Of a stretch of 64,000 nt of DNA, positions 1 through 64,000 are shown one piece after another. The stretch comes from Channallabes apus (Eukaryota > Chordata > Actinopteri > Siluriformes > Clariidae). Numbering within the stretch: the stretch's first letter is position 1; every line of letters starts with the position of its first letter. A program made the translations under genes and the position numbers. The stretch lies in NCBI GenBank assembly GCA_030522415.1, contig CM060130.1:23759965-23823964 (forward strand), given 5' to 3'. The notes under the pieces were generated by a model. The model was not told the origin of the DNA and did no database searches. It was given only the letters and a program-made list of their open reading frames with translations.

Positions 1-2870
1 AGGCTATTCCAAAGCTTTGGAGCTAAATATGAAAATGCCCTACCCCCTTTTGTAGATTTTGAAATTCTGGGAACTACCAGAAGTCCGGAGTTTTGTGATC
101 TTAAGGCGCGTGGTGGATTGTAGCGTATCAGAAGACTGGTTAGGTATGTGGGAGCTAAACCATTTAAGGCCTTGTATGTAAGTAATACTATTTTGTAATT
201 TATTCTAAACTGAACAGGTAGCCAGTGCAGGGATGATAATATTGGGGTTATATGATCATATTTTCTGGATCTAGTGAGAACCCTGGCAGCTGCATTTTGG
301 ATTAACTGAAGCTTGTTTATTGAGGATGCAGGACAACCACCTAGTAATGCATTACAATAGTCCAGTCTGGAGGTCATGAATGCATGAACTAGTTTTTCTG
401 CATCAGATACGGATAAGATGTTCCTAAGTTTAGCAATATTTCGAAGATGGAAAAAGGCTGTTTTTGTGATATTTGAAATGTGATTTTCAAAAGACAAGTT
501 ACTGTCTAATATTACTCCCAGATCTTTTACTGCTGAGCTGGTAATAACAGTACATCCTTCTAAGCGCAAGCTGAATTTTGAAAGCTGTTGTGTGCTGGTT
601 TTTGGGCCAATAAGTAATATCTCTGTCTTATCTGAATTTAATAAAAGAAAGTTATTGGTCATCCAATCTTTTATGTCCTGGACACACTCAGTTAATCTAG
701 ACAGCTTAGGTATTTCGTCTGGTTTAGTTGAGATATATAATTGGGTATCATCAGCATAACAATGGAAACTAATCCCATGTCTTCTAATGATGTTACCCAA
801 GGAAAGCATGTATATTGAGAACAACAGAGGTCCTAAAACTGACCCTTGTGGGACCCCATATTTCACTGGCATTATACCAGACGGTTCTCCATTTAGATCT
901 ACAAAATGGTAGCGATCAGACAGGTAAGATCTAAACCATTTTAATGCCTGTCCCTGAATACCTATATAATTTTGTAAGCGATCTATGAGAATATTATGAT
1001 CTATAGTGTCGAATGCAGCACTAAGATCAAGCAGGACTAGCAATGAGATGCAGCCTTGGTCTGAAGCTAAAAACAAGTCATTTGTAATCTTAACTAGTGC
1101 AGTTTCTGTGCTATGATGGGGCCTGAAACCTGACTGAAATTATTCAAGGATGTTGTTATCCTGCAAGAATGTGCAAATTTGAGCTGATACTACTTTTTCT
1201 AGTATTTCTGATATGAACGGGAGGTTTGAAATCGGTCTGTAATTTTTTATTTCATTCGCGTCCAAATTAGATTTTTTAAGAAGCGGCTTAATAACTGCTA
1301 ACTTGAAAGGTTTAGGGACGTGACCTAGATGTAATGAAGAATTAATAATGTTTAGGAGTGGCTCTCCAACCGTAAGCATCACTTCTTCTAAAAATCTGGT
1401 TGGGATTGGGTCTAACAGGCACGTTGTTGATTTAGCCGAGGTGATGAGTTTATACAGCTCTTCCTGTCCTATACCTGTAAAGCAGTGAAAATCTAAATGT
1501 GAAGCTATAGGCTGAACTGGATCGTGAGATACTATTAGAGGTTGAACCTCCATTATTTTCTTCCTGATATTATTGATTTTTTCATTAAAGAAGTCCATAA
1601 AGTCTTCACTTCTAAACTGTGATGGGATACTCTCTGCGGGCATCTTAGGTTTTGTTACTCGAGCCACTGTACTAAATAAGAACCTGGGATTGTTTTGGTT
1701 TCTTGCTATCAGTTGGCTAAGATGCTCGGTCCTAGCAGTTTTTAGAGCCTGTCTATAGCTGCACATACTGTCTTTATATGCAATTCGAAAGACTTCTAAT
1801 TTAGTTTTCCTCCATTTTCGCTCGAGGTTACGGGTTGCTCTCTTTAGGGCGCGAGTATGACTGTTGTACCACGGTGCCAATGTTTTATCTCTGACTTTTT
1901 TTAATCTGATGGGAGCAACAGTGTCTAATGTACTGGTAAAAATAGTGCCCATGCTGCTAGTCACTTCATCTAGATCATCTGCATTTAGGGGTCTAATAAG
2001 AAATTGGGACAGATCCGGCAGATTACTTGTGAATCTGTCTTTAGTGGTGGGATTCATGTTTCTAACAGATTGATAACGTGGGGAGGCACAGCTAATCTGT
2101 TCTACGGGTAGAGTATATGTCAGGAGGTGATGATCTGTGATATCATCACTTTGAGGTATGATCTCTATATTAGAGACATCTATACCATGGGATATAATTA
2201 AATCTAGCGTATGATTAAAGCGGTGAGTTGCTCCAATTATATTTTGCTTAACCCCAAAGGAATTTAGTAAATCCATAAATGTGAGTGCTAAAGCGTCGTT
2301 AGCATCATCTACATGAATGTTAAAGTCTCCTACTATCAATACTTTGTCAGAGTTAACCAATAGGTCTGATAGCAGATGTCCAAATTCTTTAAGAAAATCG
2401 CCATATGGCCCCGGGGGTCTGTACACGGTGGCCAGGGTAAAATATAGCAAGGGTTTATTACGTATTTCATTTAGTGCAACATTAATGATAAGCACTTCAA
2501 ATGAATTAAACCTGGGCCTTATTTTCTGGGTAACAGTGAGTACATCATTGTAGATAGTGGCGACACCACCACCACGACCAATTAGACGGGGCTCGTGCTT
2601 ATAGCAATATCCTGACGGAGTAGACTCATTCAGACCAAAATATTCATTTGGTTTAAGCCAGGTTTCAGTGAGACAGAGTGCGTCAAGGCAATAATATGAG
2701 ATAATTTCATTTACAATAAGTGCTTTAGGCGCAAGGGATCTAATGTTGAGTAGTCCAAACTTTAGAGGTGGATTTTGACTACTTATTTTGCCTTTTTCTG
2801 GTTTTATGGTTATCAGATTGTTTCGGCAAATTTAACAAATTTATTCTTTTTTCTCAGTATTCGGGGAACA
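1..2870 (-). pseudogene. LINE ORF2: endonuclease-reverse transcriptase with one in-frame stop
   Basis: The protein would nick target DNA and reverse-transcribe the LINE RNA. The endonuclease part (about 2770 down to 1900) shows LNIRSL, ETWL, a GGGVA loop, VYRPPG, GDFNIH and a late SDH-like SDDITDHH. The RT part shows [33 protein letters not shown] and the catalytic YADD (in YADDTQLY near 755). The frame is open from the window edge at 1 to about 2830 except for a TAA at 1140-1142, directly before FQSGFRPHH, where related elements have a sense codon. The right-hand limit is approximate because no clear ATG marks the start. The stop makes this copy probably inactive unless it is read through. 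Confidence 0.85.
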
Positions 2871-2971
2871 GACACAGTTTCTATAGGACAAGCTATGTGT
2901 GTTCGTCTATCACTACGGTGAGTTGTGATGTGTCTAATATGTTTGGAATCTACAGTATGACTTACCGCCAG

Positions 2972-3895
2972 TCAGATGGTTCGTAGTGTTCTGGAGATGT
3001 TGTCAGAGAGGACCGCTGCTCCAGCTCTGCTAGGGTGTAGGCCATCGGTGTGATAGAGCCTAGGACGCTCCCAGAAAACATTCCAGTTATCAACAAAGCG
3101 TAATTTCTGTTGTTGACACCAAGATTGTAACCATTCATTAAAAGCAAATAATCTACTGAACTTCTCGATTCCTCGCTGAAATGTGGGAAGCGGTCCAGAT
3201 ACGATGATCCTTGTCGTGGGTGATGTGCTGCGGACCTTCTCGACCAGGCTCCTGAAGTCCTTCTTTAGGATCTCCGTCTGCCTCAGCCTGGTGTCGTTCG
3301 TGCCGGCATGAAGAACCACAGCTCCAATGTTCCTCCTCAGGGCAGCAGGCACCTGTGCAGCAACATCAAGAACACGTGCACCAGGTAAACAGCGTGTGTG
3401 CACCTTACCTTTAGCCGTGGTAGCACGCACGTGACGAATGATGGAGTCTCCGATGACCAGGACGTCGTGTGCCGCCTCGCGGAGAGGAGCGAAGCGGTTT
3501 TGGGTCGAGATGTCGAAGACGGGTGGTGGTGGTGGAGGGGGAGAGGTCCTCGCCCGGGGCTTGGCGTGCTTCTTCCGCCGCTCCTGTATCCAGGGTCTGT
3601 GGTATCCCGGCGCCGGGGTGTAGAAACACTGGGCGGGCTGCGTCCTTGGTGTGTTGGACCTGGGCAGAGAAACACGCGGGGTTGAGGTTGTAGGAGAATT
3701 CTCACGCCGAGAATTTACCTGGGACAGGTGAGCGTCGGTCTGCGTCGATTCCAGCGTGGCTTTCCGCTGCTGTAACCGGGCCAGCTTCACCTGTAGCTCA
3801 CGGATCAGCTTCTCCACGGCCTCCACCTCCAAATCCACCGAGTGCAGCTCCAATGTCTCCTCACCTGCACTCAGAGGCAGAATCACAACCGACAT
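2972..3895 (-). CDS. LINE ORF1 protein with SGNH/GDSL esterase domain
   Basis: A 307-aa protein that is probably the RNA-binding and esterase ORF1 product of the LINE. Residues 13-52 (VDLEVEAVEKLIRELQVKL and on) are rich in heptad leucines and look like a coiled coil. A proline- and arginine-rich linker follows, with eight consecutive Pro near 118-125. The SGNH hydrolase fold takes up the C-terminal half: block I GDS at 149-151 (nucleophile Ser151), block III GTND at 198-201, and block V DGLHP at 284-288 (Asp284, His287). All catalytic residues are present. I chose the Met at 3895; an upstream in-frame Met at 3964 only adds residues encoded by the (CAAA)n leader. No stops or frameshifts are seen, so ORF1 is intact while its ORF2 is not. 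Confidence 0.85.
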   Translation of the reverse strand: MSVVILPLSAGEETLELHSVDLEVEAVEKLIRELQVKLARLQQRKATLESTQTDAHLSQVNSRRENSPTTSTPRVSLPRSNTPRTQPAQCFYTPAPGYHRPWIQERRKKHAKPRARTSPPPPPPPVFDISTQNRFAPLREAAHDVLVIGDSIIRHVRATTAKGKVHTRCLPGARVLDVAAQVPAALRRNIGAVVLHAGTNDTRLRQTEILKKDFRSLVEKVRSTSPTTRIIVSGPLPTFQRGIEKFSRLFAFNEWLQSWCQQQKLRFVDNWNVFWERPRLYHTDGLHPSRAGAAVLSDNISRTLRTI

Positions 3896-3944
3896 GGTGT
3901 CTAAACATGGAAAAAATCGGTGTGAGGAAGCGAAAACAAGCTTT

Positions 3945-3974
3945 ACAAACAAACAAACAAACAAACAAACAAAC
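3945..3974. repeat. (CAAA)n microsatellite in LINE leader
   Basis: Seven to eight AAAC units lie just upstream of ORF1 in the 5' leader of the minus-strand LINE. Confidence 0.9.
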
Positions 3975-4214
3975 GTGATAGCTGGGCTAGCGATGCTAAT
4001 GCTAATTAGCGATGCTAATGTCGGCTAAAAGCGGTGTGCTGCAAAACAATTAAAACTTAACGATATAACACGCGTTTCGAGTAAATATATTATAAGATAC
4101 TTATCCGTTTTATGTACACTCTTCGTAAGGGGACGAAAAAGTTTAAAAGTTGGTCAGTATGGTGGAGCTCGGAAAAAAGCAGCTTCTCAGCGTCCTCGTA
4201 CGGAGGAAGTGACG

Positions 4215-4715
4215 TCAGCTGAGTATCGTGACGTCAGTATCGATACCAAAACAGCCAAAAGCAGAGATCTTTGATGTTGTCTCCATGATCTTATCTATGT
4301 CCTCGTCCAGCTGGGGCCACTCCTTGCTATTGACAGCAGGCCACTTTACCCAACGGTGTTCTGGTTTTCCGCTCTGAAGGGGGACAGGCGTAGCTTGGAG
4401 GTTCCGGGCACTGTGGGGTGACTCCGGGCCTGGCTCCTCCTCCGTCTTACCAGGGTCATTGACAAGCACTTTGTTACTAGTGCATGCCACTACGCCTGTG
4501 CGTTGCCTTACTTGTCCTCCCTTCAGGCAGGCCATCTTGGTCTGGTGAATTTTCAGACCTGTTGGGTTTTTGCAAACCTTGCCGCAAAAGCAGACTGTGC
4601 TCTTTGTCGAATGTCCATTAGCTAAGTTCGTTAACAGTAATTCTGTCCATTTGGGATTCTCATTCTCCCCCCCTCTCGGGAATCCCTGGGGGTATACTTC
4701 GGAAGGGATCGTCAT
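4215..4715 (-). pseudogene. N-terminal ORF fragment of another fish non-LTR element (C2H2 finger)
   Basis: A 166-aa open frame. Near residues 42-63 it carries a C2H2-like finger (CFCGKVCKNPTGLKIHQTKM), followed by an acidic linker and a segment ending in WPQLDEDIDKIME. From memory, the finger and the VKWP...DED segment resemble the N-terminus of a multicopy teleost non-LTR retrotransposon ORF (R2/NeSL-like style). The clade is not certain. No RT or endonuclease is attached: the sequence runs directly into the LINE leader at 4205. It is therefore a truncated relic. The upstream side (4716-4890) gives no convincing coding sequence. Confidence 0.45.
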
Positions 4716-4893
4716 AGCTTATTTGGGTGCTCCTTCACAGGAGCTGCAGTTTGGGGTGCTGGCCCTCGCTGCCCCGGTTGCCGTCTTTCCGAGCAGTCAA
4801 CTGTCTCTCCAGTCGTCACCATCCTATTCATGGTGGTCTTCCAGCCTTTCCCGGCTGTCACTGGCGAAGCCAGTGCACAAAATAGTGCTCCAC

Positions 4894-5110
4894 ATACGAA
4901 GGGTATATCAATAAAAAAACACTTTAACTCATACCATTCAACATTTTGGGTGGTTTCACAATGCTTATGATGTACAACCGTACATTCCTCATACGAAGGG
5001 TATATCAATAAAAAAACACCAAACCTCATACCATATAACATTACAGGTGGCTACAAAATGCTTATGACATACTGTACAACTGTATGTTCCTCATAGAAAC
5101 GGGTATATTT
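4894..5110. repeat. ~97-101-bp tandem repeat, 2.2 copies
   Basis: The string ATACGAAGGGTATATCAATA starts at 4894 and again at 4991, and a degenerate third start (ATAGAAACGGGTATAT) lies at 5092. The copies share CATACCAT...AACATT and GCTTATGA blocks. It may be the 5' UTR of the fragment at 4215-4715. Confidence 0.75.
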
Positions 5111-5544
5111 TATTAATTGCTGGGTAACCTTACACAAGCAATATTACTAATTAACCGCAATTCCTTATTAACCTGTTTTCCACTCATGCCATCCAATCAA
5201 GGCCCACTTGACAATGAGTACAAATTAATATCGAGATTATCTACCTTTTTCCTGTCCTGTCATCTGTCAAAGCCCACTTGACAAAACAAATAGACACTCA
5301 AATGCGCTTCCTCATACCGTCTGTTATTGCTGCCATCAATCAATGCCCACTTGACAACAAACAGACCAATGCAATGCTTATTTTATCAATTTACTATCAG
5401 TACAACAGTTAGTAATCTGATGCATGCATTCTCTTCTGGAAACAAAGCCCATTTTAAATTACATGAGTTGGAGAGGCCTTTATCAGGCATCGTTACCACC
5501 ATGGGTGATCCCTAGCAAACAACACAACTAAGTATATAAGCAAA
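5111..5544. other. Non-coding, short CCCACTTGACAA motif three times
   Basis: No gene is seen. The word CCCACTTGACAA occurs three times (near 5201, 5271 and 5346), spaced about 70-75 bp, each preceded by a CATC-AATCAA-like context. This suggests a degraded tandem repeat, perhaps part of the leader of the antisense retroelement to the right. Confidence 0.5.
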
Positions 5545-5647
5545 AGTTGCTTACCTTTGTAAGTGGCCACCTGTGTGTTGGTGACCAAGGAAGCCCATGC
5601 AGATCAGTCACCTTTGCCCCTTTTCCACCCTGCTCGCAGCGCCATTA

Positions 5648-5956
5648 TGTTGTGGAAAAATACTCAGAGTCAGGCTTTGCTTACAGAAGATTACAACCTT
5701 TATTATCATGCTATAACGGCCAGAGCTGAACCATGGACAAAACTGAATTTTCTCGTTGTTTCTTCCAGTACATATACAGTGCCTGCCCCACCTCCCTCCA
5801 ACATCTGTTTCACATTAGGGCCCCCTTTCTCTCACCATATGCTGTAGGTGCCCCAATGTAAGCTCGGGTTTCCTATATACAAGCGCACACAAAGAAGCCT
5901 ATGTCTCAGCTTGCATGCACATCCCCGATTATATACTGATGAGGTATCTTCTAACA
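5648..5956 (-). mobile_element. Antisense LTR (309 bp) with leader and PBS-like site
   Basis: Read on the minus strand, the segment starts TGTTAGAAG and ends CCACAACA, giving TGTT/AACA ends as in LTRs. It carries a TATAAT-like box near its start (5929-5936 in plus coordinates) and an AATAAA signal about 50 bp before its end (5698-5703). Three bases beyond the end, at 5644-5629, is TGGCGCTGCGAGCAGG, which looks like a primer-binding site beginning TGG. Further on is a splice-donor-like AAAGGTAAGCA (about 5548-5558). No gag or pol is recognisable, so this is a remnant: one LTR plus leader. The superfamily is unknown. Confidence 0.5.
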
Positions 5957-6324
5957 CCCAAAAGTAAGTAAAATCAAATGAAATAAAATAAAAATTTCTC
6001 TCATATACGCAGCTTAAGTGAAACCTTACATTGATTATGTGTTATGTCATACTTTGTGTCAGTTTGCAGTCATGTATTTAACAGCACTTAAACATGATAT
6101 TTATCTATTTTAATCCTGTATGTGCAATTTTTATGTATCTTTTTAAATTTGTGATTAATTTCTGCAGTTAATTTCTGAAGACCAATTTGCTCATGTGTAT
6201 AAATTAATTATACTTAAGTGCATGCAACAATAAATCTACTAAAGCCTCCATTCTAAAATGCTGAGGGAAAATATCAAGTTTTTGCTTGTTATTATCTTAA
6301 ATGCTGGTTATTTATATGTTTCAG

Positions 6325-7279
6325 GTACAGATGAGGTGAAACTGACAGTGGCACATGTGAGTGGTGCTAATGTGGAGATCGTTCAGCCGCAAAAAGTAAC
6401 AGACACACATGCCATCATAAAAATTCAAGGTCTTGAATCAATGAGCGTTGGACTCTTAAAAGAAAGGCTATTCCAATCTCCTCCAATCGAAGCCCAGGTT
6501 CTATTGTTCTATATAAACCAGATTGAAGAGCACAGGATGAGTAAACTGCACATGCATCTTCTGCCAGGGAATGTACAACATGAGGAGGTAATGTTCTTTA
6601 ATTAATATATTTATTATTGCCTGTAGCCCTTAAAGCTCAGAGCATTTTAGCCACTATTTGTTTTTGCTGTGTTTTTTTTTAATAAACGTACAGTATATAG
6701 GGCTCAGGATTGTGCAGTACAGAGTGAAGCGTATATATACAGTAAAGGTTTAATTTGCATTATTGTAAGATACTTTAGTAAATATGACAATTTTACTAAA
6801 TTGTTTATTTGTAGGAGCTTTGATTTGCCATTTATATTGAATATTATTATTTTATTTTGATTTCCCTGAAGGTGCAGAAACGGGATGAAACCAAAACGTA
6901 CATAGAGATAAGTGCCACATGTGAACTGACCCCTGGTAAAAAATACTCACCATTTTATAAAAACACTCACCGTACGATTGAAATCCAACCAGAGGTAAGG
7001 GCCACATCATCCTGTGTACAAAAATTTCATCATCACTTTGGTCCAGACCTGGTTGACTTTAGGCATTCATTCTAAAATTATACTTCATTAATTGTTTCCT
7101 TAGTGTCAGAAGTTTAATTCTAACTATGGCCCCAACTATCACCCTACATTTGAGGTCTTCTTTGATCCTGAAGTTGACAAACTCACTTTAGGTCTTTGGG
7201 ATGAAAATAAGGAAGTGGTGTGGTCTCGCCGGGTCTTCCTTACAAGTAAGCTATCTATCTATGTATCTATGTATCTATG

Positions 7280-7331
<52 letters not shown>

Positions 7332-10220
7332 AATCAGTTTGGACACATGTTCTAATTCCATGGTCTACACTTGTGCAGAAGTGCATGGATACATTAAAGC
7401 ATTTAATATAAAGACACACAGTGTATAGCTTATAATTCATAGCAGCCAGCACTAAATGTCAGACTGTAGTTAGGACTGAGTAACAGTTATATCCGGACCC
7501 TGATGCTTTTCTGATAAACTGAGAGCCTGGTATGACAGGGCAACCAGAGTACTTTCACATTCATTTACAACCCAGCAGTGTGCAAATGAAGATTCACTAA
7601 AGATTGCTTAAAGAATGCTGTTTATATTCCATAAAAATACAAGAAAATATACAAGGTCATCAAAGTACAAATTGTATGTTTAACATAGTTACTGAAAATA
7701 GACAATATATATTATTGAAATGCTATGGAAATTTAAACTGATAGCCTTACAGTGACTGCATATGTAGAGACCTGGATCCTAACACAAAGAAAACACAATT
7801 CAGGCCTTAGCTTAAGGAAAAATTCATTTACAGGTCCTTATTAAATCTTAAATCACAACACGTGGTTTATAGGCCCAATGTGTGTGACAAGATTGTATTA
7901 GCAACCAAGTATGCTGTGGCTGGTGAATACTGGTGGCATAATTGGATGCATGATTGGGCAGCAGGAAAGATATCCACCTTATTTTGTAAAATCAAGCTGA
8001 AATGCTGACAACTGAACATTGTCTTGTATTGGTGAAGCCATATATAGAGGATTTTTGCACTAAAACATTCAATAGTAATGTAATATAGTCACATGTGAGA
8101 TGTCAAAGGCAGTTTTAGTAAACCAGTCTGTCATCAAAATTAAAGGCAAAACAGGGTTTTGCTCCTTGATTAAAACATGCTGATCTAATTAGGCCTATAT
8201 TACAAAAAATAGTGAGAAATGCAGTACTTAAATGTACACATAACCTTAATAACAGCAGGCTTACTTGCTCTGAAGATGTTAAGTTTTCTGCTCATGTAAT
8301 AGGCAGAAATGAATACATGTTGACACTGCATGTAGAATGTTTTTTTTTTTTTTTGGGTGGGGGGAAGACTTTTTGGGCTATGAGGACTTTGCAGCACAAA
8401 GCACAAGACAATCTTTGTACTGTTATTTATGATGCTCATAATCCTGTGCTGAATAATGTTTGACACATCTTGACTTTTGAACTATAAATGTAACACTGTC
8501 CATTAAACACATGGCACAGCTTCACATATGAAATGGGTCATGTAATGCAAGATCAAAACATCCATATAAACAGTATTGTCTCATGCTATATTTCAAGATA
8601 CTGTATATATTGTATAAGTTGACATACCCACAGCCCTATTATTGGGTACTGAATGAATAATTTATTTTGTCTTGTCACATCAGATACAAAGGCAGCCTCA
8701 CCCAAACTAAGTACAACAGGTAAGGCTGTCACAATTATACTTTCATGGTAACCACTGGAAAAGATTATATGCAAAAGACTTAGACTTAATCATAACATGG
8801 AAACCAAACTCCTACAAAAATAATAAAATACAATACAATAAAATAAAATAAGGGAACACTTAATCATTATAGTTTAATATTAATTTTAGTGAATCAATTT
8901 CACAAGCTTTGGTGCAAATAAAAGAAACAACTAGTGCAACCCCCAAAACTCGTCTCTACATGTACCTGTAGTGGACACAGACCAGTGCTTCGTTCTTATT
9001 CTTCCTGACTAATTTTTGTTAAAGTCCTTGTCACTACTCGTAGCATGTGGTATGTACCTGCAACCCAGTGATTTTCCACAAGTAATGTAGTTACTCCAAA
9101 ATGGCAGGAAGGTGTTCACATGAGAATCTCAATTGGCATTCAGCAGACAACACTAGAATTGGCCGCTCCGCTGGTCTTTTCAGATCAGGGCAGCTTGACA
9201 CTGAGCGTGTGATAGGTGTGACATAATCTGGAAACAACATGATTAATGTTGTGATGAGATGACCGGTTAGAGCACCACTGGTTTTATGGTAGCTCAGGAT
9301 TGGTCTGGGGAGGCAAAAACATTGGAGGAGGCACAGACCTCTATGTCACAGCCAAAGGTACTCTACTGCAAAGTACCAGAATTAAATCCTCAGAGTGCTT
9401 GTCAGAACTTAAGCTGGTGCACTCGGCTCCGATGCCACCACCGACTGTTCAAGACCTCACCAAGCTCACTGACCCTGATCCAGGTGTTGGAGAAGATTCC
9501 CAGGACACCACATTAATCCAACACATTATGAGTTGCTGTGATGAAATGCATACTTGGATGAGCCTTAAAGTAAAATTTTTACTTTGATTTTTGACCACTG
9601 TTATATCAGAACAAATTATACAATATATCATACATTAGTAAATATTTTGAGTTTAAATAATTCCTGAATCGGATATTATATGTGATTCAAGTGTTCCTTT
9701 AATTTTTTAAACAGTTTATAATTCATTACAATGTCTGTGTCTACAGACCCTTTTTTGTGAAACTATTTATATAGAGACCTAAATTTCTTTTTAAAATGAC
9801 TTAAATTCAAATCTGCAGTGGAAATGTCTTACAGTGTACATTGTTAAAAAATTGCGATGCTTACATGTTTATTCAGGTGCTGACTTTATGGATCAACACA
9901 GACCAACGCTGATTCAAAAGGTTTCATCAGTAATGGAGATAGCTGACCATCTGAAAAGCAAAAACATGATTACTGATGAAATGTACGATACATTGAATTT
10001 ACCAACATTACCATCGCAAGCCCAAATGAGACATTTGTATAAATTTCTCGAATCAGGAGGAACAGCTGTGAAAGAAGAAGTCTTCAAAATCCTTAAAAAG
10101 ATAATGCCAGGCCTAGTGGAAGATTTGGATCCTGGTTGGAGGCGTACTATAAAAAGAAATAAGATGTCTCAACGTATAAAACGATTTGTACCAAGATCTA
10201 CCTGCTTTAAGTTTACTTAA
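6325..10220 (+). CDS. NLRP1/CARD8-like protein, 3' exons: FIIND (UPA) and CARD
   Basis: Five exons with GT-AG borders and matching phases: 6325-6587, 6872-6994, 7104-7245, 8684-8719 and 9877-10220. Together they give about 301 residues ending at a stop. Exons 1-3 encode the UPA half of a FIIND ([18 protein letters not shown], then [57 protein letters not shown]). The 36-bp exon is a linker. The last exon is a CARD ([18 protein letters not shown] through [14 protein letters not shown]). In known NLRP1 and CARD8 the freed UPA-CARD fragment seeds the inflammasome and recruits caspase-1-like proteases in the cytosol. The usual upstream parts (NACHT, LRR, ZU5) are not in the window; only transposons lie to the left. 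Exon 1 is therefore an internal exon. At the expected autoproteolysis position (F-S in human) the sequence reads LESMSVGLL: a serine is present, the phenylalanine is not. Confidence 0.8.
7253..7335. repeat. (CTAT)n microsatellite in intron
   Basis: About twenty tetranucleotide units, the first few as GTAT/CTAT variants. They start immediately after the donor of exon 3 of the FIIND-CARD gene. Confidence 0.95.
7430..8683. other. Intron, no feature recognised
   Basis: AT-rich intron 3 of the FIIND-CARD gene. It holds a poly-T/poly-G run at 8340-8364. No exon, RNA gene or full repeat element is seen. Confidence 0.6.
9250..9565 (+). pseudogene. Tc1/mariner transposase relic
   Basis: Short conceptual stretches match Tc1-type transposase in order: [21 protein letters not shown], then in another frame a piece like YQN-ILR-LVR-AGALG. 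After a gap that removes the middle of the DDE domain come TVQDLT and [13 protein letters not shown]. There are several frameshifts and a large internal deletion. No terminal inverted repeats are seen. It lies in the last intron of the FIIND-CARD gene and has no function of its own. Confidence 0.6.
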
Positions 10221-10687
10221 CTTTTAAAGAAACTGCTTCTAATTCAGTATTTTGGTCAGCTTAAGTAGTATTGGTTGTGGGCTCAATTAATTATATTTCT
10301 TTAGGGTTGACTTAACCCAAACTTTCTGATAATCAAAAATAGTAAGTTGTCTTCCATTCCAGCCCATTGATGTAGTTGGTTCAAGTGATTGTTTTTCTAT
10401 AAAAACAAATTGGTCTAACAATAGTACAAAAATACATACACATTAGTTAAAAACCTAATTCCTCCAAAACTAGTCAAAGTTAAAACAGTGATTTGCAAAA
10501 GACAGAAGAATACAGGTTCTATTTTGTTTAAAGGTCAGTAAAACATCTGGAAAACACCATATGCTTTTTTATAAAAAAAAAAAAATATATATATATATAT
10601 ATATAAAATAAAGAATCACATGATTGCATCTTAGCAAAGATAAATTGCTGGCTCAACTTAAATCTAATAGTTTATTTAGTATGTCTG
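10221..10687. other. Downstream region of FIIND-CARD gene
   Basis: AT-rich and presumed 3' UTR, with a poly-A plus (TA)n run at 10574-10604. No gene is seen. Confidence 0.5.
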
Positions 10688-10858
10688 TGTCATGATTTCC
10701 TCTGTGTCTGCGTCTGGTGCGTGTTCGTGGCATGAATGCGGAGGAGGCGAGCTGACGGTTCAATATGTTCTTTTTATTTAAAGTAAATAACATAAACCAA
10801 GTGGAACACCAAACACAAACAAATCCTACATCAACAAAAGCTAGACGCCTGACTGCTG

Positions 10859-11160
10859 GGGGGTGTTCTTCGTACGTCGCTAACTCAGTTAGCTGGATTT
10901 GATTGTTGTGGATTTGTCCTGATCTTGGATTGTTTCGTTCTCCGATGCTCATCTCGCACTTGTTGTCATAGCAACATGTCCGTAAGCTTGAACCTGCTCG
11001 GTAGCAGGTTTATTTCATGTAAACAGGATTAAGGCTGCGCTCCTGCCGGGTTATGATTGGTTGAAATGGTGAGGTCACATCTGATTGGTTAAAGAGCGCT
11101 GACGTGGACTGACTCACGTGGGGAAAGAAAAGTATCTTGCATGCATATATACGTCTTGCC

Positions 11161-11233
<73 letters not shown>

Positions 11234-11390
11234 GATATCAAATATTATATTAGAACATAAATTCATAAGTTTTCTATTATTATAATAAACTCTAGGCACG
11301 AGACAGCCCTCAAGACCATTAATTCAAATTCTTGTATAATGTTTATTTTGTAACACATTTATTTTTCAGGGGTTCGTTATAAATATGCAA

Positions 11391-11445
<55 letters not shown>

Positions 11446-12026
11446 TGTATAATAAAAATATTTTTTTTATAATGAAAAATTGGACAAAACTAATTTTATT
11501 ATAAAGTAAACAATATAAAAGTATACATGTTTTTAAAAAAAATATTCATACTTAAATTTTTCCATATACAACATATTTTTTTCATATTTCTTATTTTATT
11601 GTCTCATGTAATTTGTAAAACATATGTGCATATTATGTTCTAATATAATATTTGATAGTGATTATGTGTGTGTGGTGGGAGGGGGGGATCCATGGCAGGG
11701 AAGCATTTCAGCGCATAACACGTGGGGGGGGGGGGGGGGGAGCATTTCAGCGCAGGTGTTACAAAAAAAATTAGCTTGTTCTTTTTGTCATTTTGTCAAC
11801 CAATCAAAGGGCTTGTGATCAGTGTTTCTACTGTCGATGCATATCGCCTTTTAAACCAACGCACGAACGCGCAATAATCCTAGACAACTCAATCCGGCCA
11901 AACTAATCATCAACAACAGGTGTGCTCGAAGAACCGACTTAGCCAGGTCTTAATTAGCACGATGATCTCATCTTAGATGTGTCAATTCATCCCGGATGTT
12001 TCAAGCGACGTACGAAGAATACCCCC
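10859..12026. mobile_element. Non-autonomous DNA transposon with G-rich TIRs inside E1 LTR
   Basis: Comparison with the intact E1 LTR shows an insertion between GACTGCTG and TTCAGCC. Its ends are GGGGGTGTTCTTCGTACGTC and, as reverse complement, GGGGGTATTCTTCGTACGTC, one mismatch apart. The target CTG is duplicated (10856-10858 and 12027-12029). There is no transposase ORF; the interior holds long (TA)n and (GA)n microsatellites. A 3-bp duplication fits PIF/Harbinger best, but CTG is not the usual TWA target, so the family is uncertain. Confidence 0.8.
11164..11232. repeat. (TA)n microsatellite
   Basis: About 34 TA units inside the DNA transposon. A further (TA)n-(GA)n tract lies at 11391-11442, and a run of 14 G is near 11725-11740. 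Confidence 0.95.
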
Positions 12027-12203
12027 CTGTTCAGCCAGGCTATTTATACATAAACAAATCATAATTGGCTTTCCTCGGTTCAGGTGAGCTTCTTACGTCA
12101 CCTGACCGAGGTGCAAACTGGGAACTGAAGTCAAAACGAAACTTAAAACAAACTACAAAACAAAACCAAAAACGGGCGTTAGGCGCCCTCTAGGGGTTAA
12201 CCG

Positions 12204-14402
12204 TCACAGAATCCCCCCCCAAAAAATGCTCCTCCGGAGCATCACCGGAGGCCCCGGACACCCACCCCAATGTTCTACCTTTTGCCCCCTGACCAGGGGG
12301 CTGGGTGACGGGGCTGGAGACGTGCTCAGCGGCTGCTGAGCTGGAGACGTGCTCGGCCGTGGCAGAGCTGGAGACGTGCTCGGCCGTGGCAGAGCTGTCA
12401 CTGCGCTCGACGGCGGCGTGGGAGCGCTCACTGCGCTCGACGGCGGCGTGGGATCGGTCACTGCGCTCGACGGCCGCGTGGGAGCGTACTCGGCGCTCGA
12501 CGGCCGCGTGGGAGCGCACTCGGCGCTCGACAGCGGCGTTGGAGCGCACTCGGCGCTCGACAGCGGCGTTGGAGCGCACTCGGCACTCGACAGCGGCGTT
12601 GGAGCGCACTCGGCGCTCGACAGCGCCGTTGGAGCGCACTCGGCGCTCGACAGCGGCGTTGGAGCGCACTCGGCGCTCGACAGCGGCGTGGGAGCGCACT
12701 CGGCGCTCGACAGCGGCGTTGGAGCGCACTCGGCGCTCGACAGCGGCGTTGGCGCGCACTCTGCGCTCGACAGCGGCGTTGGAGCGCACTCGGCGCTCGA
12801 CAGCGGCGTTGGAGCGCACTCGGCGCTCGACAGCGGCGTTGGAGCGCACTCGGCGCTCGACAGCGGCGTTGGAGCGCACTCGGCGCTCGACAGCGGCGTT
12901 GGAGCGCACTCGGCGCTCGACAGCGGCGTTGGAGCGCACTCGGCGCTCGACAGCGGCGTTGGAGCGCACTCGGCGCTCGACAGCGGCGTTGGAGCGTACT
13001 CGGCGCTCGACAGCGGCGTTGGAGCGTACTCGGCGCTCGACAGCGGCGTTGGAGCGTACTCGGCGCTCGACAGCGGCGTTGGAGCGTACTCGGCGCTCGA
13101 CAGCGGCGTTGGAGCGTACTCGGCGCTCGACAGCGGCGTTGGAGCGTGCAGTGCGCTCGACGACGGCTCTGGAGCGTGCAGTGCGCTCGACGACGGCTCT
13201 GGAGCGTGCAGTGCGCTCGACGACGGCTCTGGAGCGTGCAGTGCGCTCGACGACGGCTCTGGGTCGTCTTCAAAGCCGGGAGGCGGCGGCAGAATGGGTG
13301 TGTGGGACAGCGGCTGCTGGCATGCTAGCTCGCTGTCCTCAAAACCGGGAGGCGGCGGTAGAACTGGTGCATCGGTCAGCGCCTGCTGACACGCTAGCTC
13401 ACAGTCCTCGAAGCCAGGAGGTGGCGTTGGAGCGTGCACGGCGCTCGACTGCAGCGTTGGAGCGTGCACGGCGCTCGACTGCAGCGTTGGAGCGTGCACG
13501 GCGCTCGACTGCAGCGTTGGAGCGTGCACGGCGCTCGACTGCAGCGTTGGAGCGTGCACGGCGCTCGACTGCAGCGTTGGAGCGTGCACGGCGCTCGACT
13601 GCAGCGTTGGAGCGTGCACGGCGCTCGACTGCAGCGTTGGAGCGTGCTCAAAGCCGGGAGGCGGCGGCAGAACAGGGGCGTCGGTCAGCTGCTGCTGACA
13701 CGCTGGTTCGCTGTCCTCGAAGCCGGGAGGCGGCGGAAGAACGGGTGCATGGCACTGCGGCTGCTGACACGCTCGCGCACTGTCCTCCGTGACAGGTTCA
13801 GGCAGTGGCCGGGGAAGGAGCGCATCGTCCAGATCCGGGAGCGAGATAGCTTCCGGGACTACAGGCTGGTTCTCCCGAAACTGGACGACCTGCAGTTGGA
13901 GCTGCAGCACCTGCTCGCGCAGGTCACGAATGCGCTCCTGGTTGAGCTCCGCCCACTGCCCGTAGCAGCCTACCTCATGCGCGTTTCCCTCCGTGTCGGC
14001 TTCAGGCAGTGGCCGGTGGAGGAGTGCATCGTCCAGATCCGGGAGCGAGATAGCTTCCGGGACTACAGGCTGGTTCTCCCGAACCTGGACGAACTGCAGT
14101 TGGAGCTGCAGCACCTGCTCGCGCAGGTCGCGAATGCACTCCTCATTGCGCTCAGTCCACTGCCTGTAGAACTCCTCCTGCCTCTCCGCCTCCTCGGCGT
14201 ACCTGCAGTTCTCCCCGCTTTGCCCGAACTCTGCTTCGCCGTGTTCCACGCTGTCCTCCAGCAAATTCTCCTGCTCTACCAGCAAGCTGTACTCCCAGCT
14301 GTGGTACATGTCCTCCTCGCTGTCCTCTAGCCAGTCCGCCAGCTCGTTGGAGATGGTAATCACGCCCCCCCAAAATTCGTCCCGGGGGGGAACCTCCGCC
14401 AT
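12204..14402 (-). CDS. E1 tandem-repeat protein, 732 aa, unknown function
   Basis: I chose the ATG at 14402, the first after the primer-binding site; the frame is also open upstream into the LTR. Residues 1-12 read MAEVPPRDEFWGG. An acidic stretch and two near-identical ~55-residue blocks follow (about 81-135 and 149-201), each with a coiled-coil-like LREQVLQLQLQ and then VVPEAISLPDLDDALL. Next come PPPPGFE modules, seven copies of a HAPTLQSSAV 10-mer, four HAPEPSSSAL, and more than 25 APTPLSSAE(Y/C)-type 10-mers. The last ~30 residues carry HWGGCPGPPVMLRRSIFWGG. The stop codon TGA is formed by bases 3-5 of the 3' LTR (TGTGA). I recognise no enzyme domain. The ends are shared with the E2 protein at 52660-54804. 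Confidence 0.75.
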   Translation of the reverse strand: MAEVPPRDEFWGGVITISNELADWLEDSEEDMYHSWEYSLLVEQENLLEDSVEHGEAEFGQSGENCRYAEEAERQEEFYRQWTERNEECIRDLREQVLQLQLQFVQVRENQPVVPEAISLPDLDDALLHRPLPEADTEGNAHEVGCYGQWAELNQERIRDLREQVLQLQLQVVQFRENQPVVPEAISLPDLDDALLPRPLPEPVTEDSARACQQPQCHAPVLPPPPGFEDSEPACQQQLTDAPVLPPPPGFEHAPTLQSSAVHAPTLQSSAVHAPTLQSSAVHAPTLQSSAVHAPTLQSSAVHAPTLQSSAVHAPTLQSSAVHAPTPPPGFEDCELACQQALTDAPVLPPPPGFEDSELACQQPLSHTPILPPPPGFEDDPEPSSSALHAPEPSSSALHAPEPSSSALHAPEPSSSALHAPTPLSSAEYAPTPLSSAEYAPTPLSSAEYAPTPLSSAEYAPTPLSSAEYAPTPLSSAECAPTPLSSAECAPTPLSSAECAPTPLSSAECAPTPLSSAECAPTPLSSAECAPTPLSSAECAPTPLSSAECAPTPLSSAECAPTPLSSAECAPTPLSSAECAPTPLSSAECAPTALSSAECAPTPLSSAECAPTPLSSAECAPTPLSSAECAPTRPSSAEYAPTRPSSAVTDPTPPSSAVSAPTPPSSAVTALPRPSTSPALPRPSTSPAQQPLSTSPAPSPSPLVRGQKVEHWGGCPGPPVMLRRSIFWGGIL
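12410..13260. repeat. 30-bp minisatellite, about 28 copies
   Basis: Unit GGAGCGCACTCGGCGCTCGA followed by CAGCGGCGTT in plus orientation, with point variants grouped in blocks (TAC for CAC from 12996 on; a GTGCAGTGC/CGACGGCTCT variant from 13141). The unit is a multiple of three, so the E1 reading frame is kept. Neighbouring units are more alike than distant ones, as expected from local unequal exchange or slippage. Confidence 0.95.
13428..13648. repeat. Second 30-bp minisatellite in E1, seven copies
   Basis: The unit GGAGCGTGCACGGCGCTCGA plus CTGCAGCGTT is repeated with almost no variation. It encodes the HAPTLQSSAV 10-mer on the minus strand. Confidence 0.95.
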
Positions 14403-14414
14403 GCCACTTGAACG

Positions 14415-14424
14415 GTCTAGCTTT
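14415..14424 (-). promoter_or_regulatory. E1 self-complementary primer-binding site
   Basis: On the minus strand the sequence after the LTR end (CA) is G and then AAAGCTAGAC. Its exact complement GTCTAGCTTT lies in the 5' LTR (plus 14575-14584), whose first base is 31 bp downstream of the first T of the TATA box, at the expected RNA start. This is the arrangement of Tf1/sushi-type self-primed elements. No conventional TGG-type tRNA site is present. Confidence 0.75.
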
Positions 14425-14425
14425 C

Positions 14426-14775
14426 TGTCATGATTTCCTCTGTGTCTGCGTCTGGTGCGTGTTCGTGGCATGAATGCGGAGGAGGCGAGCTGACGGTTCA
14501 ATATGTTCTTTTTATTTAAAGTAAATAACATAAACCAAGTGGAACACCAAACACAAACAAATCCTACATCAACAAAAGCTAGACGCCTGACTGCTGTTCA
14601 GCCAGGCTATTTATACATAAACAAATCATAATTGGCTTTCCTCGGTTCAGGTGAGCTTCTTACGTCACCTGACCGAGGTGCAAACTGGGAACTGAAGTCA
14701 AAACGAAACTTAAAACAAACTACAAAACAAAACCAAAAACGGGCGTTAGGCGCCCTCTAGGGGTTAACCGTCACA
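14426..14775 (-). repeat. E1 5' LTR (350 bp)
   Basis: In element orientation it starts TGTGACGGTTAACC and ends AATCATGACA. It contains a TATAAATA box (plus 14608-14615), a predicted RNA start near 14584 and an AATAAA signal within AAATAAAAAG (plus about 14509-14518). Its copy at the other end is split by an insertion but otherwise appears identical. Confidence 0.9.
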
Positions 14776-14780
14776 GTCTG

Positions 14781-15706
14781 CAAATTTTTCAAGTACACAA
14801 TGTTACCTGTTGTCAAATTCCATTATAAGAAACTAAGAATAAATTATTAATTAATCTAACATTAATATAGAGGGAGATTTTACACTTAACACTTTGTAGT
14901 GGCACATTTAACTTTTCTTCAGAAGTATAATAGAAGCATAATAAATATAATTTTCTTTTTAGCAATTTAATGTCATGCAGGTGCCTCATATGGACATTTG
15001 GTAGGACAATGAATGCAGTTTTAATAGAATTATCTGAATAGAATGTAACAAATATAAAACTATCAAGTGTAACAAATAAAGTTTTTTTTTTTTTAACTTG
15101 ATCGAATTTATTGATTAAAATGTGTATATTGGGTCCAAGCAAAACAAAACAATGTTTATCAACATGCTAAATTCATCTATCCCATTTTAATTACCGTTTG
15201 TTTCACATAAAATAATTGATGAGCAATAACAGTTTTAAATTAAGTTTGCTTTATTTGTTTATGTACGTTTAGGTTGTTTTTTTTAATACTTTTTTAAAAC
15301 AATGTTAATATCTTTTTTTTTTACTTTAATTGTATAGGTTGTTGTAGCATTTAAGGTAGCACATTAAAGGTGGAAAAAAACATCATTTCTCTTTGATTGA
15401 TTATTTACATTAAAGGGGACATACGGTGCTACATGCACTTTGTCAAGCTGTTTGGACTGAAATGTGTGTTAGGAGAGTGTGTACACAACCATTCTACAAT
15501 GATAAAGAGCCGCCCAGCGATTTTCTTTTAATTTAATAAAACAAGATGCCCCTTCTGAAATCAGGCCGTTTTCAAAAGCCTGTCGGTGTGACGTCACAAC
15601 GACAGAGGCCGCTCCCACAATAGTTGATTGACACTGGTGTTTTAGCAAAGACCCGCCTCGAGTGAAAAGAAAGCCGTCGGCCATTGTTTTTCTACACTGG
15701 AGCAAA
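14781..15706. other. AT-rich intergenic sequence, no gene seen
   Basis: Runs of A and T only. The last 150 bp become GC-richer and hold GTGACGTCACAACG near 15589, a CRE-like site upstream of the THAP exon. Confidence 0.5.
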
Positions 15707-15994
15707 ATGGCGCCTACGCGAGTGTGGTGTACAGGTGTTGGATGTAATAGCGAACACAGCAGTCGTCATGCACTACCGACATCTGAGCAGCTGAGGACGC
15801 AGTGGCTGAATTTTGTTTTTGAAGTTAACGTCCCCGTGGATCTACCTAAATGCGTTCATGTTTGCGCTAATCATTTTTCACCGGACTGCTTTATAAATGA
15901 GGGTCAATATAAAGCAGGTTTTGCTAGGAAGCTGCTCTTGAAAAGGGGATCTGTACGAACGCTTCGTGTTGCTGCTTCATCTTCACCAGGCTCG
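15707..15994 (+). CDS. THAP-type zinc-finger first exon
   Basis: Starting at ATG 15707, the 96 codons read MAPTRVWCTGVGC and on, then CVHVCANHFSPDCF and YKAGFARKLLLKRGSVRTLR. The C-x4-C ... C-x2-H spacing (CTGVGC and CANH) fits a C2CH THAP finger, a DNA-binding domain found in THAP proteins and P-element-type transposases. The exon ends at a good donor (TCG|GTGAGT). No partner exon was found downstream before the next repeat, so this could be a gene with distant exons, a retained first exon of a multicopy fish gene, or a piece of a domesticated transposon. An upstream in-frame Met at 15662 is less likely, as the region before 15700 looks like 5' UTR. Confidence 0.55.
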
Positions 15995-16049
15995 GTGAGT
16001 GTAATTTCTTTTTCTATGAAAGATCGCCTTTTCTAATAATCACGGTGAA

Positions 16050-16270
16050 TGCGGAGTGTAATACTCCTATATCACTTATGCGGTTTGACTCACCGTGAGT
16101 CGCCTCGTTTGTCCGCCGACGTTCCGCTGGCGCTCCGCGAAGTTCTGTATGGCCCACAAGCTTCCGTGAGGACTGGCAAATATATAAATAAACATGTTTA
16201 ATTTTTAGCGCGGAAAGATGGAAACCTACTCACAGCACTAACAACTTACGGCCACCGCGCAAAACAATGC
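16050..16270. repeat. Dispersed repeat shared with 46211-46525
   Basis: The two loci share TTGACTCAC-GTGAG, CGCCG-CGTTCCGCT, CCGCGAAGTTCTG, CACAAGCTTCCG, AACATGTTTAATTTTT and CTTACGGCCAC in the same order. This is a short non-coding element with inverted GACTCAC/GTGAGTC words near its ends. Confidence 0.65.
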
Positions 16271-16683
16271 ATTAAGGTGATTGTCTTGTTGCAAACTGTG
16301 TATGTAGTCGGAAAACTATATTATGCTTACCTTTGTAACGCTAGATGGTTTATAATGGTGTCTGTCAATGATAAGAAGTGATGTGTAAAGTTTTTCTAAA
16401 GTTGTGTAGCAGACGAGGCGAGTCCGCTGTGCTTCGGTAAGCTTTTCTGGCGCCCCGGGAGACTCAGTCAAACACACACACACACACACGCGTTGTCTGT
16501 CAGAAAGGTCTCTGTTTATTAACAGCAAAGGATGGGTTTATATATGTTTGACCAAACGCCTGTGCTATAGACATATGTTACTACAAAGAACAATAAGCAT
16601 TGTAAAGATCCTGATGAAACAATGCTTCGCGTGTATGATGTCCTAGGTTGAATACCCGGCATTTCCATGAGGCAGCACAGTAG
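16271..16683. other. No gene; (CA)n at 16471-16489
   Basis: A non-coding stretch holding a short CA microsatellite. Nothing else is recognised. Confidence 0.5.
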
Positions 16684-16975
16684 TCCTGGTGGTCTAGTGG
16701 TTAAGACTCAGTGCTCTGACATGGGAGACCGCTCGGGGAAGTTAAGTTTTGTGCAAGCAATGGTTATTCAGCGGCCGTTTTATGCCCTTATTTGTCTAGT
16801 TTATTTTACTAGTTAAATTTATTTTCTTTAGTATTTCTTTTTATTAATATTTATTCCTTACGTATAAGCTTTTATTTTCTTTTGAAGGTCACTGGCTGTC
16901 GTATAAGCATTTCACTGCATATCATACTGTGTATGACTGTGTATGTGACAAATAAAATTTTAATTGGCAGTTAAA
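16684..16975 (+). mobile_element. tRNA-Glu-headed SINE with Rex1 LINE tail
   Basis: The head (16684-16740) reads TCCTGGTGGTCTAGTGGTTA and continues like the 5' half of tRNA-Glu, including a pol III A box (TGGTCTAGTGG). The B box is degenerate. From about 16780 on, the sequence matches the 3' UTR of the Rex1-like LINE of this window (reverse complement of about 25395-25590). Shared words include CTTTAGTATTTC, AAGGTCACTGGC, GTATAAGCATTTCACTGCAT and GTATGACTGTGTATGTGACA. Head plus borrowed LINE tail is the standard SINE design and points to Rex1 as the mobilising partner. Confidence 0.75.
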
Positions 16976-16977
16976 TT

Positions 16978-18030
16978 GAATAATTATTTAATTACTAATA
17001 ATTAAAGCTGTTCACATCGCGCGCTTTCACTTAAAAAAAATGCAGTGTTTAATCAGCAAGTATATGTCGCTTCTCTTTATGATAGAGGAATATTATGAGT
17101 GAAACAAAGCTGCTCGTGTCGGCTCATATCGGGAGCATTTTGTACAAACACCATAGCACAATGTGTGTGAACGGCCGAAATGTGGTTATGAATTTTATTG
17201 AATGTAAAATGTTCGCGTGAACCCGCGGCGCGTGTGTGCGCTCTTTCACTTTGCCGAGTTTTGATAAAGTCAGATGAACGCGCGTGCCGATATGAGAGAT
17301 TTATTATCTTTCCCAGAAATATAAAAAAACAAAAATTTATACGTGTTAAATGCATGCATGTACACACTAAAAATGCTGGGTTGTTTTTTCTACCCAAACG
17401 CTGGGTTGCTCACAAAACAGTGAGCGCATATATCCTTTGATGTGTCATATGCCTCAGCATATTGTTTAAATAATCATGGTGGTCCGCTATAGCCAAAAAT
17501 GCCAGGGCCGTTATTTGGTCCCAGTCCAGCCCTGGTCCGAGCACAACGTAATAATCTTTGTATGATAAAATGACTCGTGGCATGAATCAACATGGAGCGC
17601 TTCAGTTTCAAATAATAATTCAATAATATGATAATAATGATCAAAAGTAAAACAATATTGTTATTTTTTCTGTTTATGTCCACCATTTAATAATTATTTA
17701 ATTATCAATAATTAAAGCTGCTCACATCGCATGCGCTTTCACTTAAAAAAAAAATGCAGTGTTTAATCAGCAAGTATACGTATGTCGCCTCTCTTTATGA
17801 TAGAGGAATATTATGACTGAAACAAAGCTGCTCGTGTCGGCTCATATCGGGAGCATTTTGATCAAAGAGGAGAAAGCTATGATGAAACAAAGCTGTGTGT
17901 GAATGGCCGAAATGTGATTGTGAATAAATCTTTTAGTGAATGTAAAATGTTCGTGTGAACCCGCGGCGCGCCGAAATGAGATTTCTCTTTCCCAGAAATA
18001 CAACAAAGACAAATGTATACGTGTTAAATA
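16978..18030. repeat. Segmental tandem duplication (two ~340-bp copies 710 bp apart)
   Basis: The copies at about 16978-17320 and 17689-18020 share long stretches: ATAATTAAAGCTG, CTTTCACTTAAAAAAA, ATGCAGTGTTTAATCAGCAA, TTTATGATAGAGGAATATTA, AACAAAGCTGCTCGTGTCGG and GAATGTAAAATGTTCG. No conserved ORF runs through both. Confidence 0.8.
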
Positions 18031-18489
18031 AGCGCTGTGTTTGCGGCGCTGTGCGAAACGCACGCCGATGTCAGCCGCTTTATTTAATATACTAACATGT
18101 TTTTGCTGTGTAGTGTCCATTAATCTGACAACACTGTGACTCTCCCACGTTTTCTGATACACAAAGTCAGAGTTTTTTTATTTTTTTGGTGCTGTAATTT
18201 TAGTACTGTGATGTTAAATTCGTTTAATGTTTCACTTGTATTTTATAAGGTTTTTGCCGGCGGTGGGACAGCGCAGCGGGGGTGTAGTTTGTCAAAATTA
18301 ATTCTTATAATAACACAAAAACACAAGACATCGAGAATTATTCGATACAGAATACCCACCCTGTTTGATTTCATTAAAATAAAATAAAATACAGCGCATA
18401 AAATAAAATACAGTGGCACAGCACAACGGGGGCGCTGGGATGTACAGTATACAGGCCCGTGGCACCGCCTAAGCGTTTATCCTTAATGC

Positions 18490-18662
18490 TCCCCCCCCCC
18501 CCCCACGTTACTTTTACTTTTATACTTTAAGTAGTTTTGAAACCAGTACTTTTACACTTTTACTTGAGTAAAAAGCTTGAGTTGATACTTCAAGTCTTTT
18601 TAAACCCTAGTATCTATACTTCTACCCAAGTAATGAATGTGAATACTTTTGACACCACTGAA
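18490..18662. repeat. Fragment of a hAT-like fish repeat (ACTTTTACTTGAGTAAAA type)
   Basis: The sequence TACTTTTACACTTTTACTTGA ending in GACACCACTG matches, from memory, the end of a widespread fish non-autonomous hAT element. A weaker relative is at 37325-37440. The far end is not found. Confidence 0.4.
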
Positions 18663-19200
18663 CACACCACACTGACACATCATGTTCAGTTCAGAACCAG
18701 GAAACATCTACAGTTTCACCACAAGACTGTAACTTATAAAGCAAGTAATGAAATGAGAGTCTGTATCTCAGTGTAAATGGGAGGATGAAATGCTTTATGA
18801 CGGCTCCAATTATTCTCCCTTCTTTTGTGTGTGATTAATGTTTTCCCGCAGCTGTAAATGAATGTTAATTTCAAATGGATTACATGAATATTATTCCTCT
18901 TCAGTTTGAGAGATAAAAGGGGGCGAAGCGTTGTTCCGGTCTGCGCCGCATTACACCTGTGGAGGACAGAGAGTGCACATGGGACTGATGTAGAGACTCG
19001 CCCAGAAAATAAAAGCTGCTTATAGTGGACTTGTCAGAAAGCGGCTGGAGCTCAGAGTTTTTTTTTTTATTGTCTTCCACGGACAATAACTTTGAATATG
19101 AAAGTGTGAGAAATTGGATGTTTGGTGTGAGAGCGTGTGAAGATGAGTGGACTGGAAAATGAGGGACAATGAGACCTACAGCTGACTGTAATGTAGCCTA
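18663..19200. other. No gene; short repeat shared with 35220-35310
   Basis: The words ACACACCACACTGA, TCATGTTCAG and AGAACCAGGAAACATCT occur here (18661-18715) and at 35233-35300, so a small dispersed repeat is present. No gene is seen. Confidence 0.5.
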
Positions 19201-19478
19201 CACTGTTAGACATGTCTGTAATTCGCACAATTTTTTACTGTATTTCATCCAGCATAATACCCTAAATTATATTTATAGTTAAAAACTCATGGAATATTTT
19301 GTGACGTCAAACACCAAATACAGCGATTCACTGTATTTTTTTAAATTGATGTATAATACTGTATTTTCCACAACGGCTTTAGCGCCCAAAGCAGATGGCG
19401 CAATTCCAGAGGACATCCTTATCGACACACCAGATTAACATTTTTATATGCCAAAGACCAACCGACAAGCAAGGTAAA

Positions 19479-19518
<40 letters not shown>

Positions 19519-20339
19519 ACATCAACTTTGGTAACATTGGGTAACGGAAGCTTTACTATTCTAAACTGAGGTAACGTTAACGTTAGTATTTCATTTTACA
19601 TACGATTTTGAGATTTTATTCAATTTCCGAAATAAAATCCAAATAATTTTAAATGAGCAAAGTTTAACTTTAATCCAGACATAACTTACAGTACTTTTTT
19701 TCTTTTTCTCATTTTTGACATTAATTGACTAGATTTATTTTGCGATTTCAATAGACACCAGCAGGAACAATTTCAAATAGGAACCATTAACTGCAGCGCC
19801 TCGGGTTTGGCCTGAGAAGGAGGGAGTTTCAAAAGGACATCTTGACGGGCACAGCTGACGAAACGTTTGTGCCTAAAAGAATAAGAAAGACCAGCGTATA
19901 ATCAAGGTAAAAAATGGTGTGTTGACAATAACTTGCCCACAGTTGTTAGATTCGCTCGGCGACGTTGCCATTACCGCGATAAACTGGGCTAACGTTTCAT
20001 TTCACAAATACTTTGTGAGTTTATTGTATTGCCGATTTAAACTTCTAATTATTTTAATGAGCGGAATTCGTCTTCATTCGTTATAAAAATTTGGTTAATT
20101 ATTGTGCTTTTCTTTTTTGGAGTAGCTAGTTGAGAAAATAACAGTTAATCTATTCATTTCAACAAAACTGCAGGACATGACACATGATGAAGAGTTGACC
20201 AGCAAACAGTTAAGGTGAAAAGAAAAGAAAAAAAAAAGGTTGCATGGAGATTGTGGGGGTTGCATAATGTATAGATTATTAAAGTTTGTAGTCACCACAC
20301 TGTTAATTTTAAAACCGTTTGTGCCCATGCAAAAAGTCA

Positions 20340-22400
20340 TAGAAACTCTGCCAACTACAAGTTTTCATGTGGCATTGAACACTGTCCTAGCAACTTCAGG
20401 ACATTTTCTGGATTGAAGTCACACATGTATAGAAGTCACACGCCTGCTGTGTCACAGAGACAAGACAAACATCAGCATAGTGGTAACCACACATGCAGTG
20501 TTCAAGGATGTGATTATGTGGCTGATAATGTTTCCTTATTGTGTTCCCATTTAAGACTGCACATACGGAATGGCAAAAAAGTCACTTGTCCTTTTGAGGG
20601 ATGCTCTAAATATTTTCGAGTGAGGTCATCCTTTGCTACACACATATTTACTAAGATGAGACTGTTTATCCATCACTTGATAGTCATGGAATGAACCCAG
20701 ATTTGAACCCTGACACATTTCTAAAGAACCTGGCAATGTTTTATTTAAAACTACAAGCAAAGCTGCTTTTGCCAGCCACGACAATACAGTGCATTGCTGA
20801 GGAATTTCAGGAGATCCAGGGAAATTGCTAGGGCTAAACATTACTGAGAATTAAATACAGTAAATTGTTTAAGAACTTGAACAAGAAGATCTTTTATCTA
20901 TTTGCAATGAAGGTGTCTTGAGATCAGATAGAACCAGGAAAACATATTTCAAAGAGAATTTTGATTATGTTGCACCTGCTCAGATGTACCTAGGTGCAGA
21001 CACCAGTGGGAAAGAACGATACTGTCAGTATGTTCCTGTAAAGGAAACACTTGCTGCCTTGTTTAGGCAGTCCACCGTGAAAGACCAGTATACACAGTCT
21101 AAACTTGATGTACATAGTGATATGGTTTTAAGTGATGTAAATGATGGCAAAAACTTCAAACAAAATGCCATTTTACAGGAAGCATCATCTTCTGTGTCAG
21201 TATTTCTGTACCAGGATGCCTTTGAAGTGACTAACCCCATAGGCTCTGGTAAAAAAAAAAAAGGCACAAAATCATGGCTGTCTACATGACACTCTGGGAA
21301 ATATTGCCACATAATCGATCCACTGTTGACCCAGCCCAACTTGTTTTGCTCTGCAGAGAGCAAGATTTGAAATCTTTTGGTGAGGAAAAGGTATTTTCCC
21401 ATCTCATTGCTGACCTTAAAGATTTAGAAGATTCAGGCTTTCAGCTGGACGATGGAAACTACCTTAAGGCAACACCGATTGCCATATGTGGTGATAATCT
21501 TGGTTCCCACACTGTTGGTGGATTTTCAGAAAATTTTAGCAGTAGCAAAAACTTTTGTAGGTACTGTTTAATTGACAGAGAGACATTTTCCAAATCACCA
21601 CTGGTATTTGGCATTCCACGAACACCTGCAAATTATAACGACAGTGTTCAACAATTGACGTCTGATCAGAATTTAATAGATGGTATCAAATTCAATTCAA
21701 GTTTCAATTCACTGAAGTCTTTTCATGTCTGCAGCGGCCTTCCTCCATGCCTTAAACTAAGGGAAATAGCTGAATTAATACTGTATGTGCTCCAAAAATT
21801 AATCAGAATGAGGTTGCCTATCTGAAAGTTTTATTAGAGGAATATGTGTATTTACGCAACAGCATGTTCCCTGACCACCCTCTCAAACCAAAACATCACT
21901 ATTTGGTACATTATCCTAACCTTATCCTTAAATTTGGGCCACTGATACGCTTGAGGTGAGGTTCGCATGGACGATGAGTTTCGAAAGCAAGCACTCTTAT
22001 TTCAAAGAGTGTGTCAGATAACTTCACCATTTTTTACACTTAAGTAAAACCTTAGCGGAATGACATCAGCTTCTTCAGTCATACCTAAGCTGTGGTCAGT
22101 TATTCCCACCTACTATCCAGGTTGCTGGTGAAGCAAATGAAGTTGATGAACAGTCATACAACAGGAATATACAGAAATTGTTAAAGACAGTTGATATTGA
22201 CAAACACAAAACCTCAGAGGTTTCTGCAGTGACTTATAAAGGTACCAAGTACACCAAAGGCCTTGTTGTTTTAAAGCATACTGGTGACACATTCGTCTTT
22301 GGAAAAATATCCCTGATACTCACTGATGAGAAACAGGTGCACTTTGTTGTTTTGGTACATCACTCAGTTCAGTTAGTTGATCTTGGAGTCTACTACTTAT
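20340..22400 (+). pseudogene. Transposase-like gene with N-terminal C2H2 fingers, broken
   Basis: The first part (20345-20670) holds three C2H2-type units (FSCGIEHCPSNF, HTCSVQGCDYV, VTCPFEGCSKYF). The next piece (20690-20840) shows LNPDTFLKNLAMFYLKLQAK. Then 20918-21262 ends in DAFEVTNPIGSGKKK, and a frameshift in the A-run at 21251-21262 leads to LWEILPHNRSTVDPAQLVLL, AICGDNLGSHTVGGFSENF and CRYCLIDRETF (21274-21825). Further on are KPKHHYLVHYPNLILKFGPL (about 21887-21945) and LWSVIPTYYPG pieces. The GDNLGSH and HHYLVHYP blocks look like parts of a DDE-type transposase core of a family common in fish and cnidarian genomes; I infer CACTA from the element ends. There are at least four frameshifts or stops, so it cannot be functional. 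Confidence 0.6.
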
Positions 22401-22524
22401 AATCAGATAATGAATATGCATGCATAAATGTAGAAAGTTTACAAGATTATTATCCACTGCCGGTCTACAGCATCTTGGACCTCCCTACCGTTTGCTTGCA
22501 TCACTCAGTGTGTTCTTCATTCTA

Positions 22525-24430
22525 GGTATGGATGTCGAATGCATGCAGGAAATTCAGAGAGTGCTATCTGAATTGGAGTATGAAAGGCTGATGCTCATTA
22601 TTGAACATCTGTCTTCAGTTGTTGGAGTCACGAAGAAAGAGGATCTTGCCTTTATTGAGAGAGATGACTTCCAGAAGTATTTAACGCCAATACAATGCCA
22701 TAAAGTCATCCAGGCCTTCAAACAAAAAGGTAACAAAAAAAGCCATGTAAAATATTTTATGAGGCATCTCTGTAGATAAAGCCAGAGACACACATTTTTC
22801 AGAGGTTTCTAACAGTTTTCACATTGATTTTAAACAAGTGGCTCTTATGGATGGCTCTTTTAGATGTTTGCCTATTAAACATGTTTGAAAGTGGAAGAGC
22901 TGAATCAAGTGTCAGGCTTTAGTAAGACATCCAAAACATTCCGGTAGGTGGGTCCCCATGACTTGACTAGAGAAAAACTGACTTAAAGTACTGCATTAAC
23001 AACATAAAGTCGCTAAAATGATTGCACGCTAAATGATATTTTTCTCAAAGCTCAACAGTATGAAAAATATCTACTTCTTTTACATTGTTTAAAAAAACAT
23101 GTGAGAATCACTAATAAAGCCATCTTAGGTTCTCTTATGTTTAAACTGTACATACGGTGAATAGAATTAACTTGTAGATATCTGCTAATGTATTCTTTCT
23201 CTTTAAAGAATTGAATGGTAGTGTGGACAGAAATGAACAGACAATACCCTTGTCATCCGTGGATCCAAGACTGACAGATGGGCTTGCTAACTTAACACCT
23301 CCTCAGACACAAGCCCGCTCTTTGACAAAAACACAAAATTCATGGATCAGCCAGTTCGAGATTCCTTGGGACAAGATGCCTGCTTCACTCTCACAGGCAC
23401 TATTAAGCGGACAGAGGGCTAACCCAGCAGACAGAAGAACCATGGTGAGAACTGTGGTAGCTGCCATGCAGAAACATTGTACAAATCCCAACAAGGCTGC
23501 CTGTATAGAGATAGCGGAAGGATTGTGTCAACATGTCCTTTGACATTTGCAGACAAAACTGAGGGAGGTGAACTGTTGGGTGTGGGTTACTTTTCACGTG
23601 TTAATCAACTTAAAACAAGAGTTGAACACGTCAACTTGCCTGTGTAAGTGACCGAATACGGAGACCAAAGACAATGCCGAAAACTAGTGACGTCTCTACC
23701 ACCAAAACAGTACGGTATAAAGTAGACAGCTATGGCTACACAAATTGGCAGCCAAAATGTCTCCCAGAAGGAGAGACAGTTGACTCTTTGGAAGAAAGAC
23801 GGAAAAATGTGGTAGCCATATTTGTATAGTCATATAGTCTGCTGGCCCCAGAGCTGCAGACATGCCAGATATTGACAATTCAATGAGTTTGACATACATT
23901 TATCAACATCACCTGATAAACACCTGCCTTCCCCCGAGTATGAATCAGATTGAAGAACAGTGGCCTTTCCTTTTTACAAAAAGAGGACTCTGTGCACATT
24001 TCAAAACTCTCACAGGTATTAATATCTGTGATCGAGGAGGAGAGTAGGAGAGGCTCTTCAAACCAAGGGAAAGAGGGTCAAAAATTTCCTCCTAAGGCAG
24101 ACACAGAACAGGGAGATTCGGGGTCTTCTACGGGACATTGAGAGTGAAACAACAGCCATGCAGCAGAACCGGACTGGCAGAGCAGCAGTGCTTCTTTTGA
24201 TGAAGCATTTCCTGGAGAAAGAGGACTCCATCTTCATTTTAGCTGATGTACGTAAGTAGGCAAATAAACTTATGAATTACATAAAACATTTTTTGTTATT
24301 TGTTTAGGCTGTATTTTAAGCATGTTGTCTTTTTGTGTTTTAAAGCCAACTGCAACAAAAGCATCCATTGAGGTAGAAATAAGCTTGCCTGCCACTCCGA
24401 GACTGATAATGCTTGGAAAGGCTTACCTAT
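22525..24430 (+). pseudogene. Second gene of the CACTA-like element (SAM-like domain), broken
   Basis: Exon-like pieces: 22530-22730 (VGVTKKEDLAFIERDDFQKYL then PIQCHKVIQAFKQK), which resembles a sterile-alpha-motif domain; 23205-23543 (SQFEIPWDKMPASLSQALLS, NPADRRTMVRTVVAAM, IEIAEGLC), which ends soon after in stops; and 24130-24250 (RAAVLLLMKHFLEKEDSIFI), followed by a donor-like GTAAGT, then 24343-24420 (ATKASIEVEISLPATPRLIM). The order matches, from memory, multicopy fish proteins that go with this transposase. Its role in transposition is unknown; accessory DNA binding is possible. Confidence 0.45.
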
Positions 24431-25746
24431 AATTTTGAGAAGATTAAGTAAGAGTAAGATAAGCCTTTTTTGCAGTCAAAATATAAAACAATTCTCAAGT
24501 CAATATGCATTTACTAGAGTGGGGTAAATATCTTTAAAAAGTAATTTTGCTTATCTAGTACAGTAAATGCATCTTGACTTTTTAATTTTTTGATATTTTG
24601 ACTAAAAACAAGACAAAAATATAAGTGGATAAGCCTTTTTTCAGTGAAGGGTTTTCCATTTGGATATGCCTTTTTAAAAGAGTAATTTGTACTTGACACT
24701 GGAACTCCTACAACGGTAAGTACATCTCTTTATTTCTCAATATATCACTGTTAATTCAAATTTTATTTAACATGTTTAGTTGCTAGTTAAATTACAAATA
24801 TATGTTTTTCCCTTCTTTGTAGCTTAGACACATATGGACACTTTATATATAAAGACAGTTTCAGTCTTGCATGTCAATTCAGACATTGTTTTATAACATA
24901 ATTAAACATGTTAACAAGGCAAATGTGGCTGAAAATGAAAAATGTAAATTTTTTCCCTCCAAAATATGCAGTTCAGATACTTAAATTATTTTATAAATGT
25001 ATTTCCATGTGCTTTGTATTATTTTAAATGTTTTTCTTAAAAAAGGTGATTTAAATGTTTAATGTGTTCACATTTTCAATTTTTTCTCATGAATTTGCAA
25101 TGATTTGAATAAAGAATGGGATATTTTGCAGTTGTGTCTGTTTGAATCTCAGTAGTAGTAAGATAAAAATGGTAACATTTACATGTAAACATAAATAAAC
25201 TACACTTAAAATAAAATTTATATTTAGGACAAATTATAATTGCTGTAGTGAACTGTCAACCTATTTTTATCACAGTAATAACCCTATTGTAAAATTACAG
25301 TAACACTCTGTAAACTGATTTACAGTTGAATACAGTAACTGTGTTGCCAGTAAGTTACTGTAAAAACCTCTTGAAATGTCTAACAAATTCAAAATCAAAT
25401 TTTAATTGTCACATACACAGTCATACACAGTATAATATGCAGTGAAATGCTTATACGGCCGCCAGTGACCTTAAAAAGAAAATAAAAGCTTGTACGTAAA
25501 ATAAATAATCAATAAAAAGGAAATACTAAAGAAATAATTTTAACTAGTAAAATTAACTGTACAATAAAGGCATAATAAAATATTGCAAATAGAGTATATA
25601 TGTATATAGAATTAAAGTGTCATTGGTTGTGCAAATATGCATGAAAGGTGACATGTGCAATTGCCCAGATGTATAAATATTTAGTGCAAGTGTGTATGAA
25701 TGTGTCCATGATTGTCCAGTCAGTGTTGTGAGCTTAAAAGATGTTA

Positions 25747-28560
25747 TTAGTCCTGTGTGTGATTGAGAGACCTTATCGCCTGCGGGAAGAAGCTCCTCCT
25801 CAGCCTCTCTGTGTTGGTCTTTAGGGAGCGGAATCGCTTCCCAGACCGCAACAAAGAGAACAGTCCATTACTGGGGTGACTGAGGTCCTTCATGATCTTC
25901 CTAGCCTTAGTCCAGCACCGCTTGCTGTAGATCGAGTGCAGGTCAGTGCGGATGATGCGTTCGGCTGATCGCACCACCCTCTGTAGAGCTCGTCTGTCCT
26001 GCATGGTGCTGTTCCCGAACCAGGTTGTGATGTTTCCCGTCAGGATGCTCTCTATGGTGCAGGAGTAGAAGTTCCTGAACACCTTGGAGGGCAGTCTAAA
26101 GTCTCTCAAGCGTCTGAGGTGGTAGAGACGCTGCCGGGCTTTTTTCACCACGGTGTTGATGTGACAGGACCATGACAGGTCCTGCGTGATGTGAACACCG
26201 AGGTATCTGAAGCTGTCCACTCTCTCCACTGGGCTCCTGTTGATGACGGGGGTCTGGTAGTTCCTCTCCTGCTTTGTACTAAAGTCCACTATCAGCTCCT
26301 TTGTCTTACTGACGTTCAGGAGGAGATTGTTCCTCTGGCACCAGTTCTCCAGATTTCCAATCTCCTCTAGGTAGTCCGACTCATCATTGTTTGTGATCAG
26401 TCCGACCACGACGGTGTCGTCAGCAAACTTGATGATGGAGGTGGAGTTGGTAGTGGCCACGCAGTCGTGGGTGTACAAAGAGTACAGCAGGGGGCTCAGA
26501 ACACAACCCTGGGGGGCTCCAGTGCTGAGAGTGAGTGTAGCTGAGACATGACCGCCCATCCTTACTGCCTGTGGTCTGCCAGTCAGAAAATTGGAGATCC
26601 ACTGACATATAGATGAGCTGAGTCCCAGGTGCTCCAGCTTGGTGGTGAGTGTGGAGGGAATTATGGTATTAAAAGCAGAGCTGTAGTCGATGAAGAGCAT
26701 TTTAACATAATTCCCTTTCCTAGTGTCCAGGTGAGTGAGTGATGTGTGCAGGAGATGAGAGATTGCATCGTCTGTGGAGCGGTTCGGACGGTATGCAAAC
26801 TGTAGTGGGTCCAGTGTGTCGGGTAGTGAAGAAATGATGAAGTCTCTGATAAGGCGTTCAAAGCACTTCATCACTACTGAGGTGAGGGCTACAGGGCGAT
26901 AGTCATTGAGGGAAGCAGGATGTGGTTTCTTCGGGACAGGAACAATGATGGACTCTTTGAAGCATGTGGGGATCACCGACTGAGATAGAGAGATGTTGAA
27001 TATCTCAGTGAACACAGGTGCTAGCTGGTCTGCGCAGGCTCTGAGGATACAGCCTGAGATGCCGTCTGGTCCTACTGCTTTCCTGGTGTTCACTCTCTTG
27101 AAGGCTCTCCTCACGTCGTGCTCGGAGATGATGAGCGCGTTCCCGGTGCTGGCAGTGTCTTCCTGTCTGCAGCCGTTAGCGCCGCTAGCATTAGCGCCGC
27201 TAGCATTAGCGCCGTTAGCATTAGCGCCGTTAGCATTAGCACCGTTAGCGTTAGCGCCGTTAGCATTAGCAACGCTAGCGTCTTTAGCTGCAGCCTCGAA
27301 GCGAGCATAGAAGGTGTTGAGCTCGTCTGCCAGAGTCGCGTCCGCGTTCGTCATACCGGATGTTGGTGCTTTATAATCCGTTATTGTTCTCAGTCCCTGT
27401 CACAGGCTCCTAGAGTCACTCTGTTGAAGCTGTAACTCTAGTTTTCTCCAGTAGCGCTGCTTTGCCTCTTTCACCGCCTTCCGGATGTTGTATGACGCAG
27501 CCTTGTACGGTTCCATGTCCCCCGACGCAAGTCCCGTGTTGTAGGCAGCGGTGCGAGATCTCAGAGCGTCGCGGATGGTTTTATCCACCCACGGCTTCTG
27601 GTTGGGAAACGTTCTGATAGTCTTTTTCTCCACCGTATCGTCTACCAGCTTCTCAATAAATCCCACAACCGCTTCCGTAAACACGCTGACGTCATCATCG
27701 GAGCTGTTTCTGAACATGTCCCAGTCTGCGTCATCGAGTGCGTCCTGTAACGCGGCCACCGATTGGTCCGTCCAGCGCGCGACCTCCCTCTGAACCGGAA
27801 CTTCCTGTTTCAGCCTTTGTTTATATTTTGGCATGAGGAAGATGGCGGCGTGGTCGGATTTACCAAACGCTGGATGAGATTGTGCCTTGTAACCGTCTTT
27901 GCCCGTGGTATAACAGTGGTCCAGTGTCCTTTCGCCCCTGGTGGGGCAGGTGATGTGCTGATAAAAGTTCGGCGCTGCGCGTTTGAGGTTGGCACTATTA
28001 AAGTCCCCCGCCCGGTGTTGTGTCTGGTGCTGTGTGAGCGCCTCATGCAGCTCGCATAAGGCAGTGTTAGTGTCTGCTTGTGGTGGGATGTAAACGGCAC
28101 TGATTATGACCGATGTGAACTCCCGTGGAAGATAAAAAGGACGACACATGATGGACAGTAGTTCCAGGTTTGGTGTGCAGGAGCGTGTAAGAGGAACAAC
28201 GCTCGCGCTGTTGCACCAGCTGTTGTTCACCATTAAGCACACGCCGCCTCCACTTGACTTCCCCGAGTCCCGCGTCCTGTCCATGAGGTGAACCGAGAAG
28301 AACTCGGCCGGCTGTATGGCGTGGTCTGGCACCGCTGGGTTCAGCCATGTCTCGGTGAAGCAGAGGAGATTGCAGTCCCGAATGTCTCTCTGGAACTTTA
28401 TCCTGGCCCTGAGGTCATCGAGTTTGTTCTCCAGTGACTGGACGTTGGCGAGCAGGATACTAGGCAGAGGTGTGCGGTGTGCACGGTCTCTGAGCCGGTT
28501 CCTCACTCCAGCTCATCTCCCTCGAGGCCTCCGCTTCGCGTCGCGTCCATTGTTCTCCCT
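25747..28560 (-). pseudogene. Rex1-like endonuclease-reverse transcriptase ORF with two in-frame stops
   Basis: The endonuclease part (28506 down to 27400) shows LLANVQSLENKLDDLRARI, FTETWL, SGGGVCLM, VYIPPQ, AGDFN, RTLDHCYT and KSDHAAI. A linker (27355-27400) leads to RT: KAVGPDGISG, LNDYRPVALTSVVMKCFERL, FAYRPNRSTDDAI, DYSSAFNTI, TGAPQGCVLSPLLYSLYT and the catalytic FADD in IIKFADDTVV. The C-terminus is long and basic. A TGA at 27400-27402, where relatives have Trp, separates EN from RT without changing frame. Another TGA near 28522 interrupts RGR-AGVRNRL. The Asn-Gly-Ala repeat at 27175-27275 is a local 15-bp expansion. Inactive as it stands. Confidence 0.85.
27175..27280. repeat. 15-bp minisatellite inside LINE ORF
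   Basis: Seven units of GCCGTTAGCATTAGC type. They encode repeated Ala-Asn-Gly residues between endonuclease and RT and keep the frame. Confidence 0.9.
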
Positions 28561-28811
28561 CAGGATCTCACTCGGCCAGCTCGGATCCGGAGTTAAAAAC
28601 ATCGAATTGTGAGTACATTGTATACCAATAGAAACAAGAGTGTCTCTATCATACCTAATGTACTCAATGGTGATGATTTTGCCGATTTTAAAACACTGAA
28701 AACTAACTTAAAGAACAAAAACAAAGAAAAGGTGGTCGGAGCAGTCGTGACGGCAGCCGACCTCACCGGCGCCATCTTGGTACTGTGTACTGTGTACAGT
28801 GTACTGGATTC

Positions 28812-29436
28812 TAGTGATGGGTCATTCATGAATGATTCGTTCTTTTTGACTGAATCTTTAACGTAACTCAGAAGAACGAGTAGTCTCGGGTTTGTTCATT
28901 TTCTACTGGGCGCGCATGCGCAAATCATCGCAAAACCCCCGTAGGTCATGTACAGGAAACAGAAATGAATACCTTTGAATCTTTGGTCTGAGTCGTTCAT
29001 TCTTTTTCCATGTGACTCCTATAGAGGTTATAAAGTGCAGTACACAGGAAACAGACTTAAATGCGTCTCCTCAATGAGTCCTCCAAGTCCTAGTAGTTCA
29101 GTCTTTTGTCACGTGACTCCCATAGAGGTTATGTGGTGCAATAGATTCAAAAGAACGAACGACTCAGACTGGAAGATATGATGGTGAGCTGCTCATTCTG
29201 TTTATTATAATATGTCCTTAGCTGCATTGTAATATTTTCATTACGGGGACTATAGCCAACATTTGAATATGTAGATGAGTTGGGGGTCTGTTTATTGAAA
29301 GTGTAACATTTTAATTTATATTTCTGGTAAAAAAGAACGAAATGAACTAAATGATAAAAAAAAAAAAAAAAGATTAGCTCATTTTGATGAACGGGGTTAA
29401 AAAAAAAACCGAGTCACTAAAATGAGTTCATCACTA
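28812..29436. mobile_element. hAT-type MITE (625 bp) with 8-bp TSD
   Basis: The ends are TAGTGATGGG and CATCACTA, flanked by the perfect 8-bp direct repeat CTGGATTC (28804-28811 and 29437-29444). The duplication length and the TAGTGATG terminus are typical of hAT elements. There is no transposase ORF. A truncated relative lies at 39555-39797. Confidence 0.85.
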
Positions 29437-29666
29437 CTGGATTCCAACCGACGTTAAACAACAATGAAGAAGTAATGCTGACTACATTTATATCGTCCAC
29501 AAGGGGCAGCATTGGCACATGAATAAAGCAGGACTACATACTGTACAAAAAGAAAAGTTAAAGAAACATGGGGTAAGGTAGCTGTCAAAAAAGACTTGTG
29601 TACTAATAAACATGCGTACATATTGGTCTAAGGTTATGCATAATATAAGTTAATAAGCTGTATAAT

Positions 29667-29690
29667 AATAATAATAATAATAATAATAAG
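29667..29690. repeat. (AAT)n microsatellite
   Basis: Eight ATA/AAT units, followed at 29757-29768 by a short GAA run. Confidence 0.9.
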
Positions 29691-29817
29691 CGTTTTTGTA
29701 AACTCTCGTATAAGTCAAATCATACATAAAATATGTAATGCGTGTTCTTATGTAAGAAGAAGAAGAAGAATTATACGAAGTGTGACTTTACGCTTGGGGT
29801 TTCTCCATTATGAATAC

Positions 29818-30000
29818 GAATTGATAACTGTGACTCTACTGTAAAGAATACGTCACAGGCTCGCAGGCATTAGCAGTCAAATACAGTACGAATGCATGAG
29901 CAGTTTGTGAAATAGATGTATCTTTTGCTCTATACTGTACATAATGCTTGCAAGCCTGTGATGCATTTTTGACAGTAGAGTCACAGTTATCTATCCGTAT
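29818..30000. mobile_element. Small inverted-repeat element related to the palindrome at 35551
   Basis: Imperfect inverted arms of about 70 bp: AATACGAATTGATAACTGTG ACTCTACTG on the left, and the complement of CAGTAGAGTCACAGTTATCT on the right (29970-29990). The inner words GTCACAGGCT and GCATTA also match the arms of the larger palindromic element (ATCACAGGCATTA). No coding capacity. Confidence 0.65.
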
Positions 30001-30132
30001 TAGAGCTCACACTAAACACTCACTCTGTAAATGGGAAAAAAAACTAAAGAAATTGAATTGATGAGTAGATACTTTAACAAATGTAAAAATAAATTACATA
30101 CAGTATAGATAGAAGAAAGGCACAAAATACAT

Positions 30133-30171
<39 letters not shown>

Positions 30172-30812
30172 ACTGGACTAATCAGATTTCAAAATGTACA
30201 GCTGTTATGTTCATACAGTAAAATACTTAATGTTGTCCACAGTGTATTAAAACATATACAGGAACTGAACTCACAGTCTAAAACATTATAAACATTCATA
30301 ATGACACACTGTTCATGTTCTGTGCTCAGATACAGAGTTACTTTTACTCCTTAATCTTCTGTTTCTAAACATGATATTTGTTTATGTTTATGCTTCTTTC
30401 TACACATATAACACCAGAGTCCAGTCTGTACCAAATGTAGAGTTTAACATTAGAACTAACCCAGATAGAACACTGCTGAAGGGCCAATCATTGACCAGTG
30501 GCAGTGCACACATTGGACCAATGTTGGCATCAGTGGTTTACCCAATGCCATTTTGTTCATTGGCCGAGCATTGGCTCATTGGTGGGGCCAAAGCTTGGTT
30601 GAGTAGATATGGCAAGGTTGGAAATTAAATTAGACTCTTTTCATCATTGCCAATAATAAGAAAACACATTCATATCTCCAGAAATGCATTTATTAATTTT
30701 ATTTGTGATTAAATGATTACAAACTAAGAAAATATATGTAACCATTATGATAAACTATACAAAATAAACACTTCCTCTCAGCAGTGGGGAGAGAGAGCGA
30801 GAAAGAGATAGA
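30001..30812. other. No gene; (GATA)n at 30136-30171
   Basis: Non-coding and AT-rich, with about nine GATA units. Nothing else is recognised. Confidence 0.6.
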
Positions 30813-33800
30813 GATTTTTTTTTTAAGAAATAAACTTTATTTAACAATATTCAACCAACCAAAGTCACTGTATCACACAGTGTACAAACAAGTTCAACTT
30901 AATAACAAATCAAAAATTAGTTCACCTTCAAATATAGTACAGATAATATCATTGTAACACCACTTTAACCTGAAAGACTACGTATCATTCATTAGTCTGT
31001 AATACTTGGACTCAACACCAACCCTGGCTTTTAAAGAAGCTTTAAAAAGAAGTGCAGCGTCCTGACTTTGTCTGTCCTCCATTCTATTTCTCCTTCTGAC
31101 ATAAATCCCAAGTTTAGCTTGTCCAAGAATAACATTAATTAACTGCCATTTAATTCTTTGTTTTTGACAATACTTCAGTCCTAAAACAAACATATTAGTG
31201 GTGAACTTTACTTGAAATCTTAAAAACAAATTACTCAATAAAACAAAAAATGACCTCAATCTGATGCATTCCGTAAAACAATGAAAAACAGTTTCTCTTA
31301 CTCCACAAAAACACATTTATCAACAACATCCGAGTTTATAACAGAAACAAAAGCATTTACAGCAATAGCCGCGTGTAATATTCGCCACTGCAGATCACCG
31401 GTTTGTTTATTCAGTGGTGGTTTGTATATCACCCTCCAAGCTGGTTTATCCTCATTTCACAATCCAAGTTTTTCTCGCCACACAGTGTCTTTTTTTCCAT
31501 TTAATACTAGTTTATTAAAAATTTTAACAAAACACCTGTACAGCAATTTTCCTATCACCAAAGCAAAATCTAAATTTTACAGTACTTCTAAATCCAGTAA
31601 AATACCAGACGCCCCTCAAGTCAGGTGAAATAATTTTTGGAAATGGATCTCTCATATCTGGAACTGAAATTCCATTACCAAAATTTAGCAATAAGAACAG
31701 TTCTTCCTCAGTTAGTCTTTTTTCCCACATTTTTATAATAATCCCAGCTTGCCGTGAAGACCTTTGTCCTAAAGCAGTAGCCAGTGAAGATACATCACTT
31801 ACTGTAGGTCAGGTCCAGCCACATCGATTAGATTCCTTAGTTTTATGATACCAGAACCACATAATGTAAGTGTGAGACCAGGCAAATACACATCTGATAA
31901 ATCAAAGCGAGCTCCTTTAACCAAAGGTTCCTCACGTAACCAAAATAAAGATTATGTCTTGCAAATCCTGGTTACATTGAAATGCCCCCACGTTTTGAAA
32001 AGTCCATAGTAGAAAGAAGGTAGTTCTTTTAAGTTCAACTGTTCGTGATCCGTAAAAAACAAGGTATTGTCAAGTCCCAGTCTCTCAATTTTCTATTTTT
32101 TGTAAAGAGTACAACATTCCTGAAAGAGCACATCCTTGTCTAATACCTCTTTTAACTTTAAAAGGGGCGCTCAAACCACCACTGATTTTTAACATTCAAT
32201 GTCTCAATACAACACCTTAATTGCTCCAATAAAACCTGGTCCAAAACCGAAAGCATTCAGAGTTGCCCAAAGATACTGGTGCTCCACTCTGTCAAAAGCT
32301 CTCTCTTGATCAATGGAAATGAGCCCTAAACTGATACCCAAAATGTCAGAGACCTCTATTATGTCCGGAATAAAAGCAATATTATCTGAAATTAACCTAC
32401 CAGGCACACAATATGTCTGGTCAGAATGTATGACCTGCCCCATCACCTCCCTCAATCTGTTGGCCAGAGACTTAGAGAAAATCTTTAAATCAGAGCACAG
32501 CAAGCTCACCGGTCTCCAATATTTAATTTCTTGTAGATCACCTTTCTTTGGCAGAAGAGTAATAACAGCTCTCCTGCAGCACAGAGGTAGAGAACCCTCA
32601 GCTATGCTCCCATTGAGAACATCCAAGAGATCCTCGCACAGCACCTCCCAGAAGGCTCTGTAAAATTCAACTGGTATCCCATCAATACCAGGAGCTTTTC
32701 CGCTCTCCATGTTCTGCAATGCATTCCAAAGCTCTCGCTAAGGCCTCTCCAGCACTGCTTTTGACTTTTCCGATAGTCTTGGTAAGCCTGCATAAAAACT
32801 AGAGGACAGCGTCTCATCTTCCTTATATTCACTCTCATAAAGTTCATTATAGAACCTTACAGCACGCAGTCTTATTTCAGGCAGCGCTGTCAATTCTTGC
32901 CCACTTTCTGAGCGCAGTGAGTGAATGTATCGGACATTTTTCCTTTACAAATTGAAAAAGAACTTGGATGGGGCATCCATTTGCGCAAGATTTTGATAGC
33001 ACGACCTGACCAAAGCTCCCTTTGCCTTCGTGCCGAGCGGGTCCGCAAAAAATAATGTTTTAGGCTTTAGGGCATCAATTCCATTCTGTCCTCCAGTAGC
33101 CTCTATAAGTGCCTGTAGATCTACAATTTAAGCTTCAAGTTTTTAGAATTTTTGTGTACTGTTTTTAGAGACATTGAAAGTATACTGCTGACATAAGAGT
33201 TTAATTTCAACTTTTCCACAGTCCCACCACTGACGCAGATTAGCAAAACAATCTTTCTATAATTTTAATTCTTTCCAGAAAAAAAAACTAAAAACCTCTT
33301 TAAACTTTAAATCCGCCAACAATAAAGTATTAAAATGCCAATAGTCACTCTTTGACTTTATGTTTGCTATGAAAACTGCACATATAACAAAAGCATGATC
33401 AGAGAAACCTGAAGGACTTATTACACAGTCTTTCACAATATTAAGGTGGAGCTTAAAACAGTATAATCTATCTAGTCTAGCCAAAGGAATACAATTTCCT
33501 CGAGTGTGTGTCCATGTATATTGTTTATCATTCTTATACAAGTGTCTCCATATATCACACAGTTTGTGGGTGTCAGTCAATGTGCAGATAGCAGGGCTTA
33601 AAGCAGCATGGGGCTCAGCGTGGTTTCCATCTAGCACATCATTCTCAGTCCAATTCAAATCAGCACCTAGAAACACAAACTCATCTCAATTATAACTCTG
33701 CACAAATTCATTCAGCTTATTTAAGAAACTAACTCTCAGCACCATTAGTAGGAGCAGATACATTAATAAACACAATAGTGAACTTTTCTAACTGTGCTTG

Positions 33801-34260
33801 TAGAACAATAAGTCTACCAGGATTTTCATGTTTCACCTCTAAAGAGAGAGAGACAGGAATAAAATGCTTAGCAAACAATACCGCTCGCCCTCCTCTGATA
33901 GAGCTCATATGAGAGACACCACCATCATGCGGGAAGCCGACATTAGACTTTCGTGTCCGACAATATTTCCGAGAGCCAAACTGCCTCTTCCACTGAACAA
34001 TTCATTACAGGTGAGATTCTGATACCATGCCTGCGTGAAAGCCGCTCAGAGCGCGTGCGTTCTAATGACGCCATCGTCAAGCAGCACGCGCTGGAAGACT
34101 CGCGCAGTTTAACCTCAAACCTGATCACAAACACAAAAAAATACTTATATAGAACACCAGAAAAACGATAGAGAGAAAAGGGGAAAGAAAAAGAGAGAAG
34201 AACTCACTCTCACTGTAGAACTCTCACACGCCGACTCCGCCCACTCACTCACGCATGCGC
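30813..34260 (-). mobile_element. Tx1/L1-type LINE, decayed
   Basis: Minus-strand element ending in AATAAAG and a poly-A tail (poly-T at 30814-30823 in plus). The recognisable order from the right is: endonuclease (about 33930-33257), RT (32720-32204), further RT and thumb pieces with many stops (32200-31530), and a C-terminal cysteine knuckle with the conserved basic tail (31316-30978). The 5' border is approximate. A poly-A tail and this RT type fit the L1 superfamily (Tx1-like) of fish. Confidence 0.75.
30978..33930 (-). pseudogene. Tx1-like ORF2 pieces (EN, RT, Cys knuckle)
   Basis: Endonuclease: GGRAVLFAKHFIPVSLSLEV then, after stops, FLGADLNWTENDVLDGNHAE, YTWTHTRGNCIPLARLDRLY and ISPSGFSDHAFVIC (33676-33257), which includes the GADLN and SDH motifs. 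RT: ESGKAPGIDGIPVEFYRAFW, EIKYWRPVSLLCSDLKIFSK and LISIDQERAFDRVEHQYLW (32719-32204). The later FADD-bearing part is not readable. C-terminus: MCFCGVRETVFHCFTEC (CxC...HxxxxC knuckle) with GQAKLGIYVRRRNRM. Frames are interrupted in at least five places. Non-functional. Confidence 0.75.
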
Positions 34261-34336
34261 ACAGAGAGAGAGAGAGAGAGAGATTGGTGAAGGAACCCTA
34301 TCTATAGCTATTAAAAATAGATAGCAGTATATACTC

Positions 34337-34574
34337 TTGTTGTTGTTGGTCTTTCGGCTGCTCCCGGCAAGGGGTCGCCACAGCGGAATATCCAGTCCGC
34401 ACTACAACTTGGCACAGGTTTTACGCCGGATGCCCTTCCTGACGCAACCCTCCCATTTTATCCGGGCTTGGGACCGGCACTGTATCCAGTGGCTGGGGTG
34501 TGGGCACTGGCTGGAATCGAACCCGGGCCTTCCGCATGGCAGGCGAAACACCTACCACTGAGCCACCAGTGCCC
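34337..34574 (-). mobile_element. V-SINE-like element: tRNA-Gly head, conserved core, RTE tail
   Basis: On the minus strand the first ~73 bases (34574-34502) resemble tRNA-Gly(GCC), with an A box TGGCTCAGTGG and a B box GGTTCGATTCC. The core AGGGTTGCGTCAGGAAGGGC and on resembles the conserved centre of V-SINEs (from memory). The tail CGCTGTGGCGACCCCT...CAGCCGAAAGAC matches the 3' end of the RTE-type LINE at 49095-49135. A perfect 9-bp target duplication ATATACTCT flanks it (34329-34337 and 34575-34583). Confidence 0.85.
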
Positions 34575-34583
34575 ATATACTCT

Positions 34584-35550
34584 AATAAATGATTTAATGA
34601 ATAAATGCCTCAGAACATTGAGAAATTGCTGAGCCATGAGGAGAATAAAATACTTTAAGATGTATTGTTATAAGAAAATAATCAACTTCCAGGTGGGAAC
34701 ATTAACCTGATCATGAATTATTTTTCTATAACTGCATTTCATATAACTGCAACTGTTGTATTTCACTGTGGTGTCAGTTTAGTGGAGTCTTAATGATATA
34801 AACACAGGCACTGAAACTGTGTGACATCTTCTATCTTGTAATATTGTAATACATGTTGTAATAGAAAAAGATCAGCTGAATGAAGGACACATTTATGAAT
34901 CTCTACAGGCTCTATTAGTTTAATGCATGTTTATTTATTCATATATTTATTTATTTATTGTTTAACATATTTGTATAGTTTTTATGTGGAAATGTACAGA
35001 ATAATCATAATAAATCCCTTCACCAGTAGAGGGCAGACTGCTGTTTATGTTTCTTTCTCATTATAGAAGTCAGATTGGGTCTTTATTTCTGTACATCAGT
35101 GGATGAGTAACAGCAGAACAGATCCATGCAGTAGGCGTGGTCACTGAAACACTCTTATTCCTGTACAGCTCATCCTCTCTCTCTTATTGCTGCTCTACAC
35201 TGCAGCTCTCTATCAGGATCCATCACCTGCTCCAACACACCACACTGAGAGTTAATTACACACGTCATGTTCAGCTCAGAACCAGGAAACATCTGCAGTT
35301 TAAACAAAAGTGTCTAATGAATTTTTCAGTGACTTTAAAAAATACAGAGGTGAAAAAGCCTTTTCTCCCCCAATTACTGCACGAAAACATTAAAATAAAC
35401 AGTCCATGCAAATGACATGTTTAAATGTTGGGTGATGCATTAATTTTTGCCTGAATTAGAAATGGCAAAGACACACACACACACACACATACATAAAATG
35501 TTAAAATGCCATTTTGTGTGAAATTGACGGAAAATGGTACAATTTATGAA
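34584..35550. other. No gene seen
   Basis: Non-coding. It holds the short repeat shared with 18660-18715 (at 35233-35300) and a (CA)n run at 35471-35488. Confidence 0.5.
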
Positions 35551-38500
35551 ATAAAATCACTGTCAAAAATATTCGTGCGTAAAAAAAAGATGTGTGTGTA
35601 ATCTACGGCCACGACAGCGTACAGATACGAGATTTTGTGTGTTTGTTACAATACAACTCTGAAATATACGACTCTGACCGCTTACAGATACGAATCTCGT
35701 TGTTACAACTCCTCTGTTTCACGGACGAATTGTGAAATTACGGGTACGAATGCTGTGCGTGAAACCACTGTCAAAAATACGTCATCAAGATCACAGGCAT
35801 TACTATCAGAGGGAAGATTAATCGATTCCACGATATGCGCATGAGCCCTTTAGCGGTTTAAACCACAGGCGCCAAAATGGCGGATCAGCAGCCAATAGCT
35901 CACTCATCGTATCAGGTAAGTGCACAATTCCACCCAAATTTCTAAGGGTTAGTTATCACTAATTACAGAAAGGATTAATATTAAGAAGATAGTTTAACTA
36001 TAGTAAGTAAGCACTCAGAATCATGCGCATATCGTGGAATCGATTAATCTTCCCTCTGATAGTAATGCCTGTGATCTTGATGACGTATTTTTGACAGTGG
36101 TTTCACGCACAGCATTCGTACCCGTAATTTCACAATTCGTCCGTGAAACAGAGGAGTTGTAACAACACTCTAAAAAATGATTCTGTGGTCTTGTAAATTT
36201 CACAGTAATAAACAGGTTATGTTACCTTAATAAAATCTCTAAAAGTCACATACATGATTGTTTGAGTTAGACAAATCAAAATAAATGCCTAAAAAAACTA
36301 CTGTTCTGTTTGTCTTAAATTTACACTATAATTTAAGTTTATTTCACAAATAGAAATTAGTATTTGACTAACTGAATTATACTTTTAACATCCACTTAAT
36401 ATTTTTGATACATTTCAATCAAAATATTTGGTAATGGAGTAATTAATGCTGATTAGTTTAAAGAAATACAATTATCACTCATTCCAACTCAATATTCTTT
36501 ATGTTTAACAAGAAAAACTTAAATAATTTAGTAAATTGCCCTGCGCAAGTGCTCATGGGAAATCTGGTGTAACATCAGAGACCAGAAGGCTGTGAGGATG
36601 GACATGAAGCTCCTGGAACATTCCTTACAAATTCTGGTGAGTAAACAGCTAACACAAGTTACTGAAATAATTCCTCTGTCTGTCTGTATACACAACTTTA
36701 TAGTGTGTAAGTTACTGTTCTGAATCCTGTCACAGCCGAGCTACATAGCTAACGATAGCTAGCAACAGGTCAGTCCTGGTGTTCAGTGTCATTTTACTTG
36801 TTTGTTCCAACCACCGAACTGCTCAGGTAAAGCGGCGTTAATACAGACACTTAAAATCTGGGTTAGGGTTAGGAGACACTTAAAATCTGGTGTAAAAGGA
36901 GAGATTTAACACCGAGCCGCGTGCGCGTGCATGTCCGGGTTTCTCGGTGTAACCGGCCGCGGTTGTGCCGCAATATTTGAATTTCTCCCGCCGAATGCGG
37001 TGATTTTGCGCAGCCAACCGTCACTGTGGCGATGATATAAAACTAGCGTGTTGAAATAATTACCGCGTGTGTACCGGGTCCACCTCACACACTGAACCGC
37101 GAGTCTGCTCGGGTCACTCCGACACTTTAAGGAGGAAACGCAGAACAAAGCAGATTTAAACAGCAGAAATGAGGTGCAGTGTCCGGACTCTGGCACTGTT
37201 TACACACCGGGCGAGCAACAGCTCTGAGTCCAGCACAGCTCCAGTCATGATGTACAGCACTACAGACAGGCAGTTTGATTAGCAGTATAATGGTGTATAG
37301 CTTTGTTTAAAACAATAGAACTTCAAACATTTTACTCAAGTTAAAGTCATAAGTACATGCCGTTCTAAACTTCTAATGTATTTGAAGTACAAAAGTACTA
37401 CAAGTACTTCACAAACATAACCGTGTACTTAAACATTATTAAAATGGCAGTTGATGAAATAAATGAAGTAAAAGTAGGCCTACAACATTTCTCTCAGAAT
37501 TATAATTGGGAGAAATAATATAAAATTAAAATATTGAAGTGAAATATGTTATGTATGTTGTAATATGTAAGTAAAAAAAAACTAAAACTGATTTTTAAAT
37601 CATTTTCGTGAAACGTTATATATTTTCAATATCTCTTTCACAGCACCAACACCACTAAAGAAGAGAAGTTGAATGGAGATACAACTGGAGGTAAATGTCA
37701 ACTTTTGTTTGACAATGTCAATGTTTCAGAAGTATTAAATGTGTAACCATTGAATCCAAGATAGAACCAAGATAGAAATTGAAACAAGGCTGGAAATATT
37801 TCACTTTACCTATTTTTAATCCAGAATATATTGAATCCATTAGAATATACAAGATTTTCCAGTAAATAAAGTAAAAAAATTATAAAGTTGATAGTAATGC
37901 GTAAATAAAGTTCTTGTATCATTTTTATACAAGGGACAAAGACATGTACAAGGGACATTCAAGTCAAAGCGGGACTTTTAATTGTGCAGAATAACAGAAC
38001 ACACTTATTAGAGTAAAAGCTCCCTTTATTTCTCTCTATATTTCTGTCTCTATATATGAGGTTGTGCATTGTTCTGCAAGAGCAAAACGCCTTTGGTGAT
38101 CAAAGCAGTCTGTTTTTTGTAAAAGCATTCCACTGAAATGTTCACCGGAATTTTACCAGCAATGGGCTCTGTAAAATCAAATCAGTTTTACGTCTTCGTT
38201 TCAGAGAATTTTCATCACAAGTCCCGCTTTGACTTGAACACCACTTATAGATCAGTGTGATGATGCATATAGTAACAGTCACACTTGTACTTACTTGTAT
38301 ACTATAATTCCTTTTTTAGGTGCCAGCTTATGGGATGGCGGTGTAAGCTCTGCACATTTGTCGCATCAACAAAAGGAATTTCGATCATTATGGAGTGAAG
38401 CATGGTACTGTTGATCAATGATATTCAATGTCCTGTCTTCATTTAGACTGTCATTGCTTCTTTAAGACCTGGGAATGTCTGCACACACATTTGTCCATAC

Positions 38501-39371
38501 AACTTTCCACAGTTTGAAGGAAACTGAAGTGTGAAGGTGTTCAGTCTTTCAGATGTAAAATGTGACTGTGATTCGATTCTAATACAAAAGTCTACTTTCC
38601 ACATATTATCTGTATAATACTTGTGACAGAAGTATTGTTTGTCAGACTGTTTAATAATGAGATCAATTCAGCTCATTGTTTATGATCATGTTACATATCA
38701 TTTGCAAAGTAAACCAGATTGAGTTTAGACGTCATGTCTTGTCAAATTTGGCAAATAAATGTTTAATTAAAATGGTAATGTGTGTATTGTGTCTTTGTTT
38801 ATAATTAGATATGTCATCAGATACATTGACCTAAATTGAAAAAATAAACTTGATTAAAAGCTAAATATACAGTATTAAAAAAAATAGTGTAAGATATTAA
38901 TTCTGTGATAGACCAGTATGAATTAAATTTATTTAAAACAAGTAAATATAGCACATTTGTTTGTTAAATAATAGTGAAATTTTCAGTTTCTTCTACCTTC
39001 CATTTCAATCATATCTACTCAATTATTTTACTCATTTTCACTTGGGTAACCTACTACAAAAAGTTATTCAGGTCTACTTATTTTTTTTACTGACTTGTAC
39101 TTCATTCATGAAGTATATTTTACATGATTTTTTAAATTTTTAGATTGATATTGATATTTTTAAGTGTAAAAATGTTTCACCAAAAAAATTGAGTACAGCA
39201 CAGTTTTATTTTTTAGAGTGAACGAGATTCGTATCTGTAAGCGGTCAGAGTCGTATATTTCAGAGTTGTATTGTAACAAACACACAAAATCTCGTATCTG
39301 TACGCTGTCGTGGCCGTAGATTACACACACACCTTTTTTTTACGCACGAATATTTTTGACAGTGATTTTAT
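35551..39371. mobile_element. Long palindromic (foldback) element, right arm split by an insertion
   Basis: The left arm 35551-35843 is the reverse complement of 36021-36165 plus 39223-39371. Together they form near-perfect inverted arms of about 295 bp around a ~175-bp centre. The outer end is ATAAAATCACTGTCAAAAAT on both sides. Arms and centre have no conserved ORF. The arms are still almost identical, so the element or the inversion is young. The centre contains GGCGCCAAAATGGCGG and a donor-like CAG|GTAAGTG, perhaps a remnant of an original promoter and first exon. Confidence 0.8.
36166..39220. mobile_element. 3.05-kb CACT...AGTG element inserted in the palindrome
   Basis: The insertion breaks the right arm exactly. 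Its ends are CACTCTAAAAAATGA and, inverted, CACTCTAAAAAATAAAAC, with a duplicated AA at the target (36164-36165 and 39221-39222). CACT ends and A-rich termini suggest a CACTA-type non-autonomous element. Exon-like pieces with donors occur inside (36560-36641 ending CTG|GTGAGTA; 37644-37690 ending GGAG|GTAAATG; 38321 onward), but no transposase is readable. Confidence 0.65.
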
Positions 39372-39554
39372 TCCATACAATTAACTTTAATCAAAACATG
39401 ATCAATATTCTGAGAGAGATAAAAGGAATTATGTCTAAAATAATTTCAGTTGAAAAGCTTAGTATGAAATATGGATCATGCACTTTTCTCAGCTATTTAT
39501 AATTGTCTCATATTTTTTTAGGGTGGTTTATCTCTCTCCAACCTGGACCAGTCA

Positions 39555-39797
39555 TCGAGCGACTCATTCTGTTTATTATAACATGTTCTTAGTTACATTG
39601 TAATATTTTCATAACTGGAACTATAGCACAAATCTGTGTATGTAGACGTATTGTGGGAATTATTATTGAAAATGCAACACTTTAATTTATTTCTGATCAA
39701 AAGAACGAAATGACTCAAAAAAAAAGATTCGTTCATTTTGATGAACGAGATTTAAAGATCCGAGTCATTAAAATGATTCAAACTTCCCATCACTAGT
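39555..39797. repeat. Truncated copy of the hAT MITE
   Basis: It matches 29190-29436: CATTCTGTTTATTATAA, GTAATATTTTCAT, AACACTTTAATTTAT, AAAAGAACGAAATGA, and ends CCCATCACTA. The left half is missing. Confidence 0.8.
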
Positions 39798-40328
39798 AAG
39801 CCGCTCTAGCAGAGACATGATGGAGCTGCAGATGCGGACTTTACCATCAACCTAAACACAGAGATTACTAACAAACTGTTAACACTTAATATAATAAACA
39901 TATGGTTAAGCTTTTCATTCATTCTTCATTAATTAATAATGTTACGCTAAAACATTAGTTTGTTAAAATATACAGCAGAATGCATATAATTGATGAGTAA
40001 CTCGTGTCTCAGCCCCTAACACCCCCCTCCAGTCCTCACTATAATGGACTATTCCATGCGCGCGACTACAGGAATGATTCAGGTGAGCGGAGTTAGCTGA
40101 GTAGAGGGGCGGGGTTAGCTCAGGTGTCTGTGAAAGTGAAAGAATTTTTAGACTCAGAAACAGAGTTACAGGTTTAACAGGTTTATAAGATTTCCGGGTT
40201 TAACAAACTGAATCTGGAGAGACGTTTGTCTGTAGATACGTGAGAAAAAGTTTAAACTCTGTAATGAGGTAAATAGTGAAGATGATCTGGTGTGAAATGT
40301 GGACAGACTTCAGCTAAAGCAGCAGATA
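39798..40328. other. Upstream region of the immunoglobulin gene
   Basis: Probable promoter region. It has a GC box (GGGGCGGGG, 40106-40114), the IRF-type site listed separately, and a 5' leader exon ending at the donor AAAAG|GTAAGAG (about 40351). Confidence 0.45.
40132..40142 (+). promoter_or_regulatory. IRF/ISRE-like site
   Basis: GAAAGTGAAAG fits the GAAANNGAAA consensus bound by interferon regulatory factors. It lies about 200 bp upstream of the 5' leader exon of the immunoglobulin gene, next to a GC box. Plausible for an immune gene but not proof. Confidence 0.4.
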
Positions 40329-40551
40329 TGTTTATATGAGGAACAGAAAAGGTAAGAGGAGTTAGCATCATGCTAAAGTACATGTTAGTCACCAACCACT
40401 CAATAACCTGTTAAACTAATCCTCCAAATACACCGTGGAATTGTGCTTTCTAACAGTGTGTTTGTGTGAGTTAAGTTGTTTAAAAGGATGACTCTCTCTT
40501 TCTGTGTGTGTTTAGGATTTTATTAGTTTGAACCGACAGTAAGAGATAAAG

Positions 40552-40622
40552 ATGGCGACTGCAAACAGTAAGTTACATTTACAGAGATACATTTATCTGT
40601 ATTATTTACTGCAGATTAAACT

Positions 40623-40662
<40 letters not shown>

Positions 40663-43088
40663 CCTACACAGATGAGTTTAAACTCATTGGTCCCAGTGTT
40701 ACAGAGGAGTATAAATCCTTTGCTGTGACTCTCTCGTGTCGTCTGTCTCCTGAAATCAGTGCTGTTAACATGGAGATCCGGTGGTTTAAGGAGACAGACT
40801 GTGTTTGTGTCTATAAGAACAGACAGGTGACAGAGGGGAGATGTTACGAGGGCAGAGTGAGTCTGTTCATTCAGGAGCTGGAGAGAGGAAACGTCTCCTT
40901 ACAGCTGAGACACTGTAGAGAGTCAGATACAGGATATTACCTGTGTCAGGTCACTGATGGAGACGGAACAGAGGAGATTACAGTACAGATGATGAATGGT
41001 AAGTGTTCCTGAACTCCACCCTGTATAAACTCTACATCATCATCTGTGCTTCTCATCTCAGTAGATGAAACACACACTCAGTATTCAGTATGAGGTTCAG
41101 TATACAGGGTGCTAATGTGGACTGGAGTTTATTTTAGTCCAATAAACAGTGTGTGTGTTTTTCACTCTGATACACACCTGCACAAGGACCTAAAAGCAGC
41201 AGCTTGTACAAATACTAATTAAATAGTGATTGATAAGTGAATCACATGTTACTTTTCCTGCTAATCAGGGATTCGTTCAATATAACTTTACATCAGAGAC
41301 ATTTTTACATCAGAGAGGAAATTTAATTACACACTAAATGTGGCCTTTAGATTGTTAGAGTTATTTGATATTTAATAGAACATATAATAAATATAATGCT
41401 GAGAAACCAAACACACACATTGAGGTTAAAGTGAGACATACACTGGACTACTGACTAACCTCAACTAACCTCAACTATAAAGAGTAACTATTAAAAGTGT
41501 AAAAATGTTAATTGGTCTGGATAAGGGTGTCTGCCAAATGCTATAAATGTAAATGTTTGTTGTGTGAGATTTTTAGAGTAAGAATATCTGACTAGTGGTT
41601 AATAACAGGTGTATAACAGTCCAGAGAACACATTAGTTAGTCAGGTATCTGACTTGGCACACACTAATGCACTGTGTACACACTTCTCCACTTCTATACG
41701 GCTGTAAATTAATAACAGAGACTAATAACAGGAGTTACAGCTTTGTCAACACTTTTAGTGTTGGACTTGTGTTTTACACAAATCAGTCCACAAACTGATC
41801 CACAAGTTCCCTCAGCTCCTGATTCTGCATTGGCATCAGATTCTCTCCCTGATGAATAAGGTGGCGGCTTTGCTCTGTGGCAGAGAGAGAGAGACAAGGG
41901 CTAAGGAGTGAGGAATTCCTTCAATCCACCATTTCAAAAGACTAATATGATACAGCTCAGTGCTTTTGCACTTACCCGGCTGTTACAGACGATAGTTCAC
42001 TGGCCCGAATTGTTCCACAACGGTTAAGGGTCCTTGCCAACGGGCCTGGAACATGAATGTAGCACTGGGGAGAAGCAGCAGTACGCGATCGCCCACCTTA
42101 AATACGCGTGACTGAGCCGGCTGGTCGTAGACGTGCTTCTTCTTCTCTTGTGCCTCTTGCGTGTGCCGTCCCATGATAGGGAGAACTTTGTTGATATTTG
42201 TTTAAAGGTCCTGTACAAACTCACTTACAAGTCTCAAAGGCTTCCTTGTCACACACCACACTTAAGTTTTGAAACACGTGATAGTCTTCGGCCCTCCTGG
42301 CTGAGTGGTAGTAGTAGCCTTAATGTGGGAGCCCCCTAGTGATGGGGAGGAATTGGCCGCGACTAAATTAGGGAGAAAATCTGGAAAAAAAATCCTAAAA
42401 AAACATTTTTTTAATGAAATTAATCTGTACTTTATTTTCTCTATAGTGTTTTGCACCTCCCAAGGTGACATCCAAAGGGTGTGAAATGTTCCAGGTGCAT
42501 CACAGTGTGGATTTTAGCCTGTGGGACGACCTGAGATCACATTCAGATTCACATTGTTTTGTATGATTATACATATAAGTTATTTTCTACAAAGAAATAT
42601 AAGGCTGGCCGGAGCTGCGGGTCGTCACAACACACTCTTACAAGTGAAGCGCAGTCTTGCAAAGATTCTAAATATCTACAGTTGAACCTTGGATTACGAA
42701 CATAATTCATGTTGGCTGTGGATTTGCCCGTGGCATTACAGTTAAAGCCTCAAACTCCATTATGGGAAATTATTGACTTTGGAAAAACTTGGAAAAGTAA
42801 AGATGTAAAATTGCGTCAGAGACAGAAGCGTTGTTACATGAAATTTGTCAGAGTGGAAGTTCTTTAGTCTTTAATAGTCGGGTCTGAGCTTTAGGCAGAG
42901 ATCACTCATGTAAGTAACACACTGCACATAGCAGTCTCACTGGACTTTTTGATGTTTTCAACAATAATTTTCTCTGCACATCTAATGGCAACTAAATGAC
43001 CTGCTTATTCAGAGTTCAGGAGGAAACACCAGCAGAAATGGAACTAATTAATGCTGTAATAATAACTCTAATAATAATTATTACTGCT
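40552..43088 (+). CDS. Butyrophilin/MOG-like immunoglobulin V-set gene, partial
   Basis: Exon with start codon: 40516-40567, ATG at 40552 (MATAN, then a split codon). The next exon, 40672-40998, joins in phase and encodes a V-type Ig domain: FAVTLSCRLS (first Cys), MEIRWFK (Trp), RVSLFIQELERGNVSLQLRH and ESDTGYYLCQV (DxGxYxC with the second Cys). It ends at the donor ATG|GTAAGTG, phase 1. A later candidate exon, 43020-43088, encodes a membrane segment (AVIITLIIIITA) but is phase 0, so at least one exon between is missing or unrecognised. Butyrophilin- and MOG-like proteins are cell-surface immune regulators. Odd: the visible start gives no signal peptide, so either the leader is coded elsewhere or the protein is not secreted. 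Confidence 0.65.
40627..40660. repeat. (GT)n microsatellite at intron end
   Basis: About 17 GT units just before the acceptor of the Ig exon. Another (GT)n tract is at 19482-19515. Confidence 0.95.
41001..41982. other. Intron, no feature recognised
   Basis: Presumed intron of the immunoglobulin gene. No exon or complete repeat is seen. Confidence 0.5.
41983..42180 (-). pseudogene. Gypsy integrase C-terminal fragment
   Basis: The translation YDQPAQSRVFKVGDRVLLLL followed by FQARWQGPLTVVEQFGPVNY matches the GPY/F module at the end of Ty3/gypsy integrases. Only this fragment remains. It belongs to a different gypsy lineage from the element at 59377. Confidence 0.75.
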
Positions 43089-43910
43089 GTAAGTAAATTT
43101 TCCTGATTCAGATAGAAATGTGAATGAACGTGGTGATGCTCAGCATTTTCATTAGATATGACGCGTCTTATTCACCAGTTGATCACAGATGTGTGTTACT
43201 GCACCCAGTATTTAATTATTTAATTATGAATTATTTATTATTCACTATGTTGTTATATTAATATAAATATTTTACTTTTAGCTGAACATCTTTGAACTAA
43301 AAGCAAAGAATGAAGTTATTCTGACTGTAAATCATAAGTTTATCTTATTATATTTTATCTAACATTACATTTCTCTCTCTGTTGTTTCACACGTCAGCTT
43401 CAGGATGGGTAAGTAAATAACTCGACTTCACACTAATGATAAACACTGATATTTTATAAACTCATCACATGTATTAGATTTTAATTCAGGAATCAAATAG
43501 AAACATAAAAACTATTTTCAGATGATGTTTATGTGAAGGACTCTGATCAGTAAGTGAGATTCCACTTCCATCAGTCAGCTTCTTTCCCACAATGCACCTG
43601 TGTGTAACTCCTCTGCACTGCAATAATGTAGACAGAGACGTTTACCATGCCGAGTAAAAGACACAACACACATGTAACATATAACACACACCACTGCCAG
43701 ACTCCATCAGAATCTCATACAGAATCATATAAGAATAAAAATATAACATTTCCCAGGATGGAACAGTTGTCTATTCTGCAAGTGTCCAAGAAAACATATC
43801 AGTATATTTTTTTTAATTTATTTTTTTCATAAGTTGTGACTCATAATTGTGTTCTTACTGAAACATACAGTGGCATGACATTTCCTGACACTTCACAATA
43901 AACATAAATC

Positions 43911-45354
43911 TGTTTCCTGATAACGCACACTCTTAGCACGCTAAGAAGACTTATAAGATATAACTTACGTAAGTTGTTTACTTTTCTAAGTGTGTTTTCC
44001 GAACTGTGCCTTAGGAGTCTTCTTAAGTCTTACGTCTTACTCTTACGTCTGATGTTACAAGTCGCTGTCTACAGTGAAGGTCCTGAATTAGCTGACATCA
44101 GTTGCTCAGTAATCGACTTTTCACCCCTTTTGCATGACAGCGTTATGAAAGACGGCACTTTCTATGCAAATTAAACATTGCACAAAATTCTTTCAATAAT
44201 GTTTATTTCGACATGGGTTACCTTATCAATAGCAGTAATAGACAAATATATAAATTAAATCACCAAACTGTTGCTAATATTTTCAGCTGACAACACTGTT
44301 CGCCAGCTTCAGAAACAATGTGAAGTATGTCAGTGGTTGCGGTTGTATAGCGCACTTATGGAATGAATACGATGAGATGAGTAGAGGTTTAATGTATTAC
44401 AATCACTCAGAATCACGCATCATGAATAGATGCGGGGTTTGAAACTCCCAAGTTTTTCTCATTTATCCAAATCAAACTTCATCATTAAATAAAACGTGTC
44501 AAAAGAAATGTCCATCCAGTCATGGACATCAGGATGTAAGTACGACGCGTTGGCCTGGCAAGTGCAGGTCTGAGCAGGTCAAGAAGCTCCATAATCTGTT
44601 GCATTGAAAAGGGAAACTTTTTTAGAATTGGTACCTCAGGCAAAATATGAAAATGGCTGTTTTGCCTAAAGAAGGCACCGTCTTCAGTTTAGCACAACAA
44701 CACCCTGTATCGCTGCCATATCTGTTGCTTTCTGGATGCCACCATGATTACCCATTTATACGATCTTACCCACTTTGAGCCAAATTGCTTGCCACAATAT
44801 TAAAAGTGATTGGCAATTTTAATACATTAGTCACATTATGAAATAGGCTAATTAAAAGTCACTCTATTAGTACTAATTCATTCATTAATTCATTTTCTAT
44901 ACCGCTTAATCCTGTGTTCAGGGTCGCGGGGGACCTGGAGCCTATCCCAGGAGACTTCGGGCACTAGGCGGGGTACATCCTGGACAGGGTGCCAATCCAT
45001 CGCAGGGCACACACACATACATATTAGTAATAATATGAAATATAAATAAAATTCTTAAACAGGCCTACAGAATATTCCATCATTAATGCGACTTTGATAA
45101 CGAGCCATAATGTGTTTGCATACACCGCTGATTTATAAAGACTGCTGCTCAGTAGCGGTGACTAGTGTCTTGAGCTGAAACTACGCTAAGAATGAGTTAA
45201 GGTTGGTCCAGACCAACCTTACGAAGATGTGACTTAGCTAAGAGATACTTAGCGTAAGAACATTTCGGGAATTGCGCCATAACATTAAGAGAGAGTTTAA
45301 GGTACAACTTAAGAACTACTTAGCGATAAGAAGCTTTCAGGAAAACCGGGCCCC
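43911..45354. mobile_element. DNA element, copy 1 (ends ...ACCGGGCCC)
   Basis: Copy B of the duplicated block lacks this segment, which fixes both borders: AACATAAATC|TG... and ...AAACCGGGCCC|CGAGC. The right end read inward is GGGCCCGGTTTTCCTGAAAG; the left end GTTTCCTGATAACGC is a truncated counterpart. Subterminal GCTAAG/CTTAGC words recur (43937, 44000, 45235, 45330). No transposase is readable. A second copy is at 46526-49691. Confidence 0.65.
44882..45010. repeat. Fish repeat fragment (TTCTATACCGCTTAATCCTG type)
   Basis: The sequence GGGTCGCGGGGGACCTGGAG, CCTATCCCAGGAGACTTCGG and CAATCCATCGCAGGGCACAC is a widespread teleost repeat recalled from many fish genomes, probably a LINE 3' tail or SINE. 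It is nested in the DNA element. Confidence 0.6.
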
Positions 45355-46210
45355 GAGCTTTAACAGCGTTCATTGCTTGCCATCACTCGCTCTGCATAAC
45401 AATTACAACATATTATGAAAAAGGTTTGAAGAGTTGACTTGGCCTAGCGTTTAGTCTCTTTAAGGTAATAGTAGTAAGCCATGTTAATGCACACAGCATA
45501 AAGACAACCTGACTGACATACTGTATATTATTAAATACATGCAGATATCAGAAAATAGTATTTTACAATAAATCACAAGATATTTCTGTTCCTTAAGGGG
45601 AACTAGCGGTATATTAGCACAATGCTACATTATACAGATTTACTGTGTGTGATGACTGATTGTTGTCTAGTTTTCCTCTTTTTTATTAAGACACACATCA
45701 GCTGTGTTTTAACCAGAGTAACAGTTACTTTCACATTTTCACATTTATAATCATGTATTAAATCTTCACTCTCTATTATTTACTTTCACAGGACCTGTCT
45801 GGTGAGTATAAAGTCTTTTCTCTGATAGTGATGTGTTGATGCTGCATGAATGATATATTTATTGTACAGATGAAATAGATTGGACTGTGCTGTGTGTTCA
45901 GACTGCAATAGCACATAGATATATGAGCATCATGAGCATAGTGTAGTGTAACACAACAGACTGTGATCGCTGGCAGAACATTCATCATGCTGTTGTCTAG
46001 TTTGTCATTAGTGTTCTACACACACACACACATCTGACCTACACACTGATACTGAGAGATACAAAGCTGAAGGTACTTATTTAATTGTAATTTTATAGTA
46101 ATAACTCCTTCATGAAGTTACTGAGACTGACTAATATTGCTGCCCGGCCTCCCAAATGTTCACACACACTAATATTTCATTTGATCTCAAGTTGTGCACC
46201 TGCATAGCTT

Positions 46211-46525
46211 GACTCACGGTGAGATGCTATGTTAGGCACCATGAGCTGCTGCGATTGCCCGCCGCCGTTCCGCTAACATTCCGCGAAGTTCTGCAAGGTC
46301 CACAAGCTTCCGCTAGGACCGCCAAAAAATTTAACATGTTTAACATGTTTAAATTAAACATGTTTAATTTTTCACACGGAAAGATGCATAATCACAGCGC
46401 AAAAACACGGGGTGAATCACGATGAACCATACTTACGGCCACAGCACGAGACCGCGCAGGTGGGATAGGGGTATAACACCGCATCTCACAGCGAGTCAAA
46501 CCGCATAGGTGATATAGTGGTATAA
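46211..46525. repeat. Short inverted-repeat element shared with 16050-16270
   Basis: GACTCACGGTGAGATGC at 46211-46227 pairs with GCATCTCACAGCGAGTC at 46481-46497 (15 of 17 complementary). The interior shares ordered blocks with 16050-16270. Likely a MITE. Confidence 0.6.
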
Positions 46526-46817
46526 AGCATTACAATCAATCATAAAAATGAAAGGATGCGGGGTTTAATTTCCCAAGTTTAATTTCTCATTTAACTAAAT
46601 CAAATTTCATCCTAAAATAAAACCTGTCAAAAGAAAAGTCCACCCAGTCATGAATGATGGCTAATGATCAGTGAAACATATTTTAAACAAAAAAGCAGCG
46701 AGCAGCTGGACATTGGGACGTAGAGAGTAAGTACGACGCGTTAGCCAGGCACACACAGGTCTGAGCAGGTCAAGAAGCTCAAAAGGCAAAACCTTTTTTT
46801 TTAAATAGCCACCTCAG

Positions 46818-49075
46818 GTTTGGTCTTCATGACAGAAATGTAGAAGGACAGATGGTGGTGGACTTTGCAAAGAGGATGGAAATGGCAGTAGTAAATACTT
46901 TCTTCCAGAAGCGGCAGGAACATAGGGTGACATACAGTATAAGAGTGGAGGCAGAAGCACTCAGGTGGACTACATCTTGTGTCGACGTTGTAATCTGAAA
47001 GAGATCAATGACTGCAAGGTGTTGGTAGGGGAGAGTGTAGCCAGACAACACAGAATGGTGGTGTGTAAAATAAACCTGGGGGTGAGGAAGGTGAAGAGGA
47101 CAAAGGCAGAGAAGAGGACAAAGTGGTAGAAGCTGAGAAAGGAAGAATGTTGTGTAGTCTTTAGGGAGGAGTTGAGACAGCCTATGGGTGGTCAGGAGGT
47201 GCTTTCAGTTGACTGGACAACTACAGCCAATGTGATCAGGGAGACAGGTAAGAGGGTACTTGGTGTATCAACAGGTAAGGGCAAAGTGGACAATGAGACT
47301 TGGTGGTGGAACGAGGAAGTCCAGGAGTGTATACAGGGAAAGAGGCTAGCTAAGAAAAAGTGGGACACTGAGAGGACTGAAGAGAGTAGACAGGAGTTCA
47401 GGGAGATGCACCGTAAGGTGAAGGTAGAAGTGGCAAAGGCCAAACAAAGAGCATATGAGGACTTGTATGCTAGGCTGGACAGTAAGGAGGGAGAGGTGGA
47501 TCTGTACAGGTTGGCGAGGCAAAGAGATAGAGATGGGAAGGATGTGCAGCAGGTTAGAGTGATTAAAGATAGAGATGGAAATGTACTGACAGATGCCAGG
47601 AATGGTGATGGGAAGATGGAAGGAGTACTTTGAGGAGTTGATGAATGAGGAAAACGAAAGAGAAGAAAGAGTGGAAGAGGTGACTGTTGTGGAGCAGGAA
47701 GTAGCAAATATTAGTAAAAGTGAGGTGAGAAGGGCGTTGAAGAGGATGAAGAGTGGAAAGGCTGTTGGTCCTGATGACATACCTGTGGAGGTGTGGAAGT
47801 CCTTACGAGAGGTGGCAGTAGAGTTTCTGATTAGTTTGTTTAATGAGATCTTGGAGAGTGAGAGGATTCCAGAGGAATTCCGGAGAAGTGTATTGGTGCC
47901 GATTTTTCAGAACAAGGGAGATGTGCAGAGCTGTGGCAATTACAGAGGTATAAAGCTAATGAGCCATACAATGAAGCTGTGGGAAAGAGTAGTGGAGGCT
48001 AGGTTAAGGGCAAAGGTGAGAATTTGTGAGCAGCAATATGGTTTTATGCCTAGAAAGAGTACATCAGATGCAGTATTTGGTTTGAGGATGCTGGTGGAGA
48101 AGTACAGAGAAGGTAATAAAGAGTTGCATTGTGTCTTTGTAGATTTAGAGAAAGCGTACGACAGGGTGCAGAGAGAGGAGCTGTGGTGTTGTATGAGGAA
48201 GTCTGGAGTGGCAGAGAAGTATGTTAGAGTGGTGCAGGACATGTATGAGAGCTGTAAGACAGTGGTAAGATGTGCTGTAGGTGTGACAGAAGAGTTCAAG
48301 GTAGATGTGGGTCTGCATCAAGGATCGGCTCTAAGCCCCTTTTTGTTTGCTCTAGTGATGGAGAGGATGACAGATGAAGTTAGACAGGAGTCTCCATGCA
48401 CTATGATGTTTGCAGATGACATTGGGCTTTGTAGCCAGAGCAGGGAACAGGTGGAGGAAAATTTGGAGAGGTGGAGGTACGCTCTGGAAAGCAGAGGAAT
48501 GAATGTTAGCCGCAGCAAGACGGAATACATGTGTGTGAATGAGAGGGACCCAAGAGGAACAGTGAGGCTACAGGGAGCAGAGGTAAAGAAGATGCAGGAT
48601 TTTAAGTACTTAGGGTCAACGGTTGAGAGCAACGGAGAGTGTTCAAAGGAGGTGAAGAGACGAGTACAGGCAGGTTGGAATGGGTGGAGAAAAGTGTCAG
48701 GTGTGTTGTGCGATGAAAGAGTATCAGCGAGAATGAAAGGAAAGGTGTACAGGACAGTGGTGAGACCAGCAATGCTCTATGGCTTAGAGACAGTGGCACT
48801 GAAGAAAAGACAGGAGGCAGAGCTAGAGGTAGCAGAGCTGAAGATGTTGAGGTTCTCCTTGGGAGTGACAATGATGGATTGGATCAAGAATGAGTTCATC
48901 AGAGGGACAACCCACGTTAAATGTTTTGGAGATAAAGTCAGAGAGGCCAGAGTGAGGTGGTTTGGACATGTTCAGAGGAGAGAGTGTGAATATATCGGTA
49001 GAAGGATGCTGAGGTTTGAACTGAGGAAAAGAGGAGATTTATGGATGCAGTGAGAGAGGACATTGAAGTTAGTTG
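46818..49075 (+). pseudogene. RTE endonuclease-reverse transcriptase, truncated and frameshifted
   Basis: 46820-46945 encodes the end of the endonuclease (EGQMVVDFAKRMEMAVVNTF), then stops appear. 47172-47600 is the linker (WWNEEVQECI, LARQRDRDGKDV, IKDRDGNVLTDAR). A frame change near 47600 leads to the RT (47605-49053): MGRWKEYFEELMNEE, SGKAVGPDDIPVEVWK, NYRGIKLMSHTMKLWERVVE, QYGFMPRKSTSDAVFGLRML, FVDLEKAYDRVQREELW, LHQGSALSPFLFALVMERMT and the catalytic FADD in MMFADDIGL. The C-terminal part has WFGHVQRRECEYIGRRML, then another frameshift near 49040 before the expected end. A recent but dead 5'-truncated copy. Confidence 0.85.
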
Positions 49076-49148
49076 GTGTGAGAGAGGCAGATGATTCGCT
49101 GTGGCGACCCCTGAAAGGCAACAGCCGAAAGACAAAGAAGAAGAAGAA
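46818..49148 (+). mobile_element. RTE-type LINE, 5'-truncated
   Basis: Both borders are set by comparison with the empty homologous site at 44630-44650. The 5' end starts within the endonuclease. The 3' end is CGCTGTGGCGACCCCTGAAA, then GCCGAAAGACAAAG and (GAA)n. The V-SINE-like SINE at 34337 shares this 3' end. Confidence 0.85.
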
Positions 49149-49860
49149 GGCAAAATATGAAAAGGTAGTACATGAAAAGCTGAAGTTTTGCCTAAAGGAA
49201 AAATTTACATGAACCACACGGCTCCGCGAACGGCGCTGTCTTCAGTTTAACACAACAACACGCTGTATCGTTGCCTAATTGTTTGCCACCTGTTTAATAT
49301 TAAAGTGATTGCCAATTTTAATGAATTAGTCACATTATGAAATAGGCTAATTAAAAGTCACTATTAGTTCTGATATGAAATAAAATAAAATTCATAAACA
49401 GGCCTACAGTATATTCCATCATTAATATGACTTTGATAACGAGCCATAATGTGTTTGCATACACCGCTGATTTATAACGACTGCTACTCAGTGGCGGCGA
49501 CTACCGTCTGGAGCTGAAACTACGCTAAGAATGAGTTAAGGTTGGTCCAGACCAACCTTACGAACGTGTGACTTACCAAACAGATACTTAGCGTACGAAC
49601 GTTTCGGGAAATGCGCTATAAGGTTAAGAGAGAGGTTAAGGTACAACTTAAGAACTACTTAGCGATAAGAAGCTTCCGAGAAACCGGGCCCTGGTCATTC
49701 AGTACATTTAATTAGATTATTTTTGTTCTGATTCGCCTCATTAACAAGTGGTTTTCTGATAGTCACACAGCTGTTTAGTCCTAATCGTGTGAGCTCTGTG
49801 ATTTCTGCTGTCACTTTTGTGAGAATTTTTTTTAATGATCCACTTTCAAGTGTTTGATAT

Positions 49861-51595
49861 TGCGTCAGAGACACAAGCATTGTTACATGAAATTTGTCAG
49901 AGTGGAAGTTCTTTAGTCTTCAATAGTCGGGTCTGAGCTTTAGGCAGAGATCACTCATGTAAGTAACACACTGCACATAGCAGTCTCACTGGACTTGATG
50001 TTTTCAACAATAATTTTTGTTTTTCAAACCAGTTGATCACAGATGTGTGTTACTGCACCCAGTATTTAATTGTTTAATTATAAATTATTTATTATTCACT
50101 ATGTTGTTATTTTAATATAAATATTAAACTTCTAGCTGAACATCTTTAAACTAAAAGCAAAGAATGAAGTTATTCTGTCTGTAAATCATAAGTTTTTCAC
50201 TTTATATTTTATCTAACATTACATTTCTCTCTCTGTTGTTCCACACGACACCTTCAGGACCGGTAAGTAAATAACGACTTCACACTAATGATAAACACTG
50301 ATATTTTATAAACTCATCACATGTATTAGATTTTAATTCAGGAATCAAATAGAAACATAAAAACATTTCAGATGATGTTTATGTGAAGGACTCTGATCAG
50401 TAAGTGAGATTCCACTACCATCAGTCTGCTTCTTTCCCACAATGCACCTGTGTGTAACCCCACTGTACTGCAATAATGTAGACAGAGACGTTTAACATGT
50501 CGAGTAAAAGACACAACACACATATAACACACACCATTGCCAGACTCCATCAGAATCTCATACAGAATCATATAAGAATAAAAATATAACATTTCCCAGG
50601 ATTCCTCTGGATGGAACAGTTGTCTATTCTGCAAGTGTCCAAGTAACATATCAGTATTTTTGTATTATTTTAATGAGCTGTGGCTCATAATTGTGTTCTT
50701 ACTGAAACACAGAGTGACATGACATTTCCTGACACTTCACAATAAACATAAATCAGAGCTTTAACAGTGTTCAGTGCTTGTAGACAGAATAATTGCCATC
50801 ACTTGCTCTGCATAACAATCACACCATATTGTGAAAAAGCATTGAAGAGTTGACTCGGGCTAGCGTTTAGCCTCTTTAAGCTAACAGTAGTAAGTCATGT
50901 TAATGCACACAGCATAAAGACAACCTGACTGACCTGAGAACAGAAGTCCTTCACTTAATTTATAAAACTTCTATAATAGGAGAGAGGGATTTAGGAGTGA
51001 AAGAGAGAAAAACAGAACGAGATCACACATCTTCCCAAGTCTACTGCGACATATCATATGCTGTCGTAACCAATATATAGACGAGGCCGTAGCAAAGCAC
51101 ATCATTCTGTTATCTGTTCAGTTTATTACATTGATAAATGTCTGTGTTTATAATTAAAGGAAGTGGGAATCTGATATTCTGTATATTCCTTTATGTACTA
51201 CAATAGCACATAGATATATTACAGAATATTTAACTATACAGTAGATTTAAAATACACAGGGGGAAATGCACATATACTGACATACTGTATATTGGTAAAC
51301 ACATGCAGATATCAGAAAATAGTATTTTACAATAAATCACAAGATATTTCTGTTCCTTAAGGGGAACTAGCGGTATATTAGCACAATGCTACATTATACA
51401 GATTTACTGTGTGTGATGACTGATTGTTGTCTAGTTTTCCTCTTTTTTATTAAGACACACATCAGCTGTGTTTTAACCAGAGTAACAGTTACTTTCACAT
51501 TTTCACATGAAACAATTCACATTTATAATCATGCATTAAATCTTCACTCTCTATTATTTACTTTCACAGAACCCGTTAGGTGAGTATAAAGTCTT
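49861..51595. repeat. Tandem duplicated block, copy B
   Basis: Partner of copy A at 42805. It lacks the membrane-segment exon (deleted between 50015 and 50026) and carries an extra ~345 bp at about 50936-51280. Possible micro-exon borders are retained (CTTCAG|GACCG|GTAAGT near 50257; CACAG|AACCCGTTAG|GTGAGT near 51571). No other coding sequence is seen. Confidence 0.65.
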
Positions 51596-51915
51596 TTCTC
51601 TGATTGTAAGTGCCATATCGCATGTAAGTGCCATATCGCACTTGTTATGAATTTGTTGTTGTGTTTATTTTATTTTATTTTATTTGCTGTTATTTCATTT
51701 ATTCCACCTTGTTCTATTCATTAGTAAAGCATTAAGCATTGAGTTTGTTACATAAGCCATAAGCTTTATATTTCTTAGTCATGCATCATAAGTTGATAAT
51801 CGTAGGTTGGTCTGTGATGTCATTCTACTATTACATGCATTTGTGTGACTGTGATATGCTAGAAAGCTCAGTATAGATTTGGAAGGCTATGGAAACACAA
51901 GCTTTAGACCGTCAG

Positions 51916-52657
51916 TGTCACGGTCAAACACCAGATGGCGCCAGACTCCGAGACTCCATTTTGTTTTCTGTTCCATTTCAGTTTGGTTTTTGAACTCCGT
52001 TTCCCAGAGAGCACCTCGGTCAGGTAATGGGAGCACACCTGATCGAGGTTAGCAGCCATCAGTACAAAGATAAATAGACTTTTGTTCCCTTTGTTCTGGG
52101 TCGGGCATCTGTTTTGTTACGGCAATGCTAAGTGGGTGTTTTGTTCTCAGTGTCATGCCACTCCCCCTTGATCTTGGTTTGTGTTATTCTGTGTTTTGGT
52201 TCAGTTCTGTATCCAGTCTAACTCTTTGTTTAGTTAACTCTTTGTTTAGTCAGCTCTGTGTTTAGTTCACTCTGTGTTTCGTTTAGCTCCATGTTTAGTC
52301 TAGCTCTGTGTTTTGTTTAGCTCTATGTTTAGTTTAGCTCTATGTTCAGTCTAGCTCTGTGTTTGGTATAGCTCTATGTTTAGTTTAGCCCTATGTTTGG
52401 TATAGCTCTGTGTTTGGTATAGCTCTATGTTTAGTTTAGCTCTAAGTTTAGTTTAGCTCCATGGTTAGTCTAGCTCTGTGTTTAGGTTAGCTCTGTGTGT
52501 TAGGTTAGCTCTGTGTGTTAGGTTAGCTCTGTGTGTTAGTTCAGTTCGAGTCCTGTTTGTACCATTCACCTTCTGTTCCTTTATTAAAAACCCCTTTTGC
52601 ACTCTATCACCTCCGCCTCCATGTCTTCTCCAAACCCCACACGAGCACCCCGTTACA
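51916..52657 (+). repeat. E2 5' LTR
   Basis: TATA-like ATAAATA at 52070-52076, predicted RNA start about 52099, and an ATTAAA poly-A signal near 52583. The part from 52210 to 52545 is a ~22-bp tandem repeat (TAGCTCTGTGTTTAGT and variants). The 3' copy is 54693-55457. Confidence 0.9.
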
Positions 52658-52659
52658 GA

Positions 52660-52669
52660 ATGCCCGACC
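52660..52669 (+). promoter_or_regulatory. E2 self-complementary primer-binding site, overlapping the start codon
   Basis: After LTR end ...TTACA come GA and then ATGCCCGACC. The exact complement GGTCGGGCAT is at 52099-52108 in the LTR, 29 bp downstream of the TATA-like box. The ATG of the ORF is the first three bases of the site, as also happens in the gypsy element at 59761. Confidence 0.75.
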
Positions 52670-54804
52670 TAAAAAGTAGTATAGCGGAGGGGCCTCCCCT
52701 GGATATTTTTTGTGGGGGGGCTATGTTCGTGACGCCAAGGCAAGGAGGCTTTCAGGGCAGCAGGCTTGCCATTCGGCGGAACAAGCTGGAGCAAGAGGGC
52801 GAACGAGTAACGCAGCCAGATTGGAGAGGGTCGCGGCTGGCGATACGACGCGTGCCTCCAAGGACACAGGACGATGGAACCAGGGGTAGGGAAAAACCCC
52901 AGTCGGAGTGTCGACAGACGGGTCACGACGTGGAGCACCAGCAGCAGAGGCGAGTACTCCAACAGCTGGCTGGGGAACTCATCCAGCAGGTCAATGCGTG
53001 CAGGGCGGACAACGATCTGGAACGCATGCAAACCCTGCTGGAGTTGGGGGCACGACTCCAGGATCAGCTCGTTCAGCTGGATCGAAAGTGCCCAGCCGTT
53101 CCAGAGAGCCCCGTGATGGGCCCAGCCGTTCCAGAGAGCCCCGTGATGGGCCCAGCCGTTCCAGAGAGCCCCGTGATGGGCCCAGCCGTTCCAGAGAGCC
53201 CCGTGATGGGCCCAGCCAATCTCCCAGAGAGCCCAGTTGAAGGCTCCGATCTCCCAGAGAGCCCAGTTGAAGGCTCCGATCTCCCAGAGAGCCCAGTGGA
53301 GGGCTCCGATCTCCCAGAGAGCCCAGTGGAGGGCTCCGATCTCCCAGAGAGCCCAGTGGAGGGCTCCGATCTCCCAGAGAGCCCAGTGGAGGGCTCCGAT
53401 CTCCCAGAGGGCCCAGTGGAGGGCTCCGATCTCCCAGAGGGCCCAGTGGAGGGCTCCGATCTCCCAGAGGGCCCAGTGGAGGGCTCCGATCTCCCAGAGG
53501 GCCCAGTGGAGGGCTCCGATCTCCCAGAGGGCCCAGTGGAGGGCTCCGACAGCCCCAAAGAGCATGAGCCAGCTCAGCGACAGCCCTGCCTCGTCAATGA
53601 CTTTGTGCCTCAACCGCTGTTTGGCGTCGTCGACGACGACACCGAACTACCGCCGCCGCCTCCGCCATGCCTCGACGACGAGCTGCCTATGTCCGCCTTC
53701 GAGGACTTCGAGCTGCCTCCTCCACCATGGCCATGCCTCGGCAACGAAGTCGAGCCGTCGGCCAGATTCGGCGGTGATCCAGCTCCGTCTCTGCCCTACG
53801 AGCCAGCTCCGTCTCTGCCCTGCGAGCCAGCTCCGTCTCTGCCCTGCGAGCCAGCTCCGTCTCTGCCCTGCGAGCCAGCTCCGTCTCAGCCCTGCGAGCC
53901 AGCTCCGTCTCTGCCCTGCGAGCCAGCTCCGTCTCTGCCCTGCGAGCCAGCTCCGTCTCTGCCCTGCGAGCCAGCGCCGTCTCTGCCCTGCGAGCCAGCG
54001 CCGTCTCTGCCCTGCGAGCCAGCGCCGTCTCTGCCCTGCGATCCAGCGCCGTCTCTGCCCTGCGATCCAGCGCCGTCTCTGCCCTGCGATCCAGCGCCGT
54101 CTCTGCCCTGCGATCCAGCGCCGTCTCTGCCCTGCGATCCAGCGCCGTCTCTGCCCTGCGATCCAGCGCCGTCTCTGCCCTGCGATCCAGCGCCAATGCT
54201 CCTCGCTCCGCCGCCCGGCTTCGCCGACGACCCAGCGCCAGTGCTCCTCGCTCCGCCGCCCGGCTTCGCCGACGACCCAGCGCCAGTGCTCCTCGCTCCG
54301 CCGCCCGGCTTCGCCGACGACCCAGCGCCAGTGCTCCTCGCTCCGCCGCCCGGCTTCGCCGACGACCCAGCGCCAGTGCTCCTCGCTCCGCCGCCCGGCT
54401 TCGCCGACGACCCAGCGCCAGTGCTCCTCGCTCCGCCGCCCGGCTTCGCCGACGACCCAGCGCCAGTGCTCCTCGCTCCGCCGCCCGGCTTCGCCGACGG
54501 ACCAGCGCCAGTTCTCCTCGCTCCGCCGACAGGACTCGGCGACGACCCAGCTCCTGTGCCCACCCTGCCACCCTGCCCAGGGAACCTGTGCTGCAGCCTC
54601 TCGGTTGGTAGGACCGACATTGGACCTTGGGGGGGTTTCCCTGGACCACCATTTTGGGCGCTCCGGAGTAGCGCCCTTTGGAGGGGGGGTAATGTCACGG
54701 TCGAACACCAGATGGCGCCAGACTCCGAGACTCCATTTTGTTTTCTGTTCCATTTCAGTTTGGTTTTTGAACTCCGTTTCCCAGAGAGCACCTCGGTCAG
54801 GTAA
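52660..54804 (+). CDS. E2 tandem-repeat protein, 714 aa, unknown function
   Basis: I chose the ATG inside the primer-binding site; the same frame is open further upstream into the LTR. Residues 9-20 read AEGPPLDIFCGG, matching AEVPPRDEFWGG of E1. GSRLAIRR occurs twice (33-40, 57-64). Residues 92-141 are a probable coiled coil (QQRRVLQQLAGELIQQV, LLELGARLQDQLVQLD). Then come four AVPESPVMGP 10-mers, eleven SDLPE(S/G)PVEG 10-mers, two proline-rich FELPPPP blocks, about 18 (E/D)PAPSLPC 8-mers and seven to eight 15-mers PAPVLLAPPPGFADD. Near the C-terminus is PWGGFPGPPFWALRSSALW, after which the frame runs 37 codons into the 3' LTR. No enzyme domain is recognised. Function unknown; a structural or RNA-binding role in trans-mobilised particles is only a guess. 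Confidence 0.7.
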   Translation: MPDLKSSIAEGPPLDIFCGGAMFVTPRQGGFQGSRLAIRRNKLEQEGERVTQPDWRGSRLAIRRVPPRTQDDGTRGREKPQSECRQTGHDVEHQQQRRVLQQLAGELIQQVNACRADNDLERMQTLLELGARLQDQLVQLDRKCPAVPESPVMGPAVPESPVMGPAVPESPVMGPAVPESPVMGPANLPESPVEGSDLPESPVEGSDLPESPVEGSDLPESPVEGSDLPESPVEGSDLPESPVEGSDLPEGPVEGSDLPEGPVEGSDLPEGPVEGSDLPEGPVEGSDLPEGPVEGSDSPKEHEPAQRQPCLVNDFVPQPLFGVVDDDTELPPPPPPCLDDELPMSAFEDFELPPPPWPCLGNEVEPSARFGGDPAPSLPYEPAPSLPCEPAPSLPCEPAPSLPCEPAPSQPCEPAPSLPCEPAPSLPCEPAPSLPCEPAPSLPCEPAPSLPCEPAPSLPCDPAPSLPCDPAPSLPCDPAPSLPCDPAPSLPCDPAPSLPCDPAPSLPCDPAPMLLAPPPGFADDPAPVLLAPPPGFADDPAPVLLAPPPGFADDPAPVLLAPPPGFADDPAPVLLAPPPGFADDPAPVLLAPPPGFADDPAPVLLAPPPGFADGPAPVLLAPPTGLGDDPAPVPTLPPCPGNLCCSLSVGRTDIGPWGGFPGPPFWALRSSALWRGGNVTVEHQMAPDSETPFCFLFHFSLVFELRFPESTSVR
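53095..54540. repeat. Four in-frame minisatellites of E2
   Basis: 30-bp units (53095-53214, four copies; 53221-53550, eleven copies), 24-bp units (53777-54192, about 17 copies) and 45-bp units (54193-54540, seven to eight copies). All unit lengths are multiples of three. Variants (GAG/GGG, GAG/GAT codons) are grouped in blocks, showing local homogenisation. Confidence 0.95.
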
Positions 54805-55829
54805 TGGGAGCACACCTGATCGAGGTTAGCAGCCATCAGTACAAAGATAAATAGACTTTTGTTTCCTTTGTTCTGGGTCGGGCATCTGTTTTGTTACGGC
54901 AATGCTAAGTGGGTGTTTTGTTCTCAGTGTCATGCCACTCCCCCTTGATCTTGGTTTGTGTTATTCTGTGTTTTGGTTCAGTTTTGTATCCAGTCTAACT
55001 CTTTGTTTAGTTAACTCTTTGTTTAGTCAGCTCTGTGTTTAGTTCACTCTGTGTTTCGTTTAGCTCCATGTTTAGTTTAGCTCTATGTTCAGTCTAGCTC
55101 TGTGTTTGGTATAGCTCTATGTTTAGTTTAGCCCTATGTTTGGTATAGCTCTGTGTTTGGTATAGCTCTATGTTTAGTTTAGCTCTAAGTTTAGTTTAGC
55201 TCTAAGTTTAGTCTAGCTCTGTGTTTAGGTTAGCTCTGTGTGTTTAGGTTAGCTCTGTGTGTTTAGGTGAGCTCTGTGTGTTTAGGTGAGCTCTGTGTGT
55301 TAGGTTAGCTCTGTGTGTTAGGTTAGCTCTGTGTGTTAGTTCAGTTCGAGTCCTGTTTGTACCATTCACCTTCTGTTCCTTTATTAAAAACCCCTTTTGC
55401 ACTCTATCACCTCCGCCTCCATGTCTTCTCCAAACCCCACACGAGCACCCCGTTACAGTCAGCTAGTGAGAGCTCCCGGTAAGCTAGAAATGTAAAATAC
55501 AGCAACGAGGTTGTTGTAACCGTAAGCTAACGTAAGCTGGGAATGTAAGAAACAACAAGAGTGTTGTTAGATACCCAAGCCAAGATTGTAATCTACAAGA
55601 TACAGCAAACAGGTTGTTGTAAAACTCAGAGATTTGCAAGATGCAGCAACTGGTGTCTGTAATAACAGTGGATTTACTCAAGACGACTGTATGAAGTGTT
55701 GATTCTTTGATGCTGACAAATAAACTACAAAAGACAAAGAGATCGGACTTCTGTCATGTGAGTGAAACTTTAAGACATTAGCTACGAGTCAAAACTAGTG
55801 AAAAAAGCCAACCGCATCTACATCGCACG

Positions 55830-56452
55830 TGTTATGAATTTGTTGTGTTTATTTTATTTTATTTTACTTGCTGTTATTTCATTTATTCTACCTTGTTCTA
55901 TTCAGTAGTAAAGCATTAAGCATTAAGTTTGTTACATAAGCCATAAGCTTTATATTTCTTAGTCATGCATCATAAGTTGACAATCTTAAGTTGGTCTGTG
56001 ATGTCATTCTACTATTACATGCATTTGTGTGACTGTCATATGTTAGAGAGTTCAGTATAGATGTGGAAGGCTACGGAAACACAAGCTTTTGACCGTCAGC
56101 TAAGGTGAGCTCCCGGTAAGCTAGAATGTGAGATACAGCAACTAGGTTGTTGTAACCGTAAGCTCCCGTAAGCGGATATATACAGCAAGAGTGTTGTCAT
56201 ATTTGTAAGCTAAGACTATAATTTACAAGATACAGCAAACAGGTTGTTGTAAAAATCAGAGATTTGCAAGATGCAGCAACTGGTGTCTGTAATCACAGTG
56301 GATTTACTCAAGACGACTGTATGAAGTGTTGATTCTTTGATGCTGACAAAATAAACTACAAGAGACAAAGAGATCGGACTTCTGTCGTGTGAGTGAAACT
56401 TTAAACCAAAGCTACGCGTCAAAACTGGTGAAATAATATGACCGCATCTACA
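55830..56452 (+). repeat. BEL/Pao LTR B (5' LTR of the following element)
   Basis: A 623-bp LTR TGTTATGAAT...CATCTACA, directly followed by the BEL interior (TGAAGTCAAAAGC). It contains CTAGAATGTGAGATACAGCAA-type tandem words and AATAAA near 56348. It is separated from LTR A only by TCGCACG. Confidence 0.8.
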
Positions 56453-56538
56453 TGAAGTCAAAAGCTTTTCCGCTGTTTGAACGAAAACAAGTGAACGCTG
56501 AAAGGGAAAGTAAAAGAGAATAGCCGTCGAACTTCACC

Positions 56539-59360
56539 ATGCCGAACAACGAGGACAACGCTCCCAGCACTTGGCTGGGGAGCCTAACGGCGCTCCACGA
56601 GACGAACAGAAAAAATCTCAACGAGGCGCTGGATGCAAGAAAAGGCAAGCGAATTCGACTGAATGTAACGTCTACTGCATTAAAGACACCTATGAACTAT
56701 GCACGTAAGTTAGACATCCTTGAAACTGAGTACAGACCCGAATACGGGAAGCTGAGAGAGGACTTCATGAGAAGTAACGTTGATGTGCTTGTGTACACTC
56801 ATAAAGACGAACACAAACGCGATCAGGTTGCCTGCGGCGCACCTGAGGCTCAAGGCCGCACAGAATTCATAGCTAAGGTGGGTCGCTGGATAGTGGACAA
56901 GCCGGTAAAAGAGAGCACGGTCAACGAACCAAGTAGCGCATGCGCTCCCAGACTGGAAACCAAAACGGCGCTCGCTATGCATGATGCCAAATTGAGAGTG
57001 CTTCAATGTCAAGATCGCAAATACGACAGCCGATCGCCTAAGAGCAAGAGCGCACTCATTGAATCGAGCAGCGCGCGTCCGAGCAGCGCGTGCCCGAGCA
57101 GCGCGCACCATCATCTTTCCAACTCAACATGCAACAGTTGAACGGAGCCTGCGAACGAGAGCGCACTCATTGAATCGAGCAGCGCGCGCCCGAGCAGCGC
57201 GCACTCTCAACTTTCCAACTCAACATGCAACAGCCGAGTGGAGCCTGCGAACGAGAGCGCACTCATTGAATCGAGCAGCGCGCGCCCGAGCAGCACGCAC
57301 TCTACGGACCTGGACGCCGCAATCAGCGATGGAAAACCCTGTCACATATCCCTTCAAGGACCCAAACAAAGGGGCCAAGGAGAACCCAGGATCAGCGTCG
57401 CAACCGAGGACAGACAGGTTGGTAAAATTCACAAAGACTTGATTAAAATGAAGAATGCCGGTACATTACCTGTCAGCGCCTTCACTAAGCCGTGCGCACA
57501 TTGCAAAGGGGAGCATATCTTAGACGATTGCTTCACATTTAATGATAAGACACACAAAGACAAAGTAGAATTCTTAAAAAGAAACAGATTCTGTTTCAGA
57601 TGTTTAACAAAGGGTCATTTGTGGAAAGACTGTACCAAAAAAATTAGATGTTCATTGTGTTCAAAGCCACATCCAAGCATGCTACGCATAGCAGTGCCAG
57701 ACACGGCGCAGTCAGTTACGAGCGCCCGTAGAAACGAAACTGAAAGTGGCACAACAAATACACCACCTGCTGTGAGTCATGAATCAAATGCGCTCACTGG
57801 GGCTGGAGGTAATTGCATCCTCCCCATAGTACCTGCTAAAATAAAGTCCAAGAAAAGGGACACAGTAGAAGCCATGTATTATCACGTGAAAGTCCCCGAG
57901 AAGGACACAGATTTGCTCCGCTTCCTATGGTGGCCGAATGGAGAAGTGAACCAAGACTTAGTTGAATATAAAATGGTAGTTCATCTGTTTGGTGCAAAAT
58001 CGTCACCTAGCTATGCTAACTTCGCCCTCAGAAAGACAGCAGCAGAACACCGCAGCAGTGCATCTGCTGTGGCAGTTAATACAGTGCTCAAAAACTTTCA
58101 TGTAGACGACTGCCTGAAATCCGTTTCGAGTCATGACCAAGCAGTCGCCCTATACAATGATCTCACAAGTCTCTGTGCAAGCGGAGGGTTTATCCTCACT
58201 AAACGGGCAAGCAATAGCCGTGCCCTACTGACTGTCATTCCCGAGAGTGAAATGATCAAAGACATGAGAGACTTAGACTTGAGTAAAGATGCCCTGCCCA
58301 TAGAGAGAGCTCTGGGGGTGCTGTGGTGCATTGATTCAGACATGTTCAAGTTTAAGATTAGTTTAAAGGAACGACCTGTGACAAGAAGAGGAATTCTGTC
58401 AATCACTAGCTCAACATACAACCCGTTAGGCTTTCTCCCACCTGCCATACAGCCAGCTACAATCCCAATGCAACAGCTATGTAAAGAAAAACTAGCCTGG
58501 GATGATGACATTCCCGAGCAGTTTGCAACGGCATGGAAAACCTGGCTGCAAGAGCTGCACAGACTGTCCAAGTTCAGCATAGCAAGGTGCATAAGGCCAG
58601 CCGACTTCGGAGTTACAGCTACAGCACAACTCCACCACTTCTCGGATGCAAGTGAAATGGGATACGGAGCTGTCTCATACCTCAGGTTAGTAAACGCTGA
58701 TGCACATTGTGCATTCATGATGGGGAACTCCCGTGTAGCACCCCTGAAACAAACCACCATTCCACGAATGGAACTGACTGCGGCAGTGGTCGCTGTAAAA
58801 AATGACAAAATGTTGAAAGAACAGCTAGAATTGAAATTGCTGGACTCTATGTTCTGGACTGATAGTACAACTGTTTTGAGATCAATACTGAAAGAACAAA
58901 CATTAACTGACGAGAGCCTGCATACATTCATGTGTGAAGTAGAAGCGACAATGAATAACCGACCTCTCGCTACTGTCTCGGAGGATCCCACAGATCCTCT
59001 GACACCAAACCACCTGCTGCTGCTGAAAAAACAGCCAAACCTGCCACCTGGATTTGTCATCTATGCACGTCGCAGGGAGAAGCAGATCCAGCATCGATCA
59101 GACCTGCTCTGGAAGCGATGGGTACGTGAACACTTGCCCTTGCTCCAGGAACGGCAAAAATGGTTTCAAAACAAAAAAAGCCTTTCGATTGGAGATATAG
59201 TGTTAATAACTGATGAGTCATCTCCAAGAAATTCATGGGTCATGAGAAGAATCACGAAAGTGTTCCCCAACAAAGGGGGACTGGTGAAACGTGTGTTAAG
59301 ACCAACACTCTGGAAAGACCCATCGACAACCTGTGCCTCATATATGAAATGGACTGTTAA
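56539..59360 (+). pseudogene. BEL/Pao gag-pol with two in-frame internal deletions and one stop
   Basis: One frame runs from ATG 56539 almost to the natural end at 59360. It starts with a gag-like part, then a Ser-rich repeat, then two zinc knuckles (CAHCKGEHILDDC near 57495, CFRCLTKGHLWKDC near 57590). After IKSKKRDTVE the text jumps to AMYYHVKVPEKDTDLLRFLW: protease and the RT fingers are missing. The RT palm VDD (FHVDDCLKS, 58099), the A17-like region and an RNase H-like FWTDSTTVLRSI follow. Then the integrase core is missing and the text resumes TLTDESLHTFMCEVEATMNN to the C-terminal module. Breaks: TGA at 57139-57141 in a repeat copy, and a frameshift shortly before the end. Both deletions keep frame, so this looks like a deletion derivative that depended on a complete element. 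Confidence 0.8.
57048..57310. repeat. ~96-111-bp tandem repeat in BEL gag, three copies
   Basis: GAGCGCACTCATTGAATCGA starts at 57048, 57159 and 57255. Units encode SALIESSSARPSSA. The first unit ends in TTGAACGG, giving the TGA stop, where the next unit reads CCGAGTGG. Confidence 0.9.
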
Positions 59361-59376
59361 ATGTGTGGTAATATGT

Positions 59377-59758
59377 TGTCATACACACTCAATCTGCGCC
59401 CGGCACTAGGACCCGGAAGTAAGACGGGTGCAAAACCAGGAAGTATAAAAGAGGTAAACAAATGATGGCTTACCGCTCAGTCATTGAGTTCGGCCCATGT
59501 CAGCTCCAGCTGTCGTTTCAGCAAACCGTGAGTACTCACATGTTGGTTCCGTTGTTTTTGCTATTGTGTGTGTATTTTTAGGACGCGGGTTAAATTTGTG
59601 TTTTTCCCTTGCTCCGTTTTTGTGAGAGTCCTTAAACTAAATCGCGTGGTTATCCTGCCTGCTCGCTTCTTTCCGCGTTTGGGTTTATCCTCCACGCTAC
59701 ATTGGGCTAACCGCTAAAGCTACGTCTTCTGGTCACCTCAGGTTAGTCCATCTTGACA
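59377..59758 (+). repeat. Gypsy 5' LTR (start approximate)
   Basis: Ends CCATCTTGACA at 59758. The start TGTCATACAC at 59377 is chosen for its TG and likeness to other LTR starts; 59374 is possible. TATAAAA at 59444-59450, predicted RNA start near 59475. The 3' LTR needed to fix the borders is outside the window. Confidence 0.65.
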
Positions 59759-59759
59759 G

Positions 59760-59770
59760 AATGACTGAGC
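59760..59770 (+). promoter_or_regulatory. Gypsy self-complementary primer-binding site, overlapping gag ATG
   Basis: AATGACTGAGC, one G after the LTR end, is the exact 11-nt reverse complement of GCTCAGTCATT at 59475-59485 in the LTR, 31 bp after the TATA box. Tf1 and sushi-type elements use the first ~11 nt of their RNA in this way as a primer. The gag ATG (59761) lies in the site. Confidence 0.8.
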
Positions 59771-60800
59771 CCTCCGCGGTAAACCCAGCGGATTATGCGA
59801 GTCTCTGCGACGTTGTAGATCAGCATGCGGCGCTAATCAATCAGCTAACCGGGGATCTCGCTTCTCTCCGCCGCGAGGTCGCTGAGCTCCGGCGGGAGAA
59901 TACGGATCTCCGCGCAGCTGTTGATGGCGTCACTGCTCGATCGCACGCCGCGGCGCCGCATCCCCCCCCCCCCCTCCTTCTGATGTTTTTCTTTCTCTAC
60001 CAGAGAAGTGGAACGGCACGGACGGGAAGTGCAGCGTATTTCTGACAGCTCTCGATCTGGTGTTTGAGTTTAATGCCACCAAGTACTCCACCGATCGCCT
60101 TCGCATTGCTCTTCTCGTCTCGTTGCTAAAAGGGCAGGCAGCAGAGTGGGCCACGGCAGTTCTACAGGCAGACACAGACACCGCCCACTCTTACAATGAG
60201 TTTACCCACCAACTCAAACTCACTTTTGAACATCCAGCGGGCGAGGTGGAGACCGACACCAGACTTTATCACCTGAGGCAGGGAGGATTGCCCGTGAGCC
60301 GCTATACGGCCGAGTTTCGCACTCTCGCCGTTCAAACAACGTGGGGCGATGCAGCGCTCCGGACATCCTACTACGAGGGACTGGCTTCTCGAATTAAGGA
60401 CGAACTAGCCGGGCGAGAGCTTCCTGCGACCCTAGAGGGCCTGATCCAACTCGCTCTCCGGATCGACCAGCGCCTCCTCTCTCGCCCGAGGCCAGCCCCT
60501 CGCACCCTGCCACCTGCACCCACCTTCGCCGTCACCACTTCACGACCCGCACCTGCCTTCACCGTCACCACTCCACGTCCCGCAGACTCCTCCACCTACG
60601 CCACCCCGGGATATGTCGGTTCTCCACCTCCTGCCGTGGTTGACACCGGAGCCGGGGAACCCATGCAACTAGGACGTGCCTCCTTGACCGCTGCAGAACA
60701 GGAGAGACGCTTCCGTGAAGGGCTCTGTGCCTATTGCGGGTCAGCTACACATCACAGGGCAACCTGTCCTCTCAGACCGGGAAACGCCCAGGCCCGGTGA
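59761..60800 (+). pseudogene. Gypsy gag, frame broken at a C13 run
   Basis: The N-terminus MTEPSAVNPADYASL is followed by a clear coiled coil (LINQLTGDLASLRREVAELR, RENTDLRAAV). At 59962-59974 a run of 13 C is out of step by one base, and the rest continues in another frame: capsid-like SYNEFTHQLKLTFEHPAGEV, LRQGGLPVSRYTAEFRTLAV and YYEGLASRIKDELAGRELPA, then a Pro-rich linker and a CCHC knuckle [14 protein letters not shown] at 60726-60767. The stop is TGA at 60798. Gag would form the particle and bind RNA. The length is normal for the lineage. A homopolymer sequencing error is a real alternative to a true mutation. Confidence 0.8.
60779..60785 (+). promoter_or_regulatory. -1 ribosomal frameshift heptamer GGGAAAC
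   Basis: In the gag frame the codons are G-GGA-AAC, the X-XXY-YYZ pattern, 13 bases before the gag stop. Pol continues in the -1 frame. The same heptamer is known from PEG10, a domesticated sushi-class gene. Downstream, CCCAG (60787-60791) with CTGGG (60818-60822), and GGTGA (60796-60800) with TCACC (60823-60827), could form an H-type pseudoknot, though the spacer is short. Confidence 0.75.
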
Positions 60801-63800
60801 GAGGAGAGAGATACTCGCTGGGTCACCTTCGTCTCTCCGCCATCACCACCAACTCCTCCCGTTTCACGGTTCAGGTACACCTCCAGGTTGGCCACAAACG
60901 GGTCCGAAGTGCTGCATTCATCGACTCCGGGGCAGCAGGTAACTTCATAGACTCCGCATATGCAAAAACCCTGGGGGTAAAACTTGAGGCGTTATCCCAG
61001 CCCGTTCGCATCACCTCTGTCGACGGTCGCCCCCTCTCCACCAGCCCAATCAGCACCCGAACCGAACCCATCACCGTCTCCATCAACCAACACCATGAAC
61101 AGCTAAAATTCTTCGTCACCTCCATCTCGTCACCACCCATCATCCTTGGTCATCCCTGGCTGCTCCAGCATGACCCCCTAATCTCCTGGACCCAGAACCA
61201 GATCCTTCAGTGGGACGCGACCTGCAACGAACTATGCCTACGGGCAGCGGCTGGGACATGCTCTAGGGAGTCCGAGGCCCCCGACGTCGACACCAACTCC
61301 ATCCCCGAGCCGTATCGAGACCTATCGGAGGTTTTCTGCAGGCGACGAGCCACCCATCTTCCTCCTCATCGTCCATACGACCTCGCCATAGACCTCCAAC
61401 CCGGTACGATCCCCCCCCGCGGCCATCTCTACTCACTCACACCCACTGAGACCCAGGTGATGGAGGAATATGTAAACAACACCCTGCGCCAAGGCACCAT
61501 CAGGCCCTCCTCCTCACCTGCCGCCGCGGGGTTCTTCTTCATGAAGAAGAGAGGCGGTGAACTTCGCCCTTGTGTCGACTATCAGGGGCTCAACCATCTC
61601 ACCATCAAAAACAGACATCCTCTGCCTCTTACCAACTCAGCCCTGGACGCCCTCTCTGGCGCCACCGTCTTTACGAAGTTGGACCTCCGGAGCGCCTACA
61701 ACTTGGTGCGCATCAGAGAGGGCGATGAGTGGAAGACGGCGTTCATCACCCCCACCGGACATTATGAAACCCTCATCATCCCATTCGGACTGTGCAATGC
61801 CCCCGCCGCATTCCAACACTTCATTAATGACGTCCTTTGGGACATGCTCGGTCGGTGGGCATTCGCTTACCTGGACGATATTTTAATTTATTCACACACC
61901 ATGGAAGAACACACCCAGCACGTCAGGGCGGTTCTAAAGAGATTACTCGCCCACCAACTGTACTGTAAGTTGGAAAAGTGCGCTTTTCACGAGCGCTCCA
62001 CCACGTTCCTGGGTTTTGTCATCTCGCCCCAGGGTGTGGCCATGGACCCGCAGAACCTAGAGGTTGTGCGTCATTGGCCCCTACCCAAGACCCTCAAACA
62101 GCTTCAGTGGTTTCTCGGGTTTGCGAACTTCTATCGTCGCTTTATCCGGGACTACAGTACAGTTGCCGCCCCCCTAACCGCACTGACCCGTCCCTCCTCT
62201 CTCCCTTTTCACCTCAACCCGCCAGCTGTCTCCGCTTTCCGATCACTTTGTCACCGCTTCACCACTGCACCGATTCTCCACCACCCAGATGTCAATAAAC
62301 CATTCGTTGTAGAGGTGGATGCTTCAGATGTGGGCGCTGAAGCTATCCTCTCACAGCAAGGTCCAGACCAAAAACTACACCCATGTGGTTTTTTCTCCAG
62401 AAAATTCGACTCCACTCAGCAGCGATACGGGGTAGGGGACCGCGAACTGCTGGCCATAAAGTGGGCTCTGGAGGAGTGGCGTCACTGGCTCCAGGGCGTC
62501 AGTGAGCCATTCATAGTCTGGACGGACCATCAAAATTTAATCACCATCAGAACCATCAAACAGTTAAATCCACGACAGGCGCGGTGGGCATTATTCTTTG
62601 AGAACTACAACTTTCACCTCTCATACCGCCCGGGGTCCAAGAACACCAAAGCGGACGCCCTCTCCCGACAACTAGAGGTGGACCTCCCCCGGGCGGACCC
62701 CGCGCCTGTCCTCCCCTCTTCCAAGATCATCGCCCCCCTGCAACTGGACCTGGAAACGAGAGTGCACCAGGCACGAGGTACAGAGACCGAACCGGCAGGT
62801 GTGCCACCTGGACGACTCTTCGTGCCCGAAGGGATGAGACCAGAGGTTCTCCACTGGGGACACTCCTCTCCAATTTCAGGCCATCCAGGCACCCGACGGT
62901 CCCTCCAATTCATCCAGCGAGACTTCTGGTGGCCGTCCATGACGAGGGACGTCCAAGAGTTCGTTCAGGCATGCCCAGTGTGCGCCAGGGCAAAGAACAC
63001 CAATCAACTCTCTCCAGGAGAACTGCAACCACTTCCAGTCCCTCGACGGCCCTGGACGCACATTGCCGTGGACTTCATCACGGGCTTGCCGGCCTCTGAA
63101 GGAAAAGACACCATCCTCACGATCGTGGATTGGTTCTCTAAGACCGTGCATCTGGTGGCTCTCGCCGGACTCCCGTCAGCAAAGGAAACAGCAGAGCTGA
63201 TTTTAGAGCACGTAGTCCGTCTGCATGGGTTCCCCAACGATATCGTCTCGGACAGAGGGCCCCAGTTCACAGCCCGGTTCTGGAAGGCCTTCTGCCGTCT
63301 GATCGACTCCACCTGCAGTCTGTCCTCCGGATACCACCCACAGACTAACGGTCAGACGGAGCGGACCAACCAACAACTGGAGCGCTACCTGAGATGTTTC
63401 GTAGCGGACCGCCAGCGCTCCTGGGCACGCTACCTCATCTGGGCGGAACTATCACACAACCTCCACATCTCCTCTGCCACTAACCTAAGCCCATTTGAGG
63501 TATGCCACGGTTTCCAACCCTCCGTGTTCAACCACCCAGAGCCGGAGGTTGATGTACCGTCAGCCCAACAGTTGGTCCGCAGATGTCGGCGGCTCTGGAT
63601 TACGACCAACCAGGCCATCCAACGTGCCAATGCCCGCTACACCCACCAACATCGCCGCCGACATCCTCCGGGACGACTATACCACGTAGGTGACAAGGTA
63701 TGGCTGTCCACAAAAAATCTCCACCTCCACACCGAGTCAAAGAAGCTTTCCCCCAGATTCATCGGACCATACCACATCACCCACAGAATTAACCCTGTCA

Positions 63801-64000
63801 CCTACCGGCTCCAGCTGCCTGCGGCGCTCCGGATTCACCCAGTATTTCACCTATCCCAGTTCAAGCCCTTCATCACCTCACCCATGATTCCACCCAACCC
63901 GCCAGCTCCTCCTCCCCGGATCATCGACGGCGGTCCCGCCTACACCGTGCGCCGAATCCTTGACTCGCGCCCTCGGGGCAAAGGTACGCAATACCTGGTG
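60782..64000 (+). CDS. Gypsy pol: PR-RT-RH-IN-chromodomain, open to the window end
   Basis: Expressed as a gag-pol fusion by -1 frameshifting. Domains in order: aspartic protease [14 protein letters not shown] (near 60915); RT with [46 protein letters not shown] and catalytic YLDD (61869-61880); RNase [24 protein letters not shown] and WTDHQNL; integrase zinc-binding H-H-C-C (near 62850-62990); and core D-D-E at IAVDFITGL (63065), VSDRGPQF (63245) and [11 protein letters not shown] (63350). The GPY/F module follows ([20 protein letters not shown]), then a chromodomain start [20 protein letters not shown] at the window edge. All catalytic residues seen are intact and no stop occurs. Possibly active apart from the gag break. 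Confidence 0.9.

Follow-up and report, generated by a model that had tools for sequence, protein, structure and literature searches.

Two LTR elements, each filled by a single open reading frame

The window analysed is a stretch of 64,000 nt of Channallabes apus DNA (GCA_030522415.1, contig CM060130.1, positions 23,759,965–23,823,964 of the forward strand), and all coordinates below are positions within it. As read from the sequence, two LTR elements, E1 and E2, are each bounded by a perfect 5-bp target duplication, and the interior of each is filled by one ORF, with no gag and no pol. E1 lies on the minus strand between two copies of GTCTG (10683..10687 and 14776..14780). Its 350-bp 5' LTR (14426..14775, minus strand) has the ends TGTGACGG...ATGACA in the sense of the element, and its 3' LTR (10688..12208, minus strand) is split into two pieces, 10688–10858 and 12027–12208. 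The two LTRs are 100% identical across both compared blocks (171 and 183 bp). The ORF encodes 732 aa (12204..14402, minus strand), and its stop codon overlaps the beginning of the 3' LTR, which is preceded by a polypurine tract (PPT; 12209..12226, minus strand) and, ahead of that, by a hairpin, ATGCTCCGGAGGAGCAT (12226..12242, minus strand). The sequence that splits the 3' LTR is a nested insertion of 1,168 bp (10859..12026) that is foreign to E1, with inverted ends GGGGGT..TTCTTCGTACGTCGC and a 3-bp duplication, CTG; the initial annotation had not recorded it.

E2 lies on the plus strand between two copies of GTCAG (51911..51915 and 55458..55462). Its 742-bp 5' LTR (51916..52657) carries 17-bp tandem repeats and has the ends TGTCACGG...CGTTACA, and it differs from the 3' LTR (54693..55457) by 6 substitutions in 709 aligned bases. 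The ORF encodes 714 aa (52660..54804); it starts within the primer site and extends ~110 nt into the 3' LTR, where it stops. A hairpin, GGGCGCTCCGGAGTAGCGCCC (54656..54676), again stands ahead of the PPT (54680..54692). The matching duplications, the aligned LTR pairs and the two ORFs bear out the initial annotation in its description of complete LTR elements that each code for one protein of ~700 aa and lack gag-pol.

Both elements are multicopy and belong to large families, which supports the initial annotation's reading of one family of LTR elements without gag-pol. Searching the same 1.16-Gb genome gave 236 matches to the E1 N-terminus and 166 to that of E2, falling into several diverged groups, and those examined had an element-like layout. 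For E1, 138/150 among the matches listed are free of stops across the matched N-terminal stretch. When the full-length ORF was considered at 60 loci, at least 16 were broken or shifted ahead of the C-terminal motif, 15 were complete and 29 ran off the locus sequence. The ORF reaches the LTR in 15 of the 18 copies with a recognised 3' LTR, and in one locus (L060) it does so in a frame that lacks the C-terminal motif. With their repeat arrays, open frames can be as long as 3,877 aa.

Layout for self-priming

E1 and E2 seem to be laid out for self-priming in the manner of Tf1/sushi elements, judging from their sequences and a presumed RNA start. We call the RNA start presumed because it was placed by its spacing, ~30 nt past a TATA-like box (TATAAATA, 14608..14615, minus strand, in E1; GATAAATA, 52069–52076, plus strand, in E2). 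In E1, 10 nt of the presumed RNA 5' end (GTCTAGCTTT, 14575..14584, minus strand; shuffle P 0.0015) are complementary to the primer-binding site directly after the 5' LTR (GAAAGCTAGACC, 14414..14425, minus strand). The complementarity in E2 is likewise 10 nt (RNA 5' end GGTCGGGCAT, 52099..52108, plus strand; shuffle P 0.0165), and its primer-binding site (GAATGCCCGACC, 52658..52669, plus strand) includes the start codon of the ORF. The best such match is at least 9 nt in 27/30 E2-type loci, and at one locus (L036) the primer site and the RNA start carry matching changes.

The window also holds a sushi-type Ty3/gypsy element with gag-pol, a candidate helper class, which starts at 59377 on the plus strand and runs past the end of the window at 64000. 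It has a 5-bp target duplication (TATGT), its 3' LTR was located at 206–587 of locus L089, and its domains include Retrotrans_gag, Ty3_capsid, RVT_1, SH3_Tf2-1 and rve. The complementarity between RNA 5' end and primer site is 11 nt here, and the gag start codon lies within the self-complementary primer site, as does the ORF start codon in E2. In best-energy folds of the leaders, computed with no shuffle control, the RNA 5' end pairs with the primer site in all three elements. This neighbour's family is well represented, with 141 gag matches scored at 98–100%. The self-primed layout that E1 and E2 have in common with it makes the idea of a helper more concrete, and marks such elements as candidates for that role. 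One genome search for an autonomous element with the E1 or E2 LTR gave six places, none recognisably autonomous.

The encoded protein

The N-terminal regions of E1 and E2 are homologous beyond chance at the level of sequence profiles (hhalign score 40.7, E 6.6e-6, with 60 column-shuffled controls at or below 19.4), so the N-terminal motif that the initial annotation had seen in both proteins is retained. The aligned part consists of the head motif and a W-x-G-x-x-L-x-IRR-x-PPR stretch, and the helical part lies outside it. The proposed C-terminal motif is present again in other, related copies, yet the PPT encodes its final residues, which differ according to frame. A coiled coil, also proposed for both proteins, was not borne out by a simple heptad scan, in which 102/300 shuffles of E1 and 212/300 of E2 scored as high. 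Single-sequence structure models, which were poor overall (mean pLDDT 48 and 62), gave helices, confident only for a helical hairpin at residues ~88–141 of E2.

Neither ORF had a Pfam match at the curated cut-off, the best being a decapeptide repeat model that scored 24 bits on E1, where the cut-off is 45. The N-terminal regions found no homologue at E<=0.001 in a large protein database whose vertebrate content is probably small, and no relatives were confirmed in viral contigs. Descent from Gag was considered and rejected, as the E1 and E2 profiles matched the N-terminal piece of the neighbour's Gag no better than shuffles did (42/60 and 14/60 shuffles as high, respectively).

Selection on the ORF

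Moderate purifying selection acts on the N-terminal part of the protein, as sequence comparison shows within the limits of a sample whose loci were ranked by protein similarity. For E1, 21 path-disjoint pairs held 210 amino-acid changes where 255.0 +/- 8.1 were expected under a neutral null, corresponding to an omega of roughly 0.55; for E2, 11 path-disjoint pairs held 23 where 31.9 +/- 3.0 were expected. These pooled tests left out loci with early stops (3/45 for E1, 1/30 for E2). Among the chosen pairs, 15/16 fell below the neutral null at P<0.05; in tests by segment, only 4/16 reached P<0.05. The deficit of amino-acid changes persists outside the N-terminal hairpin described below. A dN/dS near 1, which the initial annotation had set against its own proposal, was thus not seen in the N-terminal part, within these ascertainment limits. 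The proposal of selection on the protein is supported for the N-terminal part, with its deficit of changes and few stops; over its full length the ORF is broken or shifted in at least 16/60 copies.

Repeat periods point the same way in the main. Counting arrays with a period of at least 12 bp, where loci may overlap and one array may enter with several periods, 207/212 arrays inside ORFs have periods divisible by three, against 29/68 upstream of ORFs (mostly 17/18-bp LTR repeats); elsewhere, beyond the stop or across a border, the count is 31/32. The earlier remark on repeat units in multiples of three is supported by these counts.

Signals at the RNA level

A predicted hairpin lies just within the E1 ORF (C7 GGGA / TTTT G7; 14365..14390, minus strand) and codes for the PPRDEFWGG motif, and another is predicted adjoining the primer site of E2 (GCCTCCCC / GGGGGGGC; 52692..52721, plus strand). 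Because the N-terminal motif sits on a likely hairpin and the C-terminal end is coded by the PPT, part of the conservation at the two ends may be at the RNA or DNA level, and the N-terminal motif may in part be an RNA signal. Changes on both sides occur in 2/7 consensus pairs of the N-terminal hairpin, in the same six sequences of one subfamily. Across 24 synonymous recodings the hairpin was only slightly weaker (mean z ~-1.1, range -2.6 to +0.5). Four loci (L076–L078 and L081) read the motif differently and nevertheless keep the downstream frame. We rejected the hairpin as the sole cause of the conserved N-terminus, given the weak recoding test and the origin of all double-change pairs in one subfamily, and the 3' hairpin as an indispensable signal, since it is absent from L005 and L008.

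Candidate explanations

On balance, we consider that E1 and E2 are probably non-autonomous satellites of self-primed Ty3/gypsy elements, with a selected protein of their own. They would form two branches of one superfamily, made up of non-autonomous LTR retrotransposons and built on a Tf1/sushi-type layout. In each, the cis-acting parts would be kept (LTRs with matching ends, complementarity between the RNA 5' end and the adjoining primer site, a likely hairpin and the PPT), and one ORF, running from the primer site as far as the 3' LTR, would stand where gag-pol is otherwise found. An autonomous element would supply the enzymes that package, self-prime and integrate their RNA. The ORF product would then act in cis, since selection in such elements keeps only products that help their own RNA; in the simplest case it would bind that RNA or join it to the helper's particle, a role that we put forward tentatively. 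With similar reserve, one may imagine a satellite LTR superfamily in which gag-pol was lost or never present and which evolved its own cis-acting protein, as satellite viruses with a gene of their own have done; that protein would tag its own RNA or bring it into self-primed helper particles, and the hairpin in the first codons would be selected along with it.

Several observations count against E1 and E2 being such satellites: the one genome search yielded no recognisably autonomous element bearing their LTRs, 16/60 ORFs are broken or shifted, only 4/16 segment selection tests reach P<0.05, the 5' LTR end of E1 is not of Sushi type, and there is no protein homology to the N-terminus of the neighbour's Gag.

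The ORF might instead be kept mainly so that ribosomes reach the 3' end of the RNA, avoiding nonsense-mediated decay or aiding export, with the protein itself mattering little. Copies whose frame runs from the primer site, or just after it, to the 3' LTR (15/18) would fit this, as would the arrival of L060 at its LTR without the C-terminal motif, the periods divisible by three that variable arrays retain, and array frames of up to 3,877 aa. Apart from stops, however, omega should then be ~1, whereas the observed value is ~0.55 (210 changes against 255 +/- 8); the N-terminal region is still recognisable between E1 and E2, and at least 16/60 examined copies are broken or shifted, so we regard this explanation as rather unlikely. 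Less likely again is selection on RNA signals only (the duplex of RNA 5' end and primer site, hairpins and the PPT), with the ORF arising incidentally from GC-rich repeats whose units are multiples of three, and the conserved ends being those signals as translated. The broken or shifted ORFs (16/60), arrays open in several frames, the PPT coding the last residues of the C-terminal motif and the N-terminal motif on a predicted hairpin with its 2/7 doubly changed pairs are all in keeping with it. Yet amino-acid changes are fewer than expected outside the hairpin, upstream repeats lack divisibility by three, and stretches ahead of the arrays are stop-free in 138/150 among the matches listed. Moreover, L076–L078 and L081 keep the downstream frame under a different reading of the motif, synonymous recoding weakens the hairpin only slightly, and the 3' hairpin is missing from L005 and L008. 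The lack of viral domains in the ORF could also suggest that an LTR element captured a host gene and spread it, but this is highly improbable: the genome gave 236 and 166 matches, spread over several diverged groups and element-like where examined, no captured gene in single copy was seen, and the protein database used, with its probably small vertebrate content, gave no homologue.

Relation to known elements

As putative satellites, E1 and E2 can be set beside several known systems. With Tf1/sushi elements (Tf1, Tj1 and the vertebrate sushi group) they have in common complementarity of the primer site with the RNA 5' end, a 5-bp target duplication, LTR ends TGT..ACA and a PPT, and their first start codon stands at the primer site as in the adjoining sushi-type element. 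They differ in lacking gag, protease, RT, RNase H and integrase, in place of which they have an unrelated repeat-rich protein. Because Gag and Pol are absent, we describe them as working like such elements in a non-autonomous way and not as full members of the group. Self-priming is described for Tf1 and Tj1 in PMC4600332, where Butler et al. 2001 is cited for the vertebrate group. The two ends of E2 and the 3' end of E1 agree with the Sushi LTR-end consensus TGTYANR..CNTNACA (PMC3601003, Table 3), while the E1 5' end, TGTGACG, does not. With the consensus for the rGmr1 clade of fish Ty3/gypsy in the same table, TGTNANR..CGTNACA (PMC3601003), agreement extends to the two E2 ends and to this E1 5' end; the E1 3' end, CATGACA, departs from it, and several E1 relatives end in CGTGACA. 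The likeness to rGmr1 concerns the LTR ends; no pol was found in E1 or E2.

LARD and TRIM elements are mobilised in trans and are typically without a selected ORF, and E1 and E2 differ from them in a coding interior that seems to be kept, within sampling limits. They resemble them in having LTRs, a primer site and a PPT but no enzymes of their own, in line with the passage of PMC5718144 that describes LARDs and TRIMs as having LTRs without complete gag-pol. In open-licence PMC articles, we found no account of LTR elements that are self-primed, lack gag and carry an ORF of their own. Bhikhari and crestin of zebrafish are fish LTR elements that were considered as possible relatives of E1 and E2. 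Both are called ERVs in PMC9341512, and the title of PMC10996621 states that zebrafish development requires the Gag proteins of endogenous retroviruses.

Our results suggest that a multi-family, recently active LTR group preserves an unrelated protein of its own. One would expect this only of a protein that benefits its own coding RNA. The usual view of non-autonomous LTR elements is that they are passengers and carry no gene worth keeping. The E1/E2 group would offer a natural setting in which cis preference, packaging and parasitism could be cleanly tested among vertebrate self-primed retrotransposons. Such elements might also account for repeat-rich 'uncharacterised proteins' that gene prediction may turn up in fish genomes.

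Structure and copy families of E1 and E2

The initial annotation described E1 (10688-14775) and E2 (51916-55457) as complete LTR elements without gag-pol. This description was confirmed for both, their precise ends and 5-bp target duplications being read directly; E1 lies on the minus strand and E2 on the plus strand. The E1 LTRs show no differences in the compared stretches and those of E2 carry 6 substitutions across 709 aligned bases, so both elements are young. Each carries a single long sense-strand ORF (732 aa in E1, 714 aa in E2), other frames being open too across the repeat arrays, and a Pfam search of the two ORFs returned no families at the cut-off. The E1 3' LTR is interrupted by a younger 1,168-bp insertion (10859-12026). 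Its termini are short and inverted (GGGGGT..TTCTTCGTACGTCGC), a CTG is duplicated (3 bp), and it looks like a non-autonomous DNA transposon. As repeated stretches lie on both E2 flanks (51635-51915 resembles 55822-56099, and 55455-55823 resembles 56092-56453, at 88-94% identity), E2 lies within repeated sequence; by eye, a similar stretch also follows the sushi element in locus L089.

Both elements belong to copy families in the 1.16-Gb source genome (G000). Genome-wide, the E1 LTR gave 40 scored matches among 3,786 candidates, and the E1 N-terminal region (206-aa query) gave 236 matches. The 150 listed of these fall into groups at ~98, 91, 85, 65 and 60% identity, and the matched stretch is stop-free in 138 by hand count, with a few loci contributing two matches. 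For the E2 N-terminal region there were 166 matches, with a stop in one of the 30 best and stops common in weaker ones. Profiles of 20 E1-type and 15 E2-type N-termini aligned over 63 columns (score 40.7, E = 6.6e-6; top score of 60 column-shuffled controls, 19.4), the shared parts being the N-terminal head motif and W-x-G-x-x-L-x-IRR-x-PPR. A third type is L095, in which, by eye, PPPPGFED-like repeats come after a short head motif; it had no tblastn match to either N-terminal query at 1e-3.

Reading frame and selection on the N-terminal region

Periods divisible by three were found for 207/212 arrays within ORFs, 29/68 upstream (mostly LTR) and 31/32 elsewhere; arrays here are shared by descent, include overlapping loci and may have several periods each, so independent cases are far fewer than counted. 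The commonest basic periods within ORFs are 24, 27, 30, 45, 69 and 204. In contrast, a 17-bp tandem repeat (~19-20 copies) in the E2 LTRs (51916-52657 and 54693-55457) has a period indivisible by three. The longest open frame among E1 N-terminal matches reaches 3,877 aa (G000:C9:9027661, head in L077) and another 3,109 aa (G000:C18:20117067, head in L071), which suggests in-frame growth of repeat arrays.

The ORF extends to the 3' LTR in 15 of 18 copies with a recognised 3' LTR (exceptions L025, L028 and L035), a set without loci lacking a detected 3' LTR and without six LTR-fetched loci. A wider, less favourable check covered 60 loci (L009-L068): the C-terminal motif closes 15 ORFs, 16 end without it (9 E1-type, 7 E2-type) and 29 run past the examined DNA. 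A late frame change alone removes the motif in some, such as L035, L038 and L060. Copies thus preserve the N-terminal part well but often not the full-length ORF, as expected from their decay after insertion; such frequent breakage also speaks against the idea that each copy strictly requires an intact ORF.

The main rival explanation is that the selected trait is open translation and not the protein itself. NG86 dN/dS was 0.33-0.83 for E1-type representatives (pairs with dS > 0.1). Against a null in which the same substitutions were re-dealt to sites of equal base and CpG state, amino-acid changes were reduced at P < 0.05 in 15 of 16 chosen pairs (exception L074-L084, P = 0.20); when four pairs were split into four segments, 4/16 tests reached this level. 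With the hairpin head and overlapping loci (L001, L002, L006, L007) removed, 21 path-disjoint E1 pairs pooled had 210 amino-acid changes versus 255.0 +/- 8.1 expected (0/1,000 simulations as low), roughly an omega of ~0.55 by hand from the pooled counts. Two small sets of deeper E1 pairs were concordant (136 versus 160.4 +/- 6.1; 141 versus 169.2 +/- 6.3), and pooled E2 pairs had 23 changes versus 31.9 +/- 3.0 (P = 0.002; 11 changed pairs of 14). Because early-stop loci were already excluded (L025, L032 and L083 of 45 E1; L057 of 30 E2), stop counts (0 versus 11.2) were set aside; ranking loci by protein similarity biases in the same direction, which subfamilies distant from the query lessen but do not remove. 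The deficit of amino-acid changes, though moderate, opposes the translation-only explanation, and the N-terminal part of the ORF is under moderate selection.

Presumed self-priming layout and predicted RNA signals

By eye, no TGG-type tRNA site is visible just 3' of the 5' LTR in E1 or E2. The sequence there (GAAAGCTAGACC in E1, GAATGCCCGACC in E2) is instead a 10-nt complement of a site within the element's own LTR, ~30 nt downstream of a TATA-like box (shuffle P = 0.0015 for E1, 0.0165 for E2), where transcription would start. The primer site is thus complementary to the presumed RNA start, the Tf1-type self-priming arrangement described in PMC4600332. The best match spans at least 9 nt of this complementarity in 27/30 E2-type loci, the window copy included (exceptions L044, L050 and L054), and L036 carries a matching change in both primer site and LTR partner. 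The RNA start pairs with the primer site in minimum-energy leader folds of E1, E2 and the neighbouring sushi element, computed without shuffle control.

A predicted hairpin in the E1-type head is likely real. A stem between C-rich and G-rich sides was predicted in 24/24 distinct heads (by eye), and two-sided changes occur at 2/7 consensus stem pairs, both in the same six related sequences and hence from one lineage. Synonymous recodings of the 24 heads were slightly weaker on average (z from -2.6 to +0.5, with a hand-computed mean of ~ -1.1), compared with -0.7 for E2 and +0.4 for the neighbour. In L076-L078 and L081, PPGTSFGG or PPGMSFGG replaces PPRDEFWGG, and mutually offsetting indels around the C-run and G-run keep the downstream frame. 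A second hairpin lies before the polypurine tract; E1 and E2 share its loop, CCGGAG, but not its stem. It is absent from L005 and L008, and folds of a longer 3' stretch often favour other pairings.

Candidate helpers and other elements

E1 and E2 RNA may be packaged and mobilised in trans, with the encoded protein perhaps acting in cis. A possible helper class is illustrated by the sushi-type gag-pol element beside E2 (59377-64000, continuing to L089:587; target duplication TATGT and 382-bp LTRs, by eye), with Retrotrans_gag, Ty3_capsid, RT, RNase H, integrase and SH3_Tf2-1 domains. It belongs to a large family of recent copies (141 scored gag matches at 98-100%; 9,398 candidates), and its gag start codon lies inside a self-complementary primer site, as does the E2 ORF start. 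Its LTR and primer sequence differ from those of E1 and E2, so the neighbour stands for a candidate class and not necessarily for the helper itself; the gag frame of this copy is broken near the N-terminal end, with longer open frames in other copies.

A genome-wide pattern requiring the E1 primer site and then sequence foreign to the family occurred at six places, none with a recognisable autonomous element. By tblastn, four of them (L090, L092, L093, L094) encode an E1-type N-terminus; L095 belongs to the third type, while L091 has the family AAGTGGCATG at the primer site with no tblastn match. As the pattern admits only ~1/3 of random continuations, an autonomous copy might escape it. By eye, L088 joins one subfamily's head to another's body, a sign of recombination between elements, as expected if element RNAs are co-packaged and recombine.

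In the open-licence literature searched, we found no self-primed LTR family that lacks gag and keeps a selected ORF of its own; a named entry for these families may exist in subscription papers or repeat databases. Elsewhere in the window, by eye, 56524-59409 holds two BEL/Pao-type-like long open frames, and 1140-2831, 25747-28512 and 47590-49053 hold long open frames resembling non-LTR reverse transcriptases.
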